Assembly (NCBI GenBank): GCA_002840835.1
Contig: PHCQ01000005.1
Span: 1-64,000 of the forward strand
Reading direction: 5' to 3'
From: Betaproteobacteria bacterium HGW-Betaproteobacteria-16
Lineage (GTDB): Bacteria > Pseudomonadota > Gammaproteobacteria > Burkholderiales > Burkholderiaceae_C
DNA length: 64,000 nucleotides
Below are positions 1 to 64,000 of the stretch, piece after piece. The position numbers and the translations under genes were made by a program. Positions within the stretch are counted from its first letter, which is position 1, and every line of letters starts with the position of its first letter. The notes under the pieces were generated by a model. It saw only the letters and a program-made list of their open reading frames with translations, was not told the DNA's origin and ran no database searches.

Positions 1-803
1 AGAAACCGTCCATGACACCTGCACAGGACCAGGATGCCCGGCTGGAGCACATGTGCCGCAAGCTCCAACTGCGCCCGGGGCAACTGCTCCTGGACATTGG
101 CGCGGGTTGGGGCGACCTGCTGTTTTGGGCCGCCGAGCACCATGGGGTTCAGGCCATGGGCATCACGCAGTCGCGTGACCAGCACGCCTACGTGAACGAT
201 CTGATCACCCAAAAGGGTCTGCAAGGCCGCGTAGCCATGCGCCTGCTCGATTGCCGCGACCTGCCACTGACGCCGCGATTCGACCGGATTGCGTCCGTGG
301 GGATGTTCCAACATGTGGACAGCGCCCAGCTGGACAGCTACTTCAAGCGGCTGCACAGCATGCTCAAGCCCGGCGGCTTGCTGCTCAAACACGGCCTCAC
401 TGCAGGCGGTGTTGAGGACCATCGGCTGGGTGCAAGGGGAGGCAATTCATTCGACAAGCACATTTTTTCTGGCGATCAGTTGGTGAATGTGTCCCACATG
501 GGGCGCAGCTTGAGTGCAAGCGGCCTGGCGTTGCAGGACGCTGAGAATCTGGGGCCTCACTACGCCCGCACGCTGCGGGCTTGGTTGAGCGGCCTGGAGG
601 GGCGGGTGAATCAGGCGCGGGCGCTCACGAGCGGGACGTCGTTGCGCGCCTGGCGGCTGTACCTGGCCGGCTTTGCCGTTGCGCTTGAGCGAGGTTGGCT
701 ATCCATCCACCAATTGCTGGCTACACGCCCGCCAGAGGGCGTGAGCGGCGCGCCGCTTCGATGCGCTCCGTCGACTCATGTGGGTGAGGCCAGCCACAGC
801 TGA
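1..803 (+). CDS. Cyclopropane-fatty-acyl-phospholipid synthase-like methyltransferase, 5' end outside window
   Basis: SAM-dependent methyltransferase of the CFA synthase/mycolate methyltransferase class. In the visible part, SAM-binding motif I (LDIGAGWG) lies about 27 residues after the ATG at 12, preceded by the family's LEHMCRKLQL helix. The C-terminal stretch ENLGPHYARTLRAWLSGLE is typical of CFA synthases, which methylate unsaturated acyl chains of membrane phospholipids. The frame is open to base 1 and the N-terminal half of the family is absent, so the gene starts upstream and the ATG at 12 is internal. The last 30 residues are poor in family signal. It could instead be a related fatty-acid methyltransferase without cyclopropane activity. 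It is followed 27 bases later by a BON-domain gene on the same strand. Confidence 0.8.
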   Translation, partial: KPSMTPAQDQDARLEHMCRKLQLRPGQLLLDIGAGWGDLLFWAAEHHGVQAMGITQSRDQHAYVNDLITQKGLQGRVAMRLLDCRDLPLTPRFDRIASVGMFQHVDSAQLDSYFKRLHSMLKPGGLLLKHGLTAGGVEDHRLGARGGNSFDKHIFSGDQLVNVSHMGRSLSASGLALQDAENLGPHYARTLRAWLSGLEGRVNQARALTSGTSLRAWRLYLAGFAVALERGWLSIHQLLATRPPEGVSGAPLRCAPSTHVGEASHS

Positions 804-830
804 ATCTGCCCACACAAAGAGGTACAACCC

Positions 831-1484
831 ATGAAAACCGATGAACAGCTCAAGAAAGATGTCGAGGCCGAACTGGAGTGGGATCCTGCGGTGGACGCCG
901 CGCATGTCTCGGTGGCGGTGAAGGACGGCATGGTGACGCTCGCAGGCCATCTGGATACCTTTATGGAGAAGCACGTGGCGGAGCGTGCGGTGCTCAGGGT
1001 GGGCGGCGTGAAAGCGATTGCTCAGGAAGTCGATGTCCGGTTGGCCAGTGGCCACACTCGAGCTGACGCCGATATCGCTCAGGCCATCGAGACGGCGTTC
1101 GGCTGGCATTCGCTCGTCCCGGCGCACCAGATACAGGTCCACGTGAACGAGGGCTGGGTGACGCTGACAGGCAACGTCACGTGGGACTACCAGCGCCGCA
1201 TGGCCGAGCAGATGGTGCGTCCGATCACCGGCGTGGTGGGCGTGTCCAACCGCATTTCTTTGCAGTTCCTGGCCACACCTGACAACATCACCGCGCGCTT
1301 GCAGAAGGCGCTGGCCCGGCAGGCTGAGCGGGAGGCCAGACACATCGAGGTTTCCGTGGACGGCTCCACCGTCACCTTGCGCGGTCAGGTGCACTCGTGG
1401 GCCGAGCACAATGCCGCACAGGGAGCTGCCTGGTCGGCACCCGGCGTGACCAAGGTGAACAACGAATTGCGGGTGGTGCACTGA
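831..1484 (+). CDS. Triple BON-domain protein
   Basis: A 217-residue protein built of three successive BON domains (about residues 1-70, 77-145 and 148-217). Each shows the pattern V-x-V-x-(D/N)-G-x-V-(T)-L-x-G followed by a helix and the GVxxVxN-type end, for example VKDGMVTLAGHLDT and VDGSTVTLRGQVHS. BON domains are thought to bind phospholipid or envelope surfaces; OsmY is the best known member. No signal peptide is evident, so the protein is probably cytoplasmic or membrane-associated, unlike OsmY. A Shine-Dalgarno-like AAAGAGG lies upstream of the ATG. Multi-BON proteins of this kind are common in betaproteobacterial stress loci next to USP and sHsp genes, which fits the neighbours here. 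Confidence 0.85.
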   Translation: MKTDEQLKKDVEAELEWDPAVDAAHVSVAVKDGMVTLAGHLDTFMEKHVAERAVLRVGGVKAIAQEVDVRLASGHTRADADIAQAIETAFGWHSLVPAHQIQVHVNEGWVTLTGNVTWDYQRRMAEQMVRPITGVVGVSNRISLQFLATPDNITARLQKALARQAEREARHIEVSVDGSTVTLRGQVHSWAEHNAAQGAAWSAPGVTKVNNELRVVH

Positions 1485-1589
1485 ATCGATGAGGCACAAA
1501 AAGCCCCTCGTGCAGAAGGGCGACGAGCATCAAGATATGCACGGAGGCTCTCGCTGCACCTCGTTGGTGCTGCGCGCCGAGTGGGGCCG

Positions 1590-1603
1590 TTGATCAAGCT
1601 CAA
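1590..1603 (+). promoter_or_regulatory. FNR/ANR-type box upstream of host-attachment gene
   Basis: TTGATCAAGCTCAA matches the TTGA-N6-TCAA half-site pattern of FNR/ANR/DNR regulators. Its centre (1596.5) is 63 bases before the ATG at 1660. A class II promoter would start near 1638, and GAAGAT at 1625-1630 is a weak -10 candidate. The binding site is seen; the regulator's identity and activity are inferred. Confidence 0.6.
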
Positions 1604-1659
1604 CGGTGGGCCCCAGGAGAGAGCGAAGATGGTTGCCCGCCTATTGAAAGGACACAGAC

Positions 1660-2100
1660 ATGAAACCACAATGGACTCTCGTCGCGAATGGCTCGCAGGC
1701 CCGCATCTTCAGCCGTGCTTCGTTGGCCGATCCGTTGGTCGCACTGGCCACGATCGACTTTCCCGAGGGCCGCCAGAAGGGCCGCGATCTCGAGCGCGAC
1801 CGGCAAGGGCACGAAAGCAGCGACCACAGCAGCGCAGCCACCCACTTCGAGCCCCATACCCCATTGCGCAAAAAGCTCCTGCACCAATTTGCCATGGAAC
1901 TGACGCAACGCCTGGAGGCTGGCCTGGCCGATGGCACCTACGGCTCCCTTTGGATCATCGCTTCAAGCGAACTCCTCGGTGAGCTCAAGGATGTGCTGAG
2001 CGAGGGCGTGGTCAGCCATCTGCAAAAAGCACATGCCGCAGACTTCACCGGCCTTGACATTGGCGAAATAGAAAGCCGCCTGCGCGGGATGCATCCGTAG
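1660..2100 (+). CDS. Host attachment (Hat) family protein
   Basis: A 146-residue protein of the family annotated as 'protein required for attachment to host cells'. The N-terminus WTLVANGSQARIFSR is the family's hallmark beta strand. It is followed by a charged loop rich in R, E, H and S (residues 36-70) and a C-terminal half with ASSELLGELKDVL, matching the (A)xPxxLGxLR segment. The fold resembles the eRF1/Pelota-type baeRF group. The family name comes from plant-associated bacteria, but the gene is widespread in free-living proteobacteria and its biochemical role is unknown. The start is supported by GAAAGGA seven bases before the ATG. The upstream FNR-type box suggests oxygen-responsive expression. 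Confidence 0.8.
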   Translation: MKPQWTLVANGSQARIFSRASLADPLVALATIDFPEGRQKGRDLERDRQGHESSDHSSAATHFEPHTPLRKKLLHQFAMELTQRLEAGLADGTYGSLWIIASSELLGELKDVLSEGVVSHLQKAHAADFTGLDIGEIESRLRGMHP

Positions 2101-2122
2101 GTGCACTGCGACAAGGTCGCGT

Positions 2123-2944
2123 TCAGTGCGACATGAGCACCGGCAAGGTCATCGTCTGAAGCACGGTGCGCGTGGCACCGCCCATGACCCATTCACGCGC
2201 GCGGCTGTGCCCGTAGCCGCCCATGACGAGCAGGTCGGCATCGACATCGGCAGCCATGGACAGCAGCACATTGCCGACGTCTTCCGGCTCTGGCCCGCCT
2301 GCATGGGGAACGATGCGGATGCCATGTGAGGACAACTGGCTCTCCAGCAACGCCAGGGCGTTGGCAGACCCGGTTCCCCAGCACGCCACATGGACGTGGC
2401 TCGCCTGCCTCAGCCACGGCAGTGCGGCTGTCACGGCGCGAGCCGCCTCCCTGGTCTCTTTCCAGGCGATCAGCACCTTTCCTCCCAGGGGATCGAACTG
2501 TCCGGTAAAGGGCAGGATGAGTGCCGGGCGCCCGCTGCGCACCAGTACATCGGACAGAAAATCGGGGGGCAGTTCGCCTGCGGCGGGGTCACTCGAATCG
2601 CGCTGTCCGAGGAGCATGAGGTCGGCGTAAAGCCCACGGGCGGCGAAGCCATGGGGTCCTTCCGGCAGCGGATCGGACCAGTGCAGTCGACTGGAACCGG
2701 TGCACTCGCGAAGAAAGGTCACGTGTGCCCGGTCCAGACACTCCTTGTCGTAGGCCAGCATGAATTCGGCGGCTGCGGATGCGCCTTCCCAGGTCGCCGG
2801 GAAACGCGTCATGCCGGGCAGCATGCAGGGTTGTGCCGTCACGTCGGCCGAGAAGGCCTCGGCCAACTGGCAGGCCAGCCAGATGCGCTGAACTGTGCGA
2901 GCTGTGTTGTCGATCTGAAGCAGGATGGATCGGGGGGCTTCCAT
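2123..2944 (-). CDS. Universal stress protein, tandem UspA domains
   Basis: A 273-residue protein with two UspA-type domains. The N-terminal one (about 5-135) is degenerate. The C-terminal one (about 150-273) keeps the strand KVLIAWKETREAARAV and the nucleotide-binding end DLLVMGGYGHSRAREWVMGG, close to the G-2X-G-9X-G(S/T) signature, so it may bind ATP. I chose the ATG at 2944 (MEAPRSILLQID) because the UspA fold starts there and GGGAG precedes it; an in-frame upstream extension to 3007 has no homology. The gene is divergent from the zinc alcohol dehydrogenase. Double-UspA proteins of this kind are typical oxygen-limitation survival proteins in Pseudomonas and Burkholderia; the role here is inferred from family and context. 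Confidence 0.87.
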   Translation of the reverse strand: MEAPRSILLQIDNTARTVQRIWLACQLAEAFSADVTAQPCMLPGMTRFPATWEGASAAAEFMLAYDKECLDRAHVTFLRECTGSSRLHWSDPLPEGPHGFAARGLYADLMLLGQRDSSDPAAGELPPDFLSDVLVRSGRPALILPFTGQFDPLGGKVLIAWKETREAARAVTAALPWLRQASHVHVACWGTGSANALALLESQLSSHGIRIVPHAGGPEPEDVGNVLLSMAADVDADLLVMGGYGHSRAREWVMGGATRTVLQTMTLPVLMSH

Positions 2945-3006
2945 GGATCTCCCAGGCATGTGAGGAAGGAATTCAGACAAGGTACTGCGCCATCGCCAAG
3001 AGTGCA

Positions 3007-3063
3007 TTGCGCAACCTCAACGCCGACGGCCATGGTTTTGCCGGAGGTGTTGCGCACGCTCAA
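3007..3063. promoter_or_regulatory. Two degenerate FNR-like palindromes between usp and adh
   Basis: The divergent usp/adh intergenic region holds TTGCGCAACCTCAA (3007-3020) and TTGCGCACGCTCAA (3050-3063). Both keep TTG...CTCAA but have CG in place of the A at the fourth position, so they are weaker matches to an FNR-type site than the exact copies elsewhere. The same TTGCG-N4-CTCAA variant occurs at 6745-6758. Confidence 0.3.
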
Positions 3064-3139
3064 GCGCCTGCTCGGCAACGCCCCCACACTGAGCGGCATG
3101 CCCATGCACCCACGCCCGAATCCACGCCCTTCTGAAAAC

Positions 3140-4126
3140 ATGCGTGCCATGGTCATGCACGCCGTTGGCCAGCCGTTGCGCCTGGAGGAGCGTCCCCTGC
3201 CCGAACCCGGGCCAGATGAGGTTCGCCTCCGTGTTGAAGCCTGCGCAGTGTGTCGCACCGATCTGCACATCGTCGATGGCGAACTGCCCTTGCCCCTTCT
3301 TCCGGTGGTGCCAGGGCATGAGATCGTGGGCATCATCGATCGTGTGGGCAGCGGCGTGAAAACCTTGCGGTGTGGGGATCGCGTGGGGGTACCCTGGCTG
3401 GCCCATACCTGCGGCCACTGCGACTACTGCGGGTCCGGCCGGGAGAATCTGTGCGACCAACCGGTGTTCACCGGCCACGGGCGCGACGGCGGTTTCGCCA
3501 CCCATGTGACCGCCGAGGCCGCCTTCTGCCTGCCGCTGGGACAGACCATGGATGCGGTGCACATGGCACCACTGATGTGTGCGGGCCTGATCGGCTGGCG
3601 ATCGCTGCGCATGGCCGGCGATGAAGCCCGGCGCATCGGCCTCTACGGATTCGGCGCGGCGGCCCATCTGGTGCTGCAGGTGGCCCGGCTTCAGGGGAGG
3701 GAAGTGCATGCCTTCACGCGTCCCGGCGACGTGCGCACACAGACCTTTGCGCGCGGCTTGGGCGCAACGTGGGCGGGAGGCTCCGATTCGGCGCCTGTGC
3801 GGCCCCTGGACGCTGCGATCATCTTCGCTCCGGTGGGCGACCTGGTACCGGCCGCACTGCGTGCGGTGCGCAAGGGTGGGCGCGTGGTGTGCGGAGGCAT
3901 CCACATGAGCGACATTCCCGGCTTTCCGTACCGCATCCTGTGGGAGGAGCGGCAGTTGTTGTCCGTGGCCAACCTGACGCGGGCCGACGCGACCGCCTTT
4001 CTGCATTTCGTGTCGGGGCGTTCGCTTCGCGTGGTGAGCACGCCCTATGCGCTTGAACAGGCGAACGAGGCGCTGGACGACCTGCGATCGGGCCGGCTAC
4101 AGGGCGCGGCTGTGCTCGTGCCCTGA
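3140..4126 (+). CDS. Zinc-dependent alcohol dehydrogenase (MDR family)
   Basis: A 328-residue medium-chain alcohol dehydrogenase. The N-terminal GroES-like domain carries the catalytic zinc ligand segment CAVCRTDLHIVDGEL and the GHEIVG histidine. The structural zinc loop CGHCDYCGSGRENLC has four cysteines. The Rossmann domain follows (IGLYGFGAAAHLVLQ), with a slightly unusual GFGAAA in place of GxGxxG. The frame extends far upstream of 3140, but family alignment begins at MRAMVMHAV, so that ATG was chosen; no strong ribosome site is visible. It should oxidise or reduce an alcohol/aldehyde pair with NAD(H). Its position beside a USP gene in a low-oxygen-type locus suggests fermentative redox balancing (inference). 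Confidence 0.87.
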   Translation: MRAMVMHAVGQPLRLEERPLPEPGPDEVRLRVEACAVCRTDLHIVDGELPLPLLPVVPGHEIVGIIDRVGSGVKTLRCGDRVGVPWLAHTCGHCDYCGSGRENLCDQPVFTGHGRDGGFATHVTAEAAFCLPLGQTMDAVHMAPLMCAGLIGWRSLRMAGDEARRIGLYGFGAAAHLVLQVARLQGREVHAFTRPGDVRTQTFARGLGATWAGGSDSAPVRPLDAAIIFAPVGDLVPAALRAVRKGGRVVCGGIHMSDIPGFPYRILWEERQLLSVANLTRADATAFLHFVSGRSLRVVSTPYALEQANEALDDLRSGRLQGAAVLVP

Positions 4127-4438
4127 TTCGCAATCGCCACCAGACCAGACTTATGGTTCTCTGGCCCCGGTCGGGCCGGGCTCGACAAAACCGCTCACAG
4201 CCGGCGCAGCGCCATCAGAATGGGTCGGTGTCTCTTCAGAACTTCGCTGGTGGGGCAAGGCGCGCTCCATGTCGGAGGATGCATCGCGCGGCGAGCGTAC
4301 GGAAGGAGCTTCGGGCGCTGCCGGCGTATCCGCTGGCGCAGCCTTGTTTCTCTTTGTCGAGGCGCGAGGCGCCCGACGCGGGGTTGCAGATGGTCGAGGA
4401 GACATGGGGGTGGTGCGCGTCAGGGGTTGAACACGGCA
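4127..4438. other. Intergenic gap between convergent adh and groEL-like genes
   Basis: No gene is recognised in these 312 bases. A minus-strand frame from 4405 to 4151 would encode an 84-residue Pro/Ala/Ser-rich, disordered peptide starting 33 bases after the groEL-like stop, but it has no ribosome site and no family resemblance. A GC-rich hairpin (CCCGG-TCGGG-CCGGG near 4179-4193) lacks a T tract. Confidence 0.4.
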
Positions 4439-6073
4439 TCACATGCCGGGCATGTAGGCATCTGCACCGCTTTCTTCGGTCCGCCCTTGCGGCTTTGGTG
4501 CGTTGGCGATCATGCAGTCTGTGGTGAGCACGAGCGCCGCAATGGAACCCGCATTCAACAGGGCCAGCCTTGTCACCTTGGCCGGATCGATCACACCCAT
4601 CTGCAGCATGTCGCCGTACGTCAATGTCGCAGCATTAAAGCCATGGTTGCGTTCGCCCGAGTCTTCCACACGTTGCACCACCACCGAGGGCTCCACACCG
4701 GCATTGGCTGCGATACAGCGCAATGGCTCCTCCAGCGCCTGCTCCACCAGGCGAATGCCGGAGTCGTGGTCGAGCGTGGGGCCGTGCAGCGACTGCAACA
4801 CCCAGCGTGACCTGAGCAATGCCACCCCGCCCCCCGGGACCACACCTTCTTCGATCGCTGCGCGCGTGGCGTGCAGGGCGTCCTCGACACGGACCTTGCG
4901 TTCCTTCAGTTCGGTTTCGGTGGCGGCACCGACCTTGATGAGTGCAACGCCGCCAGAGAGCTTGGCGATGCGTTCGTCCAGTTTCTCGCGGTCATAGTCC
5001 GAGGTGCATGTTTGTCGCTCGAGACGCAGGCTGGCCACACGATCCTGGATGTCCTTCGGCTGGCCGGCACCGCCAATGATGGTAGTTTCGTCCTTGCCCA
5101 CCACCACCCGCTTGGCGCGCCCCAGATCAGACAGCTGCAGTTTGGCCAACGACAGGCCAAGCTCGTCATTCACCACGCTGCCCCCGGTGAGCAAGGCCAT
5201 GTCCGCCAGCATGGCCTTGCGCCGATCGCCAAAGCCTGGCGCTTTGACCGCGCAGGCTTTCAAGGTGCCGCGCACGGTGTTGATGACCAGTGTGGCGAGT
5301 GCATCGCTGTCGATGTCTTCGGCCACCACCAGCAGCGGCTGACCACTTTTGACCACCTCCTCCAGCAAGGGCAGCAAGTCCTTGAGGGAGGACAGGCGCT
5401 TGTCACAAAGGAGGATCAGCACCTCGTCGAGCATTGCGGTCTGGCGCTCGGGGTTGTTGATGAAGTAGGGCGACAGGTAGCCTCGATCGAATTGCAGGCC
5501 CTCCACGGTTTCGAGCTCGCTGGTCAGGCCCGAGCCGTCTTCGATGGTGATCGCACCTTCGCGACCGACCTTGTCGATGGCCTTTGCCAGCAGTTCCCCA
5601 ATCGATCGGTCGTTGTTGGCCGATATGCTGGCCACGTGCGCGATTTCGGTGGCGTCGGCGCAGGGTCTGGCCATCTCGCGCAGCTCGCTCACCACCGCTT
5701 CGATGGCTTGTTCCATGCCGCGCTTGAGCTCCATCGCATTCATGCCGCCAGACAGGTACCGCAACCCGTGATGAATCATGGCGTGGGCCAGCACGGTGGC
5801 GGTGCTGGTGCCGTCGCCGGCCATGTCGCTGGTCCGCGAAGCCACCTCGCGCATGAGTTGTGCGCCCATGTTTTCGAAGCGGTCTTCAAGTTCGATCGAT
5901 TTCGCGACGATCACGCCCGAATTGACGATCTGTGGACCAGCGAAGTCGCGCTCCAGGATCACGGTACGGCCGCGTGGACCCAGCGTAAGCCGCACTGCAT
6001 CGGCCAGCACATCCACGCCCCTGCGCAGGCGTGCCCGCGCGTCTTCTCGGAACAGCAGTTGTCTGGCCGCCAT
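4439..6073 (-). CDS. groEL: Divergent GroEL (Hsp60) paralogue lacking Asp52
   Basis: A 544-residue group I chaperonin, collinear with E. coli GroEL without gaps at the N-terminus. Conserved elements include [11 protein letters not shown] (Asp87), [45 protein letters not shown] (Asp398) and GGGVALLR. Two departures stand out. The KDG loop reads VNSGVIVAK, so Asp52, which helps ATP hydrolysis in E. coli GroEL, is Ser. The C-terminal GGM repeat tail is replaced by GADAYMPGM. There is no groES next to it, and no CIRCE element is visible upstream. GAGGTG precedes the ATG. It is probably an accessory chaperonin that works with the main GroES or in mixed rings; whether it cycles normally is open. 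Confidence 0.9.
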
Positions 6074-6153
6074 GGTGTGCTCACCTCAGGTACCGGGGCA
6101 ACCTCGTGGCGCCCACCTGAATGCAAGTTTCGAGTGTCCCCGCATGGGATCCA

Positions 6154-6167
6154 TTGAGAATGAGCAA
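6154..6167 (-). promoter_or_regulatory. Near-match FNR-type box upstream of groEL-like gene
   Basis: TTGAGAATGAGCAA differs from TTGA-N6-TCAA at one base. Its centre is 87 bases before the groEL-like ATG. GAAACT on the minus strand (6131-6126) sits at the distance expected for a class II -10 element but is a weak hexamer. Confidence 0.35.
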
Positions 6168-6252
6168 CGCGCTGGCACTTTCCATCTCTGGACCGGCCCG
6201 AAAGCCAAAACAACCCACGCAATACGTCATGGTCCGCAGACATTCAATTTCA

Positions 6253-6266
6253 TTGAGCGTGCTCAA
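6253..6266 (+). promoter_or_regulatory. FNR/ANR-type box, extended palindrome
   Basis: ATTGAGCGTGCTCAAT (6252-6267) is a 16-base inverted repeat containing an exact TTGA-N6-TCAA site. It lies between the divergent groEL-like and sHsp units and precedes a run of RNA hairpins that ends at 6490. Class II spacing would place a plus-strand start near 6301; the expected -10 (CACACT) is poor. It could instead serve the groEL-like gene from farther upstream. Confidence 0.55.
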
Positions 6267-6300
6267 TGCCACGGCCCCCTATCCCGCGCACACTGCAGTT

Positions 6301-6490
6301 GCCGATGCTTCTCCGGATAAAACCGGAATGCAAAGGCCAGGTGAGGATTTCCCCTGAGGGGGAAGTGTTCATGGTGTGGTTCTCACACCACGAGGGATGA
6401 AGGCAACCTCAGACCGGCTACACCCGAGAGGGCACCGCCGGGGACCTTCACCATGGCCCGCCCATTCGCAAGGATGGCGGGCCATCTTTT
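6301..6490 (+). ncRNA. Candidate structured small RNA downstream of an FNR-type box
   Basis: No convincing coding frame covers this stretch, yet it contains four hairpins in a row. They are TCCGG-ATAAAA-CCGGA (6312-6327), TTCCCC-TGAG-GGGGAA (6349-6364), TGGTGTG-GTTCT-CACACCA (6372-6390) and a 10 bp terminator-like stem at 6453-6485 followed by CTTTT. The upstream exact FNR-type box would place a transcript start near 6301, giving an RNA of about 190 bases. FnrS (E. coli) and PhrS (Pseudomonas) are precedents for FNR/ANR-controlled small RNAs; no sequence relation to them is claimed. It could instead be a long leader of the sHsp operon. Confidence 0.4.
6453..6490 (+). terminator. Rho-independent terminator-like hairpin
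   Basis: The perfect 10 bp stem ATGGCCCGCC / GGCGGGCCAT (6453-6462 and 6476-6485) has a 13-base loop and is followed by CTTTT. No open gene ends just upstream on the plus strand, which is why a non-coding transcript is suspected. Confidence 0.55.
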
Positions 6491-6867
6491 CGTGGGGCAG
6501 TGGCAGCCGCCGCTTGAATGACGCCAGCACCCCGATGCCCCCAGGAAAACGCTCGAAATCATGCACCACCAAGGCGTGCGCGGTCTGCTCATCATGGTGA
6601 CGCCGCGAGGTGATCGGTCGCTCCAAAGGCCTGGACGACGCGATTTCGGTGACGGCCGCGCAGCTGGAAGAGAGGGCCTTCGTGACCGCACCGGAAGACC
6701 TGGCGCATAGCCTCGATCAACGGTGCCCGGGGAGTGCAACTGCATTGCGTTCACTCAATGGCGTCGGACTTTCACCGCCTCAATATGTTGTCTGCGCTGG
6801 CACTCCGTCGCTGGATGCTGCGGACCTGCCGGGCGACCCATTCCCACTGTTCAACAGGAGCATCACC
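6491..6867. other. Leader region of the sHsp pair, no recognised gene
   Basis: These 377 bases hold no gene I can identify. A TTGCGTTCACTCAA palindrome (6745-6758) resembles the degenerate FNR-like sites at 3007 and 3050 and lies 110 bases before the sHsp start. Frames around 6540-6720 show short protein-like patches that switch frame, possibly the remains of an old gene. Confidence 0.35.
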
Positions 6868-7296
6868 ATGAACGAACTTCGCACCCTGGACCCGTTTGCA
6901 CTTGATCCCCTCGACGACGCCTTTCGTTCACTCATGCGGCCGTGGCGATTCGAGGCGCCGGACGCCGCGCCCCGCATCAAGCTCGATCTCTCGGAGCAGA
7001 ACGGCAGCTACGCCGTGAAGGCCGAGATTCCCGGCGTGAAGAAAGACGACATCGACGTGCGAATCGACGGCAACGTGGTCACCATCAGCGCAGAAGTGAA
7101 ATCAGAGAAAGAGGAGAAGGGCAATGGTGGGCGCGTGCTGCGTCGTGAACGCCAGGAGGGCTACGCCAGCCGCACTTTCACGCTGGCCTGCCCGGTAGAC
7201 GAAGGGAAGGTCGAGGCCAGCTACAAGGACGGGATCCTGGCGCTGACGCTGCCCAAGAAGTCAGACCAGGCCAGTAAACGCATCGCGATCAAGTGA
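6868..7296 (+). CDS. Small heat-shock protein, Hsp20 family
   Basis: A 142-residue sHsp. A short N-terminal arm (1-40) is followed by an alpha-crystallin domain (about 45-132): IKLDLSEQNGSYAVKAEIPG, VKKDDIDVRIDGNVVTISAE, then EGYASRTFTLACPVDEGKVE and the A-x-x-x-(N/D)-G-(I/V)-L motif SYKDGILALTLPKK. The tail carries RIAIK, a candidate I-x-I oligomerisation motif. It is an ATP-independent holdase for unfolded cytosolic proteins. CAGGAG lies seven bases before the ATG; a longer upstream reading frame is ignored because homology starts here. It is followed after four bases by a second sHsp, indicating an operon. Confidence 0.93.
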   Translation: MNELRTLDPFALDPLDDAFRSLMRPWRFEAPDAAPRIKLDLSEQNGSYAVKAEIPGVKKDDIDVRIDGNVVTISAEVKSEKEEKGNGGRVLRRERQEGYASRTFTLACPVDEGKVEASYKDGILALTLPKKSDQASKRIAIK

Positions 7297-7300
7297 CGCC

Positions 7301-7765
7301 ATGAGCACCTTGATCGAACCCTGGCGTGAGGGCACACAACATGCATGGGCCTCGCTCGCACGAGGCTGGAGTGAGCTGCGACAGCACGTCGACGGGGTGC
7401 TCGCGCGCTTTATTCCCAGCAAGTCCGCCGACCGCCATGGAGGCGCCGGCGAAGGGCTGGTGGCCGCAGACCTGTGCGTCGAGGAAGACCGCATCATCGT
7501 CAGCATGGAGCTGCCCGGAACCCTCCAGGAGGAACTGGAGATCGACATCGATGGCGACCAGCTCACCGTGTCGGGCGAATGGCGCGTCGAGCAGGAAAGT
7601 GGCGATGGCACCTACCGCATCGTGCGTTGCGCCTACCGCCGCTTCCGGCGCAAGCTGACCCTGCCACACCAGATTGATCCCCATGGCAGCCACATCAACT
7701 ACCACAACGGCGTGTTGCGCATCAGCATGCCCCGCGCTGACCGTGGCCCTGATGTCGTTACGTGA
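7301..7765 (+). CDS. Second, divergent Hsp20-family protein
   Basis: A 154-residue protein with a longer N-terminal region (1-55, amphipathic) and an alpha-crystallin-like domain. It reads ADLCVEEDRIIVSMELPGTL, EELEIDIDGDQLTVSGEWRV, YRRFRRKLTLPHQIDPHG and INYHNGVLRISMPRA, where the last segment is the G-V-L motif. It lacks a clear C-terminal I-x-I tail. It starts four bases after the first sHsp stop and is probably translated from the same mRNA. Paired sHsps often form mixed oligomers; whether these two do is unknown. Confidence 0.88.
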   Translation: MSTLIEPWREGTQHAWASLARGWSELRQHVDGVLARFIPSKSADRHGGAGEGLVAADLCVEEDRIIVSMELPGTLQEELEIDIDGDQLTVSGEWRVEQESGDGTYRIVRCAYRRFRRKLTLPHQIDPHGSHINYHNGVLRISMPRADRGPDVVT

Positions 7766-7888
7766 CCGGTGGTTCGGGGCACCTTTCCACTGCGCACGTG
7801 ATGACAGACGCTTTCTTGAATTGCCAACCCGGCCAAGGGCAGCGACCAACTGAAATGGCCAATTGAACATCACCAAAGGAGCTCAACC

Positions 7889-8203
7889 ATGAACATCCGT
7901 CTCACCCTTGTCACAGGTATTTCTGCACTGCTCTTGCTCACCGCGTCCGGCTGCGCTGTGACACGTGGTCAAGAAACAGTCGGCGCGTTTGTTGACGACA
8001 CCGTCATCACGACCCAGATCAAGGCTCGCTTCGCCGAAGACAAAACGGTTGCCGCGACCAGCATCGGGGTCGAAACGCTCAATGGCACGGTCATGTTGTC
8101 AGGTTTCGCGAAGAGCCTCAAAGAAAAGGAAACCGCTGAAGCCATCGCGCGCAAAGTCAACGGTGTGAAGGCTGTGAAGAATGAAATTGCCGTCCGGCCT
8201 TGA
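7889..8203 (+). CDS. BON-domain lipoprotein
   Basis: A 104-residue envelope protein. An N-terminal signal ends in the lipobox LTASGC (Cys22), so it should be lipidated and sorted to the outer membrane or periplasm. One BON domain fills residues 35-104 (ITTQIKARFAEDKTV, VETLNGTVMLSGFAKS, KVNGVKAVKNEIAV). AAAGGAG lies nine bases upstream of the ATG. Single-BON lipoproteins of this size are typical of betaproteobacterial stress loci. They probably help membrane integrity, by analogy with OsmY and DolP. Confidence 0.9.
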   Translation: MNIRLTLVTGISALLLLTASGCAVTRGQETVGAFVDDTVITTQIKARFAEDKTVAATSIGVETLNGTVMLSGFAKSLKEKETAEAIARKVNGVKAVKNEIAVRP

Positions 8204-8247
8204 GCCGTGCAGCCATTGTTTTGTACGTCCACTGAAAGGAAATTCAA

Positions 8248-8469
8248 ATGAACTGGGATCGCATCAAAGGAAACTGGAAGCAAGTCACGGGCAAGGTCAA
8301 GTCTGAGTGGGGCAAGCTCACCGATGACGATCTGGATGTCGTTGCCGGTCACCGCGACCAACTCGCCGGCAAGATTCAGGAGCGCTACGGCATAGCCAAG
8401 GACGAGGCTGAGAAGCAACTGGCCGCGTGGGAGCGAAAGGCAACCGACTCCTGGTTCACGAAGGGATAG
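8248..8469 (+). CDS. CsbD family stress protein
   Basis: A 73-residue hydrophilic protein. Its start MNWDRIKGNWKQVTGKVKS, then WGKLTDDDLDVVAGHRDQLAGK, is the canonical CsbD signature; the C-terminal half (EAEKQLAAWERKATDSW) is also family-typical. CsbD proteins are general-stress-induced and have no known enzymatic activity. AAAGGAA lies upstream of the ATG. The gene follows the BON lipoprotein by 44 bases and may be cotranscribed with it. Confidence 0.93.
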   Translation: MNWDRIKGNWKQVTGKVKSEWGKLTDDDLDVVAGHRDQLAGKIQERYGIAKDEAEKQLAAWERKATDSWFTKG

Positions 8470-9000
8470 GTCCGGATCGGGGTCGGCCGTTGCAGGGCAG
8501 GCGTCACTTGACCCCACTGTGGCTTGGCGGACCTGGCCTCGTCCGAAGATGTTCGGGACTGAGTGAGCACGTCCTCAATTCACCCATACCGAACACTGGG
8601 CCCGGCACTCAAGGCCCAGTCCGGTTGAGCGATGCTGCGAGTTGCAGGTGTCGCCCTCATGTCCCTGCAGAGGCTTGGATGCCCAACCTGCCCTGCCTCC
8701 CGCTGCCTGCGGCGCTGCCGAATGGGCTCACGATGCTGCACAGATACAAGAACAAGACGCGTCGCCAGACACCTGCCGACCTGAGCGGCGCTCACGCCGT
8801 GCTGGCCAACGCCCGAGACACGACGGGGGAAGTGCTCTCGCGACTCCGCACCGCAGAACACCACCTGGGAACTGGTGTGCGTGATCAACCACAACGAACG
8901 ACTGATCGGAGCGCTGACGCTTGCAGAATTGCTGGCGCTGCCTGAGACCCCCATGCAAATCCAGGTGGCCCGACGAAACCGAGTCCACGTTCAGCCTGGC
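8470..9000. other. Relic-containing gap after csbD
   Basis: No intact gene is seen. A perfect 8 bp stem ACTGGGCC / GGCCCAGT (8595-8620) may be a terminator for the BON-CsbD unit, although it lacks a T tract. The right half holds a CBS-domain remnant. A sharp junction to duplicated DNA occurs at 9001. Confidence 0.45.
8752..8963 (+). pseudogene. CBS-domain gene remnant
   Basis: One frame reads VLANARDTTGEVLSRLRTAE and, after a frame switch near 8860, WELVCVINHNERLIGALTLA then ELLALPETPM. This is the V..V(I)(D/N)...RLIG..(T/S)L..LL..P pattern of a CBS domain such as those of MgtE-type magnesium transporters or CBS stress proteins. Both ends of any parent gene are missing, and the frame is broken within the domain. 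The right end abuts the duplicated segment at 9001. Confidence 0.45.
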
Positions 9001-9221
9001 CGCGCTCCAGCGAATCGTCCAGGCCCGGCGCGACTGACCGGTCGGACGGCTGGCGTAACTCCTCGACCAGGGTCCGCAGAATCCCGAGCAGGCGCTGCCC
9101 GGCCTCCTCACCTTCCGTTGGCGAAGCATCGGCAGCAGCAGTTTCGCTCATCGAAGCGTTGACCATCCCTGCATTGCAGCGCAAGTGAAGTGGATCAAGG
9201 TTGAGAGGTGTCAATGACCGG
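9001..9221. repeat. 221 bp direct repeat, copy A (truncated acyl-ligase 5' end plus promoter)
   Basis: This segment aligns without gaps to 19016-19236, with about 15 mismatches by my count. On the minus strand it encodes the first ~50 residues of the acyl-AMP ligase's carrier domain (SETAAADASPTEGEE, LRTLVEELRQPSDR, GLDDSLERG) and then stops being homologous exactly at 9001. It therefore carries the promoter and start of a gene whose body is absent here. Confidence 0.8.
9201..9214 (-). promoter_or_regulatory. FNR/ANR-type box in repeat copy A
   Basis: TTGAGAGGTGTCAA is an exact TTGA-N6-TCAA site centred at 9207.5. On the minus strand TGCAAT (9178-9173) is exactly at class II -10 spacing, giving a start near 9166. 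The promoter now has only the truncated acyl-ligase start behind it. Confidence 0.5.
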
Positions 9222-9449
9222 TCGTTGGTTCAAGGCGAACACCACCAACCAAGGAGTCCAGCGATGACCGCCATTCAGGCCACGTCATCGACATCCGCTC
9301 CGGTGGTGCGGACAGTGTCGTCTTCGGTCCGCTGTGCGCTATCTGAGCCAGACGAGCGGGTAGCGGTGCGAAGCGCCACGCATCGATCACGAGGGGGCCG
9401 AAACGCCCGCGCCTGGCAGAGCAGGCGCACGACGTCCCGGCGGGGAGCT

Positions 9450-11474
9450 CTACCTGGCGTTCTTGCCCGGCTTGACGAGCACCTGCGTGGTGTAACTGGC
9501 GTCGATGCCGTCGACCGTCTGGCCGTCAACGATGACGCTGGCACGCCACTCCACCGTTGCCGGCGTCCTCGGGTCGGCGAGCCTGGCGGTCCAGCGGAAG
9601 CTGAACTTCCGCTTGCCGCCGGCGCGCAACTCACTGAACGCGGCCCGGAACTCGCTGCCATCGGTGCCTGTCAGCAAGACCTCGCCGGTGGCGGGTGCCG
9701 CAGCCTGCTTGTCGTTGGCGATGCTCAGCATCAGCGTCCGCGACTGGCCGTCCAGCACAGTCGTCGGGACCGCCAGGTTGGTGATCGACACGTCTGACAG
9801 GATCGGCACCGGCGCGCCCTGTGCCGTCGTGCTCGCCGTCCTCACCGTGCTCGCGGAAGCGTCGGTGTACGACATCGTGACGACAGTGCCTGGCAAGACG
9901 TTGCTGTAGGCGTCAGGCAGGATGGCTGCGAACACGCCACGATTCGGGCCCTGCTCAACCAGCGTGAGGTTGTCCTGCAGGCCACTGCTCGTGCTGATCC
10001 TGACGGTCACCGCTTCCGCAACCAGCGGATCCGTGTTCAGGTCCTTGTCACCGACGCGGGCCGTCAGCAAGCCGCCTATCGCGAAGGTGGGCTGAGGGTC
10101 CAACCGCACTGCGCCAACGGAACTCGAGTACACCAGCAGCGGATTGGGCTGCACCCCAACAAACATGGGCGCTGGGCTTCCGGAGGTATCGGCCGCCGGC
10201 GTCACGCGGATCGTGAAGGTGTTGTTGGCCGTGGTCGGGAAGGTTGCCACGTCGCCGATGCGCACCACGTAATTCAGGCCGACGTTGACCAGATCGTCAA
10301 TCACGCCCGAGGTATACGAGAGGTTCGCACCCATCGCCTGGATCTCGGTAGCCGGAATCGCCGCGAACGACTCCCGTGCTCCGCGCATCCAGCCCAAGCC
10401 GCCTGTCGCCGGGTTGTAGCCATACCAGGCCACCAGCGCCGCATCGGTGTCGGGATTGCCGTCGTCGTCGAAGAAGATGCCGGTGGGCAGCATGCTGTTG
10501 GGTAACCAGGGCCCGAACTGTGCTGAGGCGGCGCCGATGCCCGTCGGCACGTTGGGGTAGTCACTGGGCAGCGGCCGCGTGGCAGTGAGCGTGTCGGTCA
10601 GCGGCTGGTCGCCCGCCACGTACTCGTCGATGTAGAAGCCGGCGCGTGTGTCCGGGTCGAAGAAGCCGACCTCGCCGGTGTGTTTGTCCACCGGCCCGAA
10701 CAACCCGGCTGAGAAGGTGGCGAGTTGCGTCGGGCTCCACAGATTCGATGGCACAGCGATGTTCAGATGTTCCGTTGCGCCGACTGCGCTGGCGCGCTGG
10801 AAGGCGTCGCCGACACCGAAGCCGACTTCGACCTTGAAGCCCGCCAGGCGCCTGCCGGTCCAGTTGTTGATCTTCTGGTACATCTCATAGGTGCGCTCCC
10901 CGGCTTCGGGCGCGACGTTGAACACGAGGTCGATACTTTCGGAGCCCTGGCCATCCACCGTGGAGGGCAACATCGCCACCTTGAAGCGCTTGTGGGTCTG
11001 GAACGGGCTGCTACAGACCACCTGCCTCGGCTCTGCCGAATCCAGGTAATGGTCCTTCAGGTAGGACGTCGCCATGATGCAGTTGGCGGGCTTGTCCTGC
11101 TTGGCGTTTGGGTCGTCGTTGACGATCTTGATGCCTGCGGGCTCGCCCACTGGCCAGTCTTTGGCCAGCACGATGCCCATCATCGTCCCGATGCGGTCGA
11201 ACATGTTGGCCTGGTAGGTGAAGTCAGAGTCGGAGCCGAATAGGTAGGCGCCCGTCACCGGGTCGAACCGGCTGCCCGTGCCGTTCAGCAGCACCTTCAC
11301 GTTGCCGAGGTTCCAGCCGCCGAAGCCCGGCGCACCGGACGCGGAAGGCACCGAGATGATCTTCCCTGCGTAAGCGGACCCCGCCAGTCCGAGGATGGCT
11401 GCCGCCAACACGCTGCTGGTCCAGCGCCGAACGTTGCCCGTGTGTCGCGTCGTGTCTTGATTCTTCTTGGTCAC
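9450..11474 (-). CDS. Large secreted protein, choice-of-anchor-F-like
   Basis: A 674-residue exported protein. GTG at 11474 is preferred because AGGAG precedes it by eight bases and a typical signal peptide follows (basic TRHTGNVRR, hydrophobic SSVLAAAILGLAGSAYA, cleavage after AYA). The mature start GAPGFGGWNLGNVKVLLNGT and internal patches such as GIFFDDDGNPDTDAALVAWY and FDPDTRAGFYIDEY resemble the 'choice-of-anchor F' extracellular family. The C-terminal third (from about 480) looks like beta-sandwich domains with ARVGDKDLNTDP and GPNRGVFAA. I see no C-terminal sorting motif or transmembrane anchor. Function unknown; a surface or matrix role is possible. It lies behind an FNR-type promoter and a small secreted-peptide frame. 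Confidence 0.65.
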   Translation of the reverse strand: MTKKNQDTTRHTGNVRRWTSSVLAAAILGLAGSAYAGKIISVPSASGAPGFGGWNLGNVKVLLNGTGSRFDPVTGAYLFGSDSDFTYQANMFDRIGTMMGIVLAKDWPVGEPAGIKIVNDDPNAKQDKPANCIMATSYLKDHYLDSAEPRQVVCSSPFQTHKRFKVAMLPSTVDGQGSESIDLVFNVAPEAGERTYEMYQKINNWTGRRLAGFKVEVGFGVGDAFQRASAVGATEHLNIAVPSNLWSPTQLATFSAGLFGPVDKHTGEVGFFDPDTRAGFYIDEYVAGDQPLTDTLTATRPLPSDYPNVPTGIGAASAQFGPWLPNSMLPTGIFFDDDGNPDTDAALVAWYGYNPATGGLGWMRGARESFAAIPATEIQAMGANLSYTSGVIDDLVNVGLNYVVRIGDVATFPTTANNTFTIRVTPAADTSGSPAPMFVGVQPNPLLVYSSSVGAVRLDPQPTFAIGGLLTARVGDKDLNTDPLVAEAVTVRISTSSGLQDNLTLVEQGPNRGVFAAILPDAYSNVLPGTVVTMSYTDASASTVRTASTTAQGAPVPILSDVSITNLAVPTTVLDGQSRTLMLSIANDKQAAAPATGEVLLTGTDGSEFRAAFSELRAGGKRKFSFRWTARLADPRTPATVEWRASVIVDGQTVDGIDASYTTQVLVKPGKNAR

Positions 11475-11533
11475 TGCTCTCGCTCCTGATGGATGTGTGG
11501 TCGTGTTCTGATGTTCTGCTCTCCGAAGCGATG

Positions 11534-11647
11534 TCAAGGTGCCTGGATGCGACTGATGTATTCATCAAAAACGGCAGGCTGGGCCATCGCGGCGCCTCCA
11601 CAGCAGGCAAAGGCAAGTGCAAGAAGTCTTTTCTGGAGAGTGATCAT
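11534..11647 (-). CDS. 37-residue secreted peptide, putative
   Basis: This short frame has every feature of a signal peptide: MITLQKRLLALAFACCGGAA with cleavage after AMA, leaving a 15-residue mature peptide starting QPAVFDEYIS. It sits 63 bases downstream of a well-formed FNR-type promoter on the same strand and about 60 bases before the large secreted protein. No Shine-Dalgarno is visible, so it may be poorly translated, a decayed gene start, or an upstream regulatory frame. No family recognised. Confidence 0.45.
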   Translation of the reverse strand: MITLQKRLLALAFACCGGAAMAQPAVFDEYISRIQAP

Positions 11648-11682
11648 GGTGTGGCTTCTGTGGTGGTTGGGCGAGCTATTGC

Positions 11683-11758
11683 GGTTCGCACAGGGAATTC
11701 GTGCGAACCTGCAGTCATGCTAGAACCCACGCCATCTGGACCCATTGAGGCCGCTCAA
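11683..11758 (-). promoter_or_regulatory. FNR-type class II promoter with 5' stem-loop
   Basis: Reading the minus strand: TTGAGGCCGCTCAA (11758-11745), then TAGCAT (11722-11717) at exactly class II -10 spacing, predicting a start at 11710. Immediately after it comes a perfect 9 bp hairpin GGTTCGCAC / GTGCGAACC (11709-11701 and 11691-11683, 9-base loop). A hairpin at the very 5' end commonly protects mRNA from decay. The rest of 11475-11953 holds only the small secreted-peptide frame. Confidence 0.6.
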
Positions 11759-11953
11759 TCGGAACCAACCATTTCAGAACGCCGCGGCTCTGAAGAACCC
11801 CGGGCGAGCGATACACATGCACGTCAACCTAGGCTACATGTGCATTGGTTGCCACTTTCAGGGAGCTGTCCGGGAGCTTTGCAGGTGCACGCCCTGGGCA
11901 CGCTTCAGGACCTTTTCAGCTTCACTCGAAGGCCCGATCCAATGCAACGCCAG

Positions 11954-13774
11954 TTATTCTTCATGGGGCCTGGCTCTTCTGGATCGTGCCCTCATGATCC
12001 CGGATTCGCCGGGCATGTCGTGCACGTAGGTACCCGGTGCGGGCACGGGGCGTCCGTTCAATTGCAGGCCCATCACCGGCCGAGCCTTGACGCGTCGTGA
12101 GGACTGTGTAGCCAGCCAGCTTTGCCAGTGTGGCCACCAGGAGCCCGCGTGGACCTGTGCTTTCGCGTGCCATGCCATCGGGTCGACGGGCGCTTGCCGC
12201 GCCACCCAGTGGCCGATCCGGTAGCCTGCTTCAGGATGGGCCATGGGGCCGGTGGGCGGGTTGACAATGCCGACATTGTGCCCACCGCTGCTCAGCACGA
12301 ACTGGGCAGGCGTCTGGGTCAGCCGCAGGATCTGGTAGACCGAGGTCCAGGGCGAGACGTGATCGCGTTCCGTTGCCACCACGTAAAGTGGCGCGCGTAT
12401 GGCGTCCAGGTGAACCGGCTCTCCTTTCACACGGTAGCGTCCCTCTGCCAGATCGTTGTGCAGGTACAGGCGGCGCAGGTATTCGCTGTGCATGCGTGCG
12501 GGCAGGCGCGTGGCATCGGCGTTCCAGGCGCGCAGCGGCGTCACAGGCGTGTGTGCCCCCATCAGGTATTCGTGCACCAGCTTGGACCAAACCAGATCTT
12601 TGGAGTTGATCAGTTGGAAGGCACCCGCCATGCGTTGGCCGTCCAGGTAGCCGTGTTCGGCCATCACGTCTTCCAGAAAGGCGATCTGGCTTTCGTCGAT
12701 GAACAGGCCCAGTTCACCTGGTTCCTGAAAGTCCACCTGAGCCGCCAACAGCGACACGCTCTTGAACGGGTGTTCGCCCCGCGCGCCGAGCAGCGCGGCT
12801 GCCATGGCCAACAGCGTGCCACCCAGGCAGTAGCCGGTGGCGTGCACGCCCGTGCCCGGGCAGCGCTCCTGCACCGCGTGTATCGCGTCCAGCACGCCAT
12901 GCTGAAGGTAGTCATCCATACCGAGCGCCGCGTCCCCGCTGTCGGGGTTGCGCCAGGAAACCATGAACACCGTGTGTCCCTGGGCAACGAGGTGGCGCAC
13001 CAGCGAGTCTTCGGGCGTGAGGTCGAGGATATAGAACTTCATGATCCACGACGGCACGATCAGCACCGGCTCGCGGTACACCGTGGGCGTGGCAGGCTCG
13101 TACTGGATCAGCTCGATCAGGTGGTTGCGCATCACCACCTTGCCGGGTGTGAGTGCCAGTTCGCGACCGGGCGCAAAGGCCTCAAGACCGCGTGCCTTGC
13201 CATCCGTGGCCACCGCGAGCGCGTCACGTGCCAGATTGTTGACGCCGTTGACGAGGTTCGTACCACCCGTGCGCATCGTTTCCTGCAGCACCTGCGGATT
13301 GGTGAGGGGGAAATTGGACGGAGAGAGCATGTCCAGCCACTGTCGCGCCATGAATGCCGTGACCTCCTGATGGTGGCGCGAAACGCCGCGCACGCCCTGT
13401 GTGGCCTCGGCCCACCATTGCTGCTGCAGCAGGAACCCCTGAGCCAGCGCGTTGAACGGCAACGCCTGCCATTCGGGCCGGCTGAACCGTTTGTCCTGCG
13501 GCGCGGGTGTCACGCAGTCCTCGCAGCGCCCCAGCGAGACGCCCCAGAGGTAATGCAGCCAGGACTGTGTCTTGTGCACACCGCTGGCGAACAGTTCAGA
13601 CTGTTTGGTTGGTGAAACCAGCAGGTGAAGCCACCAGTCCGTGGACGCCATGGCGAGCGAGGCAGGCGACAGGCCGTTGGCCATGCGGGCCAGCCACAGC
13701 TTGAGCGGCACATCGATGGGCGGTGGTCCGTGCGGAGGGGCAGGGGATGGGTCAGATGTGGTGGGTCGGTGCAT
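11954..13774 (-). CDS. phaC: Class I polyhydroxyalkanoate synthase
   Basis: A 606-residue PHA synthase that polymerises (R)-3-hydroxyacyl-CoA at the surface of PHA granules. An N-terminal domain (about 1-230) includes the PhaC_N block NPQVLQETMRTGGTNLVNG. The alpha/beta-hydrolase core carries the lipase-like box GYCLGG with nucleophile Cys316, the aspartate segment ATERDHVSPW and the histidine segment SSGGHNVGIVNPP. The length fits class I, so no PhaE or PhaR partner is needed. The ATG at 13774 (MHRPTTSD) was chosen; an in-frame ATG at 13924 with AGGAAG upstream is an alternative that would add 50 unconserved residues and run through the FNR-type sites. It is divergent from the phasin gene. 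Confidence 0.92.
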   Translation of the reverse strand: MHRPTTSDPSPAPPHGPPPIDVPLKLWLARMANGLSPASLAMASTDWWLHLLVSPTKQSELFASGVHKTQSWLHYLWGVSLGRCEDCVTPAPQDKRFSRPEWQALPFNALAQGFLLQQQWWAEATQGVRGVSRHHQEVTAFMARQWLDMLSPSNFPLTNPQVLQETMRTGGTNLVNGVNNLARDALAVATDGKARGLEAFAPGRELALTPGKVVMRNHLIELIQYEPATPTVYREPVLIVPSWIMKFYILDLTPEDSLVRHLVAQGHTVFMVSWRNPDSGDAALGMDDYLQHGVLDAIHAVQERCPGTGVHATGYCLGGTLLAMAAALLGARGEHPFKSVSLLAAQVDFQEPGELGLFIDESQIAFLEDVMAEHGYLDGQRMAGAFQLINSKDLVWSKLVHEYLMGAHTPVTPLRAWNADATRLPARMHSEYLRRLYLHNDLAEGRYRVKGEPVHLDAIRAPLYVVATERDHVSPWTSVYQILRLTQTPAQFVLSSGGHNVGIVNPPTGPMAHPEAGYRIGHWVARQAPVDPMAWHAKAQVHAGSWWPHWQSWLATQSSRRVKARPVMGLQLNGRPVPAPGTYVHDMPGESGIMRARSRRARPHEE

Positions 13775-13807
13775 GCCGCCATGTTCCGGCACACGCCGCA
13801 GGACCCC

Positions 13808-13875
13808 TTGAGCCACATCAAGGTCGCTGCGGATTGCTGCACCTGCACAAGTCGCCCGGCATTGATGCGGGTCAA
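13808..13875. promoter_or_regulatory. Two FNR/ANR-type boxes between phaC and phasin
   Basis: TTGAGCCACATCAA (13808-13821) and TTGATGCGGGTCAA (13862-13875) are both exact TTGA-N6-TCAA sites. From the second, CATCAT (13898-13903) stands at class II -10 spacing and predicts a phasin transcript from 13910, 42 bases before its ATG. Toward phaC, AGCAAT (13838-13833) is within one base of the class II position. The paired sites suggest coordinated control of both genes. Confidence 0.65.
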
Positions 13876-13951
13876 CGCCAGAGACGGCGCTCACCTCCAT
13901 CATGATCAATTGCACCACCTTCATTCACTTCCTGACGAAAAGGACACGACC

Positions 13952-14419
13952 ATGGCCACCAGACGACACACCAACACCGCGGCGATGGCGTCAGCCGAAG
14001 TTGGCGCAGGGAATCCTGCGTTTGAGCTGCCGCGCCAGCAACTGACGCTCTTGACCGAAAGCGCCTGCGCCATGTTCCAGGGCTTCGAAGCGATGCGCCG
14101 CATTCAGGAAAAGGCGGCACATGAAGCGTTGGCGCACTACACGAACGCCGCGAAAAGGCTGAAAGAGGCGAACGATCCCGCGCAATTGCTGGAGATCCAG
14201 GCCGATCTGATGCGTTTCGACCTCGATGGCGCCACGCGGTACTGGCGACAGATTGGTGCGGTGGTGGTGGACATGCAGCAAGACATGGTCGGCCGTCTGG
14301 GCCACGCGGTCGAGACCGACAAGCTCGCGCGCGTTGCAGCGCCCAACGACGACCTGCAAGCGCTGACGAACTCCTGGATGGCGTTCCTCAATGGCAACCA
14401 GCGTTCATTGACCTCCTGA
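13952..14419 (+). CDS. phaP: Phasin
   Basis: A 155-residue phasin-family granule-associated protein. Almost wholly helical and amphipathic, with the family core around QLTLLTESACAMFQGFEAMR, EKAAHEALAHYTNAAKRLKE and ANDPAQLLEIQADLMRFDLD. The last of these matches the (P/N)xxLxxLQxxxx(F) phasin motif. Phasins coat PHA granules and help chaperone PhaC. GAAAAGG precedes the ATG. It is divergent from phaC and shares the FNR-type control region. A decayed copy of residues 52-84 lies at 19235-19333. Confidence 0.88.
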   Translation: MATRRHTNTAAMASAEVGAGNPAFELPRQQLTLLTESACAMFQGFEAMRRIQEKAAHEALAHYTNAAKRLKEANDPAQLLEIQADLMRFDLDGATRYWRQIGAVVVDMQQDMVGRLGHAVETDKLARVAAPNDDLQALTNSWMAFLNGNQRSLTS

Positions 14420-14431
14420 GCGGGTTTTTGC

Positions 14432-14459
14432 GCTGCCACCAACCACTCAAGGTGGCGGC
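14432..14459 (+). promoter_or_regulatory. Hairpin overlapping the ftsH ribosome-binding region
   Basis: GCTGCCACC (14432-14440) pairs with GGTGGCGGC (14451-14459), one G-U pair included, around a 10-base loop. The right arm carries the only purine-rich SD-like stretch (AAGGTGG) before the ftsH ATG at 14468. A closed stem would hide it, so temperature- or structure-dependent translation is possible; a weak terminator for phaP is the alternative. Confidence 0.3.
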
Positions 14460-14467
14460 CCATCTTC

Positions 14468-16300
14468 ATGCAAAACAAGCCCACCTGGACCTTTGCTTAC
14501 TGGTTCATTGCCCTGCTGCTGCTGGTGACGTTCCAGGACCTGTGGCGGTCCACGACGCAGGTCGAGGCCGTGCCCTACAGTGAATTCGAGAAAGCATTGC
14601 AGGATGGTCGCGTTGCCCAGGTCACCATCTCTGACCAGCGCATCACCGGTCAGCTGAAGACGCCTGAAGGACGCAAGACGGCGCTGGTGGCCAATCGTGT
14701 TGAGCCTGAACTGGCCGAGCGCCTGGAGCGCTGGGAGGTCCCTTACACGCGTGTCGTCCAGAGCACGCTGCTGCGCGACCTGATGTCCTGGGTGTTGCCT
14801 GCCCTTCTGTTTTTCGGCCTGTGGGTTTTCCTGCTGCGCCGCTTCGCCGGCCAGCAAGGCATGGGCAGCTTCATGTCCATTGGCAAGAGCAAGGCAAAGG
14901 TCTACATCCAGACCGACACCGGTGTGACCTTTGCCGATGTGGCCGGCGTCGATGAGGCGAGGCAGGAGCTGGAAGAAGTGGTGGACTTTCTTCGACATCC
15001 GCTGGAATACGGCCGCCTGGGCGCGCACATACCCAAGGGCGTGCTGCTGGTCGGCCCGCCCGGCACGGGCAAGACGCTGCTGGCCAAGGCGGTGGCCGGC
15101 GAGGCGAAGGTGCCCTTCTTCTCGATCTCGGGCAGCGAGTTCGTCGAGATGTTTGTCGGCGTCGGCGCGGCGCGGGTGCGAGACCTGTTCGAGCAGGCAC
15201 GCGCCAGGGCTCCGGCCATCATCTTCATCGACGAGCTCGACGCGCTGGGTCGCGCGCGCGGCGCCTTTCCCGGCCTGGGCGGACATGACGAGAAGGAGCA
15301 GACGCTCAACCAGCTGCTGGCGGAAATGGACGGCTTTGATGCCTCGGTGGGACTCATCATCCTGGCCGCAACCAACCGGCCCGAGATTCTCGACCCGGCG
15401 TTGCTGAGGGCCGGGCGCTTCGACCGTCAGGTGCTGGTCGACCGGCCAGACAAAAAGGGCCGGCTGGACATCTTGCGCGTGCATGTGCGCAAGGTGAAGC
15501 TGGACCCGGCGCTGCAGCTGGACGAGGTGGCCGCGCTGACGCCGGGATTCACCGGTGCCGACCTCGCCAACTTGGTCAACGAGGCGACACTGGCCGCCAC
15601 GCGGCGCAAAGCCGATCACGTGACACTGGCGGACTTCACTGTCGCGGTCGAACGCATCGTTGCGGGACTTGAACGGCGCAACCGCGTGCTCAACCCTGAA
15701 GAGCGCAAAACCGTGGCCTACCACGAGATGGGGCATGCGCTGGTCGCGCTGGCACTGCCGAGCGGCGATGCAGTGCACAAGGTCTCGATCATCCCGCGCG
15801 GCATCGGCGCGCTCGGCTACACCATCCAGCGCCCGACCGAAGACCGCTACCTGATGACACGCAAGGAGCTGGAACGCAAGATCGCCGTGCTGCTGGGCGG
15901 GCGCGCCGCCGAGAAACTGGTGTTTGGCGAGCTCTCCACGGGCGCGGCCGATGACCTGGCCAAGGCCAGCGACATCGCGCGCGATATGGTCAGCCGCTAC
16001 GGCATGGACGAAGGTCTGGGCTATGTCGCTCTGGAGGCACAGCGTTCGACCATGCTGGACGTGCCTGCCGCACTCCAGCAGAGCGGCCCAGTCTTGTCAG
16101 AGCGAACGCGCCAGCGGGTCGATGAGGCCATCCGCACCATCGTCATGGCCGCCTTCGAGCACGCCACCACCGTCCTCGACAACAACCGCGCTGTACTCGA
16201 ACGTGGCGCGCAGGCGCTGCTCGCGCAGGAGACACTGGATGAGAGGTCCATCAGTGAGCTGAAGGCCGATCTGCAGCGTGACCAGGTCGATCGACGTTAG
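14468..16300 (+). CDS. ftsH: ATP-dependent zinc metalloprotease FtsH
   Basis: A 610-residue membrane AAA+ protease. Two transmembrane segments (about 8-25 and 103-122) flank a short periplasmic domain. The AAA module has Walker A GPPGTGKT (about 196-203), Walker [13 protein letters not shown] and the second region of homology [20 protein letters not shown]. The protease domain has the zinc site HEMGH (419-423) and the downstream acidic ligand region [14 protein letters not shown]. It degrades membrane and short-lived proteins. The short C-terminus and its place in a stress locus suggest this is an accessory FtsH rather than the housekeeping copy usually found beside rlmE/ftsJ (inference). It ends 15 bases from the convergent acyl-ligase gene. 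Confidence 0.92.
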
Positions 16301-16315
16301 CCGTTGGAAGGAGAT

Positions 16316-19181
16316 TCAGAGAGGATCGAGCAAGGGCTCGCGAAGCTCGGCACCCAACGCCTGGCGGGCCTTGTTGCGCGCGCTCAGCGCGGCGTCCCAG
16401 TCTGCACCAGCGGGGCAGATCGGCGCCAGAAGCCGGATCTGCTCCGGACCCCGCTCGGGCAGCCAGGCGCCGGCACGCAGCAGCGAGCGTGTGCCATGAA
16501 GCGCAAGCGGCACCAGCGGTACGCCCGCTTCGGCCGCGGTGACAAAGGCGCCCAGCTTGAAGGGCAGCAGGCCAGGGGCACGGCGGAACGTGCCCTCGGG
16601 GAAGACGACGAAGGCTTCGCCGGCGCGCACGCGTTCGAGCATGAACCGCTTGTCCTCGACGCCGCGAGCGGTCTCGAAGCGCTCGACGAAAGCGGTGCCA
16701 AGGCGGCGCAAGGCCACACCGACGAACGGTGCATTGGCGAGTTCGCGTTTGGCGGCAAAACCGAATCGAGGCGGCAGCAGCGCACCCAGCAACACCGCAT
16801 CGAGGTAGCTGGCGTGGTTGGCGACCACGATGCATGCGCGCCCGGCGGGCAGGTGTTCGAGTCCGTGCACCTGCACGGGCAGTGCGGTCAGGCGCATGGC
16901 CGCGCGCGCTGTGCTGCGTGTGACGGCGCGGCGACACTCAAGGCGCGGGCAGAGCATGATGAGGCACCATGCGACGCTGCCCAGCGCGAGAATGACGGCC
17001 CAGGCCCACAGACCCCAGGCACGGCGAACGATTGCCTTCCAGGCGCTGCGACTGCGCGATGCGGCCGCCGAGGCGCCCAGCGCCAGCCACTGGCGCCACG
17101 GCGCGCGCTGCGTTGTGCCAAGCTGCCCACGCTCGTAGAGCTCGCGGCAGGCTGAGCGGCGGACCTTGCCGCTGGAGGTCTTGAGCACCGTGTGCGGCGG
17201 AGCCCGCACCACGTCGTCGGCCGGCGAGCCCAGCAATGTGGCCGACAGTGCGGTGATGTCGCGCGCGAGTCGCTCCAGGCGGGCTGGGTCGCTCTCGCGC
17301 GTCTCGGCCAGCACCACCAGGCGCTCGGTGGCGTGGTGGGGATCGGTGGCCGGAAACACGACCACTCCGCCCTTGCGCACGCCGGGCAGCGCGGCCACGG
17401 CGGTCTCGAGCTCTTGCGGATGAATATTGAAACCGCCACGGATGACGAGGTCCTTTTCTCGGCCAGTGAGGAACAGCTCGCCGTGCAGCATGAATCCGAG
17501 GTCGCCGGTGTTGAGCCACTCGCCGTCGAAGAGCTTCGCGTTGGCCTGTGGGTTGTCGAGGTAGCCCTGCGTGCTCGACGGTCCGCGAAACTGCACGCGG
17601 CCCTGCCGTCGCTCGGGCAGTTCGCGCGAGCCGGCGTCGACGATGCGGATTTCGTGTCCCGGCAACGGCAGCCCGCACGAGCCCAGCCGCAGTGGCGACG
17701 GATCGCCGTCGCGCGCGGGCCGCGCCGTGCCTTCGCGGGTCAGCGCGGCACGGTCAAGGGCTTCGATCCAGGGCCCGCGATCCCGGGGCGGAAACGCCAG
17801 CCCGACCGAGCTCTCGGCCAGGCCGTACACAGGGGTCAATGCCTCGCGTCTGAAGCCGCAGCGCGCAAAGCGCGTGGCGAACCGCTCAAGCGTGTCGGGG
17901 CCGACCGGTTCCGCACCGTTGAAGGCCAGTCGCCAGCTCGACAGATCCAGCAGTGCGAGCTCGGCATCGGGGACCTTGGCCAGACAGAGTTCGTAGGCGA
18001 AGTTGGGCGCGGCGGAAATCGTGCCGCGGTGCCGATCGATCGCCTCCAGCCAGCGTTGCGGACGCGCCAGGAAAGCCAGCGGCGACATCAGCACCAGACG
18101 GAAACCCACCACCAGCGCCCCCATGCAGGCGCCGATCAGCCCCATGTCATGGTAGAGCGGCAGCCAGGAGACGAAGGTGTCGCGTGGGCCCACGCCCGAG
18201 GCGCGCCACATCGCGCGCAGGTTCGCGAGCAGGTTCGCGTGGGTCAGAACCACTCCCTTGGGTTCGCCGGTGCTGCCAGAGGTGTACTGCAGGAAGGCCA
18301 CGTCCGAGGCGACTGGCCGCCGGGCTGACGTCACTCCTGCGTCAGCGCCGTTCTTCATCGCATCGGCCAAGGTGCTCACCGCCCGCAGCGTGTCGACCTC
18401 GGCGCGCAACAGATGCCCCAGCGGTTTTGCGCGTTCGACGGTGAGCAGCGCTCGCGCCCTGGCGTTTCGCGGGATGCCGGCGATGCGCTTGAGATGGTCT
18501 TCCAGTTGCGAAGGACGCGCCGGCGGATACAGCGGCACCGGCACGCCGCCGGCGAACAGCGTGCCATAGAAAGCGGCAAAGAATTCGCGCCCGGTCGGCA
18601 GCATGATCGCGACCGCCTCGCCCGGCTCCAGGCCGAGCGCCCGCAGTCCCGCAGCCACCGACTTCGCATCGGCATGCAGATCGGCATAGCTGAGCGAGAT
18701 CGGCTCGTTGCCGCTTCCGTCGTAGAGTGTGATCAGCGCCTGCTTGGGATGGTGGTGCAAATGCCATTCAAAAACGTCCACCAGCGTGGATGCGATGTCC
18801 GGCGCAACCGCTTCCGTGTCAGGGGGCGGCGTCGCGGTCGCACGGGGTTGCGCGAACGGTCGTGCGGCAGCGGTGCGCGGTGCGCGGGCCAGATGCCGCA
18901 GAAGTTCACGCGGCGTCTCCGCCTCGGTCAATGCGCTTTCGTCAAGCTGCACACCGAAAGCCTGTCCGACGCAGGTCAGCAGTTCGACGCGGGCCAGGCT
19001 GTCCAGGCGCGTAGTCGCGCTCCAGCGAATCGTCCAGGCCCAGCGTGGCGGTCCGGTCGGACGGCTGGCGTAACTCCTCGACCAGGGTCCGCAGAATCCC
19101 GAGCAGGCGCTGCCCGGCCTCCTCACCTTCCGTTGGCGAAGTGTCGGCTGCAGCGGTTTCGCTCATCGAAACGTTGACCAT
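16316..19181 (-). CDS. Carrier domain - fatty acyl-AMP ligase - PlsC acyltransferase fusion, frameshifted near its 5' end
   Basis: Three activities are encoded in order. (1) A phosphopantetheine carrier domain, GLDDSLERD followed by LDSLARVELL, whose Ser would carry the arm. (2) An AMP-forming fatty-acyl ligase with the P-loop YTSGSTGEPKGVVLTHANLL and downstream YGLAESSVGLAF and LNTGDLGFM. (3) A lysophospholipid-type acyltransferase with NHASYLD and FPEGTFRR, preceded by two hydrophobic helices. This suggests activation of a free fatty acid and transfer to a lipid acceptor at the membrane. The carrier domain switches frame at about 19006-19012 (GACTACGCGCCTGGAC is one base too long to continue GLDSL). 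As read, the start at MVNVSMSET (19181) cannot reach the ligase; a sequencing error or a real inactivating insertion are both possible. The in-frame part alone is about 920 residues. Confidence 0.8.
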
Positions 19182-19236
19182 CCGTGCATTGCAGCGCAAG
19201 TGAAGTGGATCACGGTTGACCGGCGTCAATGACCGG
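19016..19236. repeat. 221 bp direct repeat, copy B (acyl-ligase 5' end plus promoter)
   Basis: Gap-free match to 9001-9221, including the start codon region, the FNR-type box and about 50 codons of the carrier domain. Here it is joined to the rest of the ligase gene on its left and to a phasin fragment on its right. Confidence 0.8.
19216..19229 (-). promoter_or_regulatory. FNR/ANR-type box of the acyl-ligase gene
   Basis: TTGACCGGCGTCAA is an exact TTGA-N6-TCAA site. TGCAAT (19193-19188) stands at class II -10 spacing on the minus strand; the predicted start, 19181, is the A of the first in-frame ATG, so the transcript may be leaderless. No Shine-Dalgarno is visible, in agreement. Confidence 0.55.
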
Positions 19237-19333
19237 AAAAGGCGGCACATGAAGCGTTGACGCGTTTCACGAATGCCGCGAAAAAGCTGAAAGAGGCCAG
19301 CGATCCTGCACAACTGATGGAGATCCAGACCGA
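19235..19333 (+). pseudogene. Phasin gene fragment
   Basis: About 99 bases match phaP 14107-14205. The plus-strand frame reads EKAAHEALTRFTNAAKKLKE then ASDPAQLMEIQTD, against EKAAHEALAHYTNAAKRLKE then ANDPAQLLEIQAD in the intact gene. Start, body and end are missing. It joins directly to the acyl-ligase promoter repeat at 19236. Confidence 0.75.
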
Positions 19334-19408
19334 CCGGGGATGGGCCGGTGGCTCTTCAGGGGGAAGGGTGGGCGAACCCAGTGGGGTCTCTCCGCCCCAC
19401 AGCCTGCT

Positions 19409-21496
19409 TCACGCTGTGGCAGCTGCTGGTGTGTCTGGCAGGGTGAAGTAAAACGCCGCGCCCTGGCCCACCGCGCCTTCTGCGCGCACCGTGCCGCCGT
19501 GGCGCTGGATCAACCGCTCCACCGTGGCCAGCCCCACCCCTGAGCCTTCAAACTCGTGGTGAGCGTGCAAGCGCTTGAAGGGCTGAAACAGCTGCTGCAC
19601 ATAGGTCATGTCAAAGCCTGCGCCGTTGTCGCGCACACAGAAGGTCTGCATGTCCGCGGCATGCTGCGTGCGCGTGAACGACACCTGCGCATGGGCCTGC
19701 TGGCTGGTGTACTTCCAGGCGTTGCCCAGCAGGTTCTGCAACACCACACGCATGAGCTGCGGGTCGGCCATCACCTGCAGCCCGTCCTCAATGTCCCAGG
19801 TCACCCGGTGCTCCGGGTCCCCACGTTCCAGCTCACGGGCGATCGCATGCGCCAGCTCGCTCAGGTTCAATGCCTCGCAGCGCATCTCGGCGCGGCTGTG
19901 ATGTGCCAGATCGAGCAGGTCAGTGATCAATGTACCCATGCGTCGGGCCGCATCCTGAATGCGCTGCAGATGCGAGCGGTCCTGGGCCGAAAGACCGGTC
20001 GCTTCTTCCTTCAGCAGGCTGGCAAACCCGTGGATGCTGCGCAGCGGCGTGCGCAGATCGTGTGACACGCTGTAGGCAAACGTCTCCAGCTCCTGGTTGG
20101 CCAGCGCCAGTTCACGGGTGCGCTCGGTCACGCGCAACTCCAGTTCTTCATTGAGGCGTTGCAGCGCCACGCGTGCCGCGCTCACCTCGGTGATGTCCAG
20201 CACGGTGCCTATGCTGCGCAGCGGCTGGTCGCCGTCGTACTCGGTTCTACCCTGTTCGCGCACATGTTTCACACGGCCGTCTGGAAAGAGCAGCCGATGC
20301 TCCTCGTTGTAGGGTTTGCGCTCTTTGACCGAGGTTTCGTAAGCCTGCTGCACCAGCGCGCGGTCGTCGGGATGCACCACTTGCAAGAACCCTTCGAAGG
20401 AAGGCTGCACCTGCGCCGGGTCCACCTCGAAGATGCGGAAAATTTCGTCCGACCACGACAGCTGGTCGTTCACCAGATCCAGGGTCCAGCTGCCCAGGTG
20501 AGCCAGTTGCTGCGCCTCCTTCATTCGCGCCTCACTCACCTGCAGTGCTGCCTCGCGCTCTGACACTGCCGCCTGGCTGCGTGACACACGCCAGAGCAGT
20601 GCTGTGATCAGGCCACCACCCAACAAAATCAGCAGGGACAGCGCTGCGGTGAGCCACTGGCCTCGCTGCAGCGCCGGTGCCAGCGGCGCCAGCACCGAAG
20701 CATCGGTCAGGCCGATGGCCACCACCGCGCCCGACTGCGGCATTCGGTACCAGCCGTAGGTGCGCTGGATCCCATCCACCTGACCCCGCGCGCGGTACAC
20801 CCCGCTGCGCGCATCCGGCTGGCTCATGTACGGGCGGTCCGGCGGCAGGACCTGCGTCATGGCGGTCTCGTTGTCGCGGTTGCGTGCCAGAAAGGCGCCA
20901 CTCGGATGGATCAGCGACACCACATCCTGTTCAGACAGCGTGAGTGCCGCCAGTTTGCCGACCAGGAACTCCGTGGACGCCACCAGATACAGGCCGCCGT
21001 CAAACCGGCCATCGCGCTGCAGGGGCCGCCCCAGGCCAAACTGCCACTGGTCCGTCAGGCGCGATCGAACCGGCTCGCCGATGACCAGCTCGTCGCCGAC
21101 CGCCTGAGTGGTTTTGAAATAGGCCCGGTCGCCCACGAACAGCCCGACCCTGTTGTCCAGGCTGTTGAAGACCACGTATCCCTCGGCGTCGACCACCGAC
21201 ACATGAGACACCAGGCCCGGAGGCAAAGAGGCCAGCACATCCCGGACCTTCAGCGGGAAATGCCCGGGCGCTTGCGCCCACTCAACGCGAAGGGCCTTCA
21301 CCGCCACGTCCATCGCACGGAACAGACCATCCACCTGTCCTGCCATGGCGTCTGCCAGGTGCAGGCTTCGCTGCTCGGCCTGTAGCAACACCTGCTCGCG
21401 CAGCTGCACCTGTGAGCGGCTGCTCTGCCACCAGAGCACGCCAACGGCAAAACCGGTGAACACCATCACCAGCATCAGTACCACGAACGAACGCAT
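19409..21496 (-). CDS. Membrane hybrid sensor: Cache-PAS histidine kinase
   Basis: A roughly 695-residue sensor kinase. TM1 (FVVLMLVMVFTGFAVGVLWW) starts at the N-terminus. A periplasmic dCache-like sensor follows (VSVVDAEGYVVFNSLDNRVG, YFKTTQAVGDELVIGEP), then TM2 near 265-290 (LTAALSLLILLGGGLITALL). Next come a PAS domain (LGSWTLDLVNDQLSWSDEIF, FPDGRVKHVREQGRTEYDGD), a HisKA domain with SVSHDLRTPLRSIHGF and a HATPase with NLLGNAWKYT, DNGAGFD and GSGVGLATV. The start is uncertain: ATG 21496 or GTG 21508; a long upstream extension is unconserved. No response regulator is adjacent, so its partner is elsewhere. It lies 196 bases downstream of the HtrA gene on the same strand. Confidence 0.88.
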   Translation of the reverse strand: MRSFVVLMLVMVFTGFAVGVLWWQSSRSQVQLREQVLLQAEQRSLHLADAMAGQVDGLFRAMDVAVKALRVEWAQAPGHFPLKVRDVLASLPPGLVSHVSVVDAEGYVVFNSLDNRVGLFVGDRAYFKTTQAVGDELVIGEPVRSRLTDQWQFGLGRPLQRDGRFDGGLYLVASTEFLVGKLAALTLSEQDVVSLIHPSGAFLARNRDNETAMTQVLPPDRPYMSQPDARSGVYRARGQVDGIQRTYGWYRMPQSGAVVAIGLTDASVLAPLAPALQRGQWLTAALSLLILLGGGLITALLWRVSRSQAAVSEREAALQVSEARMKEAQQLAHLGSWTLDLVNDQLSWSDEIFRIFEVDPAQVQPSFEGFLQVVHPDDRALVQQAYETSVKERKPYNEEHRLLFPDGRVKHVREQGRTEYDGDQPLRSIGTVLDITEVSAARVALQRLNEELELRVTERTRELALANQELETFAYSVSHDLRTPLRSIHGFASLLKEEATGLSAQDRSHLQRIQDAARRMGTLITDLLDLAHHSRAEMRCEALNLSELAHAIARELERGDPEHRVTWDIEDGLQVMADPQLMRVVLQNLLGNAWKYTSQQAHAQVSFTRTQHAADMQTFCVRDNGAGFDMTYVQQLFQPFKRLHAHHEFEGSGVGLATVERLIQRHGGTVRAEGAVGQGAAFYFTLPDTPAAATA

Positions 21497-21692
21497 GCGC
21501 GACTTCACATATGCACCCAGCGCCTTCCCCGGTTTCGAGCACCGGAGAACCCGGTTCTGAAACGTGAAACACCATGACCAGTATGCCCGCAATCCCCAGG
21601 TGGGATCAAAGGTGCGGGTGCGAAATTGGTTCTGCAGCATGGGCCAACCCTTTGAGACCCCGGACCTGCAGTGCTCCCTGCAGCTGACCCGC

Positions 21693-23075
21693 TCAATCCA
21701 GTGCAATCGGATAAAACCTGTGCTCCCCATCTCGAATCACCAGCAGAGCGGCGTTCAGCGGACGTTCGCTCAGAAGCTCGCGCACATCTTCAAGGGAATG
21801 CACCGGAGCGAGGTTGATCGACAGCAGCGCATCACCGGCAAGCAGACCCGCCTGCGCCGTGAGCGCGCCCGCTTCCTCGATCAACAGTCCACCCGCCACA
21901 CCCAACAGGCTGCGCTCCTGAGAGGTCAACGGCCGCAGCCGCCAGCCCGGTTCTTCCCGCACAGACGGGCTGGCACCTGTCCCGGTAGCGATTTCGTCGT
22001 CGAACTCCATGGCCGGGTCCAGTCGCACCACGATCTCGATGGCTCGCCCGGCTCGCCACACCGAAAGACGGACCCGATCGCCTGGTGAGGCCATACCCAC
22101 CTCGCTCATGAGATCGCCTGCCCGCCCAAGCGGCTCGCCGTTGAAAGCCGTCACGATGTCCCCCATGCGCAAGCCTGCTGTTTCGGCCGCACCGCCGGGG
22201 TCGACACCCGAGACCAGCGCGCCGCGTGGACGATCGAGACCAAACGCATGCGCCAGGGTGAGATCCAGATCCTGGATGCTCACGCCCAGGTAGCCATGCG
22301 ACATCTGACCGTGGGCCAGGATCTGGTTCTTGACCCGAATCGCCACATCGATCGGCACCGCGAACGACATGCCCTGGTAGCCCCCCGAGAAGGTGTAGAT
22401 CTGCGAGTTGATGCCGACCACCAGGCCACTGGCATCGAGCAGCGGTCCGCCGGAGTGTCCCGGGTTGACAGGCACATCGGTCTGGATGTGCGGCACGGTG
22501 GCAAAACCTGGCAGTGTGCGGCCCTTGGCACTGACGATGCCATGTGAGACGCTTTGTTCGAGCCCGAAGGGTGAACCGATGGTCATCACCGGATCCCCCA
22601 CATGGACCTCATCCACGCGACCCATTTGCAGCGTTGGCAGGCTTTGCGCCGATATGCGCAGCACGGCCACGTCGGTGATGGTGTCGCTGCCCACCAGCAG
22701 CGCTCGAAACTGGCGCAGATCAGCCATGCGCACCGTGATCCGGCGCGCGTCCTGGACCACATGGGCACTGGTGAAAACCAGTCCGTCGCTGCTGACAATG
22801 AAACCGGACGCCTGCCCATGAAACGGCAGCTTGCCCTTGAATGGCAGCGCGGGCATCCCCGTGTTGGGATCCCACTCGTGGGGAGAAGGTGTGCGCATGC
22901 CGATCACCTCCACCCCTACCACGGCGGGCCCCGCCAGCCTGGCGATCGCCCGGTAGTCGGGGGTCAGGACGCCGGCCGACAAGGGCGCCGACTTCCCGGC
23001 CTCCCCGACTGCGCAGGCAGCCAGCGCCCAGCCGAACATCGCCGCTGTGATCAGCAGCCACGCTGTTCTTTTCAT
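21693..23075 (-). CDS. HtrA/DegP-family serine protease with two PDZ domains, possible lipoprotein
   Basis: A 460-residue envelope protease. The signal ends LAAC (Cys21), a plausible lipobox that would anchor it to a membrane. Trypsin-like domain with His105 (FTSAHVV), Asp135 (ITDVAVL) and Ser208 (NPGHSGGP, a variant of GNSGG). PDZ1 is around 255-345 (GYLGVSIQDLDLTLAHAFGL, GLRMGDIVTAFNGEPL) and a second, divergent PDZ at the C-terminus (GLLAGDALLSINLAPVHSLE). It degrades or refolds damaged periplasmic proteins. The ATG at 23075 begins MKRTAWLLITAAMFG; the open frame farther upstream is promoter DNA with an FNR-type box. The downstream histidine kinase may be in the same operon. Confidence 0.88.
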   Translation of the reverse strand: MKRTAWLLITAAMFGWALAACAVGEAGKSAPLSAGVLTPDYRAIARLAGPAVVGVEVIGMRTPSPHEWDPNTGMPALPFKGKLPFHGQASGFIVSSDGLVFTSAHVVQDARRITVRMADLRQFRALLVGSDTITDVAVLRISAQSLPTLQMGRVDEVHVGDPVMTIGSPFGLEQSVSHGIVSAKGRTLPGFATVPHIQTDVPVNPGHSGGPLLDASGLVVGINSQIYTFSGGYQGMSFAVPIDVAIRVKNQILAHGQMSHGYLGVSIQDLDLTLAHAFGLDRPRGALVSGVDPGGAAETAGLRMGDIVTAFNGEPLGRAGDLMSEVGMASPGDRVRLSVWRAGRAIEIVVRLDPAMEFDDEIATGTGASPSVREEPGWRLRPLTSQERSLLGVAGGLLIEEAGALTAQAGLLAGDALLSINLAPVHSLEDVRELLSERPLNAALLVIRDGEHRFYPIALD

Positions 23076-23242
23076 CTTGTGTCCATCGAATGTGTGAAGT
23101 GGCCTGGTCTTCGCATGGGACCAGGGTAAGGGTTCGCTGCACAGGTTCGACGCAAACCGAAGGCATGTGGAGGCATCTCTCGCGGGGGTCTCTTGAGCAG
23201 GTGAAGGCAGCCTGCAACATACGCCAACTTGCTCATACTGCC

Positions 23243-23256
23243 TTGACATGGCTCAA
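23243..23256 (-). promoter_or_regulatory. FNR/ANR-type box upstream of the HtrA gene
   Basis: TTGACATGGCTCAA, centre 23249.5. On the minus strand TATGTT (23221-23216) is within one base of class II -10 spacing, predicting a start near 23208 and a 133-base leader for the HtrA gene. Confidence 0.55.
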
Positions 23257-23374
23257 TCGCGCCGCAAGTCAACCGCAACCGCACCGGTCGTGCAGACAGG
23301 GGGAGGTGCCAATGGCAGGCGGTGCCCGGCAGGGCGCGTCGGAGGTCGCGAAGCGTCGGATTTCACATCGGCCA

Positions 23375-23388
23375 TTGAGCATGCTCAA
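23375..23388 (+). promoter_or_regulatory. FNR/ANR-type box, perfect 14-base palindrome
   Basis: TTGAGCATGCTCAA is fully self-complementary and is centred at 23381.5. A class II plus-strand start would fall near 23423, 36 bases before the glycine-zipper lipoprotein start; CAGACT (23411-23416) is a weak -10. The remaining bases of the 23076-23458 gap hold no recognised gene. Confidence 0.6.
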
Positions 23389-23458
23389 ACGCCAGGGAGA
23401 GAGCGGCGTGCAGACTGAAAGTTCTGCTGCAACAGCGATGGCCACAGGCATTTTCGAC

Positions 23459-23929
23459 ATGCAAATACTCTCTTCAAAGCACACGTTTCCCGCCCTGCTG
23501 GCATCCGCCCTCCTGACATTGACCGCCTGCCAGGCACCGGTGACACAGGAACAAAGTGGCATGGTGATCGGTGGGCTCGTTGGTGGGGCTCTCGGGTCAC
23601 AGTTTGGTCAGGGCAGCGGCCGCACAGCGGCGGTCATCCTGGGCACGCTGGCGGGCGTTGCCGTGGGAGGGACCGTGGGACGTTCCATGGCCGAGCGCGA
23701 CCGCTACATGACCGCGCAGACCCTGGAGACGGTGCGCACAGGCGTGCCCAGCCAATGGGTCAATCCCGATACCGGACATCGATACACCGTGGTGCCGACG
23801 CGCACCTATGGCAGCCAGGAAGGGCCGTGCCGCGAATACCAGATCAATGCCGTGATCGGCGGCCGGACAGAGCAAATGTGGGGCACCGCCTGCCGCCAGC
23901 CCGATGGTAGCTGGCGAGCGCAGCCTTGA
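23459..23929 (+). CDS. Glycine-zipper lipoprotein, RT0821/Lpp0805-type surface protein
   Basis: A 156-residue lipoprotein: hydrophobic signal (FPALLASALLTLTAC) with lipobox LTAC at about residue 24. A glycine-zipper 2TM segment follows, MVIGGLVGGALGSQFGQGSG and VILGTLAGVAVGGTVGRSMA. The C-terminal domain contains the REYQ motif (PCREYQINAVIGGRTEQMWG, then TACRQPDGSW), typical of 17 kDa surface-antigen-like proteins. It is expected in the outer membrane; its function is unknown, with a stress-related role suggested for relatives. The ATG at 23459 is preferred over 23438 because the signal peptide begins there. It is divergent from the HtrA gene and has its own FNR-type box. Confidence 0.85.
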   Translation: MQILSSKHTFPALLASALLTLTACQAPVTQEQSGMVIGGLVGGALGSQFGQGSGRTAAVILGTLAGVAVGGTVGRSMAERDRYMTAQTLETVRTGVPSQWVNPDTGHRYTVVPTRTYGSQEGPCREYQINAVIGGRTEQMWGTACRQPDGSWRAQP

Positions 23930-24042
23930 TGCGTTGACGCTGCCGTGTGAAGAAGAACGTGCCGGTCGCGGGAGGCGCCATTGCGTGCACATGAGATCGA
24001 TGGTGAAGTCATTCTGTTGTGTTCCTTGAAAGGAAACCTGTC

Positions 24043-24405
24043 GTGAGCCGAATCCTGGTGGTCTATTACTCCCGCAGCGGTCACGCCGACCTTGTGGCAA
24101 AGCAGATCGCGGCCCGTTGCCATGCTGACCTCGAACGCATCGAGGACCGCTCCCCGCGCCAGGGTGTGACGGGCCACCTGCGCTCGGCGCTGGAGTCGAT
24201 CCTCGGTTTGCGCCCAGCCATCGCGCGAGCGTGCCGCCACCCGGCCGACTACGATCTGGTGATCGTAGGCACACCGGTGTGGTTCTGGGGTGTGGCCAGT
24301 CCAGTCCGTACCTGGGTGCATCGCCACCGCGCTGAACTGAAACGGGTGGCGGTCTTCTGCAGCTTCATGTCAGGCTGCTCTCATGGTCGACCTTCTTGTG
24401 AGTGA
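24043..24405 (+). CDS. Flavodoxin-family protein, C-terminally truncated
   Basis: Starts at GTG 24043 (AAGGA eight bases upstream). The FMN phosphate loop YYSRSGHADLVA, the middle strand DYDLVIVGTPVWFWGVASPV and the following helix VRTWVHRHRAELKRVAVFCS are well conserved. The reading frame then breaks down: after about residue 112 (CSFMSGC) the normal C-terminal third is replaced by eight unrelated residues, giving 120 residues against 160-180 in relatives. FMN-binding flavodoxins serve as low-potential electron carriers or quinone reductases. The truncation and the relic DNA immediately downstream suggest that this gene has lost its end and may be non-functional. Confidence 0.65.
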   Translation: MSRILVVYYSRSGHADLVAKQIAARCHADLERIEDRSPRQGVTGHLRSALESILGLRPAIARACRHPADYDLVIVGTPVWFWGVASPVRTWVHRHRAELKRVAVFCSFMSGCSHGRPSCE

Positions 24406-24502
24406 CGCGGTTCAGATCGGCGCGACCAGGCTGCTGGCCTACCTGGCGATCCCGGTGCAGTCGCTTGGGGGTGGACTTTTTCCTGCATGGCAGCGGGAGT
24501 GA
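24383..24502 (+). other. Short unidentified coding remnant after the flavodoxin break
   Basis: A 39-codon frame beginning MVDLLVSDAVQIGATRLLAY looks protein-like in composition but matches no family I recognise. It overlaps the truncated end of the flavodoxin gene and runs into the alpha/beta-hydrolase remnant, so it is probably a third gene piece at this junction rather than a gene. Confidence 0.25.
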
Positions 24503-24731
24503 CCGAAACAGCCCGCGCAACCTGAGTGTTGCATCAGCGCTGCACCAGCAACACATGGCCACGTTGTTGTTGGACCTGAACACCGAAGAGGAGGCCCGAT
24601 CATCCTCAACGGCGTTCGACCTTCATCTTGCAGCGCGACGGACGGTGCAATACCTTCAATGGGTTGGTCGTCACCAGGAGGTGGGCGGTATCCCCTGGTG
24701 CTGTTCGGAAGCAGCACCGGCGCACCGAACA
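24471..24731 (+). pseudogene. Alpha/beta-hydrolase (dienelactone-hydrolase-type) remnant
   Basis: The frame from 24471 reads VDFFLHGSGSDRNSPRNLSV, then HMATLLLDLNTEEEARSSST and FDLHLAARRTVQYLQWV, the oxyanion-side half of the hydrolase often fused to phosphoribosyltransferases. After a frameshift near 24680 another frame continues PLVLFGSSTGAP, the nucleophile elbow (FGxSTGA). N-terminal strands and everything after the nucleophile are gone. Confidence 0.65.
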
Positions 24732-24780
24732 GCGCTGCGATCAGCAGCAGCAAGGCGATCTCGGTGAACGGCCCGTTCAT
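24721..24780 (-). pseudogene. First codons of a cation:proton antiporter
   Basis: On the minus strand the ATG at 24780 starts MNGPFTEIALLLLIAALFGA, the typical beginning of KefB/NhaP-type antiporters. After 20 residues the sequence becomes the reverse complement of the hydrolase remnant. It is a promoter-proximal fragment truncated at the junction near 24722. Confidence 0.5.
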
Positions 24781-24811
24781 GACAACCCCGCAGGTTTGGC
24801 AATGCTGGATA

Positions 24812-27532
24812 TCAGGACGTCATCGCCTTGTGTTTCAGCGCCAGGCGGATCTGCTTCTCGGATTCAAGCAGCGCGAAGAGCGCCACACCGACGCCCACGA
24901 TCAGCACTCCGTCCCAGAAGGGCACAGATTCTGTGACAAAGATGCCCTGCAGCACCGGCAGGTACGTGATGGCGAACTGCGCCACCACCACGGCCAGAAC
25001 CGTGGCCCAGACCGTGGGCGTGCCGCGAACGGCCTGCCAAGTGAGCGAGGTGCCGTAGATGTTGCGGATGAAAAACAGGTGGAAAACCTCCAGCACCACC
25101 ATCGTGTTCAGCGCGATCGTGCGCGCCAGGTCCAGCGAATAGCCGCGATCCACCGCGTAGGCGTACATGCCATACACCCCACCCAGAAACAGCAGCGACA
25201 CCAACACGATGTGCCAAACGAGTTCACCCGAGAGCAGCGGCTCGTTCCTGCGACGGGGTGCGCGGCGCATGGTGCCTGCCTCGGTGGGCTCGAAAGCCAG
25301 CGCCATGCCCAGCGTGATTGCGGTGATCAGATTGATCCAGAGAATCTGCACCGGCGTGATCGGCAACGCCAGCCCGAAAAGCAGTGCCACCACGATCGTC
25401 ATGGCCTCACCAGCGTTGGTCGGCAGCGTCCAGCTGATGACCTTCTTGATGTTGTCGTAAACCGTTCGCCCTTCTCGCACGGCCGCGACGATGGAGGCGA
25501 AATTGTCGTCCGCAAGGACCAATTCCGCAGCTTCCTTGGCGGCTTCGCTGCCTTTGAGCCCCATCGCGATGCCGGCGTCGGCCCGCTTGAGCGCGGGTGC
25601 GTCGTTCACGCCGTCCCCGGTCATGGCCACCGTCATGCCGTGGGACTGCAAGGCCATCACCAGCCGCAGCTTGTGTTCCGGACTGGCACGGGCAAAGATG
25701 TCGGTCTCGACCACCGCTGCAGCGAGCGCTGTCTCGTCCATGGCATCGAGGTCTGCCCCGGTCAGCACGCTGTCCGGGTTCTGCAAGCCGATTTGCCGAC
25801 CGATGGCTGCAGCGGTGCCTTTGTGGTCACCGGTGATCATCTTGACGCGGATGCCCGCGCCTCGGCACTCGGCCACCGCTTCTGCCGCTTCGGCGCGTGG
25901 TGGGTCGATCAGCCCCACCAGCCCGAGCAAGACCAGTGGGCCACCCACGTCGGCAAACGCGAGCAGGGTGTGTTCTGCAGCGACTTGCCTGACCGCGAAA
26001 GCGAGGACCCGCTGCCCTTGCGCAGCGATGCGTTCGGCCTCCTCTTGCCAATGGGCCAAGTCCAACGGTTCAGTGCCCCCGCTGTGGCCACGTTGCTGTA
26101 CGCACATTGTCAGGATCTGCTCCGGTGCACCCTTCACCGAAATCAGCGCATGGCCTTCGTGGTCGTGGTTCAGGCTGGCCATGAAGCGGTGCCGGGCGTC
26201 GAAGGGAATCGCATCGGTGCGCGTCCAGGCGGCCAGTTCTTGCCGCGCCTCCAGACCACACTTGCCCGACAGGGCCAGCAGCGCACCTTCCATCGGGTCG
26301 CCCTCGACCGTCCAGGCTCCGTCGCGCTCCAACAGTGAGGCGTCGTTGCACAGAGCGGCTGCGCGCGCCAGTTCCTCCAGGATGGGGTACTCCTGCCCGT
26401 TGACCGGGTGGTCATCAAGCCGGATCGTTCCTCGCGGCTCATAGCCAGTGCCATCGATAGAAAAGTGATGCGCGCTGGTGGCCACCGAGGCGGCCATCAT
26501 CTCGTTGCGGGTCAGGGTGCCTGTCTTGTCGGTGCAGATCACCGATACCGAGCCCAGGGTCTCGATCGCCGGGAGGCGGCGAACGATGGCGTTCCGGCGC
26601 GCCATGGCCTGCACACCCACCGCGAGAGTGATTGTCAACACCGCGGGCAAACCCTCTGGAATGGCTGCAACCGACAGGCCCACCACCGCCATGAAAATGT
26701 CGCCAAACGCGAAGTGACCCACGAAGTAGCCGAAGGCAAGCAACAAGGCGGCGATCAGAAGAATGAGCACGGTCAACCAGCGTGCGAAGATGTTCATCTG
26801 ATTGATCAGCGGCGTGGTCATCGTCTCGACCCGTGACATCATGTCACTGATGCGCCCGATCTCGGTTTCGGCGCCCGTGCCCACCACCACACCACGACCT
26901 GCGCCGCAGGTGATCAGCGTGCCGCTGTAGGCCATGCACATCCGGTCGCCGATGGCGGCCTCGGCGGCCACGGCCTGGGTTCGCTTTTCGATGGGCATCG
27001 ACTCGCCCGTCAGCAGTGCCTCCTGGATCTGCAGGTTGAGCGTCTGGATCAGCCGCAGGTCGGCGGGCACCTTGTCGCCCGCCTCCAGCAGAACCACGTC
27101 GCCAGGCACCAACGCCTCGCCATCGACCGAGCGGCGATCGCCGTCGCGCAGCACCGCCGCGCGCGGCGCGAGCATGCGGCGGATCGCAGCCATGGCCTTT
27201 TCCGCTTTGCCCTCCTGAACGAAACCGATCACCGCATTCCCGAGCACCACCGCCAGGATGACCAGGGTGTCGACGATATGCCCCAGCGCGGCGGTGACCA
27301 CTGCCGATCCCAGCAGCACGTAGATCAGGATGTTGTGGAAGTGCAGCAGGAACCGCAGCCAGGCGCTGCGCTGTGGTGGCTCGGGCAGCCGGTTGGGGCC
27401 TTGTTCCTGGAGGCGAGCGTCTGCCTCAGCTTGGGTGAGCCCGCCCGTCGACGTTCGGGCCAGATCCAAGGCAGCCTCGGAAGCCAGCGCGTGCCATGGA
27501 CATGGTGCTTGAATTTCCGACTCTGATCGCAT
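24812..27532 (-). CDS. P-type cation-transporting ATPase (P2-like)
   Basis: A 906-residue P-type ATPase. A cation-transporter N domain (LTQAEADARLQEQGPNRLPE) and the actuator motif LLTGESMPIEK are followed by the M4 motif VAAIPEGLPAVL, the phosphorylation site DKTGTLT (Asp335) and the nucleotide site KGAPEQIL. The hinge reads MTGDGVNDAPALK, and the M5/M6 ligands are ISWTLPTNAGEAMTI and QILWINLITAITLG. PEGLP with NAGE and N-L-I-T-A fits calcium- or sodium/potassium-type P2 pumps; the ion is not determined. The C-terminal transmembrane bundle is complete. A weak ribosome site precedes ATG 27532. Similar pumps accompany USP, sHsp and PHA genes in other proteobacterial low-oxygen loci. Confidence 0.9.
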   Translation of the reverse strand: MRSESEIQAPCPWHALASEAALDLARTSTGGLTQAEADARLQEQGPNRLPEPPQRSAWLRFLLHFHNILIYVLLGSAVVTAALGHIVDTLVILAVVLGNAVIGFVQEGKAEKAMAAIRRMLAPRAAVLRDGDRRSVDGEALVPGDVVLLEAGDKVPADLRLIQTLNLQIQEALLTGESMPIEKRTQAVAAEAAIGDRMCMAYSGTLITCGAGRGVVVGTGAETEIGRISDMMSRVETMTTPLINQMNIFARWLTVLILLIAALLLAFGYFVGHFAFGDIFMAVVGLSVAAIPEGLPAVLTITLAVGVQAMARRNAIVRRLPAIETLGSVSVICTDKTGTLTRNEMMAASVATSAHHFSIDGTGYEPRGTIRLDDHPVNGQEYPILEELARAAALCNDASLLERDGAWTVEGDPMEGALLALSGKCGLEARQELAAWTRTDAIPFDARHRFMASLNHDHEGHALISVKGAPEQILTMCVQQRGHSGGTEPLDLAHWQEEAERIAAQGQRVLAFAVRQVAAEHTLLAFADVGGPLVLLGLVGLIDPPRAEAAEAVAECRGAGIRVKMITGDHKGTAAAIGRQIGLQNPDSVLTGADLDAMDETALAAAVVETDIFARASPEHKLRLVMALQSHGMTVAMTGDGVNDAPALKRADAGIAMGLKGSEAAKEAAELVLADDNFASIVAAVREGRTVYDNIKKVISWTLPTNAGEAMTIVVALLFGLALPITPVQILWINLITAITLGMALAFEPTEAGTMRRAPRRRNEPLLSGELVWHIVLVSLLFLGGVYGMYAYAVDRGYSLDLARTIALNTMVVLEVFHLFFIRNIYGTSLTWQAVRGTPTVWATVLAVVVAQFAITYLPVLQGIFVTESVPFWDGVLIVGVGVALFALLESEKQIRLALKHKAMTS

Positions 27533-28108
27533 GCTTCGTTCTGCCGTATGAAGGTGATACCTTCGTCTTTTTCACTGTAGTGAGTTGGTGGCGAATGACC
27601 CCTGACGTGCCTCAACGTCTGCGCCGATGCCTTCACTACAAAAAACAGAGGCGCGGCCCTGCGCACTGAACGGCGGTTGCTCAATTGGCTCGCCCTCTAC
27701 AGGTCATCGGCTGCAACGGATGGTCTGATCACCTCGAAGGTGCTGTCGCGGGTCATAGTGATCCAGGAGTTGATCGACGACTTCGAGATGCGGATCAAAC
27801 CAGGCTGGAGCAACTGATAGCTTTTCTCCTTTCAGAACAGGCCACGGGAAAACCTGATCAACAATGTGCCACCGTCGTCCCCTGCGGAACAATTCCAGCG
27901 GATCGGCTGCTCTGGGTCGGGAACTCAAGTTCGTACTTGGCGCTTCCAGTCGTTCTCGGGACCTTGTCCGGTTGGCCTCGGACGAGTGATCGGTGTGGGT
28001 AGCACTGCGGAAACCTGAGGTCTGGCTTCTGCGCCAGCCGTTCCACACCCAAACTCACTGGCGGTTTTGCCGGAAGATCAGGTTGTCCGCCGGAGTGCCC
28101 GGCTGAAC
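27533..28108. other. 576-base gap without a recognised gene
   Basis: Lower coding quality than its flanks. A minus-strand stretch around 27730-27910 encodes protein-like text (LFRRGRRWHIVDQVFPWPVL, HLEVVDQLLDHYDPRQHLRG) that I cannot assign. TCACTGTAGTGA (27571-27582) is a 12-base palindrome upstream of the P-type ATPase, and its half TTCACTAC recurs near 27633. No FNR-type box was found. Confidence 0.35.
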
Positions 28109-28807
28109 CTACTGGCGACTTGAATGCAGAAACGTGCTGCGTCCTTCAAGAGCCAAGCAGTCTGAGAAGCGCCGCCCGCGTTCATCCCTGAACTGCCGGG
28201 CAGTGACGCGAACCTCGCCAATGCGGTCAACTCGCAAGTGTCTGAAGCTCTGAGCCCTTTCGCACCAGATCGTAAGAAGCCAGACCGAGTCGAAAACCGT
28301 GAGTCCGAGCGGGCGAGCGAGCCGTGTCGAGAACTGGTCAGCAATGCTCGTGTAGTCAATTTCCAGCACCCGGTGGTGGCGAATTGCGTCACGCAGTACA
28401 CCCAGATGGGGGGTGTTGGCGGCATCGCTGGGTCCTGCCTCAAATGAACTGTCGAGAAGCTCGCGGCGCGCATCCTCCCCCACGGCCGAAGCCAACTTGG
28501 CTGCTGCGCGGCGCGCGGCTTCCGACATGCCGGGGTCTGCGCGCGCAGCGACCAGCCGAACGCCCAGTGCCAGGGCCGACAACTCGTCCTCGTCCAGTCT
28601 CAGTGAAGGCATGAAGTAGCCAGATTCGATCACATAGCCGACGCCTCCTTCACCACGGATCGGAGCGCCCATCGCCTGTAAATCGGCAATGTCCCGGTAC
28701 AGCGTGCGCAGCGATACACCCAGGTCAAGCGCAAGGGTTCGCGCTGGCACAGCGTTGCGCCGCAGCCGGAGTTCGTCGAGTAGCTGGAACAGCCGAAAAA
28801 GTCTCAT
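28109..28807 (-). CDS. YafY-type HTH/WYL transcriptional regulator
   Basis: About 232 residues. An N-terminal helix-turn-helix (MRLFRLFQLLDELR, RTLALDLGVSLRTLYRDIAD, GEGGVGYVIESGY) is followed by a WYL ligand-sensing domain (LEIDYTS, ARPLGLTVFDSVWLLTIWCE, FRHLRVDRIGEV). The regulator probably controls the divergent secreted protein gene at 28881, from which it is separated by 73 bases. ATG 28807 matches the usual family start; GTG 28831 is an alternative that adds eight residues. Neither has a strong ribosome site. Confidence 0.85.
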   Translation of the reverse strand: MRLFRLFQLLDELRLRRNAVPARTLALDLGVSLRTLYRDIADLQAMGAPIRGEGGVGYVIESGYFMPSLRLDEDELSALALGVRLVAARADPGMSEAARRAAAKLASAVGEDARRELLDSSFEAGPSDAANTPHLGVLRDAIRHHRVLEIDYTSIADQFSTRLARPLGLTVFDSVWLLTIWCERAQSFRHLRVDRIGEVRVTARQFRDERGRRFSDCLALEGRSTFLHSSRQ

Positions 28808-28880
28808 AAAGCCACTGCCATTTTCTGACACGACCTGAAATTAGCATGAGTCCGTCCAACAACAAAGAAAGGATGTGGAC

Positions 28881-29339
28881 ATGCGTTATGTGCAAATGCT
28901 GCCGCTGGTGATGACCCTTTTGGCCATGCCCGCTTTGGCCCAAACCCAGGAGAGTCAAATGAATCCCAAAAATGAAGTTCTTGCCATTGTCAATGCGATG
29001 ACCGCTGCCTTCGCCAAGGGCGACATCGATGCCGTGATGTCCACCTATGCGCCGGAGGCTGTGGTCGTTGGTGAACCCGGCAGCCCGGTCACGGGGGAAG
29101 CTGCGCTGAGAACAATGTTTGCTTCTTATGTCGAGGCAGGTGTTTCATTTACCTATGGCGCGCACGAAGTCGTTATCGCCGGGGACACCGCCCTGCACCT
29201 TATGAAGTGGACAGCGCCGCAACCTGATGGTGAGCAAGCCAGCGCCCTTTCGGTTGCGGTGCTTCGCCGCCAGCCGGAAGGCACCTGGAAAATGGTCATC
29301 GACCACCCGTTTGGCGATGGCGTAATGGGCGCCAAGTGA
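28881..29339 (+). CDS. Secreted SnoaL/DUF4440-type protein
   Basis: A 152-residue exported protein: signal peptide MRYVQMLPLVMTLLAMPALA followed by an NTF2-like fold. Its helix VLAIVNAMTAAFAKGDIDAV and strands MSTYAPEAVVVGEPGSPVTG, then VIAGDTALHLMKWTAP and TWKMVIDHPFGDG, match the DUF4440/SgcJ group. These cone-shaped domains bind small ligands or act as isomerase-like enzymes; a catalytic role cannot be assigned. GAAAGGATG lies before the ATG; a GTG two codons upstream is possible. The divergent WYL regulator suggests local control. Confidence 0.82.
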   Translation: MRYVQMLPLVMTLLAMPALAQTQESQMNPKNEVLAIVNAMTAAFAKGDIDAVMSTYAPEAVVVGEPGSPVTGEAALRTMFASYVEAGVSFTYGAHEVVIAGDTALHLMKWTAPQPDGEQASALSVAVLRRQPEGTWKMVIDHPFGDGVMGAK

Positions 29340-29567
29340 CTTGTGGCAATGCCCGATTCCATTTCCCGGAGTTGCCCCAAGCATGACCCAGAGTGCTGGT
29401 GAGCGACCTCCGCAGTTTAGCGGTCGTCCAGCTGTAGGAATCGATTGACGGCACCCAGCGTTGACCCGCCATTGATCGCGAAGGAACGAATCGCCAAGGC
29501 ACCACCGTGCCTGGTGCCATCGAAGCATCGGCCCAGAAGAAATCCCTCCGGAGAATGGAGGCGTCAC
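29340..29567. other. Intergenic region, nothing recognised
   Basis: These 228 bases separate the convergent DUF4440-type and lipase-like genes. I see no gene, and no clear terminator. Confidence 0.5.
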
Positions 29568-30443
29568 CTATGCAGAGTGGGTGCGCAGCCAAGCGACGAT
29601 GTCGGCCGTCACTTCATCACGATTGGTCTCATTCAAGATTTCGTGGCGAGCGGCTGGATACAGCCTGACAGTCACATCGGTCAGGCCTGCGTCGCGGTAG
29701 CGCTGCCCCAGGAGCTGAATCAATGCGCCGCCACCAGCGAGCGGGTCGGCGTCGCCAGAGGCGATCATGACGGGCAGGTTGTTGCGGATGCCCGCCAGCA
29801 GCGCTGGGTCTGCCAGTCGAGATGCGGGTGCGAACAGCGAAGGAATCACATCTTCCGGCACCTCCCACCCGCACCAGGGATCTGCAACATACGCATCCAC
29901 CTCGGCGTCATCGCGGGAAAGCCATTCGTAGCCTGTGCGGTGCTCAAAACCCGCATTGAATGCCGCCAGTCCGGCAGGTGCGTCTGCAGGTGCGTTGGCC
30001 ATGCCGGCGGCGAGCACGTCCAGCGCGGTGGAGCCAGACAGCACCACGCCCGCCCATGTGGATGCGTGGTCGAGCATGGCCGCCTGCGCTGCGAACGATC
30101 CCATTGAATGCGCGAACAGAAACACAGGAAGGTTGTCGTGCTGCGCGCGAAGCACTTTGCCGAACTGGGCCATATCGGCAATCAGCCCTGAAAAGCCAGC
30201 CGTGCCAAAGTCGCCCAGGCGCCCGTTGGCGGTGCGCCCGTGCCCGCGGTGGTCCACCGCATGGACCACAAATCCGGCCGCGTTCAGCGCGTTGGCAAAC
30301 CGGCCATAGCGCTCACCATGCTCGGCAAGCCCATGGGCGATCTGCACGACACCCGTGGGCTTGCCAGTGACGTTGGCCCAGGTGTATGTCGCGACCTTGG
30401 TGCCGTCTGCTTCGGAAAGAAAGGAGGAGGTGGAGGTAGTCAT
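29568..30443 (-). CDS. Alpha/beta hydrolase, monoacylglycerol-lipase-like
   Basis: A 291-residue serine hydrolase. The oxyanion segment VVQIAHGLAEHGERYGRFAN and the strand HAVDHRGHGRTANG are followed by the nucleophile elbow FAHSMGSFAA (AHSMG in place of the common GHSMG). The acid region is IASGDADPLAGGG and the histidine YPAARHEILNET. The match to the Hydrolase_4 group is strong, which points to a monoacylglycerol or short-chain ester substrate. No signal peptide. The frame extends 86 codons upstream of the chosen ATG (MTTSTSSFLSEADG) without homology; the ribosome site is weak. Confidence 0.87.
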   Translation of the reverse strand: MTTSTSSFLSEADGTKVATYTWANVTGKPTGVVQIAHGLAEHGERYGRFANALNAAGFVVHAVDHRGHGRTANGRLGDFGTAGFSGLIADMAQFGKVLRAQHDNLPVFLFAHSMGSFAAQAAMLDHASTWAGVVLSGSTALDVLAAGMANAPADAPAGLAAFNAGFEHRTGYEWLSRDDAEVDAYVADPWCGWEVPEDVIPSLFAPASRLADPALLAGIRNNLPVMIASGDADPLAGGGALIQLLGQRYRDAGLTDVTVRLYPAARHEILNETNRDEVTADIVAWLRTHSA

Positions 30444-30626
30444 CGCTTGATTCTCACACCGCGGCGGCTGCGCTCCACCTAGTGAAAACGGCAGGGTACC
30501 GGGCGCTGACATCTGTCGTTGAGGCTTGCGATGTCGATTTGGCCGCCTGTCGTTCGTCGTAGGGTGGCGAGAAGCCCCAAGATGGGCGCGCGCAGATCGG
30601 TCAGTCAACCCAACAGGAGTACAGAT

Positions 30627-30995
30627 ATGTCTTACATCGACGGTTTCGTGATTGCGGTCCCCAGGGCCAACAAGCAGAAGTTCATCGAGCACGCGCGCCA
30701 TTTCGACACCCTGTTCATCGAGTTGGGCGCCATCCGTGTGATCGAGGCATGGGGAGACGACGTTCCCGATGGCAAAGTCACTGACTTTCGCCGCGCTGTC
30801 CAGGCCGCGGTGGATGAGACGGTCGCCTTTTCGTGGGTGGAATGGCCAGACAAGGCCACCCGCGACGCCGGCATGAAGAGGATGATGGAAGACCCGCGCA
30901 TGGATCCGTCAAACCCAGACAACCCGCGCATGCCCTTTGACGGCAAACGCATGATCTTTGGCGGCTTCGAACAGGTGGTCGAAGTGAAGGCTTGA
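30627..30995 (+). CDS. DUF1428 family protein
   Basis: A 122-residue member of the DUF1428 family: MSYIDGFVIAVPRANKQKFI, then GAIRVIEAWGDDVPDGKVTD, FSWVEWPDKATRDAGMKRMM and MPFDGKRMIFGGFEQVVEV. The fold is an ABM/EthD-like dimeric ferredoxin type; the function is unknown. AGGAG stands eight bases before the ATG. It is a single-gene unit by spacing (157 bases to the RND operon). Confidence 0.92.
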   Translation: MSYIDGFVIAVPRANKQKFIEHARHFDTLFIELGAIRVIEAWGDDVPDGKVTDFRRAVQAAVDETVAFSWVEWPDKATRDAGMKRMMEDPRMDPSNPDNPRMPFDGKRMIFGGFEQVVEVKA

Positions 30996-31151
30996 GCAGC
31001 GTGGAGACGTCGAGCCTTCAGGTGCCGTTCGGGATGGATGCCCCCTGGGTTGTCAAAAAACGAAACCGTTCTGAAAAATATTGAAATGTTCGGAGCGCCA
31101 GATCGAATAGAGTCGCATTCCGGATCACCAACCTTCAGGGACCCCTTCCTC

Positions 31152-32582
31152 ATGAGACGATTGCTTGCCGCAGCGGCCAGCGCGGCGTTGTTGAGCGCGT
31201 GCAGCGTGACCAAGCCGCCGGCCGATGTATCCGTGGAACTGCCTGCCACCTGGTACGCGCCCCCATTGGCGCACCAGGGCAGCCCGGAGCAGCTCACCGC
31301 GTGGTGGAGCCGTTTTGAAGACCCCGTGCTCACCGACTGGATCGCTCGTGCCCAGGCGCAGAGCCCGTCGGTGGCATCAGCGCGTGCGCAGGTGTTTGCC
31401 GCCCGGGCGGCGCGTGCCGGGGCCGATGCACAGAACAACCCGCAACTGAGCGCCGTGGCCAACGCCAGCCGTGGCATCACCGATCCCACCGTGCCGCTGG
31501 GCACCGCTTTGGGGGCCGGCCTGCAAGCTTCGTGGACCGTGGGTTTGTGGGGCGAAGCGCAGGCGCGCCGGGGCAGCGCGCAGGCTCAGCAGGAAGCCGC
31601 CAACGCAGGCTGGCATGAAGCGCGGGTGCTGGTGGCATCTGAACTCGCGCAGTTGTACTTCGGGCAACGGCTTTGCCAGGCACAACTGGCGGTGGCAGCG
31701 CGCGACCGTGACTCCCGGGCCATCACCGCTGAAAACAATGCCATTTCAGAGCGTGCCGGGCTCACAGCGCCGGCCGTGGCTGCGTTGGCCCGCGCCAGCG
31801 GTGCCGAAGGTGCTGCGCGCTACCAGCAGCAGGACGAAGCCTGCGAGCGGCAACTGAAGTCACTCACGGCGCTCACCGCCGTGCCAGAACCCGAAGTGCG
31901 CCAGCGTCTGGTGCAAGCGCCAGACCTCCAGACCCTGCTGCAGTCGCCACAAATGGATCGCATGTTGTCGGTGAACGCTGTGCCGGCCGATGTGATCCGG
32001 CAACGGCCGGATGTGTATCGCGCTCAACGCGAACTCGTGGCCGCGAGCGAAGCCGTGGGCGTGGCGCGGGCTGCCTTGCTGCCCAGCTTGTCGCTCTCTG
32101 GCAGCGTTCTGCGCAACCGCCTCTCCGGCGGCGGCACAGAGGTCAGCTTTAACTCCTGGTCCATCGGCCCCATCTCACTGAGCTTTCCTTTGGTGGGGCG
32201 TGAGGCTCTGCAGTCTCAGGCGGACAGTGCGGTAGCGCGCTATGAAGCAGCCCAGGTCGCCTACGCCGCCACCTTGCGCCAGGCGGTGGCCGAGGTGGAG
32301 CAGGCCTTGGTCACGCTCTCTGGTCTGCGCGAGCGCAAGGCTGCCAGCGAGGTGGCTGTGGCTGGTTACGGCCAGTCGCTGCAGGCCACCGAGGCCCGGT
32401 ACCGCGCGGGGCTGGCCAACCTGAACGAACTGGAAGAAGCGCGCCGCCTCAAGCTCAACACCGACAGCAGCGCCGTCGCGCTGCAACAGGAACGCATCAA
32501 TGCCTGGATCCAGCTCTACGTCGCCCTGGGCGGCGGCTTCGATCCGGTGAACCCTTCTGACGCCATCAAAGAACCATCATGA
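31152..32582 (+). CDS. RND efflux outer-membrane lipoprotein (NodT/OprM type)
   Basis: A 476-residue TolC-like channel. Signal peptide with lipobox LLSAC (Cys about 17), then two outer-membrane efflux domains rich in long Ala/Gln helices (VASARAQVFAARAARAGADA, VTLSGLRERKAASEVAVAGY) with the hallmark IRQRPDVYRAQRELVAA (P-D-V/I-x-x-A-E/Q). First gene of a tripartite pump: its stop overlaps the adaptor start by four bases (ATGA). Confidence 0.9.
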   Translation: MRRLLAAAASAALLSACSVTKPPADVSVELPATWYAPPLAHQGSPEQLTAWWSRFEDPVLTDWIARAQAQSPSVASARAQVFAARAARAGADAQNNPQLSAVANASRGITDPTVPLGTALGAGLQASWTVGLWGEAQARRGSAQAQQEAANAGWHEARVLVASELAQLYFGQRLCQAQLAVAARDRDSRAITAENNAISERAGLTAPAVAALARASGAEGAARYQQQDEACERQLKSLTALTAVPEPEVRQRLVQAPDLQTLLQSPQMDRMLSVNAVPADVIRQRPDVYRAQRELVAASEAVGVARAALLPSLSLSGSVLRNRLSGGGTEVSFNSWSIGPISLSFPLVGREALQSQADSAVARYEAAQVAYAATLRQAVAEVEQALVTLSGLRERKAASEVAVAGYGQSLQATEARYRAGLANLNELEEARRLKLNTDSSAVALQQERINAWIQLYVALGGGFDPVNPSDAIKEPS

Positions 32583-33697
32583 ACGCAGCTTCTTCATCGC
32601 CCAAAAAACGCTGGCCCTGGGTGGCCCTTGCCCTGGTTCTGGTTGTGGTGGCCGGGGTGTTCATCAAGCGGCCCGCCACGTCTGCCGAAACCACTGAGGC
32701 CCCGGAGGATGCTGCACCCAAGCCTTCGCTCACTGTCACCGTGGCCAAGCCAGTGCGCAGCAGCCTGCCCATCCGCCTGCAGGCCAACGGCAACATCACC
32801 GCCTGGCAGGAAGCCAGCGTGGGGGCAGAGGTCAGCGGCCTGCGACTGGCGTCGGTGAACGTGAATGTGGGCGATGTGGTTCGCAAAGGCCAGGTGCTGG
32901 CCGTGTTCGCCAACGAAACCACCAAGGCCGACAGCCTGCAGAGCCAGGCGAACCTGATGCAGGCCGAAGCGAGCTTCGAGAATGCCAAGGCCGAAGCCGA
33001 CCGCGCGCGCTCCATCCAGGACACGGGGGCGTTGTCGAAATCCCAGATGGCGCAATACCTCACCCAGGAAAAAGTGGCACGCGCGCAATGGGAGGCCGCC
33101 AAGGCTGCCTTTGGCGCCACCGAGGTGCGCCTGGGCAACACCCGCGTGCTCGCGCCCGATGACGGCGTGATCTCTGCGCGCGGCGCCACCGTGGGCGCTG
33201 TGGTGGGTGCCGGGCAAGAGCTTTTTCGCATGATCCGCCAGAGCCGCATGGAGTGGCGCGGCGAGGTCACGCCCAGCGAAGTGGGCCGAATCAAGATCGG
33301 CCAGAAAGTGCAGGTGACGGCGGCCACCGGGCTGGAGATCAACGGCCAGGTGCGCGCCATTGCACCCAGTGCCGATCCACAAACGCGCAACATCCTGGTG
33401 TTTGTGGACCTGCCGCGCCACGCGGACCTGAAGGCCGGCACGTTTGCGAAGGGCAGCTTTGACCTCGGAGAAAGCGATTCGCTCACGGTGGACAGCCAGT
33501 CCATCGTGGTGCGCGACGGCAGCAATTACGTGTTCGTGATCGACGAGCAGAACAAGGCGAACCAGCGCAAGGTGCAAACAGGGCGACGGGTGGCGGAGCG
33601 CGTCGAGGTGCTGGAAGGCCTGAAGCCGGAAGAAGCCGTGGCGGTGCAGGGCGCGGGCTTCCTGAATGAAGCCGATCTGGTGAAAGTAGTGCAATGA
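32579..33697 (+). CDS. RND efflux periplasmic adaptor (MFP)
   Basis: A 372-residue membrane fusion protein. The N-terminal anchor WPWVALALVLVVVAGVFI is followed by the lipoyl/barrel-sandwich domain in two halves around a helical hairpin (EVSGLRLASVNVNVGDVVRK ... VLAPDDGVISARGATVGAVV). Beta-barrel and membrane-proximal domains complete it (VFVDLPRHADLKAGTFAKGS). It bridges the inner-membrane RND pump and the outer-membrane channel. It overlaps the preceding gene by four bases; the pump gene follows 142 bases later after a palindromic repeat. Confidence 0.92.
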   Translation: MNAASSSPKKRWPWVALALVLVVVAGVFIKRPATSAETTEAPEDAAPKPSLTVTVAKPVRSSLPIRLQANGNITAWQEASVGAEVSGLRLASVNVNVGDVVRKGQVLAVFANETTKADSLQSQANLMQAEASFENAKAEADRARSIQDTGALSKSQMAQYLTQEKVARAQWEAAKAAFGATEVRLGNTRVLAPDDGVISARGATVGAVVGAGQELFRMIRQSRMEWRGEVTPSEVGRIKIGQKVQVTAATGLEINGQVRAIAPSADPQTRNILVFVDLPRHADLKAGTFAKGSFDLGESDSLTVDSQSIVVRDGSNYVFVIDEQNKANQRKVQTGRRVAERVEVLEGLKPEEAVAVQGAGFLNEADLVKVVQ

Positions 33698-33777
33698 ACA
33701 CCGTACCTTCAAGCATGAAACGCTCCCAGCGAGAGGGCACTAGTCCAGAAACACCGCGGAACTGGCTTTGCCAGGCC

Positions 33778-33830
33778 GCAGGTGTTGCCCCCTTGAGGGG
33801 GAGGCGCCAGCGGCGCATCGGGGGTGGGGG
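33778..33830 (+). repeat. Intergenic GC-rich palindromic repeat
   Basis: A G/C-rich element containing CCCCCTTGAGGGGG, then GGCGCCAGCGGCGC and a GGGGGTGGGGG end, between the adaptor and pump genes of the RND operon. From memory, elements of this form (CCCCTTGAGGGGG, a small GC stem and TCGGGGGTGG) are frequent between genes in Comamonadaceae. Seeing one inside an operon suggests a mobile or REP-like sequence that may also modulate pump expression. Confidence 0.55.
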
Positions 33831-33839
33831 AGAGCCAGT

Positions 33840-36800
33840 ATGAATGTATCTGCCTGGTCCATCCGCAATCCGATCCCGGCGGCGATGCTGTTCGTCATGC
33901 TCACGCTGGCGGGCCTGTTCTCCTTCAAGCAGATGAAGGTGCAGAACTTCCCGGATCTGGACGTGCCCAACATCACCGTGCTGGCCACGCTGCCCGGTGC
34001 ATCGCCCAACCAGCTTGAGAACGATGTCGCCCGCATCATTGAAAACGGGCTTGCTTCATTGCAGGGGCTCAAGCACATCTACACCAAGGTGCAGGACGGC
34101 ACCGTCTCCATCACGGCCGAGTTCGTGATCGAGAAGAACACACAGGAAGCGCTGGACGACGTGCGTTCGGCGGTGGCCAAGGTGCGTGGTGATCTGCCCA
34201 CTGATCTGCGCGAACCCATCATCAACAAGATCGAGCTCGCCGGGGGTGCGGTGCTGGCCTACACGGTGGCGTCTGACAAGATGGACGCCGAAAACCTGTC
34301 GTGGTTTGTCGACAACGACATTGCCAAACTGCTGCTTTCGGTGCGCGGCGTGGGTGCGATCAACCGCGTGGGCGGTGTCGACCGCGAAGTGCAGGTGCTG
34401 CTGGACCCACTCAAGCTGCAGGCGCTCAACACCACCGCTGCCGACATCTCGCGTCAGCTCGCCAAGGTGCAGATTGAAAGCGCAGGTGGCAGGGTGGATC
34501 TGGGTGGCAGTCAGCAGCCACTGCGCACGCTCTCCTCTCTGCGGTCCGCAGAAGAAATCTCTCGTCTTGAACTTTCGCTGTCCGACGGGCGCAGCATCCG
34601 CCTGGATCAGATCGCCGACATCAAGGACACCGTGGCCGAGCCCATGGCGGCGGCCTTCCTGGATGGCAAGCCGGTGGTGGGCTTCGAGGTGGCGCGCAGC
34701 AAAGGCGCGAGCGAGATCGAGGTGGGCGACGGCGTGCGCGCCAAGCTCAAGACGCTGCAGGAGGCCAGGCCGGATCTGCGCATCACAGAGTCGTTCGACT
34801 TTGTGACTCCGGTCAAGGAAGAGTTTGATGGCTCGATGACGCTGCTCTATGAGGGCGCCATCCTGGCCGTGCTGGTGGTGTGGCTGTTTCTGCGCGACTT
34901 CCGCGCCACGGTGGTCTCGGCGGTGGCACTGCCGCTGTCGGCCATTCCAGCGTTCATCGGCATGCACTACATGGGCTTCACCATCAACGTGGTGACGCTG
35001 CTGGCCATGTCACTGGTCATCGGCATTCTGGTGGACGATGCCATCGTGGAGGTGGAGAACATCGTGCGGCACATGCGCATGGGCAAGACGCCGTACCAGG
35101 CATCCATGGAAGCGGCCGACGAGATCGGCCTGGCCGTGATCGCCACCACCTTCACGCTGATTGCGGTGTTCCTGCCCACGGCATTCATGTCGGGCATTCC
35201 CGGCAAGTTCTTCAAGCAGTTCGGCTGGACGGCGTCGTTCGCGGTGTTCGCTTCCCTGGTGGTGGCGCGTGCGCTCACGCCCATGATGGCTGCTTACCTG
35301 CTCAAGCCTGTGGTCATGGCCAAAGACATGCCCAACTGGGCGCGCAGCAACCGCGTGGCCGGAGGCGTCTGGCGGTGGATGACCAACCAGGAAGAACCGG
35401 CCTGGCTCAACACCTACCAGGGCTGGGCCGCCTGGTGCATCCGCCACCGCTGGATCACCATGATCGGCGCGGGAATGTTCTTCGTGGGCTCGCTGATGCT
35501 GATCCCGTTGCTGCCGCAGGGTTTCATCCCGGCCGACGACAACTCGCAGACGCAGGTCTACATTGAGCTGCCACCGGGTACCACGTTGCAGCAGACCATT
35601 GACACGGCCGAACGTGCGCGTTTGCTGGTGGCGGCGGTTCCCCATGTGAGATCGGTCTACACCACCATCGGCTCGGGTTCTGCCGGCAGCGATCCGTTTG
35701 CGCCGCAGGGGGCGGCCGAATCGCGCAAGGCGGCGCTGACCATCCAGCTCGACGCACGCGGAACCCGCCCGCGCAAGCAGGTGATCGAGAACCAGTTGCG
35801 CGAGGCCATGTCCAATCTGCCCGGTGTGCGTAGCAAGGTGGGCCTGGGAGGTTCCGGTGAGAAGTACATACTGACGCTCACAGGCAACGACGCTGCATCG
35901 ATGCAGACCGCCGCCACCGCCGTGGAGCGCGACCTGCGCACCATCGCCGGTGTGGGCAGCATCCAGTCCACCGCCGCACTGGTGCGCACCGAGATCAGTG
36001 TCACCCCCGACCTGGCTCGTGCCGCCGAAATGGGCGTGACCAGCAGCGCCATCGCCGAGACCCTGCGCATTGCCACGGTGGGTGACTACGACAACGCTTT
36101 GCCCAAGATGAACCTGCCGCAGCGGCAGATTCCCATCGTGGTCAAGCTCGATGCATCTGCCCGCCATGACCTGCAAACCCTGGAGCGGCTGGCCGTGCCC
36201 GGCAGCAAGGGCCCGGTGATGCTGGGTCAGGTGGCCACGCTCACCTTTGGCGGCGGCCCGGCCGTCATCGACCGCTACGACCGCGCCCGCAACATCAACT
36301 TCGAGGTCGAGCTCGCCGGCATTGCGCTGGGCGACATGAAGACAGCGGTGGAAAAGCTGCCGAGCCTGCGCAATCTGCCGGCAGGCGTGTCGGTGCTGGA
36401 GATCGGTGACGCCGAAGTGCAGGGTGAGCTGTTTGCCAGCTTTGGTCTTGCCATGCTGACGGGCGTGCTGTGCATCTACATCGTCTTGGTGCTGCTGTTC
36501 AAAGCCTTCCTTCATCCGGTCACCATCCTCGCGGCACTGCCGTTGTCGCTGGGTGGTGCCTTTGTGGCCCTGCTGCTGACGGGCAAGAGCTTCTCCATGC
36601 CGTCATTGATCGGCCTGATCATGCTGATGGGCGTGGCGACCAAGAACTCCATCCTGCTGGTGGAGTACGCCATTGAGGCGCGGCGAGAGCACGGCATGAA
36701 CCGGCTCGATGCGATTCTGGACGCGTGTCACAAACGCGCGCGACCGATCGTGATGACCACCATCGCCATGGGCGCCGGCATGCTCCCGATCGCCATTGGC

Positions 36801-37001
36801 TGGGGCGCGGCCGATGGCAGCTTCCGATCGCCCATGGCGGTGGCCGTGATTGGCGGCCTGATGACCTCCACCGTTCTGAGCCTGCTGGTGATACCGGCGG
36901 TGTTCACGCTGGTGGATGATGTGTCGCTATGGTTCGGCCGGCTGTTTGGCCGCAGGTCTGACCCCGCGGTTGTCGCCCACCCGGCGCCGTCGGCCAGCTA
37001 G
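33840..37001 (+). CDS. RND efflux inner-membrane transporter (AcrB/MexB-like)
   Basis: A 1053-residue proton-driven RND pump. TM1 (IPAAMLFVMLTLAGLFSFKQ) is followed by the porter domain PGASPNQLENDVARIIE. The central TM block has the proton relay segment SLVIGILVDDAIVEVENIVR (two Asp), and the second half begins at WITMIGAGMFFVGSLMLI. The C-terminal TM block holds IGLIMLMGVATKNSILLVEY and ARPIVMTTIAMGAGMLPIA. Family and length fit the HAE1 class that exports drugs, solvents or organic acids rather than metals. GGGGAGAG precedes the ATG. Together with the two upstream genes it forms a full three-part pump with no adjacent regulator. Confidence 0.93.
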   Translation: MNVSAWSIRNPIPAAMLFVMLTLAGLFSFKQMKVQNFPDLDVPNITVLATLPGASPNQLENDVARIIENGLASLQGLKHIYTKVQDGTVSITAEFVIEKNTQEALDDVRSAVAKVRGDLPTDLREPIINKIELAGGAVLAYTVASDKMDAENLSWFVDNDIAKLLLSVRGVGAINRVGGVDREVQVLLDPLKLQALNTTAADISRQLAKVQIESAGGRVDLGGSQQPLRTLSSLRSAEEISRLELSLSDGRSIRLDQIADIKDTVAEPMAAAFLDGKPVVGFEVARSKGASEIEVGDGVRAKLKTLQEARPDLRITESFDFVTPVKEEFDGSMTLLYEGAILAVLVVWLFLRDFRATVVSAVALPLSAIPAFIGMHYMGFTINVVTLLAMSLVIGILVDDAIVEVENIVRHMRMGKTPYQASMEAADEIGLAVIATTFTLIAVFLPTAFMSGIPGKFFKQFGWTASFAVFASLVVARALTPMMAAYLLKPVVMAKDMPNWARSNRVAGGVWRWMTNQEEPAWLNTYQGWAAWCIRHRWITMIGAGMFFVGSLMLIPLLPQGFIPADDNSQTQVYIELPPGTTLQQTIDTAERARLLVAAVPHVRSVYTTIGSGSAGSDPFAPQGAAESRKAALTIQLDARGTRPRKQVIENQLREAMSNLPGVRSKVGLGGSGEKYILTLTGNDAASMQTAATAVERDLRTIAGVGSIQSTAALVRTEISVTPDLARAAEMGVTSSAIAETLRIATVGDYDNALPKMNLPQRQIPIVVKLDASARHDLQTLERLAVPGSKGPVMLGQVATLTFGGGPAVIDRYDRARNINFEVELAGIALGDMKTAVEKLPSLRNLPAGVSVLEIGDAEVQGELFASFGLAMLTGVLCIYIVLVLLFKAFLHPVTILAALPLSLGGAFVALLLTGKSFSMPSLIGLIMLMGVATKNSILLVEYAIEARREHGMNRLDAILDACHKRARPIVMTTIAMGAGMLPIAIGWGAADGSFRSPMAVAVIGGLMTSTVLSLLVIPAVFTLVDDVSLWFGRLFGRRSDPAVVAHPAPSAS

Positions 37002-37004
37002 CCG

Positions 37005-37382
37005 TCACTCGCGAACGAGGTGCCAGAGATTCCTGTTGAGACCATCGCCACCTTTGTCGCCAGCCTTGTCGTTGTAGAAGGTGTACAAAGGCCTACCCTT
37101 GTAGGCCCACTGCTTGCTGCCGTCCTGGCGGACCACCACTGAATAATCACCCGAGACGGTATCCGTGGTTTTCACAAGATACGGCGGGAAGATATTGCTG
37201 CATGGCGCATTGCAGACACTCTTGCCAGAGCCGGCGACATCATTGTCAAAGGTGTACAAAGCGAGGCGCGTCTCTGTAAAAAGAACACCCTGTTCGAACA
37301 TCGGCTGTGAGATGGCGGCTACGTGGCCAAACGCAAGGGCCGTGAACAGTGTGGCGGCAGACAGGTATCGCTTGTTGCGCAT
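37005..37382 (-). CDS. Small secreted repeat protein (COG4315 type)
   Basis: A 125-residue exported protein: signal peptide MRNKRYLSAATLFTALAFGHVAA, then two copies of the secreted repeat with RLALYTFDNDVAGSGKSVCN and RPLYTFYNDKAGDKGGDG; the family motif is LYTF(D/Y)xDxxGxxxC. CNAPCSNIFPPYL supplies a conserved cysteine pair. The function is unknown; relatives are often made under stress or with ECF sigma factors, as for the paralogue at 57624. AGGAG lies five to eight bases before the ATG. The FNR-type box at 37439 is at class II distance. Confidence 0.85.
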   Translation of the reverse strand: MRNKRYLSAATLFTALAFGHVAAISQPMFEQGVLFTETRLALYTFDNDVAGSGKSVCNAPCSNIFPPYLVKTTDTVSGDYSVVVRQDGSKQWAYKGRPLYTFYNDKAGDKGGDGLNRNLWHLVRE

Positions 37383-37438
37383 GGTGAACTCCTGGCCTGG
37401 ACTGTCAGTGAGTTTGAGCGCTGCGGTGGAGAGATCGC

Positions 37439-37452
37439 TTGAGATTTGTCAA
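37439..37452 (-). promoter_or_regulatory. FNR/ANR-type box upstream of the secreted repeat gene
   Basis: TTGAGATTTGTCAA is an exact TTGA-N6-TCAA site. On the minus strand CAAACT (37416-37411) is at class II -10 spacing and predicts a start at 37404, 22 bases before the ATG, with AGGAG inside that leader. Confidence 0.55.
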
Positions 37453-37620
37453 CTTGTCCCAGGAACGGCGCAGCAAAGTCCTGGCTTGGCCCTCAAGCGA
37501 ACGCCACTTCGGGTCGCAGCTTGTTCAGGGCCGGCGTTCGCGGCGCATTTCCCTGAAAGAGCGAACAAATCTCTGAAGCCCTTGCCCCGATCAAACGGTG
37601 CCGTGTTCCTCCAGACTCAA

Positions 37621-37788
37621 TCAACCGTCCAGGTCCTCCACCGACAAGCCATGGTGATTCATCAGGGCCTTGATCTCTTCGATCACCCGCTGGCGTTCGG
37701 CGGCCGTCTGGGCTTGTGTGCCGTGTTCGGTTTCGACGAACAGGTGGTTCAGGCTGCGCATGAGCTCCTGATACCGTGACTCATCCAT
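37621..37788 (-). CDS. H-NS-like dimerisation-domain-only protein
   Basis: A 55-residue helical protein, MDESRYQELMRSLNHLFVET ... RQRVIEEIKALMNHHGLSVE then DLDG stop. It resembles the N-terminal oligomerisation half of betaproteobacterial H-NS/Bv3F-type proteins, where V(I)xxIKxxMxxxGLTxEDL precedes the linker and the DNA-binding AT-hook-like motif. That DNA-binding half is absent because the frame stops right after DLDG. AAGGAG four bases before the ATG at 37788 decides the start; an in-frame ATG at 37854 would add a basic 22-residue arm. Short H-NS relatives (H-NST) can act as antagonists of full-length H-NS; that role is an inference. Confidence 0.55.
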   Translation of the reverse strand: MDESRYQELMRSLNHLFVETEHGTQAQTAAERQRVIEEIKALMNHHGLSVEDLDG

Positions 37789-38178
37789 GGGCTCCTTCGC
37801 TCGGGAGCGGGGCGGCTCGGTTCTGCTGCGGTCGCGTTGCTTGTGAACATTCATATTTGAAAGGCCTTCACGGCCGGTCCTGGCATCTCGAAACGCCCAT
37901 TTCAGGTGGGCGATGCCGCTGATTTTTACACTCAGGCACTGGGTCAACTGCACCAAAGCCCCGTCTGTTACACCCATTTGCCACAGTCGCAGCGGCCTGT
38001 CGGCAAAGACCAACACCCCTTCTCTGTGCACCATGATCAGGCTTGGCGTTTCGCTGCTAGCGTCCAGCCAGCGGCCGCTGGATCAGTCTCTTGTGTCACT
38101 CCGTCTCATGCATACACAAATGCTCTGATGCGCTGCCCCGGAAATGGTTTCATGGGCAACCTGTATGCGCGGCGGTTC
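37789..38178. other. Gap between the H-NS-like gene and norD, nothing recognised
   Basis: These 390 bases lie downstream of norD and upstream of the H-NS-like gene. No gene, FNR-type box or terminator with a T tract was found. CCAGCGGCCGCTGG (38071-38084) is a 14-base palindrome. Confidence 0.4.
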
Positions 38179-40212
38179 CTAGCTTTTCACTAGGCGCTGC
38201 AGCCAGTCGAGCAGCACGGCAGGCAATGCCCCTGGCGTCGATAGCAGGGCATGGTGATGCGCGCCAAACACGGCGGGGAGGTAGTTGGCGGCCTGCCGGT
38301 CCACCGCCAGGCAGAACGGCGAAATACCCTGAAGCTTCGCCTCGGTCACGGCCTGGCGGGTGTCTTCGATGCCGTAGCGCCCTTCATAGACGTCGCAGTC
38401 GTTGGGCTTGCCGTCGGACAACAGCAGGAGCAGCCTGTGGGTGGCACCTTCGCGCATGAGCGTGGCGCTGGCGTGGCGCAAGGCGGCGCCCGTGCGTGTG
38501 TACTGATCGGGCTCCAGCGCCGCAATGCGCAGTGACACCGGCGGGCCATAGGGCTCGTCAAAGCGCTTGATGTCCCACAGGCTCACCCCGGCAGGGCCGT
38601 TGCCAGAAAAGGCCTGTGCGGCGAAGGGTTCACCCATCGCTCCCAGGGCGATGCACACCAGCAGCAAGGCCTCGCGTTCCACGTCGATGACGCGGCGGCT
38701 GTTGGAGATCCAGCCATCGGTGGAGCCGCTGACGTCGATGAGGATGAGGATGGCCATGTCGCGACGGCTGCGTTGTTGCGAGCAATACAGGTCCTGTGCC
38801 ATGGGCCAACCGGCGCGCATGTTCGCCATGCCTTCAACGCAGGCTTCCAGGTCAATGTCGTCGCCATCCGTCTGGCGGTGCCGCAAGGTGCGCTGGGGAC
38901 GCAGGGCTGCGAAGCGCTGGCGGATGGCGTCGAGCAGAGACCGGTGCGCAGCCAGGGTGTCGTCCACCCACTGCTGCAGACCAAACGGCGCTGGCAGCAG
39001 CCGCACCGTGGCGCCGGGATGGCGGTAGGCTTTGATCCGGAAGTCCCACTCGGGGTAGCAGATGGCATGGGGTGCGCCTGAGGCATTGTTGTCGCTGTGC
39101 CTGGGGCGCGTGGTGGGCGGGTCATCGGACAACAGCACCTCCGGGGCCTGACCCGGTGTCCAGACCAATCGCGCCTGCGCCAGTTCGGAGACCAGGTCAG
39201 CGAACTCGTCGGCACCCGCCGCCTGATCGCGATCGGTGGGCCGCTGCATGCCCAGCGGATCTTCGGCCTGTTCGTGCGGCACGTCGGGCGGGATCATCCA
39301 CGCGCCCGGCGACTTCTCATCCTCCTGCTCGTTGCCTTCGCGCACTTCGGGGCGGCGGGTCAGGCGTGCACTGCGTGGTGCCCGGGTGGCGGTGTCGCCT
39401 TCCCCGTTGCGGTCGGCAGGGGTGAAGTCTGTGGCTGCGTCGGGGCTGCGCAAGTCGCCGGTCCAGCAGTCGCGAAACAAGGGCGATGGGCCCAGGCGGA
39501 CGATGCCGGGGTGCTCGCGCACCATGTCTGCGGCCAGGCGTTGAGCCAGGCGCACCGAGTGGTTCGGCGACGCGCTGAAAGGCGCCTGCGCAGGTGGCTG
39601 ATCGCAAGGCAACGCCATCCAGGTCCGTGCCAGGTTCTCCAGCGGTAGGCGCGATTCGGCGAACTGGACCCGGGGTGGGCGGGCTGTGAGCGCTGCGTTG
39701 CGCAAGTGATTCAAGGACCTCGCCATGCCGGGCAACAGCTGCGCCAGCGCTGCATCGGCCGCAATGGCCTCCACCAGCAGGTAGATGTCCTGCACCAGCG
39801 GCGAGGCGCAGAGAGCCAGGCCTGCGGCGCTGCCACGGCTCGCCCGCATGGCCTGCGCCAGGGCCAGGGCGCGAAAGCGGTCCATGGCCAGTTCTCTGTC
39901 CGCGAGGCCGGTTTCAGGCGGCAACCAGAGGCACTGGCCATCGGTGGCCGGCAGCGCCACACGCGCTCGCGGGAAGGATGCCCGTTGAAACGCCTGGGCC
40001 AGCAAGGTGGGGCGCGCCGGCAGCTGCGCCGTGCGCAAGCGGTATGAGCAGCCAAACACCGCCTCGATCAGCAAGTCCAGCCGAGGCGCCACATCCGCCA
40101 GCAGGGTCACGGGCCGGGTGGGCGCCTTGGCTCTGTGACGCTGCCACAAGCCATGTGTGAAGACGGTGGCATGCCGCGCCACGTCGGTGATCACATCCTC
40201 GGCTTCGGCCAT
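38179..40212 (-). CDS. norD: Nitric oxide reductase activation protein NorD
   Basis: A 677-residue protein with a C-terminal von Willebrand factor A domain. Its MIDAS motif is ILILIDVSGSTDGWISNSRR, with further loops RTGAALRHASATLM and LLLLSDGKPNDCDVYEGRYG, the NorD signature. The long N-terminal helical half (residues 1-430) is variable. NorD works with the AAA protein NorQ to mature NO reductase, probably in metal insertion into NorB. The ATG at 40212 (MAEAEDVITD) is chosen over an upstream extension. It is the last gene of the nor cluster, 13 bases after norQ. Confidence 0.9.
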   Translation of the reverse strand: MAEAEDVITDVARHATVFTHGLWQRHRAKAPTRPVTLLADVAPRLDLLIEAVFGCSYRLRTAQLPARPTLLAQAFQRASFPRARVALPATDGQCLWLPPETGLADRELAMDRFRALALAQAMRASRGSAAGLALCASPLVQDIYLLVEAIAADAALAQLLPGMARSLNHLRNAALTARPPRVQFAESRLPLENLARTWMALPCDQPPAQAPFSASPNHSVRLAQRLAADMVREHPGIVRLGPSPLFRDCWTGDLRSPDAATDFTPADRNGEGDTATRAPRSARLTRRPEVREGNEQEDEKSPGAWMIPPDVPHEQAEDPLGMQRPTDRDQAAGADEFADLVSELAQARLVWTPGQAPEVLLSDDPPTTRPRHSDNNASGAPHAICYPEWDFRIKAYRHPGATVRLLPAPFGLQQWVDDTLAAHRSLLDAIRQRFAALRPQRTLRHRQTDGDDIDLEACVEGMANMRAGWPMAQDLYCSQQRSRRDMAILILIDVSGSTDGWISNSRRVIDVEREALLLVCIALGAMGEPFAAQAFSGNGPAGVSLWDIKRFDEPYGPPVSLRIAALEPDQYTRTGAALRHASATLMREGATHRLLLLLSDGKPNDCDVYEGRYGIEDTRQAVTEAKLQGISPFCLAVDRQAANYLPAVFGAHHHALLSTPGALPAVLLDWLQRLVKS

Positions 40213-40225
40213 CGGGCGGGGCCTC

Positions 40226-41068
40226 TCAGACGAAAGTGGCGTCGACCAGATCGCGCATCGCACCCACCAGCGCTTCGTCGTCCGACAGCGGCGACACCAC
40301 CGCGCTGAGGCACGCCTGCCGAATGGGGATGCCACTGACCACCAGCGCGGCCGCTGCAATCAACAGGCGGGTGCTCGGCACTTCCGCCAGGCCCCGGTCG
40401 CGCAGCGCACGCAGGCGTTGGCCCAGCGACACCAGTGCCATGGCCGTGCCATGGTCTGTGCCGGCTTCGCGTTCAATGATCGCCGCCTCACGCGTTGCCG
40501 GTGGAAAGTCGAAGTCGAGTGCCACGAAGCGCTGCCGGGTGCTGGGCTTGAGGTCTTTCAGCATGCGCTGGTAGCCCGGGTTGTAGGAGATGACCAGCAG
40601 GAACCCGGGCGCGGCCACCAGCGACTCGCCCGTCTTGTCGATCGGGAGGCTGCGGCGGTGGTCGGTCAAGGAGTGCAAGACCACCATGGTGTCCTGGCGT
40701 GCTTCGACCACTTCGTCCAGGTAGCAGATGGCGCCTTCGCGCACGGCACGGGTCAGTGGCCCGTCTTGCCACGCGGTGCCGTCGTGGCGGATCAGGAAGC
40801 GGCCGATCAGGTCGCTCGCGCTCAGGTCGTCGTGGCAGGAAATGGTGATCAGGGGGCGTTTGAGCTTCCAGGCCATGTGTTCCACAAACCGCGTCTTGCC
40901 ACACCCGGTGGGGCCTTTGAGCATCACAGCCAGCTCCAGCGCGTGGCAGTGCGCGAAGATGGCAACCTCCGCACCCGATGGCAGGTAGTACGGCTCGGGG
41001 GACGACGGATCGGCCCCTTGTGGCGGGACGACGGTGTGGAGCAGGGGCGCGGCCAAGGGGGCACTCAC
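40226..41068 (-). CDS. norQ: AAA+ ATPase NorQ (CbbQ/NirQ family)
   Basis: A 280-residue MoxR-type AAA+ protein. Walker A is KGPTGCGKTRFVEHMAWKLK. The family block is ISCHDDLSASDLIGRFLI, Walker B is GAICYLDEVVEARQD, and sensor 1 lies around FLLVISYNPGYQ. The C-terminal CbbQ_C region (LIAAAALVVSGIPIRQA) is present. It powers activation of the NO reductase together with NorD. It overlaps norB by four bases, so translational coupling is likely. Confidence 0.93.
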   Translation of the reverse strand: MSAPLAAPLLHTVVPPQGADPSSPEPYYLPSGAEVAIFAHCHALELAVMLKGPTGCGKTRFVEHMAWKLKRPLITISCHDDLSASDLIGRFLIRHDGTAWQDGPLTRAVREGAICYLDEVVEARQDTMVVLHSLTDHRRSLPIDKTGESLVAAPGFLLVISYNPGYQRMLKDLKPSTRQRFVALDFDFPPATREAAIIEREAGTDHGTAMALVSLGQRLRALRDRGLAEVPSTRLLIAAAALVVSGIPIRQACLSAVVSPLSDDEALVGAMRDLVDATFV

Positions 41069-42444
41069 GGCGTCGACAGGACAGGTTCGGCGTGGGCAGC
41101 GTGTGGTTCAGGGGCACCCGGCTCCACATCGAAGCGTGGGGCATGGCGGAAGAAGTCATAGATGAACAGGCCCACGCCCACGGCAAACAACGAGCCGGTG
41201 GCGACCAGCATGACGAAGTGCACCTGTATCTTCAGCTGAGCGTCGAGATACCCCATGCCCATGATGCGTTCCAGGTACACCTGCGCAATGCCGGCGGTGG
41301 CAAAGGACAGCGTCATGCCGAACATGCCGCCCAACTGCATCCAGAACGCCCAGTAGCCCAGGCTGCTGCCCTTCTCGCTGCGCCCTGGCACCATCGCGGG
41401 CAGGGCGTAGGTGATCATCGCGAGCACGATCATGGCGTAGGCACCATAGAAGGCAGCGTGTCCGTGCATCGCAGTGATCAGCGTGCCGTGGGTCCATTTG
41501 TTGACGTCTGGAAAGGTATGCGCCAGACCCAGCAGACCGGCACCGAACAGGGTGAACAGCGCGCTGCCGATGGTCCAGTGCAGGGCCAGTGTGTTGGGGT
41601 GCGAAAAGCCTGCGCGGCGCATGGCCGAATACGCGAACATCGCCATGCCCACCAGGGCCGCAGGTTCCAGCGCGCTGAAGATGCCGCCAATGGGCAGCCA
41701 GTACGACGGAACACCCACCCAGTAGTAGTGGTGCGCGGTGCCCAGAATGCCCGCGATGAAGACCAAACCCACGATCACATACAGCCACTTTTCCATGACC
41801 TCCCGGTCTGCGCCGGACAGGCGGATCAGCAGGTAGGCCAGGAAGCCGCCCTGGATCATCACCCACACACCCTCCACCCACAGGTGGATGGTCCACCAGC
41901 GGTAGTAGATGGACACGGTGTAGTTCTCGTAGTGCAGCAGCGCGGGGAGGTACAGCAACGCGGCCAGGCCCAGGCCGAGCACGAGCACGCCTTCGGTGGT
42001 GGTGAAGCGTTTGGAGCGCCATATCGTCATGCCGATGTTGTAGAGAAAAATCAGCATGCAGATCACGATCACGATCTTGTGGGGCAGCGGCTGTTCCAGC
42101 AGTTTGTTGCCGGTGCCGTAGCGAAACAGATAGCCCACCACGGCGGTCACGCCCATCAGGGTCCAGAGCACCAGCTGAATGTAGGCAAGCCTGGTGCTGT
42201 AGAGCTCGGTGCGCGATTCGTCGGGCACCATCCAGTAGGTGGCACCCATGAAACCGGTGAGCACCCACACGATCAGCAGGTTGGTGTGGATCACCTTGGT
42301 CACGTCGAACGGCAGGATGTTGAGCAACGGATCGGGGCCCAGGTACTTGGCGGCCGACAGCAGCCCGAACACCAACTGCAACCCGAACAACACCATGGCC
42401 ACCGCAAAATACCAGTAAGCAACCGATTGAGACCTGTAGCGCAT
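41065..42444 (-). CDS. norB: Nitric oxide reductase catalytic subunit NorB
   Basis: A 459-residue integral membrane protein with about 12 helices, of the haem-copper oxidase superfamily. Conserved segments include FDVTKVIHTNLLIVWVLTGF (haem b ligand His), WTIHLWVEGVWVMIQGGFLA (with the catalytic-site Glu), GTAHHYYWVGVPSYW (His pair for FeB) and THGTLITAMHGHAAFYGAYA. It reduces two NO to N2O using electrons from NorC. AGGAG seven bases before ATG 42444 decides the start over an in-frame TTG at 42450. It uses cytochrome c rather than quinol, since no qNor N-terminal extension is present. Confidence 0.95.
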   Translation of the reverse strand: MRYRSQSVAYWYFAVAMVLFGLQLVFGLLSAAKYLGPDPLLNILPFDVTKVIHTNLLIVWVLTGFMGATYWMVPDESRTELYSTRLAYIQLVLWTLMGVTAVVGYLFRYGTGNKLLEQPLPHKIVIVICMLIFLYNIGMTIWRSKRFTTTEGVLVLGLGLAALLYLPALLHYENYTVSIYYRWWTIHLWVEGVWVMIQGGFLAYLLIRLSGADREVMEKWLYVIVGLVFIAGILGTAHHYYWVGVPSYWLPIGGIFSALEPAALVGMAMFAYSAMRRAGFSHPNTLALHWTIGSALFTLFGAGLLGLAHTFPDVNKWTHGTLITAMHGHAAFYGAYAMIVLAMITYALPAMVPGRSEKGSSLGYWAFWMQLGGMFGMTLSFATAGIAQVYLERIMGMGYLDAQLKIQVHFVMLVATGSLFAVGVGLFIYDFFRHAPRFDVEPGAPEPHAAHAEPVLSTP

Positions 42445-42516
42445 GAACAAACTCCTGGATGGGGGCAGCGGTGGCCCGTTGTCTGTGTGGGCTGGGCGGC
42501 TTCGCGGCCTCTCCCG

Positions 42517-43377
42517 CTACTTGAAGGTCGCCAGGTAGGCAGCGAGCTGATCGATCTGCTCGGGTGTCAGGTCCTTGCCGTAGGTATCCGGCATGAAGGA
42601 CGCGCCGTTGGCGGAATACATGGCACCCGGGACCAGGTGTGCACTCGGCTGGGTGATGGATTCGCGAATGAAGGAGGCCAGGTCGGTGGCGGTGCCCTTG
42701 TAGTCGGGCGACGCCAGTGTTTTCTCTGTGCGCGTGGCAATGCCCGCCAGAGAGGGGCCCGCCATGTCGGCACCGGCGGTGAGCGAGTGGCAGGCGGTGC
42801 AGGCGGGAGCGGCGGTCATGAACACGCGCTCACCCAAGGCCACCGGGTCTTTGCCGGTCGTGGCCGTTGCCGATCCTGATGCGGGCGTGGACGGGCCTGT
42901 GGCGGCGGCGGTTGAAGGAATCGTCGCGTTGGCTGCGCCGGCGCCCAGGCCGGTGACCACGATCGGGCGAGGTGGCCAGCCCTGGTTGTCCACCTTGCTG
43001 ACCCAGTCCAGAAATGCGATCAGGCCATCGATTTCTTCGTCGCTCAGGTTCTGCTGTGGCATCAGCCGGCGATGGCGCTGCTCGTCGTAGAACTTCGAGG
43101 GGTCTTTCAGGAAGGCGCGCAAATAGGGCGCACCGCGCTGTTGCGCGATCTTGGTGAGATCAGGTGCGTAGTACGCCCCCTCACCGAAGATGGTGTGGCA
43201 GTTGATGCAGTTGTTCTTGTGCCAGGCATCCTTGCCCAGCGTGACGGCCGGTGTGATGTTCTGGGCGTTGGTCAGCTTCGGGAACTGCCGGTGGCTGTCG
43301 AGCGTGAGGCCGAGAAACACCAGTGTGGCCAGCAGTGTGGAACCGATCGCAAAGTAACGTGCCTGACGCTTGTTCAT
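42517..43377 (-). CDS. norC: NorC with an extra C-terminal cytochrome c domain
   Basis: A 286-residue protein, about twice the usual NorC length (near 150). Residues 1-140 are ordinary NorC: membrane anchor YFAIGSTLLATLVFLGLTL, haem site C57-I-N-C60-H61 (CINCHTIFGEGAYYAPDL) and axial Met106 in RRLMPQQNLSDEE. An Ala/Ser/Thr/Pro linker (145-175) leads to a second class I cytochrome c with C193-T-A-C196-H197 and a candidate axial Met262 (ASFMPDTYGKDL), close to cytochromes of the oxidase-subunit type. The second haem may take electrons from the periplasmic pool and pass them to the NorC haem. Ribosome site weak. First large gene of norCBQD, 72 bases upstream of norB. Confidence 0.92.
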   Translation of the reverse strand: MNKRQARYFAIGSTLLATLVFLGLTLDSHRQFPKLTNAQNITPAVTLGKDAWHKNNCINCHTIFGEGAYYAPDLTKIAQQRGAPYLRAFLKDPSKFYDEQRHRRLMPQQNLSDEEIDGLIAFLDWVSKVDNQGWPPRPIVVTGLGAGAANATIPSTAAATGPSTPASGSATATTGKDPVALGERVFMTAAPACTACHSLTAGADMAGPSLAGIATRTEKTLASPDYKGTATDLASFIRESITQPSAHLVPGAMYSANGASFMPDTYGKDLTPEQIDQLAAYLATFK

Positions 43378-43392
43378 GTGTCTGCACCCGCG

Positions 43393-43509
43393 TCAGACGC
43401 TGATGCCCGTCCAGTAGGTGACCGCGATGTAGGCTGCGTAGGCAATGCCGGCGCCCATCAAACCGAGCACGACGCTGCTGAAGATCCTGATGCCCTGGTA
43501 CGCACTCAT
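43393..43509 (-). CDS. 38-residue membrane peptide preceding norC
   Basis: MSAYQGIRIFSSVVLGLMGA then GIAYAAYIAVTYWTGISV is one hydrophobic helix with a short polar start. GAGG stands about nine bases before the ATG. It ends 15 bases before norC, so it is almost certainly in the nor operon. It is too short for most gene callers. I know no named family; a small assembly or stabilising subunit of NO reductase is a reasonable guess, not shown. Confidence 0.6.
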   Translation of the reverse strand: MSAYQGIRIFSSVVLGLMGAGIAYAAYIAVTYWTGISV

Positions 43510-43662
43510 GGGTAAGGCCTCTCTGATTGGTTCGACTGCAAAGGCCCGGGGTGGAATGCGGCCTCTGGTGGACATGTTGTTCAGTCAGGTCTGTGCTGTC
43601 CGTGCGGTAACGTACGAAGGGCCTGCGCGAGCCAGCGGCGAACAAGTCGCAGCTGCAAGACC

Positions 43663-44361
43663 CTACACACTGCGCCGCACCATCATCTCTTTGATCTTTC
43701 CAATCGCCAGCGCCGGGTTCAACCCCTTGGGGCAGACGTCGGTGCAGTTCAGGATCGTGCGGCAGCGAAAGAGGCGGAAGGGGTCCTGAAGATCGTCCAG
43801 TCGCTCGCTGCTGGCCTGGTCACGGCTGTCCACCAGAAAGCGATAGGCCTGCAACAGCCCCGCCGGCCCGACGTACTTGTCGGGGTTCCACCAGAAGCTC
43901 GGACAGGCACTGGAGCAACAGGCGCAAAGGATGCATTCGTACAGGCCGTTGAGCTCATCGCGTGCCACGGGCGACTGGCGTCGTTCCCGTTCGGGCAGGG
44001 GGTCGCTGTTCATCAGCCACGGCTTGATGGAGTGGTACTGCTTGAAGAAGCCGCTCATGTCCACAAACAGGTCGCGGATCACCGGCAACCCCGGCAGCGG
44101 CTTCAGCACCACGGTGTTCGGCAGCGAGTGGATGTTGGTCACACAGGCCAGCCCGTTCTTGCCGTTGATGTTCATGGCGTCTGAACCGCACACGCCTTCG
44201 CGGCAGGAGCGCCGGAAGCTCAGGCTCGGGTCGATGGCCTTCAGGCGCATGAGCACATCCAGCAGCATGCGATCCCCGGGGCCCACCTCCAGCGCCATCT
44301 CCTGCATGTGCGGTCTGTCGTCGGTGTCGGGGTTGTAGCGGTAGATCTTGAAAGTGTGCAT
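43663..44361 (-). CDS. sdhB: Solitary succinate dehydrogenase/fumarate reductase iron-sulfur subunit
   Basis: A 232-residue SdhB. All three clusters are present: 2Fe-2S (SCREGVCGSDAMNINGKNGL, AC), 4Fe-4S (CILCACCSSACPS) and 3Fe-4S (CRTILNCTDVCPKGLNP). The length and sequence are those of a normal aerobic-type SdhB. No sdhC, sdhD or sdhA is near; the genes around it are an unrelated flavoprotein and the nor cluster, so this is either a second copy or a displaced subunit gene. It is 153 bases upstream of the small nor peptide on the same strand and may be cotranscribed with the nor genes. Confidence 0.93.
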   Translation of the reverse strand: MHTFKIYRYNPDTDDRPHMQEMALEVGPGDRMLLDVLMRLKAIDPSLSFRRSCREGVCGSDAMNINGKNGLACVTNIHSLPNTVVLKPLPGLPVIRDLFVDMSGFFKQYHSIKPWLMNSDPLPERERRQSPVARDELNGLYECILCACCSSACPSFWWNPDKYVGPAGLLQAYRFLVDSRDQASSERLDDLQDPFRLFRCRTILNCTDVCPKGLNPALAIGKIKEMMVRRSV

Positions 44362-44563
44362 GGGGAGCTTCGATGCCTTGGCTGGTCAACACGATTTCCT
44401 GGTGCGAACGAAATGCTGTCAGCGACACCGCTTCAAGGCTCCGACGTCGCGCATCAGGCGCAATCGAAGCACAGCCTGAGCCCGGCACCCCTGAACGTCT
44501 GTGCGGCAGCGAACCCAGCGGCCGGGGCAGGCAGGCCTTCAGGCCCTCAGGCCTGGTGTCCGC

Positions 44564-46027
44564 TCACCAAGGTTGAGATGCCGATGAAACCATCGCTGAG
44601 GCCACATCGTCAACTTCCTGCATACCTTCTTCGCATCGGAGCAATATCGCCATGCTTTCAAGCGCCGGGTCACGCGCCGCTTTCAGTCGCGTCTGCAAGC
44701 CTTTCCAGGTCGGATCGGCCTGTACGTTCGGCCGCGAGAACAGCCACGTGTAGTTTTCCAGCCGGGAACTTCGAAACCAGTCGTGCAGATCCGGATACTG
44801 TGACCACCGCGCTTGATTTTTTGCGGTCTGCAGGTGCATGCGGAGCCAGTCCAGTGGCACTTCTGGAACCGGAACGGGTTCACACAGGGCGTTCTTCTCT
44901 TGCTCGTCGTCAAGCGTGGCCTCCAGGTGCGCAATGAAGGCGGCGCTGAAGGCGGGCGAGCAGCGGCGCACGTACTGCGGCACGATGCGGTGCCCCTGGA
45001 ACACCGCCTGTGCGGGGCCGCGTGGCAACCCGCCCGCGCTGCAGTGCACATGCACATGGCGGGTCGTGGTCGCGATCTCGCCGCGATCGAGCACGATGCG
45101 ATCAGGTTCAATGGCCTGCACATGGCCCATGCGCACCACGCGGGTGATCCGGCGCAACTGACCCAGCTCGGCTTCACTCACGATGGCGCAACGGTACATC
45201 GTGGGTTGCACTGTTGGGTCGATGCGTTGCAGCAACTGCTCGGCCTCCAGGCGTGCATACAGATCCGGCAGCGAATCCGCATCGCGCGCGGCCTCCAGTT
45301 CGGCGACGATGGCCGTCAACGTCTGCACGGCGAACGCTTCCGTGGGCTGCACGTTGGCGCGGTTGAGCAACCAGGACTCGCGCGGCCGTACCCAGGTGAT
45401 GGTGTCGGGGTCCACGCCGTGCGCCAGCAGCCACAGGGCGGTGTCCATGGCCGTCTTGCCGCCACCGATGATGACGTGGCCGGCCGCAGGTTGCCGCCAC
45501 CGGGTCAGCTCGGTGGGGGTCAGGCAGGTCACCCCTTCGGCCACCTTGAAGCGCGGCCCGTGTGTGGCGGGCACCTGGGTGTCGGCCTGTGTGGCATCCA
45601 CCCAGCGCCGCCTGGCCACCAGGCGCTGGCGCATGCCGTTCACCAGCGAGACGGCCACGCCGTCTTCACCCACTTCGTGCAGGGGCAGCCACGTCACACG
45701 GCCGCTGGGCAACAGACGCTCCTGCATCACGCGCTCGAAGTAGGCGCAGATTTCGGCGCCGCTGGCCAGTTCGTTGAGGCCAGCATTCAGGCCCACAGCA
45801 TCAATGCGGCCGTTGCCCAGCGGTGTCGAGTTCACGCCGTAGGTGACCGAGGGGCCATGCAGGCGCACAAACGGGTAGGCGTCGTTCCAGTGGCCGCCCG
45901 GCCTGGCGCGTCGGTCCAGGATGACGATGCTGGCGGCGGTCTCCGCCGCCAGTGTGTCGGCCATCGCCATGCCCACCGCGCCCGCACCGACGATCACGTA
46001 GTCGGCTTCCAGGATGTGTTCGCTCAT
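44564..46027 (-). CDS. FAD/NAD(P)-dependent oxidoreductase, monooxygenase-like
   Basis: A 487-residue flavoprotein. The FAD-binding Rossmann motif is DYVIVGAGAVGMAMADTLAA; HWNDAYPFVRLHGPSVTYGV is typical of flavin monooxygenase-like enzymes, and a second dinucleotide fold is HVIIGGGKTAMDTALWLLAH. The substrate is unknown. CGGAGA lies before ATG 46027. It is the last gene of a four-gene minus-strand operon (23 bases after the haloperoxidase-like gene). The C-terminal 150 residues (LHDWFRSSRLENYTWLFSRP) are less conserved than the nucleotide-binding parts. Confidence 0.82.
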   Translation of the reverse strand: MSEHILEADYVIVGAGAVGMAMADTLAAETAASIVILDRRARPGGHWNDAYPFVRLHGPSVTYGVNSTPLGNGRIDAVGLNAGLNELASGAEICAYFERVMQERLLPSGRVTWLPLHEVGEDGVAVSLVNGMRQRLVARRRWVDATQADTQVPATHGPRFKVAEGVTCLTPTELTRWRQPAAGHVIIGGGKTAMDTALWLLAHGVDPDTITWVRPRESWLLNRANVQPTEAFAVQTLTAIVAELEAARDADSLPDLYARLEAEQLLQRIDPTVQPTMYRCAIVSEAELGQLRRITRVVRMGHVQAIEPDRIVLDRGEIATTTRHVHVHCSAGGLPRGPAQAVFQGHRIVPQYVRRCSPAFSAAFIAHLEATLDDEQEKNALCEPVPVPEVPLDWLRMHLQTAKNQARWSQYPDLHDWFRSSRLENYTWLFSRPNVQADPTWKGLQTRLKAARDPALESMAILLRCEEGMQEVDDVASAMVSSASQPW

Positions 46028-46050
46028 GTTGGTCTCCGTTGGGCGCCGCA

Positions 46051-47265
46051 TCAGTGCTGCGCCGATGCGCTGCGTTGCAATGCCCACTCGCCAATGCGCT
46101 GGCCCATGGCCAGGCCCACCTCGGTGGAGCTGCGAAAGTGAACGCCGCCATGAATGCGCGCCTGAGCCACTTCGTGCATGAAGTCGTCAGGGCTGTTCCA
46201 GCGGCGCACGACGCCGGGCAGCGTGGGGCTGGTGGTGCTGAGCATGGGTAGCGCTCCCTGGCGCCCCTCGGCGTTCAGCACGGTGGCCACCGTGCCGGCC
46301 AGGATGCAGTGTGCGCAGGGGTACTCGGGGTGCATCGGCGTGTCAATGAGCGGTGCCCAGCTGGCGTCGCGTTCGGTGCTGTCGTGGCCGTCGAGGTCAC
46401 CGTTGCGGATCGCGGTGACCGGGCGCCAGAAGTTGTGGTGGTACTTGGCATCCATCACCGCGATCAGGGCGTCGTCCATGGACTGCGCAACCAGCGCAAA
46501 GAGCCGTGCGTTGGCCAGCACGTCGCGGCCGGGTTGCAAGGCCACCGATCGCACCACGCCGTGGTAGATCGCCGGCAGCGAGTAGTCCCAAAAGCGCGCG
46601 ATATCGGCCTGCTCCGTGCTGCGTTGCTGGCTGTCGCGCCGGCCCAGCGACTTCATCTCGTTGTAGTCGCGTTCCCAGCGCGCGTTGCTCAGCGCGGGCG
46701 GCGGCCCGGGGCGGAACTGGTCGGCATGTTTGAGCAACCAGGGTTTGCGTTGCGCCCATTGCGGCACCGCCGGGCTCGCGGTAGGCACATACACACCCGG
46801 GCCGGTGATGGGCCGGTAGCTGTCGATGCCGGCCGGCATTTCGCCGGCACGGCTGGCCAGCACCCGCTGTGCGGCGCGTTCGCCGGCTGCCAGGTGCGTC
46901 GCCCGCAGCGCATCGTCTGGCATGGCGGACAGTGCGGCCTGCACGGCGACTTCAATCGCGGTGCGCTGCGTCGGCAGCAGCTGTGTCAACACGGTGCGGT
47001 GGGCGCCAGCCACCGCCGCGTCCACCGCATGTGACGGGGTCGCTGGAACACGCGCGGCTTCACGCGCAGCCTCGTAGGCTGCGGTCTGGACCAGCGCCAT
47101 CAAGCGCACGGCAGGCGGTGTGCCCATGCGTGCATCGCCCACGAACTGCGCCGAGCGCTGGTTCCAGTCGGTGATGGCATCCGCCCAGGCGGGGGAGGCC
47201 TGGGTGGTGAAGAGGGCGGCAGTGAGTGGCACCACGAGGGTGGCCATCCAACGGTGGGATTTCAT
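46051..47265 (-). CDS. Vanadium-dependent haloperoxidase/PAP2-like secreted protein
   Basis: A 404-residue protein with a signal peptide (WMATLVVPLTAALFTTQASP, cleavage near AWA). The vanadate/phosphate site is recognisable: K274-x6-R281-P282 (KYHHNFWRP), P316-C-A-H319 in place of PSGH, and R370-x5-H376 (RIHGGVH). All three catalytic blocks are present in order, as in vanadium haloperoxidases and acid phosphatases of the PAP2 superfamily. Whether it halogenates or dephosphorylates cannot be told from sequence. Export fits a periplasmic enzyme. It lies between a DUF3455 lipoprotein gene and the flavoprotein in one operon. Confidence 0.85.
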   Translation of the reverse strand: MKSHRWMATLVVPLTAALFTTQASPAWADAITDWNQRSAQFVGDARMGTPPAVRLMALVQTAAYEAAREAARVPATPSHAVDAAVAGAHRTVLTQLLPTQRTAIEVAVQAALSAMPDDALRATHLAAGERAAQRVLASRAGEMPAGIDSYRPITGPGVYVPTASPAVPQWAQRKPWLLKHADQFRPGPPPALSNARWERDYNEMKSLGRRDSQQRSTEQADIARFWDYSLPAIYHGVVRSVALQPGRDVLANARLFALVAQSMDDALIAVMDAKYHHNFWRPVTAIRNGDLDGHDSTERDASWAPLIDTPMHPEYPCAHCILAGTVATVLNAEGRQGALPMLSTTSPTLPGVVRRWNSPDDFMHEVAQARIHGGVHFRSSTEVGLAMGQRIGEWALQRSASAQH

Positions 47266-47366
47266 GTCATTTCCTTTCAGAGGGTGGAGATCGGTACGTG
47301 GGGTGTCCGCCGCGGGAAGCGCCCTTTTGGGCGTCGATCAGAGGGGCGATGGCAAGGCGGAAGAGG

Positions 47367-47924
47367 TCAGCTCGGAACGAACAGGCGGTAGTCGGCGCGG
47401 TAACCCACACGCGCCAGCCGGCCAATGGACGCCGCGTCGCAGCCGCCGGCTGGCGCCACACCGCCTTCGGTGTGCAGTCGCTGGATGAAGCTGACCGGGC
47501 TCAGCACACCCGCAGGGCCGGTGCTCTGGGTGGCCAGCAGCAACCAGGGAACAGCGCCGGGCTCGGGTGCATCGGATCGGGCACGCACAGATCCAACAAC
47601 GCGACTGCCGTCGAGCCCCTGCCAGTACGGGCCAGCACCGTGCCTGCCCATCGTTTGGCCGCGCTCATCGAACAGGTCGGCCTCCGGCGCCACGAAGGCC
47701 CATGCCGGGGCGGCGGTGTCGGTGCCGGCGCGGCATTCATAGACCTGCACACCGGTGGCGGACACGGTGGTCAGGGCGCGCACGGAGCGGCCTGGGTCGA
47801 GAGCTGCGGGAATCTCGTCGGTGGGTGCGGGCCCTGCCACACAGGCGACCAGGCCCATCAGCAGGAAGCCACCCGCGAGCGTGGCCAGCGGTTTGTGTGA
47901 GTTCTGTGGTTTCAGGGTCTTCAT
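47367..47924 (-). CDS. DUF3455 lipoprotein
   Basis: A 185-residue secreted protein. The signal ends in LVAC (Cys28), a lipobox. The DUF3455 domain shows VQVYECRAGTDTAAPAWAFV, then APEADLFDERGQTMGRHGAG with PYWQGLDGSRVVGSV, and ends at IQRLHTEGGVAPAGGCDA. The function is unknown; fungal and bacterial members are extracellular. AGAGG stands about nine bases before the ATG. It is second in the operon divergent from the AraC-type gene. Confidence 0.9.
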   Translation of the reverse strand: MKTLKPQNSHKPLATLAGGFLLMGLVACVAGPAPTDEIPAALDPGRSVRALTTVSATGVQVYECRAGTDTAAPAWAFVAPEADLFDERGQTMGRHGAGPYWQGLDGSRVVGSVRARSDAPEPGAVPWLLLATQSTGPAGVLSPVSFIQRLHTEGGVAPAGGCDAASIGRLARVGYRADYRLFVPS

Positions 47925-47965
47925 GGAAGCAGCCTCTTGATGTTGCTTTGTCAGTGACCGGTGTT

Positions 47966-48793
47966 TCAGTCCTTGGTGACCACGATCTCGAGGTACTCGC
48001 TGGGTACCACCAGAGCGTCGGGGCCGGCCACATTCAATTCGTCGAGCAGTTCGGTCATGGCGCGTTCGAGCGATTGCGCCCCGGCAGCGTCCAGCGCAGC
48101 GAAGGCCTTGTGGGTGGGTCCGTACAGCTCGCGAAACACCTTCACGAAGTGCGTTGGTGAGTGATAGCGGAAGTTGAAGTGCCGGCGCTGGCATTCGATC
48201 TGCGCGGCATGGGCACCGAACAGCTCGACGATGTGCGGTTCGGTTCCCCACAGTGCGGGCGACTGCACACCCGCCGGCGGGGCCACGTGCGCGCCGATCA
48301 CCTTGAACAGGCGACCGATGAAGCCAGCAGGGGTCCAGTTCGCGAGTGCGATGCGGCCGCCGGGGCGCAACACGCGCAGCATCTCGCTCGCGGCGCGGCG
48401 GTGATCGGGCGTGAACATGACACCGAAGGTGGACAGCACGGCGTCGAAGCTGGCGTTCGCAAAAGGCAGTCTTTCGGCATCGGCGAGCTGAAACTGCATC
48501 GGCAGGTGTTCGGCCTGGGCGCGGGCGCGTCCTTTGTCCAGCAGCGCCTGGACGTAGTCGGTGGAGGTGACCACGGCGTAGCGGCGCGCGGCCGCCAGAG
48601 AGGCATTGCCGTTGCCGGCGGCCACGTCGAGCACCAGCTGACCGGCGCGCACGTCGGCGGCTTCGGCCAGCGTTTCGCCGACGATCTGCAAGGTGGTGCC
48701 AATGGCGGCATAGTCGCCGCTGGCCCAGGTGGCCTGCTGGCGTTGTTTGATGGAGGTGAAATCCGGGGCGGGTCTGTCGATGACGGTGTCCAT
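47966..48793 (-). CDS. Class I SAM-dependent methyltransferase
   Basis: A 275-residue methyltransferase: motif I VLDVAAGNGNASLAAARR, post-I aspartate region VVTSTDYVQALLDKGRARAQ, motif II-like ADAERLPFANASFDAVLSTF and motif III LRVLRPGGRIALANW. The UbiE/Methyltransf_11 type fold is clear; the substrate is unknown. AGGAG precedes ATG 48793. It is the first gene of the operon transcribed away from the AraC-type regulator, whose start is 206 bases away. Confidence 0.88.
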   Translation of the reverse strand: MDTVIDRPAPDFTSIKQRQQATWASGDYAAIGTTLQIVGETLAEAADVRAGQLVLDVAAGNGNASLAAARRYAVVTSTDYVQALLDKGRARAQAEHLPMQFQLADAERLPFANASFDAVLSTFGVMFTPDHRRAASEMLRVLRPGGRIALANWTPAGFIGRLFKVIGAHVAPPAGVQSPALWGTEPHIVELFGAHAAQIECQRRHFNFRYHSPTHFVKVFRELYGPTHKAFAALDAAGAQSLERAMTELLDELNVAGPDALVVPSEYLEIVVTKD

Positions 48794-48999
48794 GGTGTCT
48801 GTGCTCCTGAGAAGGGGTGTTGGGTGTGTGCCGACGCATGTGGCGCCGACGGATCCATTCTCAAAAGCCGGGGCCGTTGACGCTTCACCTTCTGTTGGGC
48901 ATATTTGCTCGCGCGTCCGGAATTGACGGTGCGCGATGCCGGCGTTTTGCCGTGCGTCCGCGCGACTTGATCGAGACACCACACGAACACGAGCCTGCG

Positions 49000-49998
49000 A
49001 TGAGCCACGACCCTTTGTCCGACGTGTTGCGCAGCGTTCGCTTGCGCGGCGCGATCTTTTATTACGTGAGCTTTGATGGCGAATGGGCGGCCGAAACGCC
49101 GCCGTCACCCCTGCTGGCGGGCGCGCTGATGCCGGGCGCCGACCATGTGCTGGCCTATCACCTGATGGCCAAAGGCGAGGGTTGGGCCGCCTCGGACGGG
49201 CAGGCTCCGGTGCGGCTGGCCACCGGCGACATCATCATGTTTCCGCGCGGGGACGGGCACGTGATTTCCAGCGCGCCTGGCATGCGTGCGCTTGAAGATC
49301 AGAGCAACTGGCGCTACGACACACGCAACGATCCCAAGCCGATCACCGTGGCCTACCACCGCGGCGTGCTGCGGCCCGGCCTGCCGGGCCCCGCCGACGA
49401 CGCCCGCTCCGTCATTGTGTGCGGTTTCGTGGCCTGCGACATGAAGCCCTTCAACCCCTTGATCAACGCCTTGCCGCCGCAGCTGCATCTGCGTGCGGGT
49501 GCGCTCGGTGCATGGACCATGCAGCTGCTGGATCAGGCGGTGGCGGAGTCGCGCGAACGCCGTGCGGGCAGCGCCGCCATTCTGGAGCGTGCCAGCGAGT
49601 TTGTGTTTGTCGATGCCGCGCGGCGCTACCTCGAATCGCTGCCGCCGGGCGCGTCGGGTTGGCTGGGCGCCTTGCGCGACCGGCACGTCGGACAAGCCAT
49701 CTCACTGCTGCACGAGCGGCCAGCCGACCCCTGGAGCGTTGAAGAGCTGGGTCGGCAGGTCGGGCTGTCGCGATCGGCGCTGCACGAGCGCTTCGTCGAA
49801 CTGACCGGGCAGGCACCGATGCAGTACCTGACGAACTGGCGCATGCAGCTGGGTGCGGGGTTGTTGCGCCAAGGTCATCTCAAGGTGGCGACCGTGGCGC
49901 AGGAAGTGGGCTACGAATCCGAAGCCGCCTTCGCGCGCGCCTTCAAGCGCCTGGTGGGCCAGCCGCCGGCCGCGTGGCGGCGTTCCCAGACCGGGTGA
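49000..49998 (+). CDS. AraC-family regulator with cupin sensor
   Basis: A 332-residue regulator. The N-terminal cupin_6 domain begins DVLRSVRLRGAIFYYVSFDG and contains ATGDIIMFPRGDGHVISSAP. The C-terminal double helix-turn-helix (about 225-325) includes WSVEELGRQVGLSRSALHER, then FVELTGQAPMQYLTNWRMQL and VAQEVGYESEAAFARAFKRL. Regulators of this type often control the divergent operon, here the methyltransferase/DUF3455/haloperoxidase/flavoprotein group. I chose ATG 49000 because the family homology begins at MSHDPLSDVLRS; no strong ribosome site is seen. Confidence 0.88.
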   Translation: MSHDPLSDVLRSVRLRGAIFYYVSFDGEWAAETPPSPLLAGALMPGADHVLAYHLMAKGEGWAASDGQAPVRLATGDIIMFPRGDGHVISSAPGMRALEDQSNWRYDTRNDPKPITVAYHRGVLRPGLPGPADDARSVIVCGFVACDMKPFNPLINALPPQLHLRAGALGAWTMQLLDQAVAESRERRAGSAAILERASEFVFVDAARRYLESLPPGASGWLGALRDRHVGQAISLLHERPADPWSVEELGRQVGLSRSALHERFVELTGQAPMQYLTNWRMQLGAGLLRQGHLKVATVAQEVGYESEAAFARAFKRLVGQPPAAWRRSQTG

Positions 49999-50141
49999 CG
50001 CGTTCCCGAGGTCGTCCGGAGAACGCTTTTTCGGTGGCCCCAGTGGGCCATGGGGTCGATGCCTTGCCACCTTCGGATGGCCCCGCCGTCTTTCAGAGTG
50101 CATCCCATTCGATCGGACCGCAACCCCTGGAGCCACCACCG

Positions 50142-50879
50142 ATGAAAACCTCACAGCACCCATCTGTTCACAAAGGGCAGCAGACCCCATCCGCCCTGCG
50201 TCTTCACTACCACCCCATTTCCACGTCCAGTCGTCCCGTGATGATGTTCGCGGCAGAGCTCGGTTTGCTAATCGATTACCGACTTGTCGACCTCTTTGCA
50301 GATGAACAGCACGGCCCTGCGTTCACCGCGATCAACCCGAACCAGGCGGTGCCGGTGCTGGAACACGGTGACTTTCGACTCACCGAGTCGTCGGCCATCC
50401 TGAAGTACCTCGCTGATCTTGTGGGGTCGAACGCCTACGCGGTCGATCCTCAGGAGCGAGCGCGGGTGAATGAAGCGATGGACTGGTTCAACACCGGTCT
50501 GTCGCGCGAGCTGGCGCACGGATTCGCGTACCCGCAGCTGTTCCCGAACCATGGTCGTGGCGATGCCACAGCGCAGGCAGCTGTGCTGGCCTGGGCGAAG
50601 CCGCGAGCAGAGCGTTTGCTCTCGATCCTTGACGAAACCATGCTCGGCCCAGTCGGGCGCTTTGTGCTGGGCGATCGCATCACGCTGGCCGACTACCTGG
50701 GCCTGGGCATCGTTACCGTGGGCGAGGCCGCCGGCATGGACTATTCCCCCTGGCCCCATCTGGGGCGCTGGCTGAACACCATGAAGGCCAGACCGGCCTA
50801 TGCCCAGACCCATGCCGTCTTCATGAACATGTTCGGGCAGACACAGGCGGTGGATGCCGTCACCTTGGCGGAGGCCTGA
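50142..50879 (+). CDS. Glutathione S-transferase
   Basis: A 245-residue GST. The thioredoxin-like domain (about 20-100) has LHYHPISTSSRPVMMFAAEL and the glutathione gamma-glutamyl site VPVLEHGDFRLTESSAILKY (Glu-Ser). The helical domain ends with the N-capping box VLGDRITLADYLGLGIVTVG. The theta-like architecture suggests conjugation or dehalogenation of small electrophiles. GGAG lies ten bases before the ATG. It begins a tight plus-strand run with the VOC and EthD genes (gaps of three bases each). Confidence 0.9.
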   Translation: MKTSQHPSVHKGQQTPSALRLHYHPISTSSRPVMMFAAELGLLIDYRLVDLFADEQHGPAFTAINPNQAVPVLEHGDFRLTESSAILKYLADLVGSNAYAVDPQERARVNEAMDWFNTGLSRELAHGFAYPQLFPNHGRGDATAQAAVLAWAKPRAERLLSILDETMLGPVGRFVLGDRITLADYLGLGIVTVGEAAGMDYSPWPHLGRWLNTMKARPAYAQTHAVFMNMFGQTQAVDAVTLAEA

Positions 50880-50882
50880 GAC

Positions 50883-51395
50883 ATGGGTCCGTCCTCATCC
50901 CAACCCATCCACGGCCTGCATCACAACGTGTGGCGGTGCAGCGACGCCGAACGCACCCGGCAGTTCTACGAAGACCTCCTTGGCCTGCCGCTCACCGAGG
51001 CTTTCGCCATCGAGGAAAGCAAGACTGGCCGGGCTGTGCAGGCCTTGCACTTCTTTTTCCGTCTGGGCGACGGATCCAGCCTGGCTTTCTTCGACGTACC
51101 CAGCATGCCCTTCGACTTCAAGACACAACATGACTTTGACCTGCACATCGCACTCAGAGTCGATGCGGATGCACTGCAACCCATGCTTGAGCGTGCCCGC
51201 GAAGCGGGTGTCGAGGTGCGTGGCGTGGTGGACCACGGCACCATCCACTCCATCTACCTGCGCGATCCCGACGGCTATGTCGTGGAGCTCACCGCGCCGC
51301 AGAGCGCAGCCCTCTCGTCTGCAGCGCCGGCGTCGGTGCGTCACATAGTGGACACCTGGCAAGCACGCAAGGCAGCATTGCCTGCGTTAGAGTGA
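50883..51395 (+). CDS. VOC family (glyoxalase/dioxygenase superfamily) protein
   Basis: A 170-residue vicinal-oxygen-chelate protein with two beta-alpha-beta-beta-beta units. Metal ligand candidates are GLHHNVWRCSDAERTRQFYE (His), HIALRVDADALQPML (His) and VELTAPQ (Glu). It could be a dioxygenase, glutathione-dependent lyase or resistance protein. It starts three bases after the GST stop and ends three bases before the EthD-type gene, so the three are one operon. Confidence 0.87.
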   Translation: MGPSSSQPIHGLHHNVWRCSDAERTRQFYEDLLGLPLTEAFAIEESKTGRAVQALHFFFRLGDGSSLAFFDVPSMPFDFKTQHDFDLHIALRVDADALQPMLERAREAGVEVRGVVDHGTIHSIYLRDPDGYVVELTAPQSAALSSAAPASVRHIVDTWQARKAALPALE

Positions 51396-51398
51396 ACC

Positions 51399-51725
51399 AT
51401 GCTGACCAAAATCACCGCACAGTACCGATGGTTCGAAGGCGCATCGTTTGATCATGCCTACTACGCCAGCGAACACATGAAGATCACCCGCGAAGCCGTG
51501 AAGGCCTTCGGCCTGGTCCGTCTGGAGTCCGAAAGGGTGCTCTGGCCAACGACCGAAGCCGCGGGCGCCATCGTGGCCGCCACCAGCGCCTATTTCCCGG
51601 ACATGGCCAGTGCCCAGGCTGCACTGGAGGCCGCAGGCCCTGCGCTGCAGGCCGACCTGGTGAACTACACCAACATCCGACCCGAGATGCGCATGGCGCA
51701 AGTCAGCCCACATCTGCCTGCCTAA
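51399..51725 (+). CDS. EthD-family protein
   Basis: A 108-residue dimeric ferredoxin-like protein of the EthD family: MLTKITAQYRWFEGASFDHA, YYASEHMKITREAVKAFGLV and, at the end, QADLVNYTNIRPEMRMAQVS. EthD proteins accompany ether- or ring-degrading enzymes. Third gene of the GST/VOC/EthD operon; its stop overlaps by four bases the end of the convergent ECF sigma gene. Confidence 0.83.
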   Translation: MLTKITAQYRWFEGASFDHAYYASEHMKITREAVKAFGLVRLESERVLWPTTEAAGAIVAATSAYFPDMASAQAALEAAGPALQADLVNYTNIRPEMRMAQVSPHLPA

Positions 51726-52297
51726 TTCGACCCGGTCGGCTGGCACTTGGCAACTTCTGCGGTGTCGTAGTCCAGCACCTGACCGTGCTGTGAGAGCGCC
51801 ACCCGGCAGCACTGCACAAGCTCCTGGCGCAGCAGACGGCGACCGCGGCTCGCCCGGGTCTTCACTGCGGTCAGTGACAGTCCTTGCAGGTCGGCCACCT
51901 GAAGCAGCGTCATGCCGTCCAGCTCCGCAGCAATGACCGTTTCGCGGTAGGTTCCGGGCAGGCGCTCGGCCATGGGTCGCAGGCAGTTGGCCAACTCAAT
52001 GACCGCAGCATCTTCGTCGTTGGCCGTGGGTGTGGCCAGTTCCTCGGGCAACTCGTTCATCGGCCGGTGCCGGCGGTGGTGGTCCATGGCGGCGTTGCGC
52101 GCCACTGCATACAACCAGCCGGTCAGGTTCTGCGGGGCCTGGGCCTCGTCGCGCGTGGCCGCCAGGGCCTTGATGACAACATCGTGCAGCAGATCTTCAG
52201 CAACCTGCGCGTCGCCCGTGTGTTTGCGCAGGTAGGCCAGCAGCGCGTGCCGCAACTCGGCGTAGGCCTCAGCCACCCTGGATTCGGATTCGCTCAT
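51722..52297 (-). CDS. ECF-type RNA polymerase sigma factor (SigZ-like)
   Basis: A 191-residue sigma-70-family factor. Region 2 (ELRHALLAYLRKHTGDAQVA, LLHDVVIKALA, LTGWLYAVARNAAMDHHRRH) and region 4 (LPGTYRETVIAAELDGMTLL, LQGLSLTAVKTRASRGRRLL) are both complete. The C-terminal tail with QCCRVALSQHGQVLDYD has a cysteine pair seen in SigZ-type factors. CGGAGAA precedes ATG 52297. No anti-sigma gene is adjacent. The tail-to-tail overlap with the EthD operon means they are not cotranscribed. Confidence 0.87.
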   Translation of the reverse strand: MSESESRVAEAYAELRHALLAYLRKHTGDAQVAEDLLHDVVIKALAATRDEAQAPQNLTGWLYAVARNAAMDHHRRHRPMNELPEELATPTANDEDAAVIELANCLRPMAERLPGTYRETVIAAELDGMTLLQVADLQGLSLTAVKTRASRGRRLLRQELVQCCRVALSQHGQVLDYDTAEVAKCQPTGSN

Positions 52298-52854
52298 CGA
52301 CGGTTCTCCGGTCAGACGATGCCCGCGATTGTGGCGCGACCGCCGTTCAAATGCGAGGGGCGATTCAGAGGGAGTGGCACACGGGAAGAAACTGGCTTCG
52401 GCATGGGACATTGATCGCTCCAGACCGGTGGCGATGGCGACCGGATCATGGATAGACGCTGGAATGCTTCAAGGGTGGCAAAAGAATTCGTGCGACTTTT
52501 TGTGTCTCACAACGTCTGTGTTCGCATGACCCGTTCGTTTCAACCTCGCCAGGAGAACAGCTTGTCCCGATCCTCTTCCCAGTCACCAAGCCGCTTTGTC
52601 TGCTGCTCGACCCTCAGTCCGCTGCGTGGGACCACCTGGACAGCCCGTCTGATCCACAGGTTTCACGAATACCTGGACAGGTTGGTGGCCTGGCGATGCC
52701 AGCGACACGAGGCCTGGTTTCGCCGTGATCGCCGCTGGCTGCCCTTCTGACCTCTGCTGCAAAGGGCGGGCGATCTTCATCGCCATCGCAGTACCTAATT
52801 GGTGGGTCCGCTGAGGGTCTGCCTTTCGGATCGACGCGCTGCGCAGCGCACACC
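52298..52854. other. Gap upstream of the sigma factor, mostly empty
   Basis: 557 bases. Apart from the weak candidate frame at 52562-52750 I see no gene, FNR-type box or terminator. Confidence 0.4.
52562..52750 (+). CDS. Hypothetical basic protein, 62 residues
   Basis: TTG start with a good AGGAGAA six bases upstream. The protein is Arg/Trp-rich in its second half (RLIHRFHEYLDRLVAWRCQR, HEAWFRRDRRWLPF) and could form an amphipathic basic helix. No family recognised; an ATG at 52526 lacks a ribosome site. Support rests only on the ribosome site and composition. Confidence 0.3.
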   Translation: MSRSSSQSPSRFVCCSTLSPLRGTTWTARLIHRFHEYLDRLVAWRCQRHEAWFRRDRRWLPF

Positions 52855-53481
52855 TCAGACTGCATCTGTCGGGGAGGTTTCCCTGATGAAGAGTGCCGGC
52901 AGAAAGCGCTCGAACTGCCCGACCTCTTCAATGTTGTGGCGTATCCAGGCATGGGCGCGCCCGGCGTCGAACACGAACCGCCTGATCAACAGATTCAAAG
53001 GCCAGGCCCAGGGCGAGGCGATGCCAACGGTCAGGCTGTTGGTGTAATGCGTGCCGCCCGGGACTGCCTTGAAGCGGTAGTCCATCGCTGCGGCGGTCAA
53101 GCCATGCCACTGAGGGCGGTGCTCGAACCCCTGCTCGTCGAGGCGCACGATGTCACTGAGCGCGTCGACCCGATGGCGCGGATTGCCACCAAACATCTCG
53201 ACGATGTGCAACTGCGCACCGACGCCGACACTGCCGTCGGCGAGCCTTCGTGTGTAGGACACTTCGATGTGGTCCCTGGGGTGCCACACCCGGTAGCGCG
53301 ACAGGCGCTGGCCCTCGAAGTCCATGTCGCCTTCGAGATGGCGAAACCACCAGTCAAGCATGGGCGGCGTGACACCTCTGAGGAGGTCGTGCTCGATCCA
53401 GCAGCGCAGCCGGCCGTCGGCCAGCACCTCGACCCCACTGCGCGCGCTTTCCACCGGTTTGGGATCCCATGAAATGGACAT
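52855..53481 (-). CDS. DAPG hydrolase (PhiG)-like protein
   Basis: A 208-residue protein of the DAPG-hydrolase/PhiG domain group. It has GVTPPMLDWWFRHLEG, a zinc-site-bearing WHPRDHIEVSYTRR, VGVGAQLHIVEMFGGNPRHR and a C-terminal helix HAWIRHNIEEVGQFERFLPA. Family enzymes cleave a carbon-carbon bond of acylphloroglucinols; the broader group has unknown substrates, so only the fold is claimed. It follows the cytochrome c gene by eight bases on the minus strand. Confidence 0.75.
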   Translation of the reverse strand: MSISWDPKPVESARSGVEVLADGRLRCWIEHDLLRGVTPPMLDWWFRHLEGDMDFEGQRLSRYRVWHPRDHIEVSYTRRLADGSVGVGAQLHIVEMFGGNPRHRVDALSDIVRLDEQGFEHRPQWHGLTAAAMDYRFKAVPGGTHYTNSLTVGIASPWAWPLNLLIRRFVFDAGRAHAWIRHNIEEVGQFERFLPALFIRETSPTDAV

Positions 53482-53489
53482 GTCTGGCC

Positions 53490-53993
53490 TCACGGAAACT
53501 GCACGAAAGGACCTGCGGGCGTCTTGCCTGGCGGCAAGTAGGCCGGCGCCGGTTCGCCCGCCGGTCCGGCGGCCTTGACGTAGCGGTAGATGGCGCGAAG
53601 GTCGGTATCCGACATGGCACGCAGATTGAACCACGGCATGGGCGGCCTCGGCTCCATGACCCGGGCATGGGCGAGCCACTGCGCTTCGGTCAGGCCGGCA
53701 AAGTAGAGGCGAAGATTGGTGGCGTACGTGGTGCCCCACGGGCCTTTCCAACCCAGGTTGTCACCTGTGAGCCATTGTGCCTCTGCCAGATTGCCAGCCG
53801 CTGCGTTGTAGCCTGAAGTATGGCAATCGTTGCATCCGGTGGTCTTCACCAGGTAGCGCCCCAGCGCCACGGCATCGCCGGGCCTTTCCGGGGTCGTGCG
53901 CACACTGGGTGATTGCGCCAGAGCCACCCAAGCCGAGATGCCTTCGGCAAGGCTGACAGCAAGGGCGATGCCAAGTCGTTTCGATGGATTCAT
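53490..53993 (-). CDS. Periplasmic c-type cytochrome
   Basis: A 167-residue monohaem cytochrome. Signal peptide MNPSKRLGIALAVSLAEGIS then AWVALA; haem site YLVKTTGCNDCHTSGYN (CxxCH); candidate axial Met in ARVMEPRPPMPWFNLRAMSD. The C-terminus LRAIYRYVKAAGPAGEPAPA is typical of a cytochrome c that donates electrons to dehydrogenase-type partners. AGGAG precedes the ATG. It forms a pair with the downstream PhiG-like gene. Confidence 0.88.
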   Translation of the reverse strand: MNPSKRLGIALAVSLAEGISAWVALAQSPSVRTTPERPGDAVALGRYLVKTTGCNDCHTSGYNAAAGNLAEAQWLTGDNLGWKGPWGTTYATNLRLYFAGLTEAQWLAHARVMEPRPPMPWFNLRAMSDTDLRAIYRYVKAAGPAGEPAPAYLPPGKTPAGPFVQFP

Positions 53994-54289
53994 TCTGTGC
54001 TCCTGTTTTGGTATGGGTGGGGCAGGCCAGGCCCCGCTGGGGCCGGGCAACCGGGGCAAACCGGCGAGAGAAGGACGACCCAGCCCGCCAAAGGTGGCAG
54101 GCGCTGTCCTGTGACCGTTTTGAGGCGGGTTGCCACCTCTGACTGCTTCATGCGTCTATGCCTGCGAAAGAACCACATCCGACATCAGCACCCATTTCGC
54201 AGGAACCGCCCATGACGCGCGCCTCCAGACTCTTGAAGCATCACCACGCCGCCGCGATGGTGGTTGACGCATTGGCAGCTTCCCGATAT

Positions 54290-54319
54290 ATTTCTTCGTC
54301 GTTCTACGAATTACGAAAT
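54290..54319 (+). promoter_or_regulatory. Putative ArsR-family operator upstream of the regulator gene
   Basis: An imperfect inverted repeat: ATTTC and TTCGT on the left, ACGAA and GAAAT on the right, ending six bases before the ATG at 54326. The same TTCGT(C)/(G)ACGAA arms recur before the next gene, which supports autoregulation and co-regulation by the encoded ArsR-type protein. Confidence 0.55.
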
Positions 54320-54325
54320 AGTTCC

Positions 54326-54634
54326 ATGTCGAAATCGCGCCGTTCACCTTCGCCCGTCGACGAAGGTCTTGAAGCAGAAGAGCTCGCCACGCTCTTCAAG
54401 GCATTGGCGCACCCGGCACGCATCCGGTTGTTGCAGCACCTCGCAAGCCACGGCACCTGCTACTTCGGCAAGCTCTCCGACGTGGTGGATCTGGCACCGT
54501 CCACCACTTCGCAACATGTCAAGGTGCTCAAGGATGCGGGCCTGGTGCTGGGTTCGGCCGAAGAGCAGCGCACTTGTTATTGCATCAATCCTGATCGTGT
54601 GGCCATGCTCAAAAGACTGGTCGAGGCGCTCTGA
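54326..54634 (+). CDS. ArsR-family transcriptional repressor
   Basis: A 102-residue winged-helix regulator: LATLFKALAHPARIRLLQHL, then LSDVVDLAPSTTSQHVKVLK and DAGLVLGSAEEQRTCYCINP. Cysteines in GTCYFGKL and RTCYC could form a metalloid- or thiol-sensing site, although the classical CVC motif of arsenic ArsR is absent. It probably represses itself and the flavoprotein/MFS genes through the TTCGTC/GACGAA sites. The ATG at 54326 is chosen because family homology starts just after it; a longer upstream frame crosses the operator. Confidence 0.88.
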   Translation: MSKSRRSPSPVDEGLEAEELATLFKALAHPARIRLLQHLASHGTCYFGKLSDVVDLAPSTTSQHVKVLKDAGLVLGSAEEQRTCYCINPDRVAMLKRLVEAL

Positions 54635-54676
54635 AGCGAACGTCCATTTCTCTGGTCCATTTTTTTGGATTATTTG

Positions 54677-54692
54677 TTCGTCAATCGACGAA
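54677..54692 (+). promoter_or_regulatory. Putative ArsR-family operator upstream of the flavoprotein gene
   Basis: TTCGTCAATCGACGAA is a perfect 6 bp inverted repeat with a 4-base spacer, flanked by ATTTG and ATAC. It lies 17 bases before the flavoprotein ATG and matches the arms of the site at 54290-54319. Confidence 0.6.
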
Positions 54693-54709
54693 ATACGAAG
54701 GAGTCACTC

Positions 54710-56179
54710 ATGAAAGTTCAATATTCCTCTTCCTCCCCCGTGGCGGTCATCGGCGCAGGCCCTGTGGGCCTGGCTGCGGCAGCTCACCTGGTGCGGCGCG
54801 GATTGCCTGTCGTGGTGTTGGAGGCGGGCACCAGCGTTGCAGCGCATCTGGGCAGCTACCGGCAGGTGCGGCTCTTCTCACCCTGGCGCTACAACATCGA
54901 CCGTGCGGCACGCGAGCTGCTTGACGCGGCTGGCTGGGTTGCGCCAGAGCCAGACAAGCTGCCGACCGCGGGCGAACTCGTGAACGACTACCTCGCCCCC
55001 CTGGCACGCACGGCGGCTCTGGCACCGCACATCCAGTTCGGTACCCGTGTGATGGCCGTCTCGCGCGACGGCTTCGACAAAGCCAAGACCGCCGGACGGG
55101 AGCAGGCCGACTTCGTGCTTCAAGTCCAGACGGCCGAGGGTATGCGCGAGATGCGCGCCCGGGCGGTGATTGATGCCTCGGGCACCTGGTCGCAACCCAA
55201 TCCGCTGGGCGTGCACGGCCTGCCCGTGCCGGGTGAGGGAGACGCCCGCGCACGCATCGTGCATGGCATGCCCGATGTGCTCGGCACGGATCGCAGCCGC
55301 TATGCCGGCCGCAAGGTGCTCGTGGTGGGTGCGGGGCATTCGGCTGCCGGCAACCTGTTGGCCCTGGCCACCCTCGCAGAAGCGGAACCCGCAACGCGCC
55401 TGGCCTGGGCGGTGCGGGGCAACGATCTGCGCAGGCTCTTTGGTGGCGGCGAGAACGATGGCCTGCCTGCGCGCGGTGAACTGGGTGTACGCCTGCGCGC
55501 CCTCGTCGAACAAGGTCGGCTCGAAATGCACCTCGGTTTCGGCATTCGCGAGGTGGCCGCCGGACCCCAGGGCTTGCGTGTGCTCGCTATCGACGCCACC
55601 AAAGAACCGATCGAGGGCATTGACGAGATCATTGCATCCACCGGCGCCCGGCCCGACCTCAGCATCGCACGGGAGCTGCGGCTTCGCCTGGACCCGTGGC
55701 TGGAAAGCACCGATGCGCTCGCGCCATTGATCGACCCCAATGTGCACAGTTGCGGCACCGTGCGGCCACACGGCCACCGCGAACTCGCGCATCCCGAAGC
55801 AGGCTTCTACGCCATCGGCGCGAAAAGTTATGGTCGTGCGCCCAACTTCCTGCTCGCCACGGGCTACGAGCAGGCGCGTTCCGTGGTGGCTGCCTTGGCA
55901 GGCGACCTGAGCGCCGCCGATGACGTGCAGCTTGAGTTGCCGCAGACCGGCGTGTGTTCGGTGGACCTGGGGAGCCCACCTGCTGGTGAAGCCGGCACCG
56001 GCTGCTGCGGCGGGCCAGCCAAGGCCGACGCTACCGCTTGCTGCGTGCTCGACGAAACGAGCAAAGCACAAGGCAAGCCAGGCTGCGGGTGCGGATCGAA
56101 AACAGCGCCGGCACCAATTGAACCCGTCGCCCAGGTCGCCAGCACGTCAGCCTCGGCTACCGCAGCCTGCTGCGGCTGA
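54710..56179 (+). CDS. FAD/NAD(P)-binding oxidoreductase with cysteine-rich tail
   Basis: A 489-residue flavoprotein. The FAD site is VAVIGAGPVGLAAAAHLVRR, the NAD(P) site VLVVGAGHSAAGNLLALATL and the late motif RAPNFLLATGYEQARSVVAA. Residues from about 415 form an unusual tail with nine cysteines, six of them in three CC pairs plus one CGC (TGCCGG, TACCVLD, PGCGCGSK, AACCG). Together with an ArsR regulator and an MFS exporter this resembles arsenic- or thiol-stress modules with ArsO-like monooxygenases; the tail could bind a soft metal or metalloid. GAAGGAG precedes the ATG, and the MFS gene starts one base after the stop. Confidence 0.85.
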   Translation: MKVQYSSSSPVAVIGAGPVGLAAAAHLVRRGLPVVVLEAGTSVAAHLGSYRQVRLFSPWRYNIDRAARELLDAAGWVAPEPDKLPTAGELVNDYLAPLARTAALAPHIQFGTRVMAVSRDGFDKAKTAGREQADFVLQVQTAEGMREMRARAVIDASGTWSQPNPLGVHGLPVPGEGDARARIVHGMPDVLGTDRSRYAGRKVLVVGAGHSAAGNLLALATLAEAEPATRLAWAVRGNDLRRLFGGGENDGLPARGELGVRLRALVEQGRLEMHLGFGIREVAAGPQGLRVLAIDATKEPIEGIDEIIASTGARPDLSIARELRLRLDPWLESTDALAPLIDPNVHSCGTVRPHGHRELAHPEAGFYAIGAKSYGRAPNFLLATGYEQARSVVAALAGDLSAADDVQLELPQTGVCSVDLGSPPAGEAGTGCCGGPAKADATACCVLDETSKAQGKPGCGCGSKTAPAPIEPVAQVASTSASATAACCG

Positions 56180-56180
56180 A

Positions 56181-57374
56181 ATGGTCATACCACACAACGC
56201 GGGAACGATCGCGGCGCTGGGGACTGCCCAAACCCTGGCGTGGGCATCCACCTACTACCTGCCGGCCGTGCTGGCAGCCCCCATGGCGCGCGACCTGGGT
56301 GTGGGCACGCCAACCGTGTTTGCCGCATTCTCGGTGGCGCTGGGGGTGTCCGCGCTGATTGGCCCGTGGGCCGGGCGCGCCATCGATCGCCATGGCGGGC
56401 GACCCGTGCTGATGGGCACCAGTCTGCTTTTTGCGCTCGGGCTGGCTGCACTCGGCACATCGCAAGGCGTGTGGTCGCTGTTTGCGGCCTGGGCGCTGAT
56501 AGGTCTGGCCATGGGGAGCGGTCTGTACGAGGCCGCGTTCTCGGCACTGGTTCGCTTGTACGGTCGTGGCTCCCGCAGCGCCATCACCGGCATCACCTTG
56601 ATCGCGGGTTTTGCCAGCACGGTGGGCTGGCCGCTGTCGACCTTGCTGGAAGCCGAGATCGGTTGGCGGGGTGCCTGCTTTGCGTGGGCCGGTCTTCATC
56701 TGGTGCTCGGCCTGCCCTTGAACGCCGCGTTGCCGCACGTGGCAGTGGCGCCGACCGAGCCGGCAAGCCGGGTGAACATGGACGGCGAGCCACCGCCCGC
56801 TGATCGCAGACGCTTCACCACGGTTTTGCTGGCCTACGTCTTTGCTACCACCTGGTTCATCAGCACAGCCATGGCGGCGCATCTTCCAGGCCTCTTGCAG
56901 GCCAGCGGCGCCAGCCTGGCGGTGGCGGTGGGCGTGGGCGCGCTGATCGGTCCTGCACAGGTGGCGGGCCGTCTGTTGGAATTCGGCTTCCTGCGCCATG
57001 TCCACCCCCTGTTGTCGGCGCGACTGGCTGCGCTGGGGCATCCGGTGGGGGTGACGGCCTTGCTGATCGCAGGGCCGGTTGCAGCGCCCCTTTTCGCCGT
57101 TCTGCACGGTGCTGGCAACGGCATCCTGACCATTGCCAAAGGCACGTTGCCACTGGTGCTTTTCGGGCCCCAAGGCTACGGTATGCGCCAAGGCTGGCTG
57201 ATGTTGCCCGCGCGTGTGGCGCAGGCCATGGCGCCGTTCCTGTTCGGGGTGGCGCTGGTGCAATGGGGCTCGGGCGCTCTCTGGTTGTCTGCCGGTCTGG
57301 GGACATCGGCCCTTCTGGCCTTGATGCTCATGCCCCATGGGCGAACGACAGAGAACAAGCACCAACCGGCATGA
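56181..57374 (+). CDS. MFS transporter of the ArsR/flavoprotein module
   Basis: A 397-residue major facilitator with 12 predicted helices and the motif A-like loop GRAIDRHGGRPVLMGTSLLF. A central loop (VNMDGEPPPADRRRF) separates the two halves. ATG 56181 lies one base after the flavoprotein stop; an upstream open frame is that gene in another phase. It probably exports the product made by the flavoprotein; the substrate is not known. Confidence 0.87.
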   Translation: MVIPHNAGTIAALGTAQTLAWASTYYLPAVLAAPMARDLGVGTPTVFAAFSVALGVSALIGPWAGRAIDRHGGRPVLMGTSLLFALGLAALGTSQGVWSLFAAWALIGLAMGSGLYEAAFSALVRLYGRGSRSAITGITLIAGFASTVGWPLSTLLEAEIGWRGACFAWAGLHLVLGLPLNAALPHVAVAPTEPASRVNMDGEPPPADRRRFTTVLLAYVFATTWFISTAMAAHLPGLLQASGASLAVAVGVGALIGPAQVAGRLLEFGFLRHVHPLLSARLAALGHPVGVTALLIAGPVAAPLFAVLHGAGNGILTIAKGTLPLVLFGPQGYGMRQGWLMLPARVAQAMAPFLFGVALVQWGSGALWLSAGLGTSALLALMLMPHGRTTENKHQPA

Positions 57375-57623
57375 GCCGCACGGGCCAGTCGGCGGACACG
57401 GTTATTGGGAGGGTGAGCGGAGCGGTAACTTACCGGGAACCCCCATCGTGCATGCGGTCCTTTCCGCCTGCATTCGCGCGCTGGCGGCTTCCCTTGTTTC
57501 CACGGCCTCTCATCGCGGGAATTTTTTTTTCAGGCCCCTGCATCCAGGCGCCAGTTCATGCCGTTCTGTAGGTGGGACGCAATGTTGCGACCTTCAAACC
57601 CAACACCACAGGATGATGAAATC

Positions 57624-58043
57624 ATGAAACACAGCTCACACTTGGCCGCCTTCGCTCTGTCCATCTTTGTCGCCAGCGCCGTCCAGGCGCAGCCCGTCAT
57701 GCGAGAGGGCGTGCTGGCAGATGCGGCAGGCCGCACGGTCTACACCTTTGACAAGGACGAAGCAGGCAAGAGCAACTGCAGTGGTGCCTGCCTGACCGCC
57801 TGGCCGGCCTTCACCGCCAAACCCGAGGCGGTGGCCAAGGGTGATTTTGGTCTGATCAACGCCAACGGTGTGCGCCAGTGGACGGTGAACGGCAAGCCGC
57901 TCTACTACTTTGCCGGTGACGCCAAGCCCGGTGACCGCAACGGCAATGGCCAGGGCGGTGTGTGGCATGTGGTTCCTGCCAAACCTGTCGCCAGGCTTGA
58001 CGCCCAGCCCGACCCCAAGGCGGCCGTCAGCCTGACGTACTGA
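57624..58043 (+). CDS. Small secreted repeat protein (COG4315 type)
   Basis: A 139-residue exported protein: signal peptide SHLAAFALSIFVASAVQA, then AGRTVYTFDKDEAGKSNCSG with ACLTAWPAF and KPLYYFAGDAKPGDRNGNGQ. It is a paralogue of the protein at 37005, with the same YTFDxDxxG...C and LY(Y/T)FxxDxxxGD motifs. It precedes an ECF sigma/anti-sigma pair, an arrangement often seen for this family, where the sigma factor controls the secreted protein. AGGATGA precedes the ATG. Confidence 0.85.
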   Translation: MKHSSHLAAFALSIFVASAVQAQPVMREGVLADAAGRTVYTFDKDEAGKSNCSGACLTAWPAFTAKPEAVAKGDFGLINANGVRQWTVNGKPLYYFAGDAKPGDRNGNGQGGVWHVVPAKPVARLDAQPDPKAAVSLTY

Positions 58044-58126
58044 GCCTGACGCCCGATGGCTGGGGCAGGGGATGGGCGTGTCGGTGCGATATGCTCATCC
58101 ACCTTGCACCCCCGGAGCTCTTCCTG

Positions 58127-58696
58127 ATGGATGACCGTGATGAAGTGAGCCAGTTGCTGGCGCGCATTGCGCTGCGAGATGCGAAAGCGTTCGAGGCCCT
58201 TTTTGCGCTGGTCGCCAGTCGGCTGATGGCGGTGGCCCTGCGGGTGACGCAAGATTCCGCCATGGCCGAGGATGTGCTGCAAGAGGTGTTTGTCTCGATC
58301 TGGAACCGGTCCGAAGCGGCGGCACCTGGGCAGCACCGCACGCTGGCGTGGTTGTGCGTGGTCACGCGCCACCGGGCCATCGATCTCCTGCGCAAGCGCA
58401 AACCCGAGGCATCACTGTATTGGCGGGACGAGGAGGGAGAAGAGCACATGCACGATGTCCAGGCAGAAGGCGCATCTCCGATGGAGCAACTGCTGGGACA
58501 TGAAGACGATGCGCAGCTGACGCGTTGCATGGGCACCCTGGAGCCCGAACCGAGGCGGGCCTTGCTGCTGGCCTTTTACGATGGCCTGACCCATCCCGAG
58601 ATCGCGCTGCGCATGCAGCGGCCTCTAGGTACTGTCAAGGCCTGGACGCGGCGCAGCTTGATGCGGCTCAAGGGCTGCATGGAGGCCCTGGCATGA
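58127..58696 (+). CDS. ECF sigma factor
   Basis: A 189-residue sigma factor. Region 2: LLARIALRDAKAFEALFALV and DVLQEVFVSIWNRSEAAAPG, with LAWLCVVTRHRAIDLLRKRK. Region 4: LEPEPRRALLLAFYDGLTHP and MQRPLGTVKAWTRRSLMRLK. It resembles the SigK/RskA-partnered group. ATG 58127 (GGAG nine bases upstream) is preferred over 58091. Its stop overlaps the anti-sigma start by four bases. Confidence 0.87.
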   Translation: MDDRDEVSQLLARIALRDAKAFEALFALVASRLMAVALRVTQDSAMAEDVLQEVFVSIWNRSEAAAPGQHRTLAWLCVVTRHRAIDLLRKRKPEASLYWRDEEGEEHMHDVQAEGASPMEQLLGHEDDAQLTRCMGTLEPEPRRALLLAFYDGLTHPEIALRMQRPLGTVKAWTRRSLMRLKGCMEALA

Positions 58697-59421
58697 ACTG
58701 GTACCAGCATCCATCGGCTGTGGAGCAACTGGCCGCGGCCTACGTGGCGGGCACGCTGGAGGGCAGGGCGCGCCGCCGTTTCGAAGCCGTCATGCAGCGC
58801 CAGCCGGCCCTGGTGGCAGCGGTGAACGACTGGACACAACGCCTGGCACCGCTGCACAGCGCCTTGCCAGCCCAGGCGCCCAGCGCTGAACTGTGGGGCC
58901 GCATATCGAAAGCCACCGCGATCGCCCCCGCGACGACCCCCATCCCCAGGATGCCCTGGTGGCGCAGCCTGCTGGCCCCGGCGCCCGCAGGGGCCCTGGC
59001 CCTGGGCCTGTTGCTGGGCACCCTGTTGCCGGCGGTATGGCAGGCCCACGGTGACTACCAGCGCGGCATGGAATTGCCCGACAGCTACGTGGGCGTGCTG
59101 GGCACGGCCCAGGGGCAACCGGGCCTGATCATCTCCAGCTTGCGTCAAGGCAAGGTGGTTGACATCAAGCAGGTGACGCCGGTCAACGTGCCAGAAGGAA
59201 AGACGCTGTACCTGTGGCGCATCGACAAGGCGGGCGATGTTGCCGCGGTGGGGCCACTGCCCAATGGTCAGTTCACGCACCTGACATTGACCGAAACTGC
59301 CGAGCAGGTGTTTTTCCCGGCGGTGGAGCTGGCCGTGTCCCTGGAGCCTGTGGGGACTCAACCCGCGACCCCCTCTCAGCCCTTTGTGTACCGCGGGCTG
59401 TGCGGCAAGCTCTGGCGATGA
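58693..59421 (+). CDS. Anti-sigma factor, RskA type
   Basis: A 242-residue membrane protein. Cytoplasmic sigma-binding half (EQLAAAYVAGTLEGRARRRF), one transmembrane helix (AGALALGLLLGTLLPAVW, about 95-115) and a periplasmic RskA-like domain (LPDSYVGVLGTAQGQPGLII, KTLYLWRIDKAGDVAAVGPL, VFFPAVELAVSLEP). It should hold the preceding ECF sigma factor inactive until a periplasmic signal triggers its proteolysis. No zinc-binding HxxxCxxC motif is seen. Confidence 0.88.
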   Translation: MNWYQHPSAVEQLAAAYVAGTLEGRARRRFEAVMQRQPALVAAVNDWTQRLAPLHSALPAQAPSAELWGRISKATAIAPATTPIPRMPWWRSLLAPAPAGALALGLLLGTLLPAVWQAHGDYQRGMELPDSYVGVLGTAQGQPGLIISSLRQGKVVDIKQVTPVNVPEGKTLYLWRIDKAGDVAAVGPLPNGQFTHLTLTETAEQVFFPAVELAVSLEPVGTQPATPSQPFVYRGLCGKLWR

Positions 59422-59849
59422 GCCTCTCGGGGGAACGCTGGCCCCCGTGTCTCTTTCTGCGGGCGCGCCGCCCGTAAAAGGCTCGTCAATGCGTCCATGG
59501 TCCGGGTCGCGGGCCGCTGACCCTGGCGTGGCGAGCCAGGCGGCCATTGTGCGCTGCGGGCACGGCCAGGCCCGCTACCACGACGGTGTTCTGCACATCG
59601 AGATGCCCCGTCTACCAGAACAGTTGCGTCAGTTACCAAATGACAAGCGGACGTGCTCAGGCACGCGGATCGACTTGGCGAGCCCTTCTTGTTCGTCTGC
59701 TTTGGGCGCCCCACGTTCTGTGTGCGGTGCCAGACGGTCACCACACCTGACTCCCTCCAATATGGCTCAGGGATCGCCGGGCACAGGGCCCGAGCGACCC
59801 GTCGAAGTTCACGCTGTGAAGGACTTCGTCTCTGTACCGGACAGGAGCC
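59422..59849. other. Gap with an sHsp remnant
   Basis: 428 bases. GCGGGCGCGCCGCCCGT (59460-59476) is a strong hairpin without a following T tract. A short Hsp20-like remnant lies around 59543-59623. Nothing else is recognised. Confidence 0.4.
59543..59623 (+). pseudogene. Hsp20 C-terminal remnant
   Basis: The plus-strand frame reads GQARYHDGVLHIEMPRLPEQ, the Y-x-(D/N)-G-V-L-x-I-x-(L/M)-P-(K/R) end of the alpha-crystallin domain (compare INYHNGVLRISMPRA in the protein at 7301). Nothing of the rest of an sHsp gene is seen. The match is short, so chance remains possible. Confidence 0.4.
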
Positions 59850-60287
59850 ATGCAAGACACCGAAAACCATCTCATTGAACGTCTGCCCAGGCGTGTCCAA
59901 CACCAGTTCCTCGCGCGCTGCGAGCGGTTTGATCTCGTGCCATCGACAGAGCTGAGCACCCGCGGCGCCGCACTCACACACGCCTACTTCCCCAACACGG
60001 GCTTCATCTCGCTGGTGCTCGACAGCGAGAGCTGCTCTCCGGTCGAGGTGGGCGTGGTGGGTCGCGAGTCCATGCTGGGTTCGGAACTGTTGCTGGGCGT
60101 GGTCAGGACGCCGTGGCGTGCGGTGGTGCAAGGCGCTGGCACATGCTGGCGCATCGACACCCGGGCACTTCGGCAAGCCATGCGCGACATGCGCGCATTG
60201 CCGGCGCTGTTGCAGCGCAACCTGATGGTCCGGGTCCAGCAGCAGCAGGCGCTGGCCTCGGCCGATGCGGGCTCGGGGGTGGCGTGA
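59850..60287 (+). CDS. Crp/Fnr-type sensor domain without helix-turn-helix
   Basis: A 145-residue protein equal to the N-terminal cyclic-nucleotide-binding-like domain of Crp/Fnr regulators. It starts IERLPRRVQHQFLARCERFD and continues THAYFPNTGFISLVLDSESC, VEVGVVGRESMLGSELLLGV and the dimerisation helix MRDMRALPALLQRNLMVRVQ. The frame stops soon after the dimerisation helix, so the C-terminal DNA-binding domain (about 80 residues) is missing; typical members are 220-250 residues. It may be a truncated gene or a dimerisation-competent decoy. No cysteine cluster for an FNR-type iron-sulfur site is present. Confidence 0.75.
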   Translation: MQDTENHLIERLPRRVQHQFLARCERFDLVPSTELSTRGAALTHAYFPNTGFISLVLDSESCSPVEVGVVGRESMLGSELLLGVVRTPWRAVVQGAGTCWRIDTRALRQAMRDMRALPALLQRNLMVRVQQQQALASADAGSGVA

Positions 60288-60459
60288 TCCCCTGTCGAGG
60301 TCACCCTCGGCCACGTCAGGCGATACCGCCCGCGTGCGCAAGCGCACAGACCCGGACTGGCCTGCCTCACTAAGGTTCCTGTTCCCGATTCCTCTCTTTG
60401 ATTTCCCTGACCGTGCAGCACCTGCACACCCCTCCGCACCATCCATTCAAGGACGATCC

Positions 60460-60945
60460 ATGACCACCACCAAGACCACCGCCACCCAGAAGGCCAAGCC
60501 TGCACCAAAGGACGCCATCGCCATGCTCAAGGCCGACCACGTGGCCGTGAGCAAAATGTTTGCCGAATACGAAAAAAGCCGTTCGGTCGCCAAGAAAAGG
60601 GACCTGGTTGCCGAGATCTGCACCGCACTCAGCGTGCATGCGCAGATTGAGGAAGAGATCTTCTACCCGGCGGTGAAAGCGAAACTGAAAGACAAATTGC
60701 TGGTGCCAGAGGCCACGGTCGAACACGCCAGCTTGAAGGACCTGATTGCACAGATTGAGGGCGTCGAACCCGATGGCGAGATGTTTGATGCCAAGGTCAA
60801 GGTGCTGTCGGAGTACGTGAAGCACCATGTCAAGGAAGAGCAGAACGAGATGTTTCCCAAAGCCAAGGCCTCGACGCTCGACATGGTCGAGCTGGGCACG
60901 CGCATGTCTGAACGCAAAGCAGACCTGATGGCGCAGGCGGCATGA
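60460..60945 (+). CDS. Hemerythrin-domain protein
   Basis: A 161-residue four-helix protein with the diiron ligand pattern: MLKADHVAVSKMFAEYE, ALSVHAQIEEEIFYPAVKAK, ATVEHASLKDLIAQIEG and YVKHHVKEEQNEMFPKAKAS (H, HxxxE, H, HxxxxE). Hemerythrin-like proteins bind O2 or NO or repair iron-sulfur centres. That fits a window with NO reductase and low-oxygen genes. A Lys/Thr-rich N-terminal tail (1-18) is unconserved. CAAGGA lies before the ATG. It is followed by small membrane-stress genes on the same strand. Confidence 0.9.
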   Translation: MTTTKTTATQKAKPAPKDAIAMLKADHVAVSKMFAEYEKSRSVAKKRDLVAEICTALSVHAQIEEEIFYPAVKAKLKDKLLVPEATVEHASLKDLIAQIEGVEPDGEMFDAKVKVLSEYVKHHVKEEQNEMFPKAKASTLDMVELGTRMSERKADLMAQAA

Positions 60946-60962
60946 ACCGACAGGAGCCCACC

Positions 60963-61331
60963 ATGAGTCAAACCATTCTTCCGGTCAGCCGGTCCACCGT
61001 TCCCTGGCCCACCAGTGACCAGCCAGACCGGTCACCTGAAGCTGCCACATCGCAGCGCAACGAGAGCGCCCCGCCAGAGGCGGCGGTTCTGGTGATGAAC
61101 GCAGGACAAGGCCTGAGCGACACCCTTGGTCAAACCGCAGAGCGTGCAGAGCGGCACATGGACGACGGCATCGCTGCGGCTGATGAAGCGCTGCAGGCTG
61201 GCGTCCATCGTCTTCGCGAGACCCGAGCCGACTGGGTCAGCAGCCTGCGCGCCACCGTGCGCAGAAGCCCGCTGGTCTCTGTGGCTGCTGCGTTTGCCCT
61301 GGGTGCCGCGATCGTGCGTCTCAAACGCTGA
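60963..61331 (+). CDS. YqjD/DUF883-like membrane-anchored protein
   Basis: A 122-residue protein. A disordered N-terminus is followed by a helix (SDTLGQTAERAERHMDDGIA, EALQAGVHRLRETRADWVSS) and a C-terminal hydrophobic segment (RSPLVSVAAAFALGAAIVRL). The layout is that of DUF883/ElaB/YqjD tail-anchored proteins that tether ribosomes or respond to stress; the sequence match is loose. AGGAG lies before ATG 60963; an ATG seven codons upstream is also possible. Confidence 0.65.
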   Translation: MSQTILPVSRSTVPWPTSDQPDRSPEAATSQRNESAPPEAAVLVMNAGQGLSDTLGQTAERAERHMDDGIAAADEALQAGVHRLRETRADWVSSLRATVRRSPLVSVAAAFALGAAIVRLKR

Positions 61332-61415
61332 GCGATGCGCGACCCGGCCTGTCGAGGAGCGCAGTTTGCGATCGGCCTTCGGACCCATGAGATCACTCAC
61401 CACCAAAGAAACGAC

Positions 61416-61589
61416 ATGGCCAATCCCTGGTTGAAGAAGAATCCCTTCATGAGCATGTGGCTGAGTGCGGCGAACAGTGTCGCCGGGACGGTGCGCGGTC
61501 AGGCCACGGCACAGGCAAAACGCAACCTGAAGGCAGCCATGTCCGAGCCCAAGGCCGCGCCAGCGCCCAAGCCCAAGCGCAAGCGCTGA
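61416..61589 (+). CDS. Small basic protein, 57 residues
   Basis: MANPWLKKNPFMSMWLSAAN, then SVAGTVRGQATAQAKRNLKA and a Lys/Pro/Arg tail (PKPKRKR). The middle resembles phasin-like or PHA-associated short proteins of Burkholderiales, but I cannot name a family. The ribosome site is poor (AAAGAAA). Position between the YqjD-like and cardiolipin synthase genes suggests a common operon. Confidence 0.55.
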   Translation: MANPWLKKNPFMSMWLSAANSVAGTVRGQATAQAKRNLKAAMSEPKAAPAPKPKRKR

Positions 61590-61611
61590 CCCATCGGTCG
61601 GTTGTGATCTC

Positions 61612-62895
61612 ATGCGTCACAAGTCCCGTTGCGCACTGATCGCAGGTGTCGTGGCCAGCCTTTGCCTGGTAGTCGGGCTGCTGGTCTCGAACTTCGTGGG
61701 TGGCGAAACGAAGGTCGAGCACCGCATCGAGCGGCTGTATCCGCTCGATGACCCCCGTTTCGTGCAAGAGCTCGGCGTGCTGCTGGGGCCACCTTTCCTG
61801 CAGGGAACGAAGGTTCGTGCGCTGATGAACGGCGACGAAATCTTTCCGCCCATGCTGGCGGCAATCAGCGCTGCCCAGGTGTCGATCACCTTCGAGACCT
61901 ACATCTATTGGGCGGGCGACATCGGCCGCGCGTTTGCGGAGGCCCTGGCCGAGCGGGCGCGGCAGGGCGTGAAGGTCCATGTGCTGCTCGACTGGGTTGG
62001 TAGCGAGAAGATGGACACCCGTCTGGTGACCACGATGGAGCAGGCCGGCGTTCAGGTCAGGCGGTTTCATCCACCGCATTGGTCGAACCTGGGGCGCATG
62101 AACAACCGGACCCACCGCAAGCTGCTGATCACCGACGGTCGCGTCGGGTTCACCGGCGGCGTCGGGGTGGCGCCGCAGTGGACGGGCCGAGCACAGGACC
62201 CCGATCATTGGCGGGACACTCACTTCGAAGTTGAAGGTCCCGTGGTCGCGCAGATGCAGTCGGTCTTCATCGACAACTGGATCAAGGTCACAGGCGATGT
62301 TCTCCATGGCCCGGACTACTTTCCCGTGCTGGCGCCGGCTGGCCCGGCCTGGGCGCAGATGTTCAGCAGTTCACCCAGCGGTGGCAGCGAGAGCATGCAG
62401 CTGATGTACCTGTTGGCCGTGACGGCGGCGTCGCGTTCGATCGACCTGTCCGCGGCGTATTTCGTGCCTGACGAGCTGACCCGGCAGGCCTTGTTCGACG
62501 CACTGAAGCGTGGCGTCAAGCTGCGCATCGTGGTGCCTGGCGAGCACATCGACAGCGAGACGGTGCGCAGGGCTTCCCGGGCCACCTGGGGGCCGCTGCT
62601 CAAGGCCGGCGCCACCATTGCCGAATACGCGCCCACGATGTACCACTGCAAGCTCATGATCGTTGACGGCCTGCTCACCTCCGTCGGTTCAACCAACTTT
62701 GACAACCGGTCGTTTCGCCTCAACGACGAAGCGACGCTGAACATCGTCGACAGGGCATTCGCCAGCACACAGACCGCTGCCTTTGAGGCCGATCTCGCGC
62801 TGTCGCACAGGGTGAGTTACGAGGAGTGGCAGGCCAGGCCAGCACGGGAAAAGCTTGCCGAGTGGCTGGCCTCGCTGATCGACACGCAGCTCTGA
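61612..62895 (+). CDS. clsB: Cardiolipin synthase (phospholipase D family)
   Basis: A 427-residue protein with an N-terminal membrane anchor (CALIAGVVASLCLVVGLLVS) and two PLD-type active sites. The sites are HRKLLITDGRVGFTGG (HxKxxxxD) and HCKLMIVDGLLTSVGSTN; YFVPDELTRQALFDALKRGV precedes the second. It condenses phosphatidylglycerol or phosphatidylethanolamine into cardiolipin at the inner membrane. Length and layout fit the ClsB/ClsC group rather than ClsA. It lies 22 bases after the small basic protein gene. Confidence 0.88.
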   Translation: MRHKSRCALIAGVVASLCLVVGLLVSNFVGGETKVEHRIERLYPLDDPRFVQELGVLLGPPFLQGTKVRALMNGDEIFPPMLAAISAAQVSITFETYIYWAGDIGRAFAEALAERARQGVKVHVLLDWVGSEKMDTRLVTTMEQAGVQVRRFHPPHWSNLGRMNNRTHRKLLITDGRVGFTGGVGVAPQWTGRAQDPDHWRDTHFEVEGPVVAQMQSVFIDNWIKVTGDVLHGPDYFPVLAPAGPAWAQMFSSSPSGGSESMQLMYLLAVTAASRSIDLSAAYFVPDELTRQALFDALKRGVKLRIVVPGEHIDSETVRRASRATWGPLLKAGATIAEYAPTMYHCKLMIVDGLLTSVGSTNFDNRSFRLNDEATLNIVDRAFASTQTAAFEADLALSHRVSYEEWQARPAREKLAEWLASLIDTQL

Positions 62896-62999
62896 CCATG
62901 TTCGCAGGCGTACAGACGAAGCCGGGCTACCACGCGAACATGGCTGCTTGAGTCCTGTGCACCCGCACCGGACACCCGCGGTATTCAGGAGCGATTGCC

Positions 63000-63512
63000 A
63001 TGGACTTTCTCATCTGGCTGTTCGTCGGTGGTGCCATTGGATGGCTGGCCAGCATGTGGATGAGGACCCCTGACCCGCAAAGCGTGTTCCGAAACGTGGG
63101 CGTGGGCGTGGTCGGCGCCATGCTCGGAGGCTGGTTCATCGCACCGCTGACGGGTGTGGGCACCATCGATCAGGGCAACTTCAGCCTGCCCGATCTGATC
63201 GTCTCATTCCTGGGCGCCGCCATTCTGCTGGCTGTCGTGAACGCCTTCCCTCGCGGTCGTGCCGTTGATGGCCTGCCGCCGGTTCCACTCCTACAGCAAA
63301 GCGTACCCATCATGAACCCGAACAATTCATCCCTCGACGAAGAAGCCAACCGAGTTCCCTTGACCGGCGCCCCTGCAGGGGTGGTTGCGAGCACTGACGT
63401 CGAAGGGTGGACCACCAGCCACAGTGCTTCCAGACTGAACTGGCCGCGCGCAAGTCACGCCGCGCGAGATGCCTGGAAACGCATCAGCCCGGCAAACAGA
63501 TCGCGAACATGA
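63000..63512 (+). CDS. GlsB/YeaQ/YmgE-type membrane protein with C-terminal extension
   Basis: A 170-residue protein. Residues 1-85 are a transglycosylase-associated (GlsB/YeaQ/YmgE) protein with three helices: LIWLFVGGAIGWLASMWMRT, VGVGVVGAMLGGWFIAPLTG and LIVSFLGAAILLAVVNAFPR. The family normally ends there. About 85 further polar residues follow, from VDGLPPVPLLQQ to AARDAWKRISPANRSRT, of unknown kind; they may be a former separate gene starting at MNPNNSSLDEEA (63312). The stop overlaps the next gene's ATG by four bases. Confidence 0.75.
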   Translation: MDFLIWLFVGGAIGWLASMWMRTPDPQSVFRNVGVGVVGAMLGGWFIAPLTGVGTIDQGNFSLPDLIVSFLGAAILLAVVNAFPRGRAVDGLPPVPLLQQSVPIMNPNNSSLDEEANRVPLTGAPAGVVASTDVEGWTTSHSASRLNWPRASHAARDAWKRISPANRSRT

Positions 63513-64000
63513 AACACCTGGCCGCTGAAGTTGTTGCACGTCCATCCCTTGCCATGCTGGGGGCGGAGCCGTTTCGTGCCGCCATGGAATTTGCCTGGCA
63601 AGGTTTTGCACACACCGATGCCGCAACCACCGGTGACGGGCACCCTGTCGTGATCTTCCCGGGTCTGGGCGCAGACGGGCATTCGGTCGCCACCCTGCGC
63701 GGACACTGCCGGTCGCTCGGCTACGACGCCTTTGACTGGGGCCAGGGATTCAATACCGGCCCCCAGGGTGACCTCGACGCCTGGCTGCACACCTTGAAGG
63801 CGCAGGTCGCTGACTTGCTCGCGGGTCACAGCCAGCCGGCCACGCTCATTGGCTGGAGTCTGGGCGGTCTTTACGCACGCGAAATTGGCAAGCTGATGGC
63901 CCCTCGCATCCGGCAGGTGATCACCATCGGAACGCCCTTCAACACGGAGACAGACCACACCAACGTGAGTGGGTTCTTTGGTCTGATGAGTGGCCGCACG
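63509..64000 (+). CDS. Alpha/beta hydrolase (esterase/lipase), 3' end outside window
   Basis: The frame is open to the window end (164 codons). VVIFPGLGADGHSVATLRGH is the oxyanion strand-loop, DAFDWGQGFNTGPQGDLDAW follows, and TLIGWSLGGLYAREIGKLMA is the nucleophile elbow (GWSLGG). ITIGTPFNTETDHTN continues the lipase fold. The acid and histidine residues lie beyond the end. Start ATG 63509 overlaps the previous stop (ATGA), so the two are likely translationally coupled. PHA-depolymerase-like or triacylglycerol-lipase-like relatives are possible; the substrate is unknown. Confidence 0.82.
   Translation, partial: MKHLAAEVVARPSLAMLGAEPFRAAMEFAWQGFAHTDAATTGDGHPVVIFPGLGADGHSVATLRGHCRSLGYDAFDWGQGFNTGPQGDLDAWLHTLKAQVADLLAGHSQPATLIGWSLGGLYAREIGKLMAPRIRQVITIGTPFNTETDHTNVSGFFGLMSGRT

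Follow-up and report, generated by a model that had tools for sequence, protein, structure and literature searches.

One of the questions raised by this locus is which regulator reads the short palindromes crowded at its left end, and whether these palindromes tie the surrounding genes into one regulon. A preliminary description of the window (the whole 64-kb stretch of DNA analysed here) had listed ten TTGA-N6-TCAA sites. An exact pattern search recovered all ten and added an overlooked eleventh at 58658, inside an ECF sigma-factor gene (58091-58696). The whole genome (5,792,885 bases, 5.79 Mb) holds 96 such sites, against 32 for the reversed-pattern control. This density predicts 1.06 sites per 64 kb (P(≥11) ~2e-8, uncorrected for scanning), so the earlier expectation of 0.2 was an underestimate; the local excess nevertheless stands. 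Nine sites lie within 1590-23388 (21.8 kb), where 0.36 are expected (P ~2e-10, also uncorrected for scanning). Dinucleotide shuffles of the window gave 0.43 sites on average and 2 at most, and a set of nineteen 20-kb stretches (380 kb) from this genome contains only 5 sites, which bears out the proposed clustering. Chance is ruled out by the genome density and by the matrix controls and positional conservation given below. Repeats might still have multiplied a few boxes in a favourable base composition, as seems to be the case for one pair: segment 8994-9221 repeats 19009-19236 at 92% identity, and the boxes at 9201 and 19216 are therefore not independent. This is the only such pair among repeats of at least 40 bases in 1-40 kb; spread by repeats is ruled out for the other boxes, the shuffles never exceed two sites, and positions are kept across species, which makes chance or duplication a highly improbable account of the cluster.

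Relatives of the same genus carry a sharper palindrome, ATTGAGC-N2-GCTCAAT, before their groEL2, hsp20, usp, host-attachment and lipoprotein genes, often at a conserved distance from the start codon and with -10-like hexamers 21-22 bases on. We built a matrix from 75 sites of these relatives, excluding the genome under study. It matches 15 places with scores of at least 12 in positions 1-40 kb of the window, two of them intragenic (21272 and 26763), while 707 kb of this genome yield 1.36 per 40 kb, a conservative comparison because some control stretches were chosen for holding sites. In seven clusters retrieved solely by groEL2 position, base 5 of the half-site is G in 23 of 28 cases; among the 50 listed of 85 sites outside the window, it is G in only 26 of 100 half-sites (p = 1e-7 versus the clusters). 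The outer bases, which were not part of the selection, are A at -1 and T at +14 in 54% of the relatives' sites each. The -10-like signal of the relatives peaks at -12 to -7: hexamers matching TATAAT at four or more of six bases occur in 13 and 10 of 110 flanks at gaps of 21 and 22 bases, versus an average of 0.45 at gaps 8-17 and 28-59.

The ten boxes first listed in the window split by this matrix into four scoring at least 20 (1590, 6253, 11745, 23375) and six scoring 11.7-15.2. Base 5 of their half-sites is G in 11, C in 6 and T in 3 cases. The two best read TTGAGC..GCTCAA, while 13862 and 19216 fit the FNR/ANR consensus TTGAT/C-N4-A/GTCAA, which the ten taken together do not follow; TTGC half-sites also occur in this system. 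Four -10-like hexamers noted before (TAGCAT at 11722, TGCAAT at 9178 and 19193, CATCAT at 13898) are indeed in place, each 22 bases from its box. The ten boxes had also been described as intergenic or promoter-borne. Mechanical gene calls extend the 5' ends of phaC and a lipoprotein gene too far, so that 13808, 13862 and 23375 fall within them; the likely starts near 13774 and 23459, judged from where the domains and the signal peptide lie, return these three to promoter DNA.

The contig opens within a CMAS-type methyltransferase gene, of which its start leaves only the 3' part (3-803, plus strand). The box TTGATCAAGCTCAA (1590-1603, exact pattern, score 20.0) stands 63-64 bp before a host-attachment gene of the baeRF type (1660-2100, plus strand; PF10116/PF18856), and 6 of 10 homologues in relatives have boxes at 62-72 bp. 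The universal stress protein gene usp (2123-2944, minus strand) is preceded by degenerate boxes at 69 bp (TTGCGCAACCTCAA, 3007-3020, score 13.5) and 112 bp (TTGCGCACGCTCAA, 3050-3063, score 15.3); the three relatives compared all have boxes at 70-71 bp, and two of them also at 109 and 141 bp. A zinc alcohol dehydrogenase gene of uncertain start follows (3032-4126, plus strand). Next comes a second groEL gene (groEL2, 4439-6073, minus strand), which shares about 60% identity with the groEL on contig C158 of this genome. It has a degenerate box at 87 bp (6154-6167, score 12.9) and, at 186 bp, the box TTGAGCGTGCTCAA (6253-6266, score 27.4), which shows the full consensus with both flanking bases. 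Boxes lie at 83-92 bp in 7 of 12 groEL2 homologues; relative G098 repeats the pair at 186 and 84 bp, and the far box lies at 111-180 bp in other relatives. No box was found near groEL2 in G115, which belongs to another genus and has a 71% identical groEL2. Two hsp20 genes (6868-7296 and 7301-7765, plus strand) follow a degenerate box at 116 bp (TTGCGTTCACTCAA, 6745-6758, score 15.6), with near-identical boxes at 109-114 bp in G001 (two copies), G024, G010 and G098. The degenerate sites at 3007, 3050, 6154 and 6745 match the motif learnt from relatives and have counterparts at comparable distances upstream of usp, groEL2 and hsp20 there.

Further right, a BON-domain gene and a CsbD gene (7889-8469, plus strand) precede the duplicated promoter fragment 8994-9221 with the box TTGAGAGGTGTCAA (9201-9214, score 13.0), downstream of which our gene calls gave no intact gene. 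A predicted secreted protein lacking a Pfam match (9450-11474, minus strand) lies below the box TTGAGGCCGCTCAA (11745-11758, score 21.6), whose -10-like TAGCAT is on the minus strand. Three named genomes encode relatives of this secreted protein, with 1, 1 and 0 boxes at those loci, and a plasmid search with the protein gave no match. A phaC-type polymerase gene (11954-13924 as called, minus strand, start probably near 13774) and the phasin gene phaP (13952-14419, plus strand) are separated by the boxes TTGAGCCACATCAA (13808-13821, score 13.3) and TTGATGCGGGTCAA (13862-13875, score 12.1), the latter with CATCAT towards phaP. An ftsH-type protease gene (14468-16300, plus strand) has no upstream box in the window; two of five relatives have one at 126-127 bp. 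The acyl-ligase/acyltransferase fusion gene (16316-19126, minus strand, a 936-aa frame) has the box TTGACCGGCGTCAA (19216-19229, score 11.7; TGCAAT on the minus strand); a frame-shift in this gene was ruled out, the frame being open over 948 codons. Genes for a PAS-domain histidine kinase (19409-21640) and an htrA/degP-type protease (21693-23075), both on the minus strand, are followed by the box TTGACATGGCTCAA (23243-23256, score 15.2), with a -10-like TATGTT 21 bases on, towards htrA. The box TTGAGCATGCTCAA (23375-23388, score 24.2) lies 78 bp before the likely start of a 17-kDa glycine-zipper surface-lipoprotein-like gene (23459-23929, plus strand, start inferred), and 3 of 7 homologues (G024, G014, G093) have boxes at 77-78 bp. 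A cation-transporting P-type ATPase gene (24812-27469, minus strand) marks the edge of the island. Apart from it, the box TTGAGATTTGTCAA (37439-37452, score 12.0), 64 bp before a Lipoprotein_15 gene (37005-37382), may be of FNR type.

The palindromes had been ascribed to FNR/ANR, and the genome does encode a bona fide FNR (C154:2802-3521; NCBIfam Fnr 238 bits, cut-off 228) with its cysteines and an E-x-x-S-R recognition helix. FNR alone would bind and activate all boxes if the differences at bases 5 and 6 were tolerated variation. Several window boxes (13862, 19216) are FNR-like, and in G063, from another family, a cluster of groEL, acyl ligase, hsp20 and P-type ATPase genes carries 8 boxes, mostly FNR-type (half-site base 5: C 9, T 5, G 1, A 1), in a genome whose best matches to the regulator described below are just 34% identical. 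Within the genus, however, the FNR-type targets hemN/fnr, ccoN and ccoI carry TTGAT/C...A/GTCAA, unlike the cluster boxes, and density of the sharper motif follows an FNR paralogue whose gene apparently adjoins the island. We consider it unlikely that FNR acts alone. A local cluster of FNR-superfamily boxes with class II geometry over a stress and persistence island is what survives of the original ascription; the FNR/ANR identity is not supported as it was put, since the best-conserved boxes belong to a distinct palindrome that co-occurs with the cysteine-less paralogue.

This paralogue is encoded on contig C183 (18576-19517). An alignment of 18 members keeps one cysteine column at 90% or more (FDALC) and has no N-terminal C-x2-C-x5-C cluster. 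Among the 25 Crp/Fnr proteins above the Pfam cut-off in this genome, an E-x-x-S-R helix is present in FNR, the C183 regulator, the Crp/Vfr-like C196 and C182, and C213; the helix was examined in all but C130, where just a GntR-like frame came up. The regulator occurs in 18 of 67 genus genomes. These hold 50 motif sites (0.60/Mb), versus 23 (0.12/Mb) in the other 49 (p = 2e-6, counting genomes as independent and ignoring kinship), and the reversed pattern shows no such difference. Canonical FNR sites, too, have a slightly higher density where the regulator is present (2.1 versus 1.6/Mb, p = 0.02), so the co-occurrence may partly reflect lifestyle or kinship. Half of the regulator-bearing genus genomes (9/18) have just 0-1 exact sites; for 11 of the 18, GC-type boxes and such stress genes are found within ~8 kb of the regulator. 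The motif shows no enrichment beyond the genus: exact TTGAGCNNGCTCAA occurs 0, 0, 0 and 1 times in four genomes whose regulators are 48-51% identical, one of which has ATTGCGCATGCTCAAT before an hsp20 near the regulator, and 3 times in G063, which lacks a close regulator (reversed control 0).

The regulator gene stands beside genes for a FixL-like PAS-PAS histidine kinase (C183:16787-18373) and a FixJ/NarL-type response regulator (15950-16651), whose domains we read on the relatives' copies. The kinase domain there is HisKA_3; FixL has a HisKA domain. The PAS domain matches FixL/DosP, with a histidine aligned to what we take to be the heme-ligand position of FixL, which predicts heme binding and oxygen sensing. 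A placement of the regulator apart from the island in this genome was dropped, since CMAS parts at the contig ends apparently join the two: of one 416-aa CMAS homologue (G024), the end of C183 encodes residues 1-107 and the start of the window residues 147-405, both parts running in one direction, and the CMAS gene follows the regulator in G024 and G014. C183 thus apparently adjoins the window on the left, although this adjacency is only inferred, because contamination of the assembly is put at 6.26% and no overlap of at least 12 bases connects the two contig ends. Before the eight regulators closest by sequence, an FNR-like box occupies one alignment position; seven copies are exact, and the one in this genome departs from the pattern at a single base. 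Of the 18 regulators, eight have nothing at that place that comes within one mismatch of an FNR-type box, the box of G008 has one mismatch, and the G038 regulator could not be aligned there. Conserved repeats of the GGAAT type lie below the FNR-like box and are candidate sites for the response regulator.

Taken together, these observations make it likely, in our judgement, that positions 1-28 kb form a hypoxia-induced stress and persistence island under a dedicated FixK-like Crp/Fnr activator, and we infer that it works as one switchable module. When oxygen falls, FNR, through the conserved box before the activator gene, and/or the FixLJ-like pair would raise the activator. This protein would bind ATTGAGC-N2-GCTCAAT centred near -41.5 and recruit RNA polymerase to the groEL2, hsp20, usp, host-attachment and lipoprotein promoters, and probably to those of the secreted protein, phaC/phaP, acyl-ligase and htrA genes. 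The six weaker boxes (9201, 13808, 13862, 19216, 23243, 37439), whose scores of just 11.7-15.2 are too low for assignment, may be used by FNR itself. A two-tier regulon, compatible with the dedicated activator, is accordingly a serious possibility, if short of an even one: GC-type boxes would answer to the FixK-like paralogue and T/C-type boxes (9201/19216, 13862, 37439, perhaps 13808 and 23243) to FNR. The split in scores agrees with this, and regulators that share a TTGA core often overlap; the low-scoring boxes could instead be weak sites of the same regulator.

By a narrow balance, we favour the broader view that the activator stands for an unnamed family of Crp/Fnr proteins that lack the cysteine cluster, keep one strongly conserved FDALC cysteine, recognise their own palindrome ATTGAGC-N2-GCTCAAT, and integrate an FNR box and a heme-PAS kinase pair over an adjoining island, whose operators have drifted apart from the respiratory FNR targets of the same cell. 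If true, this would be a definite master switch for a hypoxia-survival island of chaperones, PHB synthesis, universal stress and envelope proteases, a stress regulon of the FixK2 kind with another regulator and another operator code at its centre, and the 16-base motif would let the whole regulon be predicted in related genomes.

The gene content had been likened to low-oxygen loci of Burkholderia, and it does match described loci of this kind. The closest published parallel that we found in the open-licence literature is the FixK2 regulon of Bradyrhizobium diazoefficiens. In the available portion of that report, genes with a FixK2 box that are down in the fixK2 mutant include groEL5 (-150), hspC2/Hsp20 (-86), a universal stress protein (-72), a host attachment protein (-69) and phaC2 (-81) (PMC9104804). 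Both systems share these kinds of targets and, on our reading, a Crp/Fnr activator under an oxygen-sensing kinase pair, and the FixK2 consensus, TTGA/C-N6-T/GCAA, likewise allows the TTGC half-sites present here (PMC9104804). Our system differs in its HisKA_3 kinase, in its sharper palindrome (GC at bases 5-6) and in a regulator nearer to FNR: phmmer against the PDB gives 81 bits for FNR and 35 for FixK2, and NCBIfam 56 bits for the Caulobacter-type FixK model (cut-off 300) and 94 for Fnr (cut-off 228). Being closer to FNR than to FixK2, it does not qualify as an orthologue of rhizobial FixK; it may work like FixK, but we do not class it as such. The 50-gene lxa locus of Burkholderia cenocepacia is a looser parallel, compared by gene kinds alone: as far as the excerpted reports go, it is induced by low oxygen and encodes universal stress proteins and an alpha-crystallin, and Burkholderia has a FixLJ pair that drives fixK (BCAM0049) in low oxygen (PMC6127331, PMC5234846). 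Of the B. cenocepacia proteins listed as matching our regulator, the best one, which may be BCAM0049, carries FNR-type cysteines and clusters with FNR in the tree. The FnrL-Dnr cascade of Dinoroseobacter shibae, as described in the accessible part of its report, also has an Fe-S FNR protein that stands over further Crp/Fnr regulators, but its paralogues and targets differ (PMC5398030). With the FNR/ANR regulon, finally, the island shares the TTGA-N6-TCAA core, the class II spacing and the E-x-x-S-R helix, and is set apart by strong boxes with GC rather than T/C at bases 5-6 and by a regulator lacking the N-terminal C-x2-C-x5-C.

Pfam searches place a stress and persistence island at 1-28 kb of the window, which is the start of a 134-kb contig (C172) of a host genome of 5.79 Mb in 232 contigs (completeness 100%, contamination 6.26%), probably that of a betaproteobacterium in the order Burkholderiales. 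The island encodes CMAS, a BON protein, a host-attachment protein, a universal stress protein (usp), an alcohol dehydrogenase, a second GroEL, two Hsp20, another BON protein, CsbD, a secreted protein without Pfam match, PhaC, a phasin, FtsH, an acyl-ligase/acyltransferase fusion, a PAS kinase, HtrA, a 17-kDa lipoprotein, a flavodoxin fragment, and a cation ATPase. Genes of other kinds lie downstream, among them those of an RND efflux set and, at 38179-43377, a NorD/NorQ/NorB/NorC-like block with no exact TTGAN6TCAA box upstream of norC. The flavodoxin-like gene (24043-24767) is apparently split over two frames. The island's ftsH (14498-16044) shares 77.7% DNA identity with ftsH genes on plasmids of Escherichia, Klebsiella, and Salmonella, which we presume may be the ftsH of a mobile heat-resistance locus. 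A single scan found relatives of the predicted secreted protein (9450-11474; 60-68% identical) only in Thiohalobacter, Malonomonas, and one Burkholderiales MAG; the distribution of this gene is patchy, and it was perhaps transferred.

A pattern search reproduced all ten TTGA-N6-TCAA sites (1590, 6253, 9201, 11745, 13808, 13862, 19216, 23243, 23375, and 37439) that the preliminary description had proposed as FNR/ANR-type sites of a local low-oxygen regulon, and added one at 58658. The whole genome has 96 such sites, and 1.06 are expected per 64 kb; 19 control stretches (380 kb together) contain five, and the first 60 kb of contig beyond the window contain one. The boxes at 9201 and 19216 are the product of a 228-base duplication. 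This direct repeat (8994-9221 and 19009-19236, 92%) includes the acyl-ligase promoter and first codons, and 19235-19333 in turn repeats a portion of the phasin gene at 87%; both look like signs of local duplication and decay.

Within the genus, the boxes of such islands tend to differ from plain FNR-type boxes (TTGAT/C...A/GTCAA). We located homologous gene groups via the second GroEL, of which eight copies (71-88% identical) occur in seven of the 146 other genomes searched, and read about 30-40 kb per group. The seven same-genus clusters contain 14 TTGAN6TCAA boxes, with G as base 5 in 23 of the 28 half-sites; this base is found in 26 of 100 half-sites at the 50 listed sites (of 85) of the host genome outside the window. 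The eighth copy, from another genus (G115), was excluded from this count, and its stretch has one FNR-type box, away from groEL2. The host boxes before hemN/fnr, ccoN, and ccoI (hemN, ccoN, and ccoI being named by eye from translations) are TTGATGTTGATCAA, TTGACTTACGTCAA, and TTGACCTAGGTCAA, respectively. Further loci, reached by searching the 67 genus genomes for TTGAGCNNGCTCAA, have many boxes upstream of groEL2, hsp20, host-attachment, BON, usp, lipoprotein, and ftsH genes; since they were fetched by pattern, they are no independent evidence for it. The flanking bases, which played no part in the selection, are A at -1 (54%) and T at +14 (54%). Distances from box to start codon are partly conserved: 62-72 bp in 6/10 relative homologues of the host-attachment gene, 77-78 bp in 3/7 of the lipoprotein genes, 70-71 bp in all three relatives for usp, and 109-114 bp in five relative copies of hsp20 (116 in the host). 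A matrix built on 75 relative sites gave 15 matches (score of at least 12) in the first 40 kb of the window (1-40 kb) versus 1.36 expected from 707 kb of host genome. Nine are among the ten boxes (19216 falls below the threshold, at 11.7), four are additional boxes in intergenic DNA (3007, 3050, 6154, and 6745), and two are intragenic (21272 and 26763).

The clearest downstream information in 116 oriented flanks, bases touching the box aside, lies at -12 to -7 when the box centre is set at -41.5. TATAAT matches of at least 4/6 in the 110 relative flanks number 13 at gap 21 and 10 at gap 22, with a mean of 0.45 at gaps 8-17 and 28-59. The four -10-like hexamers of the preliminary description are exactly where it had put them. 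Judged from sequence, the arrangement of box and putative -10 is class II activator geometry.

The fetched loci contain a gene for a Crp/Fnr-type protein without the FNR cysteines, with the helix ETVSR. This regulator was found in 18 of the 67 genus genomes. It lies within about 8 kb of boxes, or adjacent to them, in 11 (G040, G035, G093, G084, G015, G010, G001, G017, G098, G089, and G090, all with GC-type boxes, ATTGAGC-N2-GCTCAAT); no exact GC-type box was found in the stretch around it in G024, G014, G008, G085, G088, and G038. The GC-type motif has 50 sites (0.60/Mb) across the 18 genomes with the regulator, against 23 (0.12/Mb) across the 49 without it, a difference with p = 2e-6 by a statistic that ignores kinship. 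A reversed-pattern control shows no difference between the two sets. Canonical TTGATN4ATCAA occurs at 2.1/Mb with the regulator versus 1.6/Mb without it (p = 0.02, again ignoring kinship). In a 31-row tree, eight rows of FNR type group together (100/100); the group includes B. cenocepacia, with the FNR cysteines, and the G052 row, although the latter lacks the N-terminal ones. The branching order among regulator rows is mostly not resolved. A further host Crp/Fnr protein (L258, on contig C213) has the helix LKLETVSR.

The host copy (18576-19517 of contig C183) is divergent from a PAS-PAS-kinase gene, which is followed by a response-regulator gene; in relatives, where the domains were read, the pair encodes a HisKA_3 kinase and a LuxR-type receiver protein. 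The kinase's first PAS domain matches FixL and DosP structures, and one histidine aligns to the FixL position that we take to be the heme ligand. C183 ends 355 bases past the regulator, within a CMAS gene: residues 1-107 of a 416-aa homologue from G024 match this end, and residues 147-405 match the window's first gene (1-803), in the same orientation. The ends of C183 and C172 have no overlap, and two other host copies of CMAS are on contigs C133 and C161. Because both ends look like parts of one CMAS gene, and in both G024 and G014 CMAS follows the regulator, the most likely arrangement is that the regulator locus and the window are neighbours, about 100 bases apart. An FNR-like box precedes the eight regulators closest by sequence, the host's included, and its position in the alignment is shared by all eight; seven of the boxes are exact, and the host's has one mismatch. 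Among the other ten, the G008 regulator has a box with one mismatch, eight lack any box even when one mismatch is allowed, and G038 is not placeable. Directly below this box (stretches L206-L213) are conserved GGAAT-type repeats (TAGGAAT / TTCC / GGGAATC), to which the response regulator encoded nearby might bind.

Some observations argue against this regulator as the reader of the boxes. Exact sites number only 0-1 in 9/18 genus genomes having the regulator. Of four genomes outside the genus whose regulators are 48-51% identical, three have no exact motif and one has a single copy; all four have the regulator beside a kinase/receiver pair (in G325 and G076 identified by eye), and three have it near ftsH, hsp20, or groEL genes. 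G063, from another family, has three exact motifs and a similar stress island (L120-L121) whose 40 kb contain eight boxes, mostly of FNR type, and its best matches to the regulator are 34% identical. This island has no close regulator, so direct reading by FNR-type proteins is conceivable: such proteins perhaps read islands of this kind, and may also read the six weaker boxes of the window. The observation in the preliminary description holds, and its interpretation as an FNR/ANR-type regulon is borne out in part. Binding, activation, and oxygen as the signal are steps that we infer from the sequences.

Searches of the open-licence literature returned no earlier description of the regulator or of the exact motif. 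Among published systems, the one nearest to the island is that of FixK2 in B. diazoefficiens (PMC9104804): its Table 2 includes groEL5, hspC2, and genes for a universal stress protein and for a host attachment protein among the FixK2-box genes, and the paper also gives phaC2. Looser parallels are the Burkholderia lxa locus and FixLJ-FixK (PMC6127331, PMC5234846, PMC9733578, and PMC3759415). Because the FixK2 regulon is nearest and sequence comparison with FixK indicates that the regulator is not its orthologue, we class the system as a putative FixLJ-FixK-like cascade with a non-orthologous regulator.
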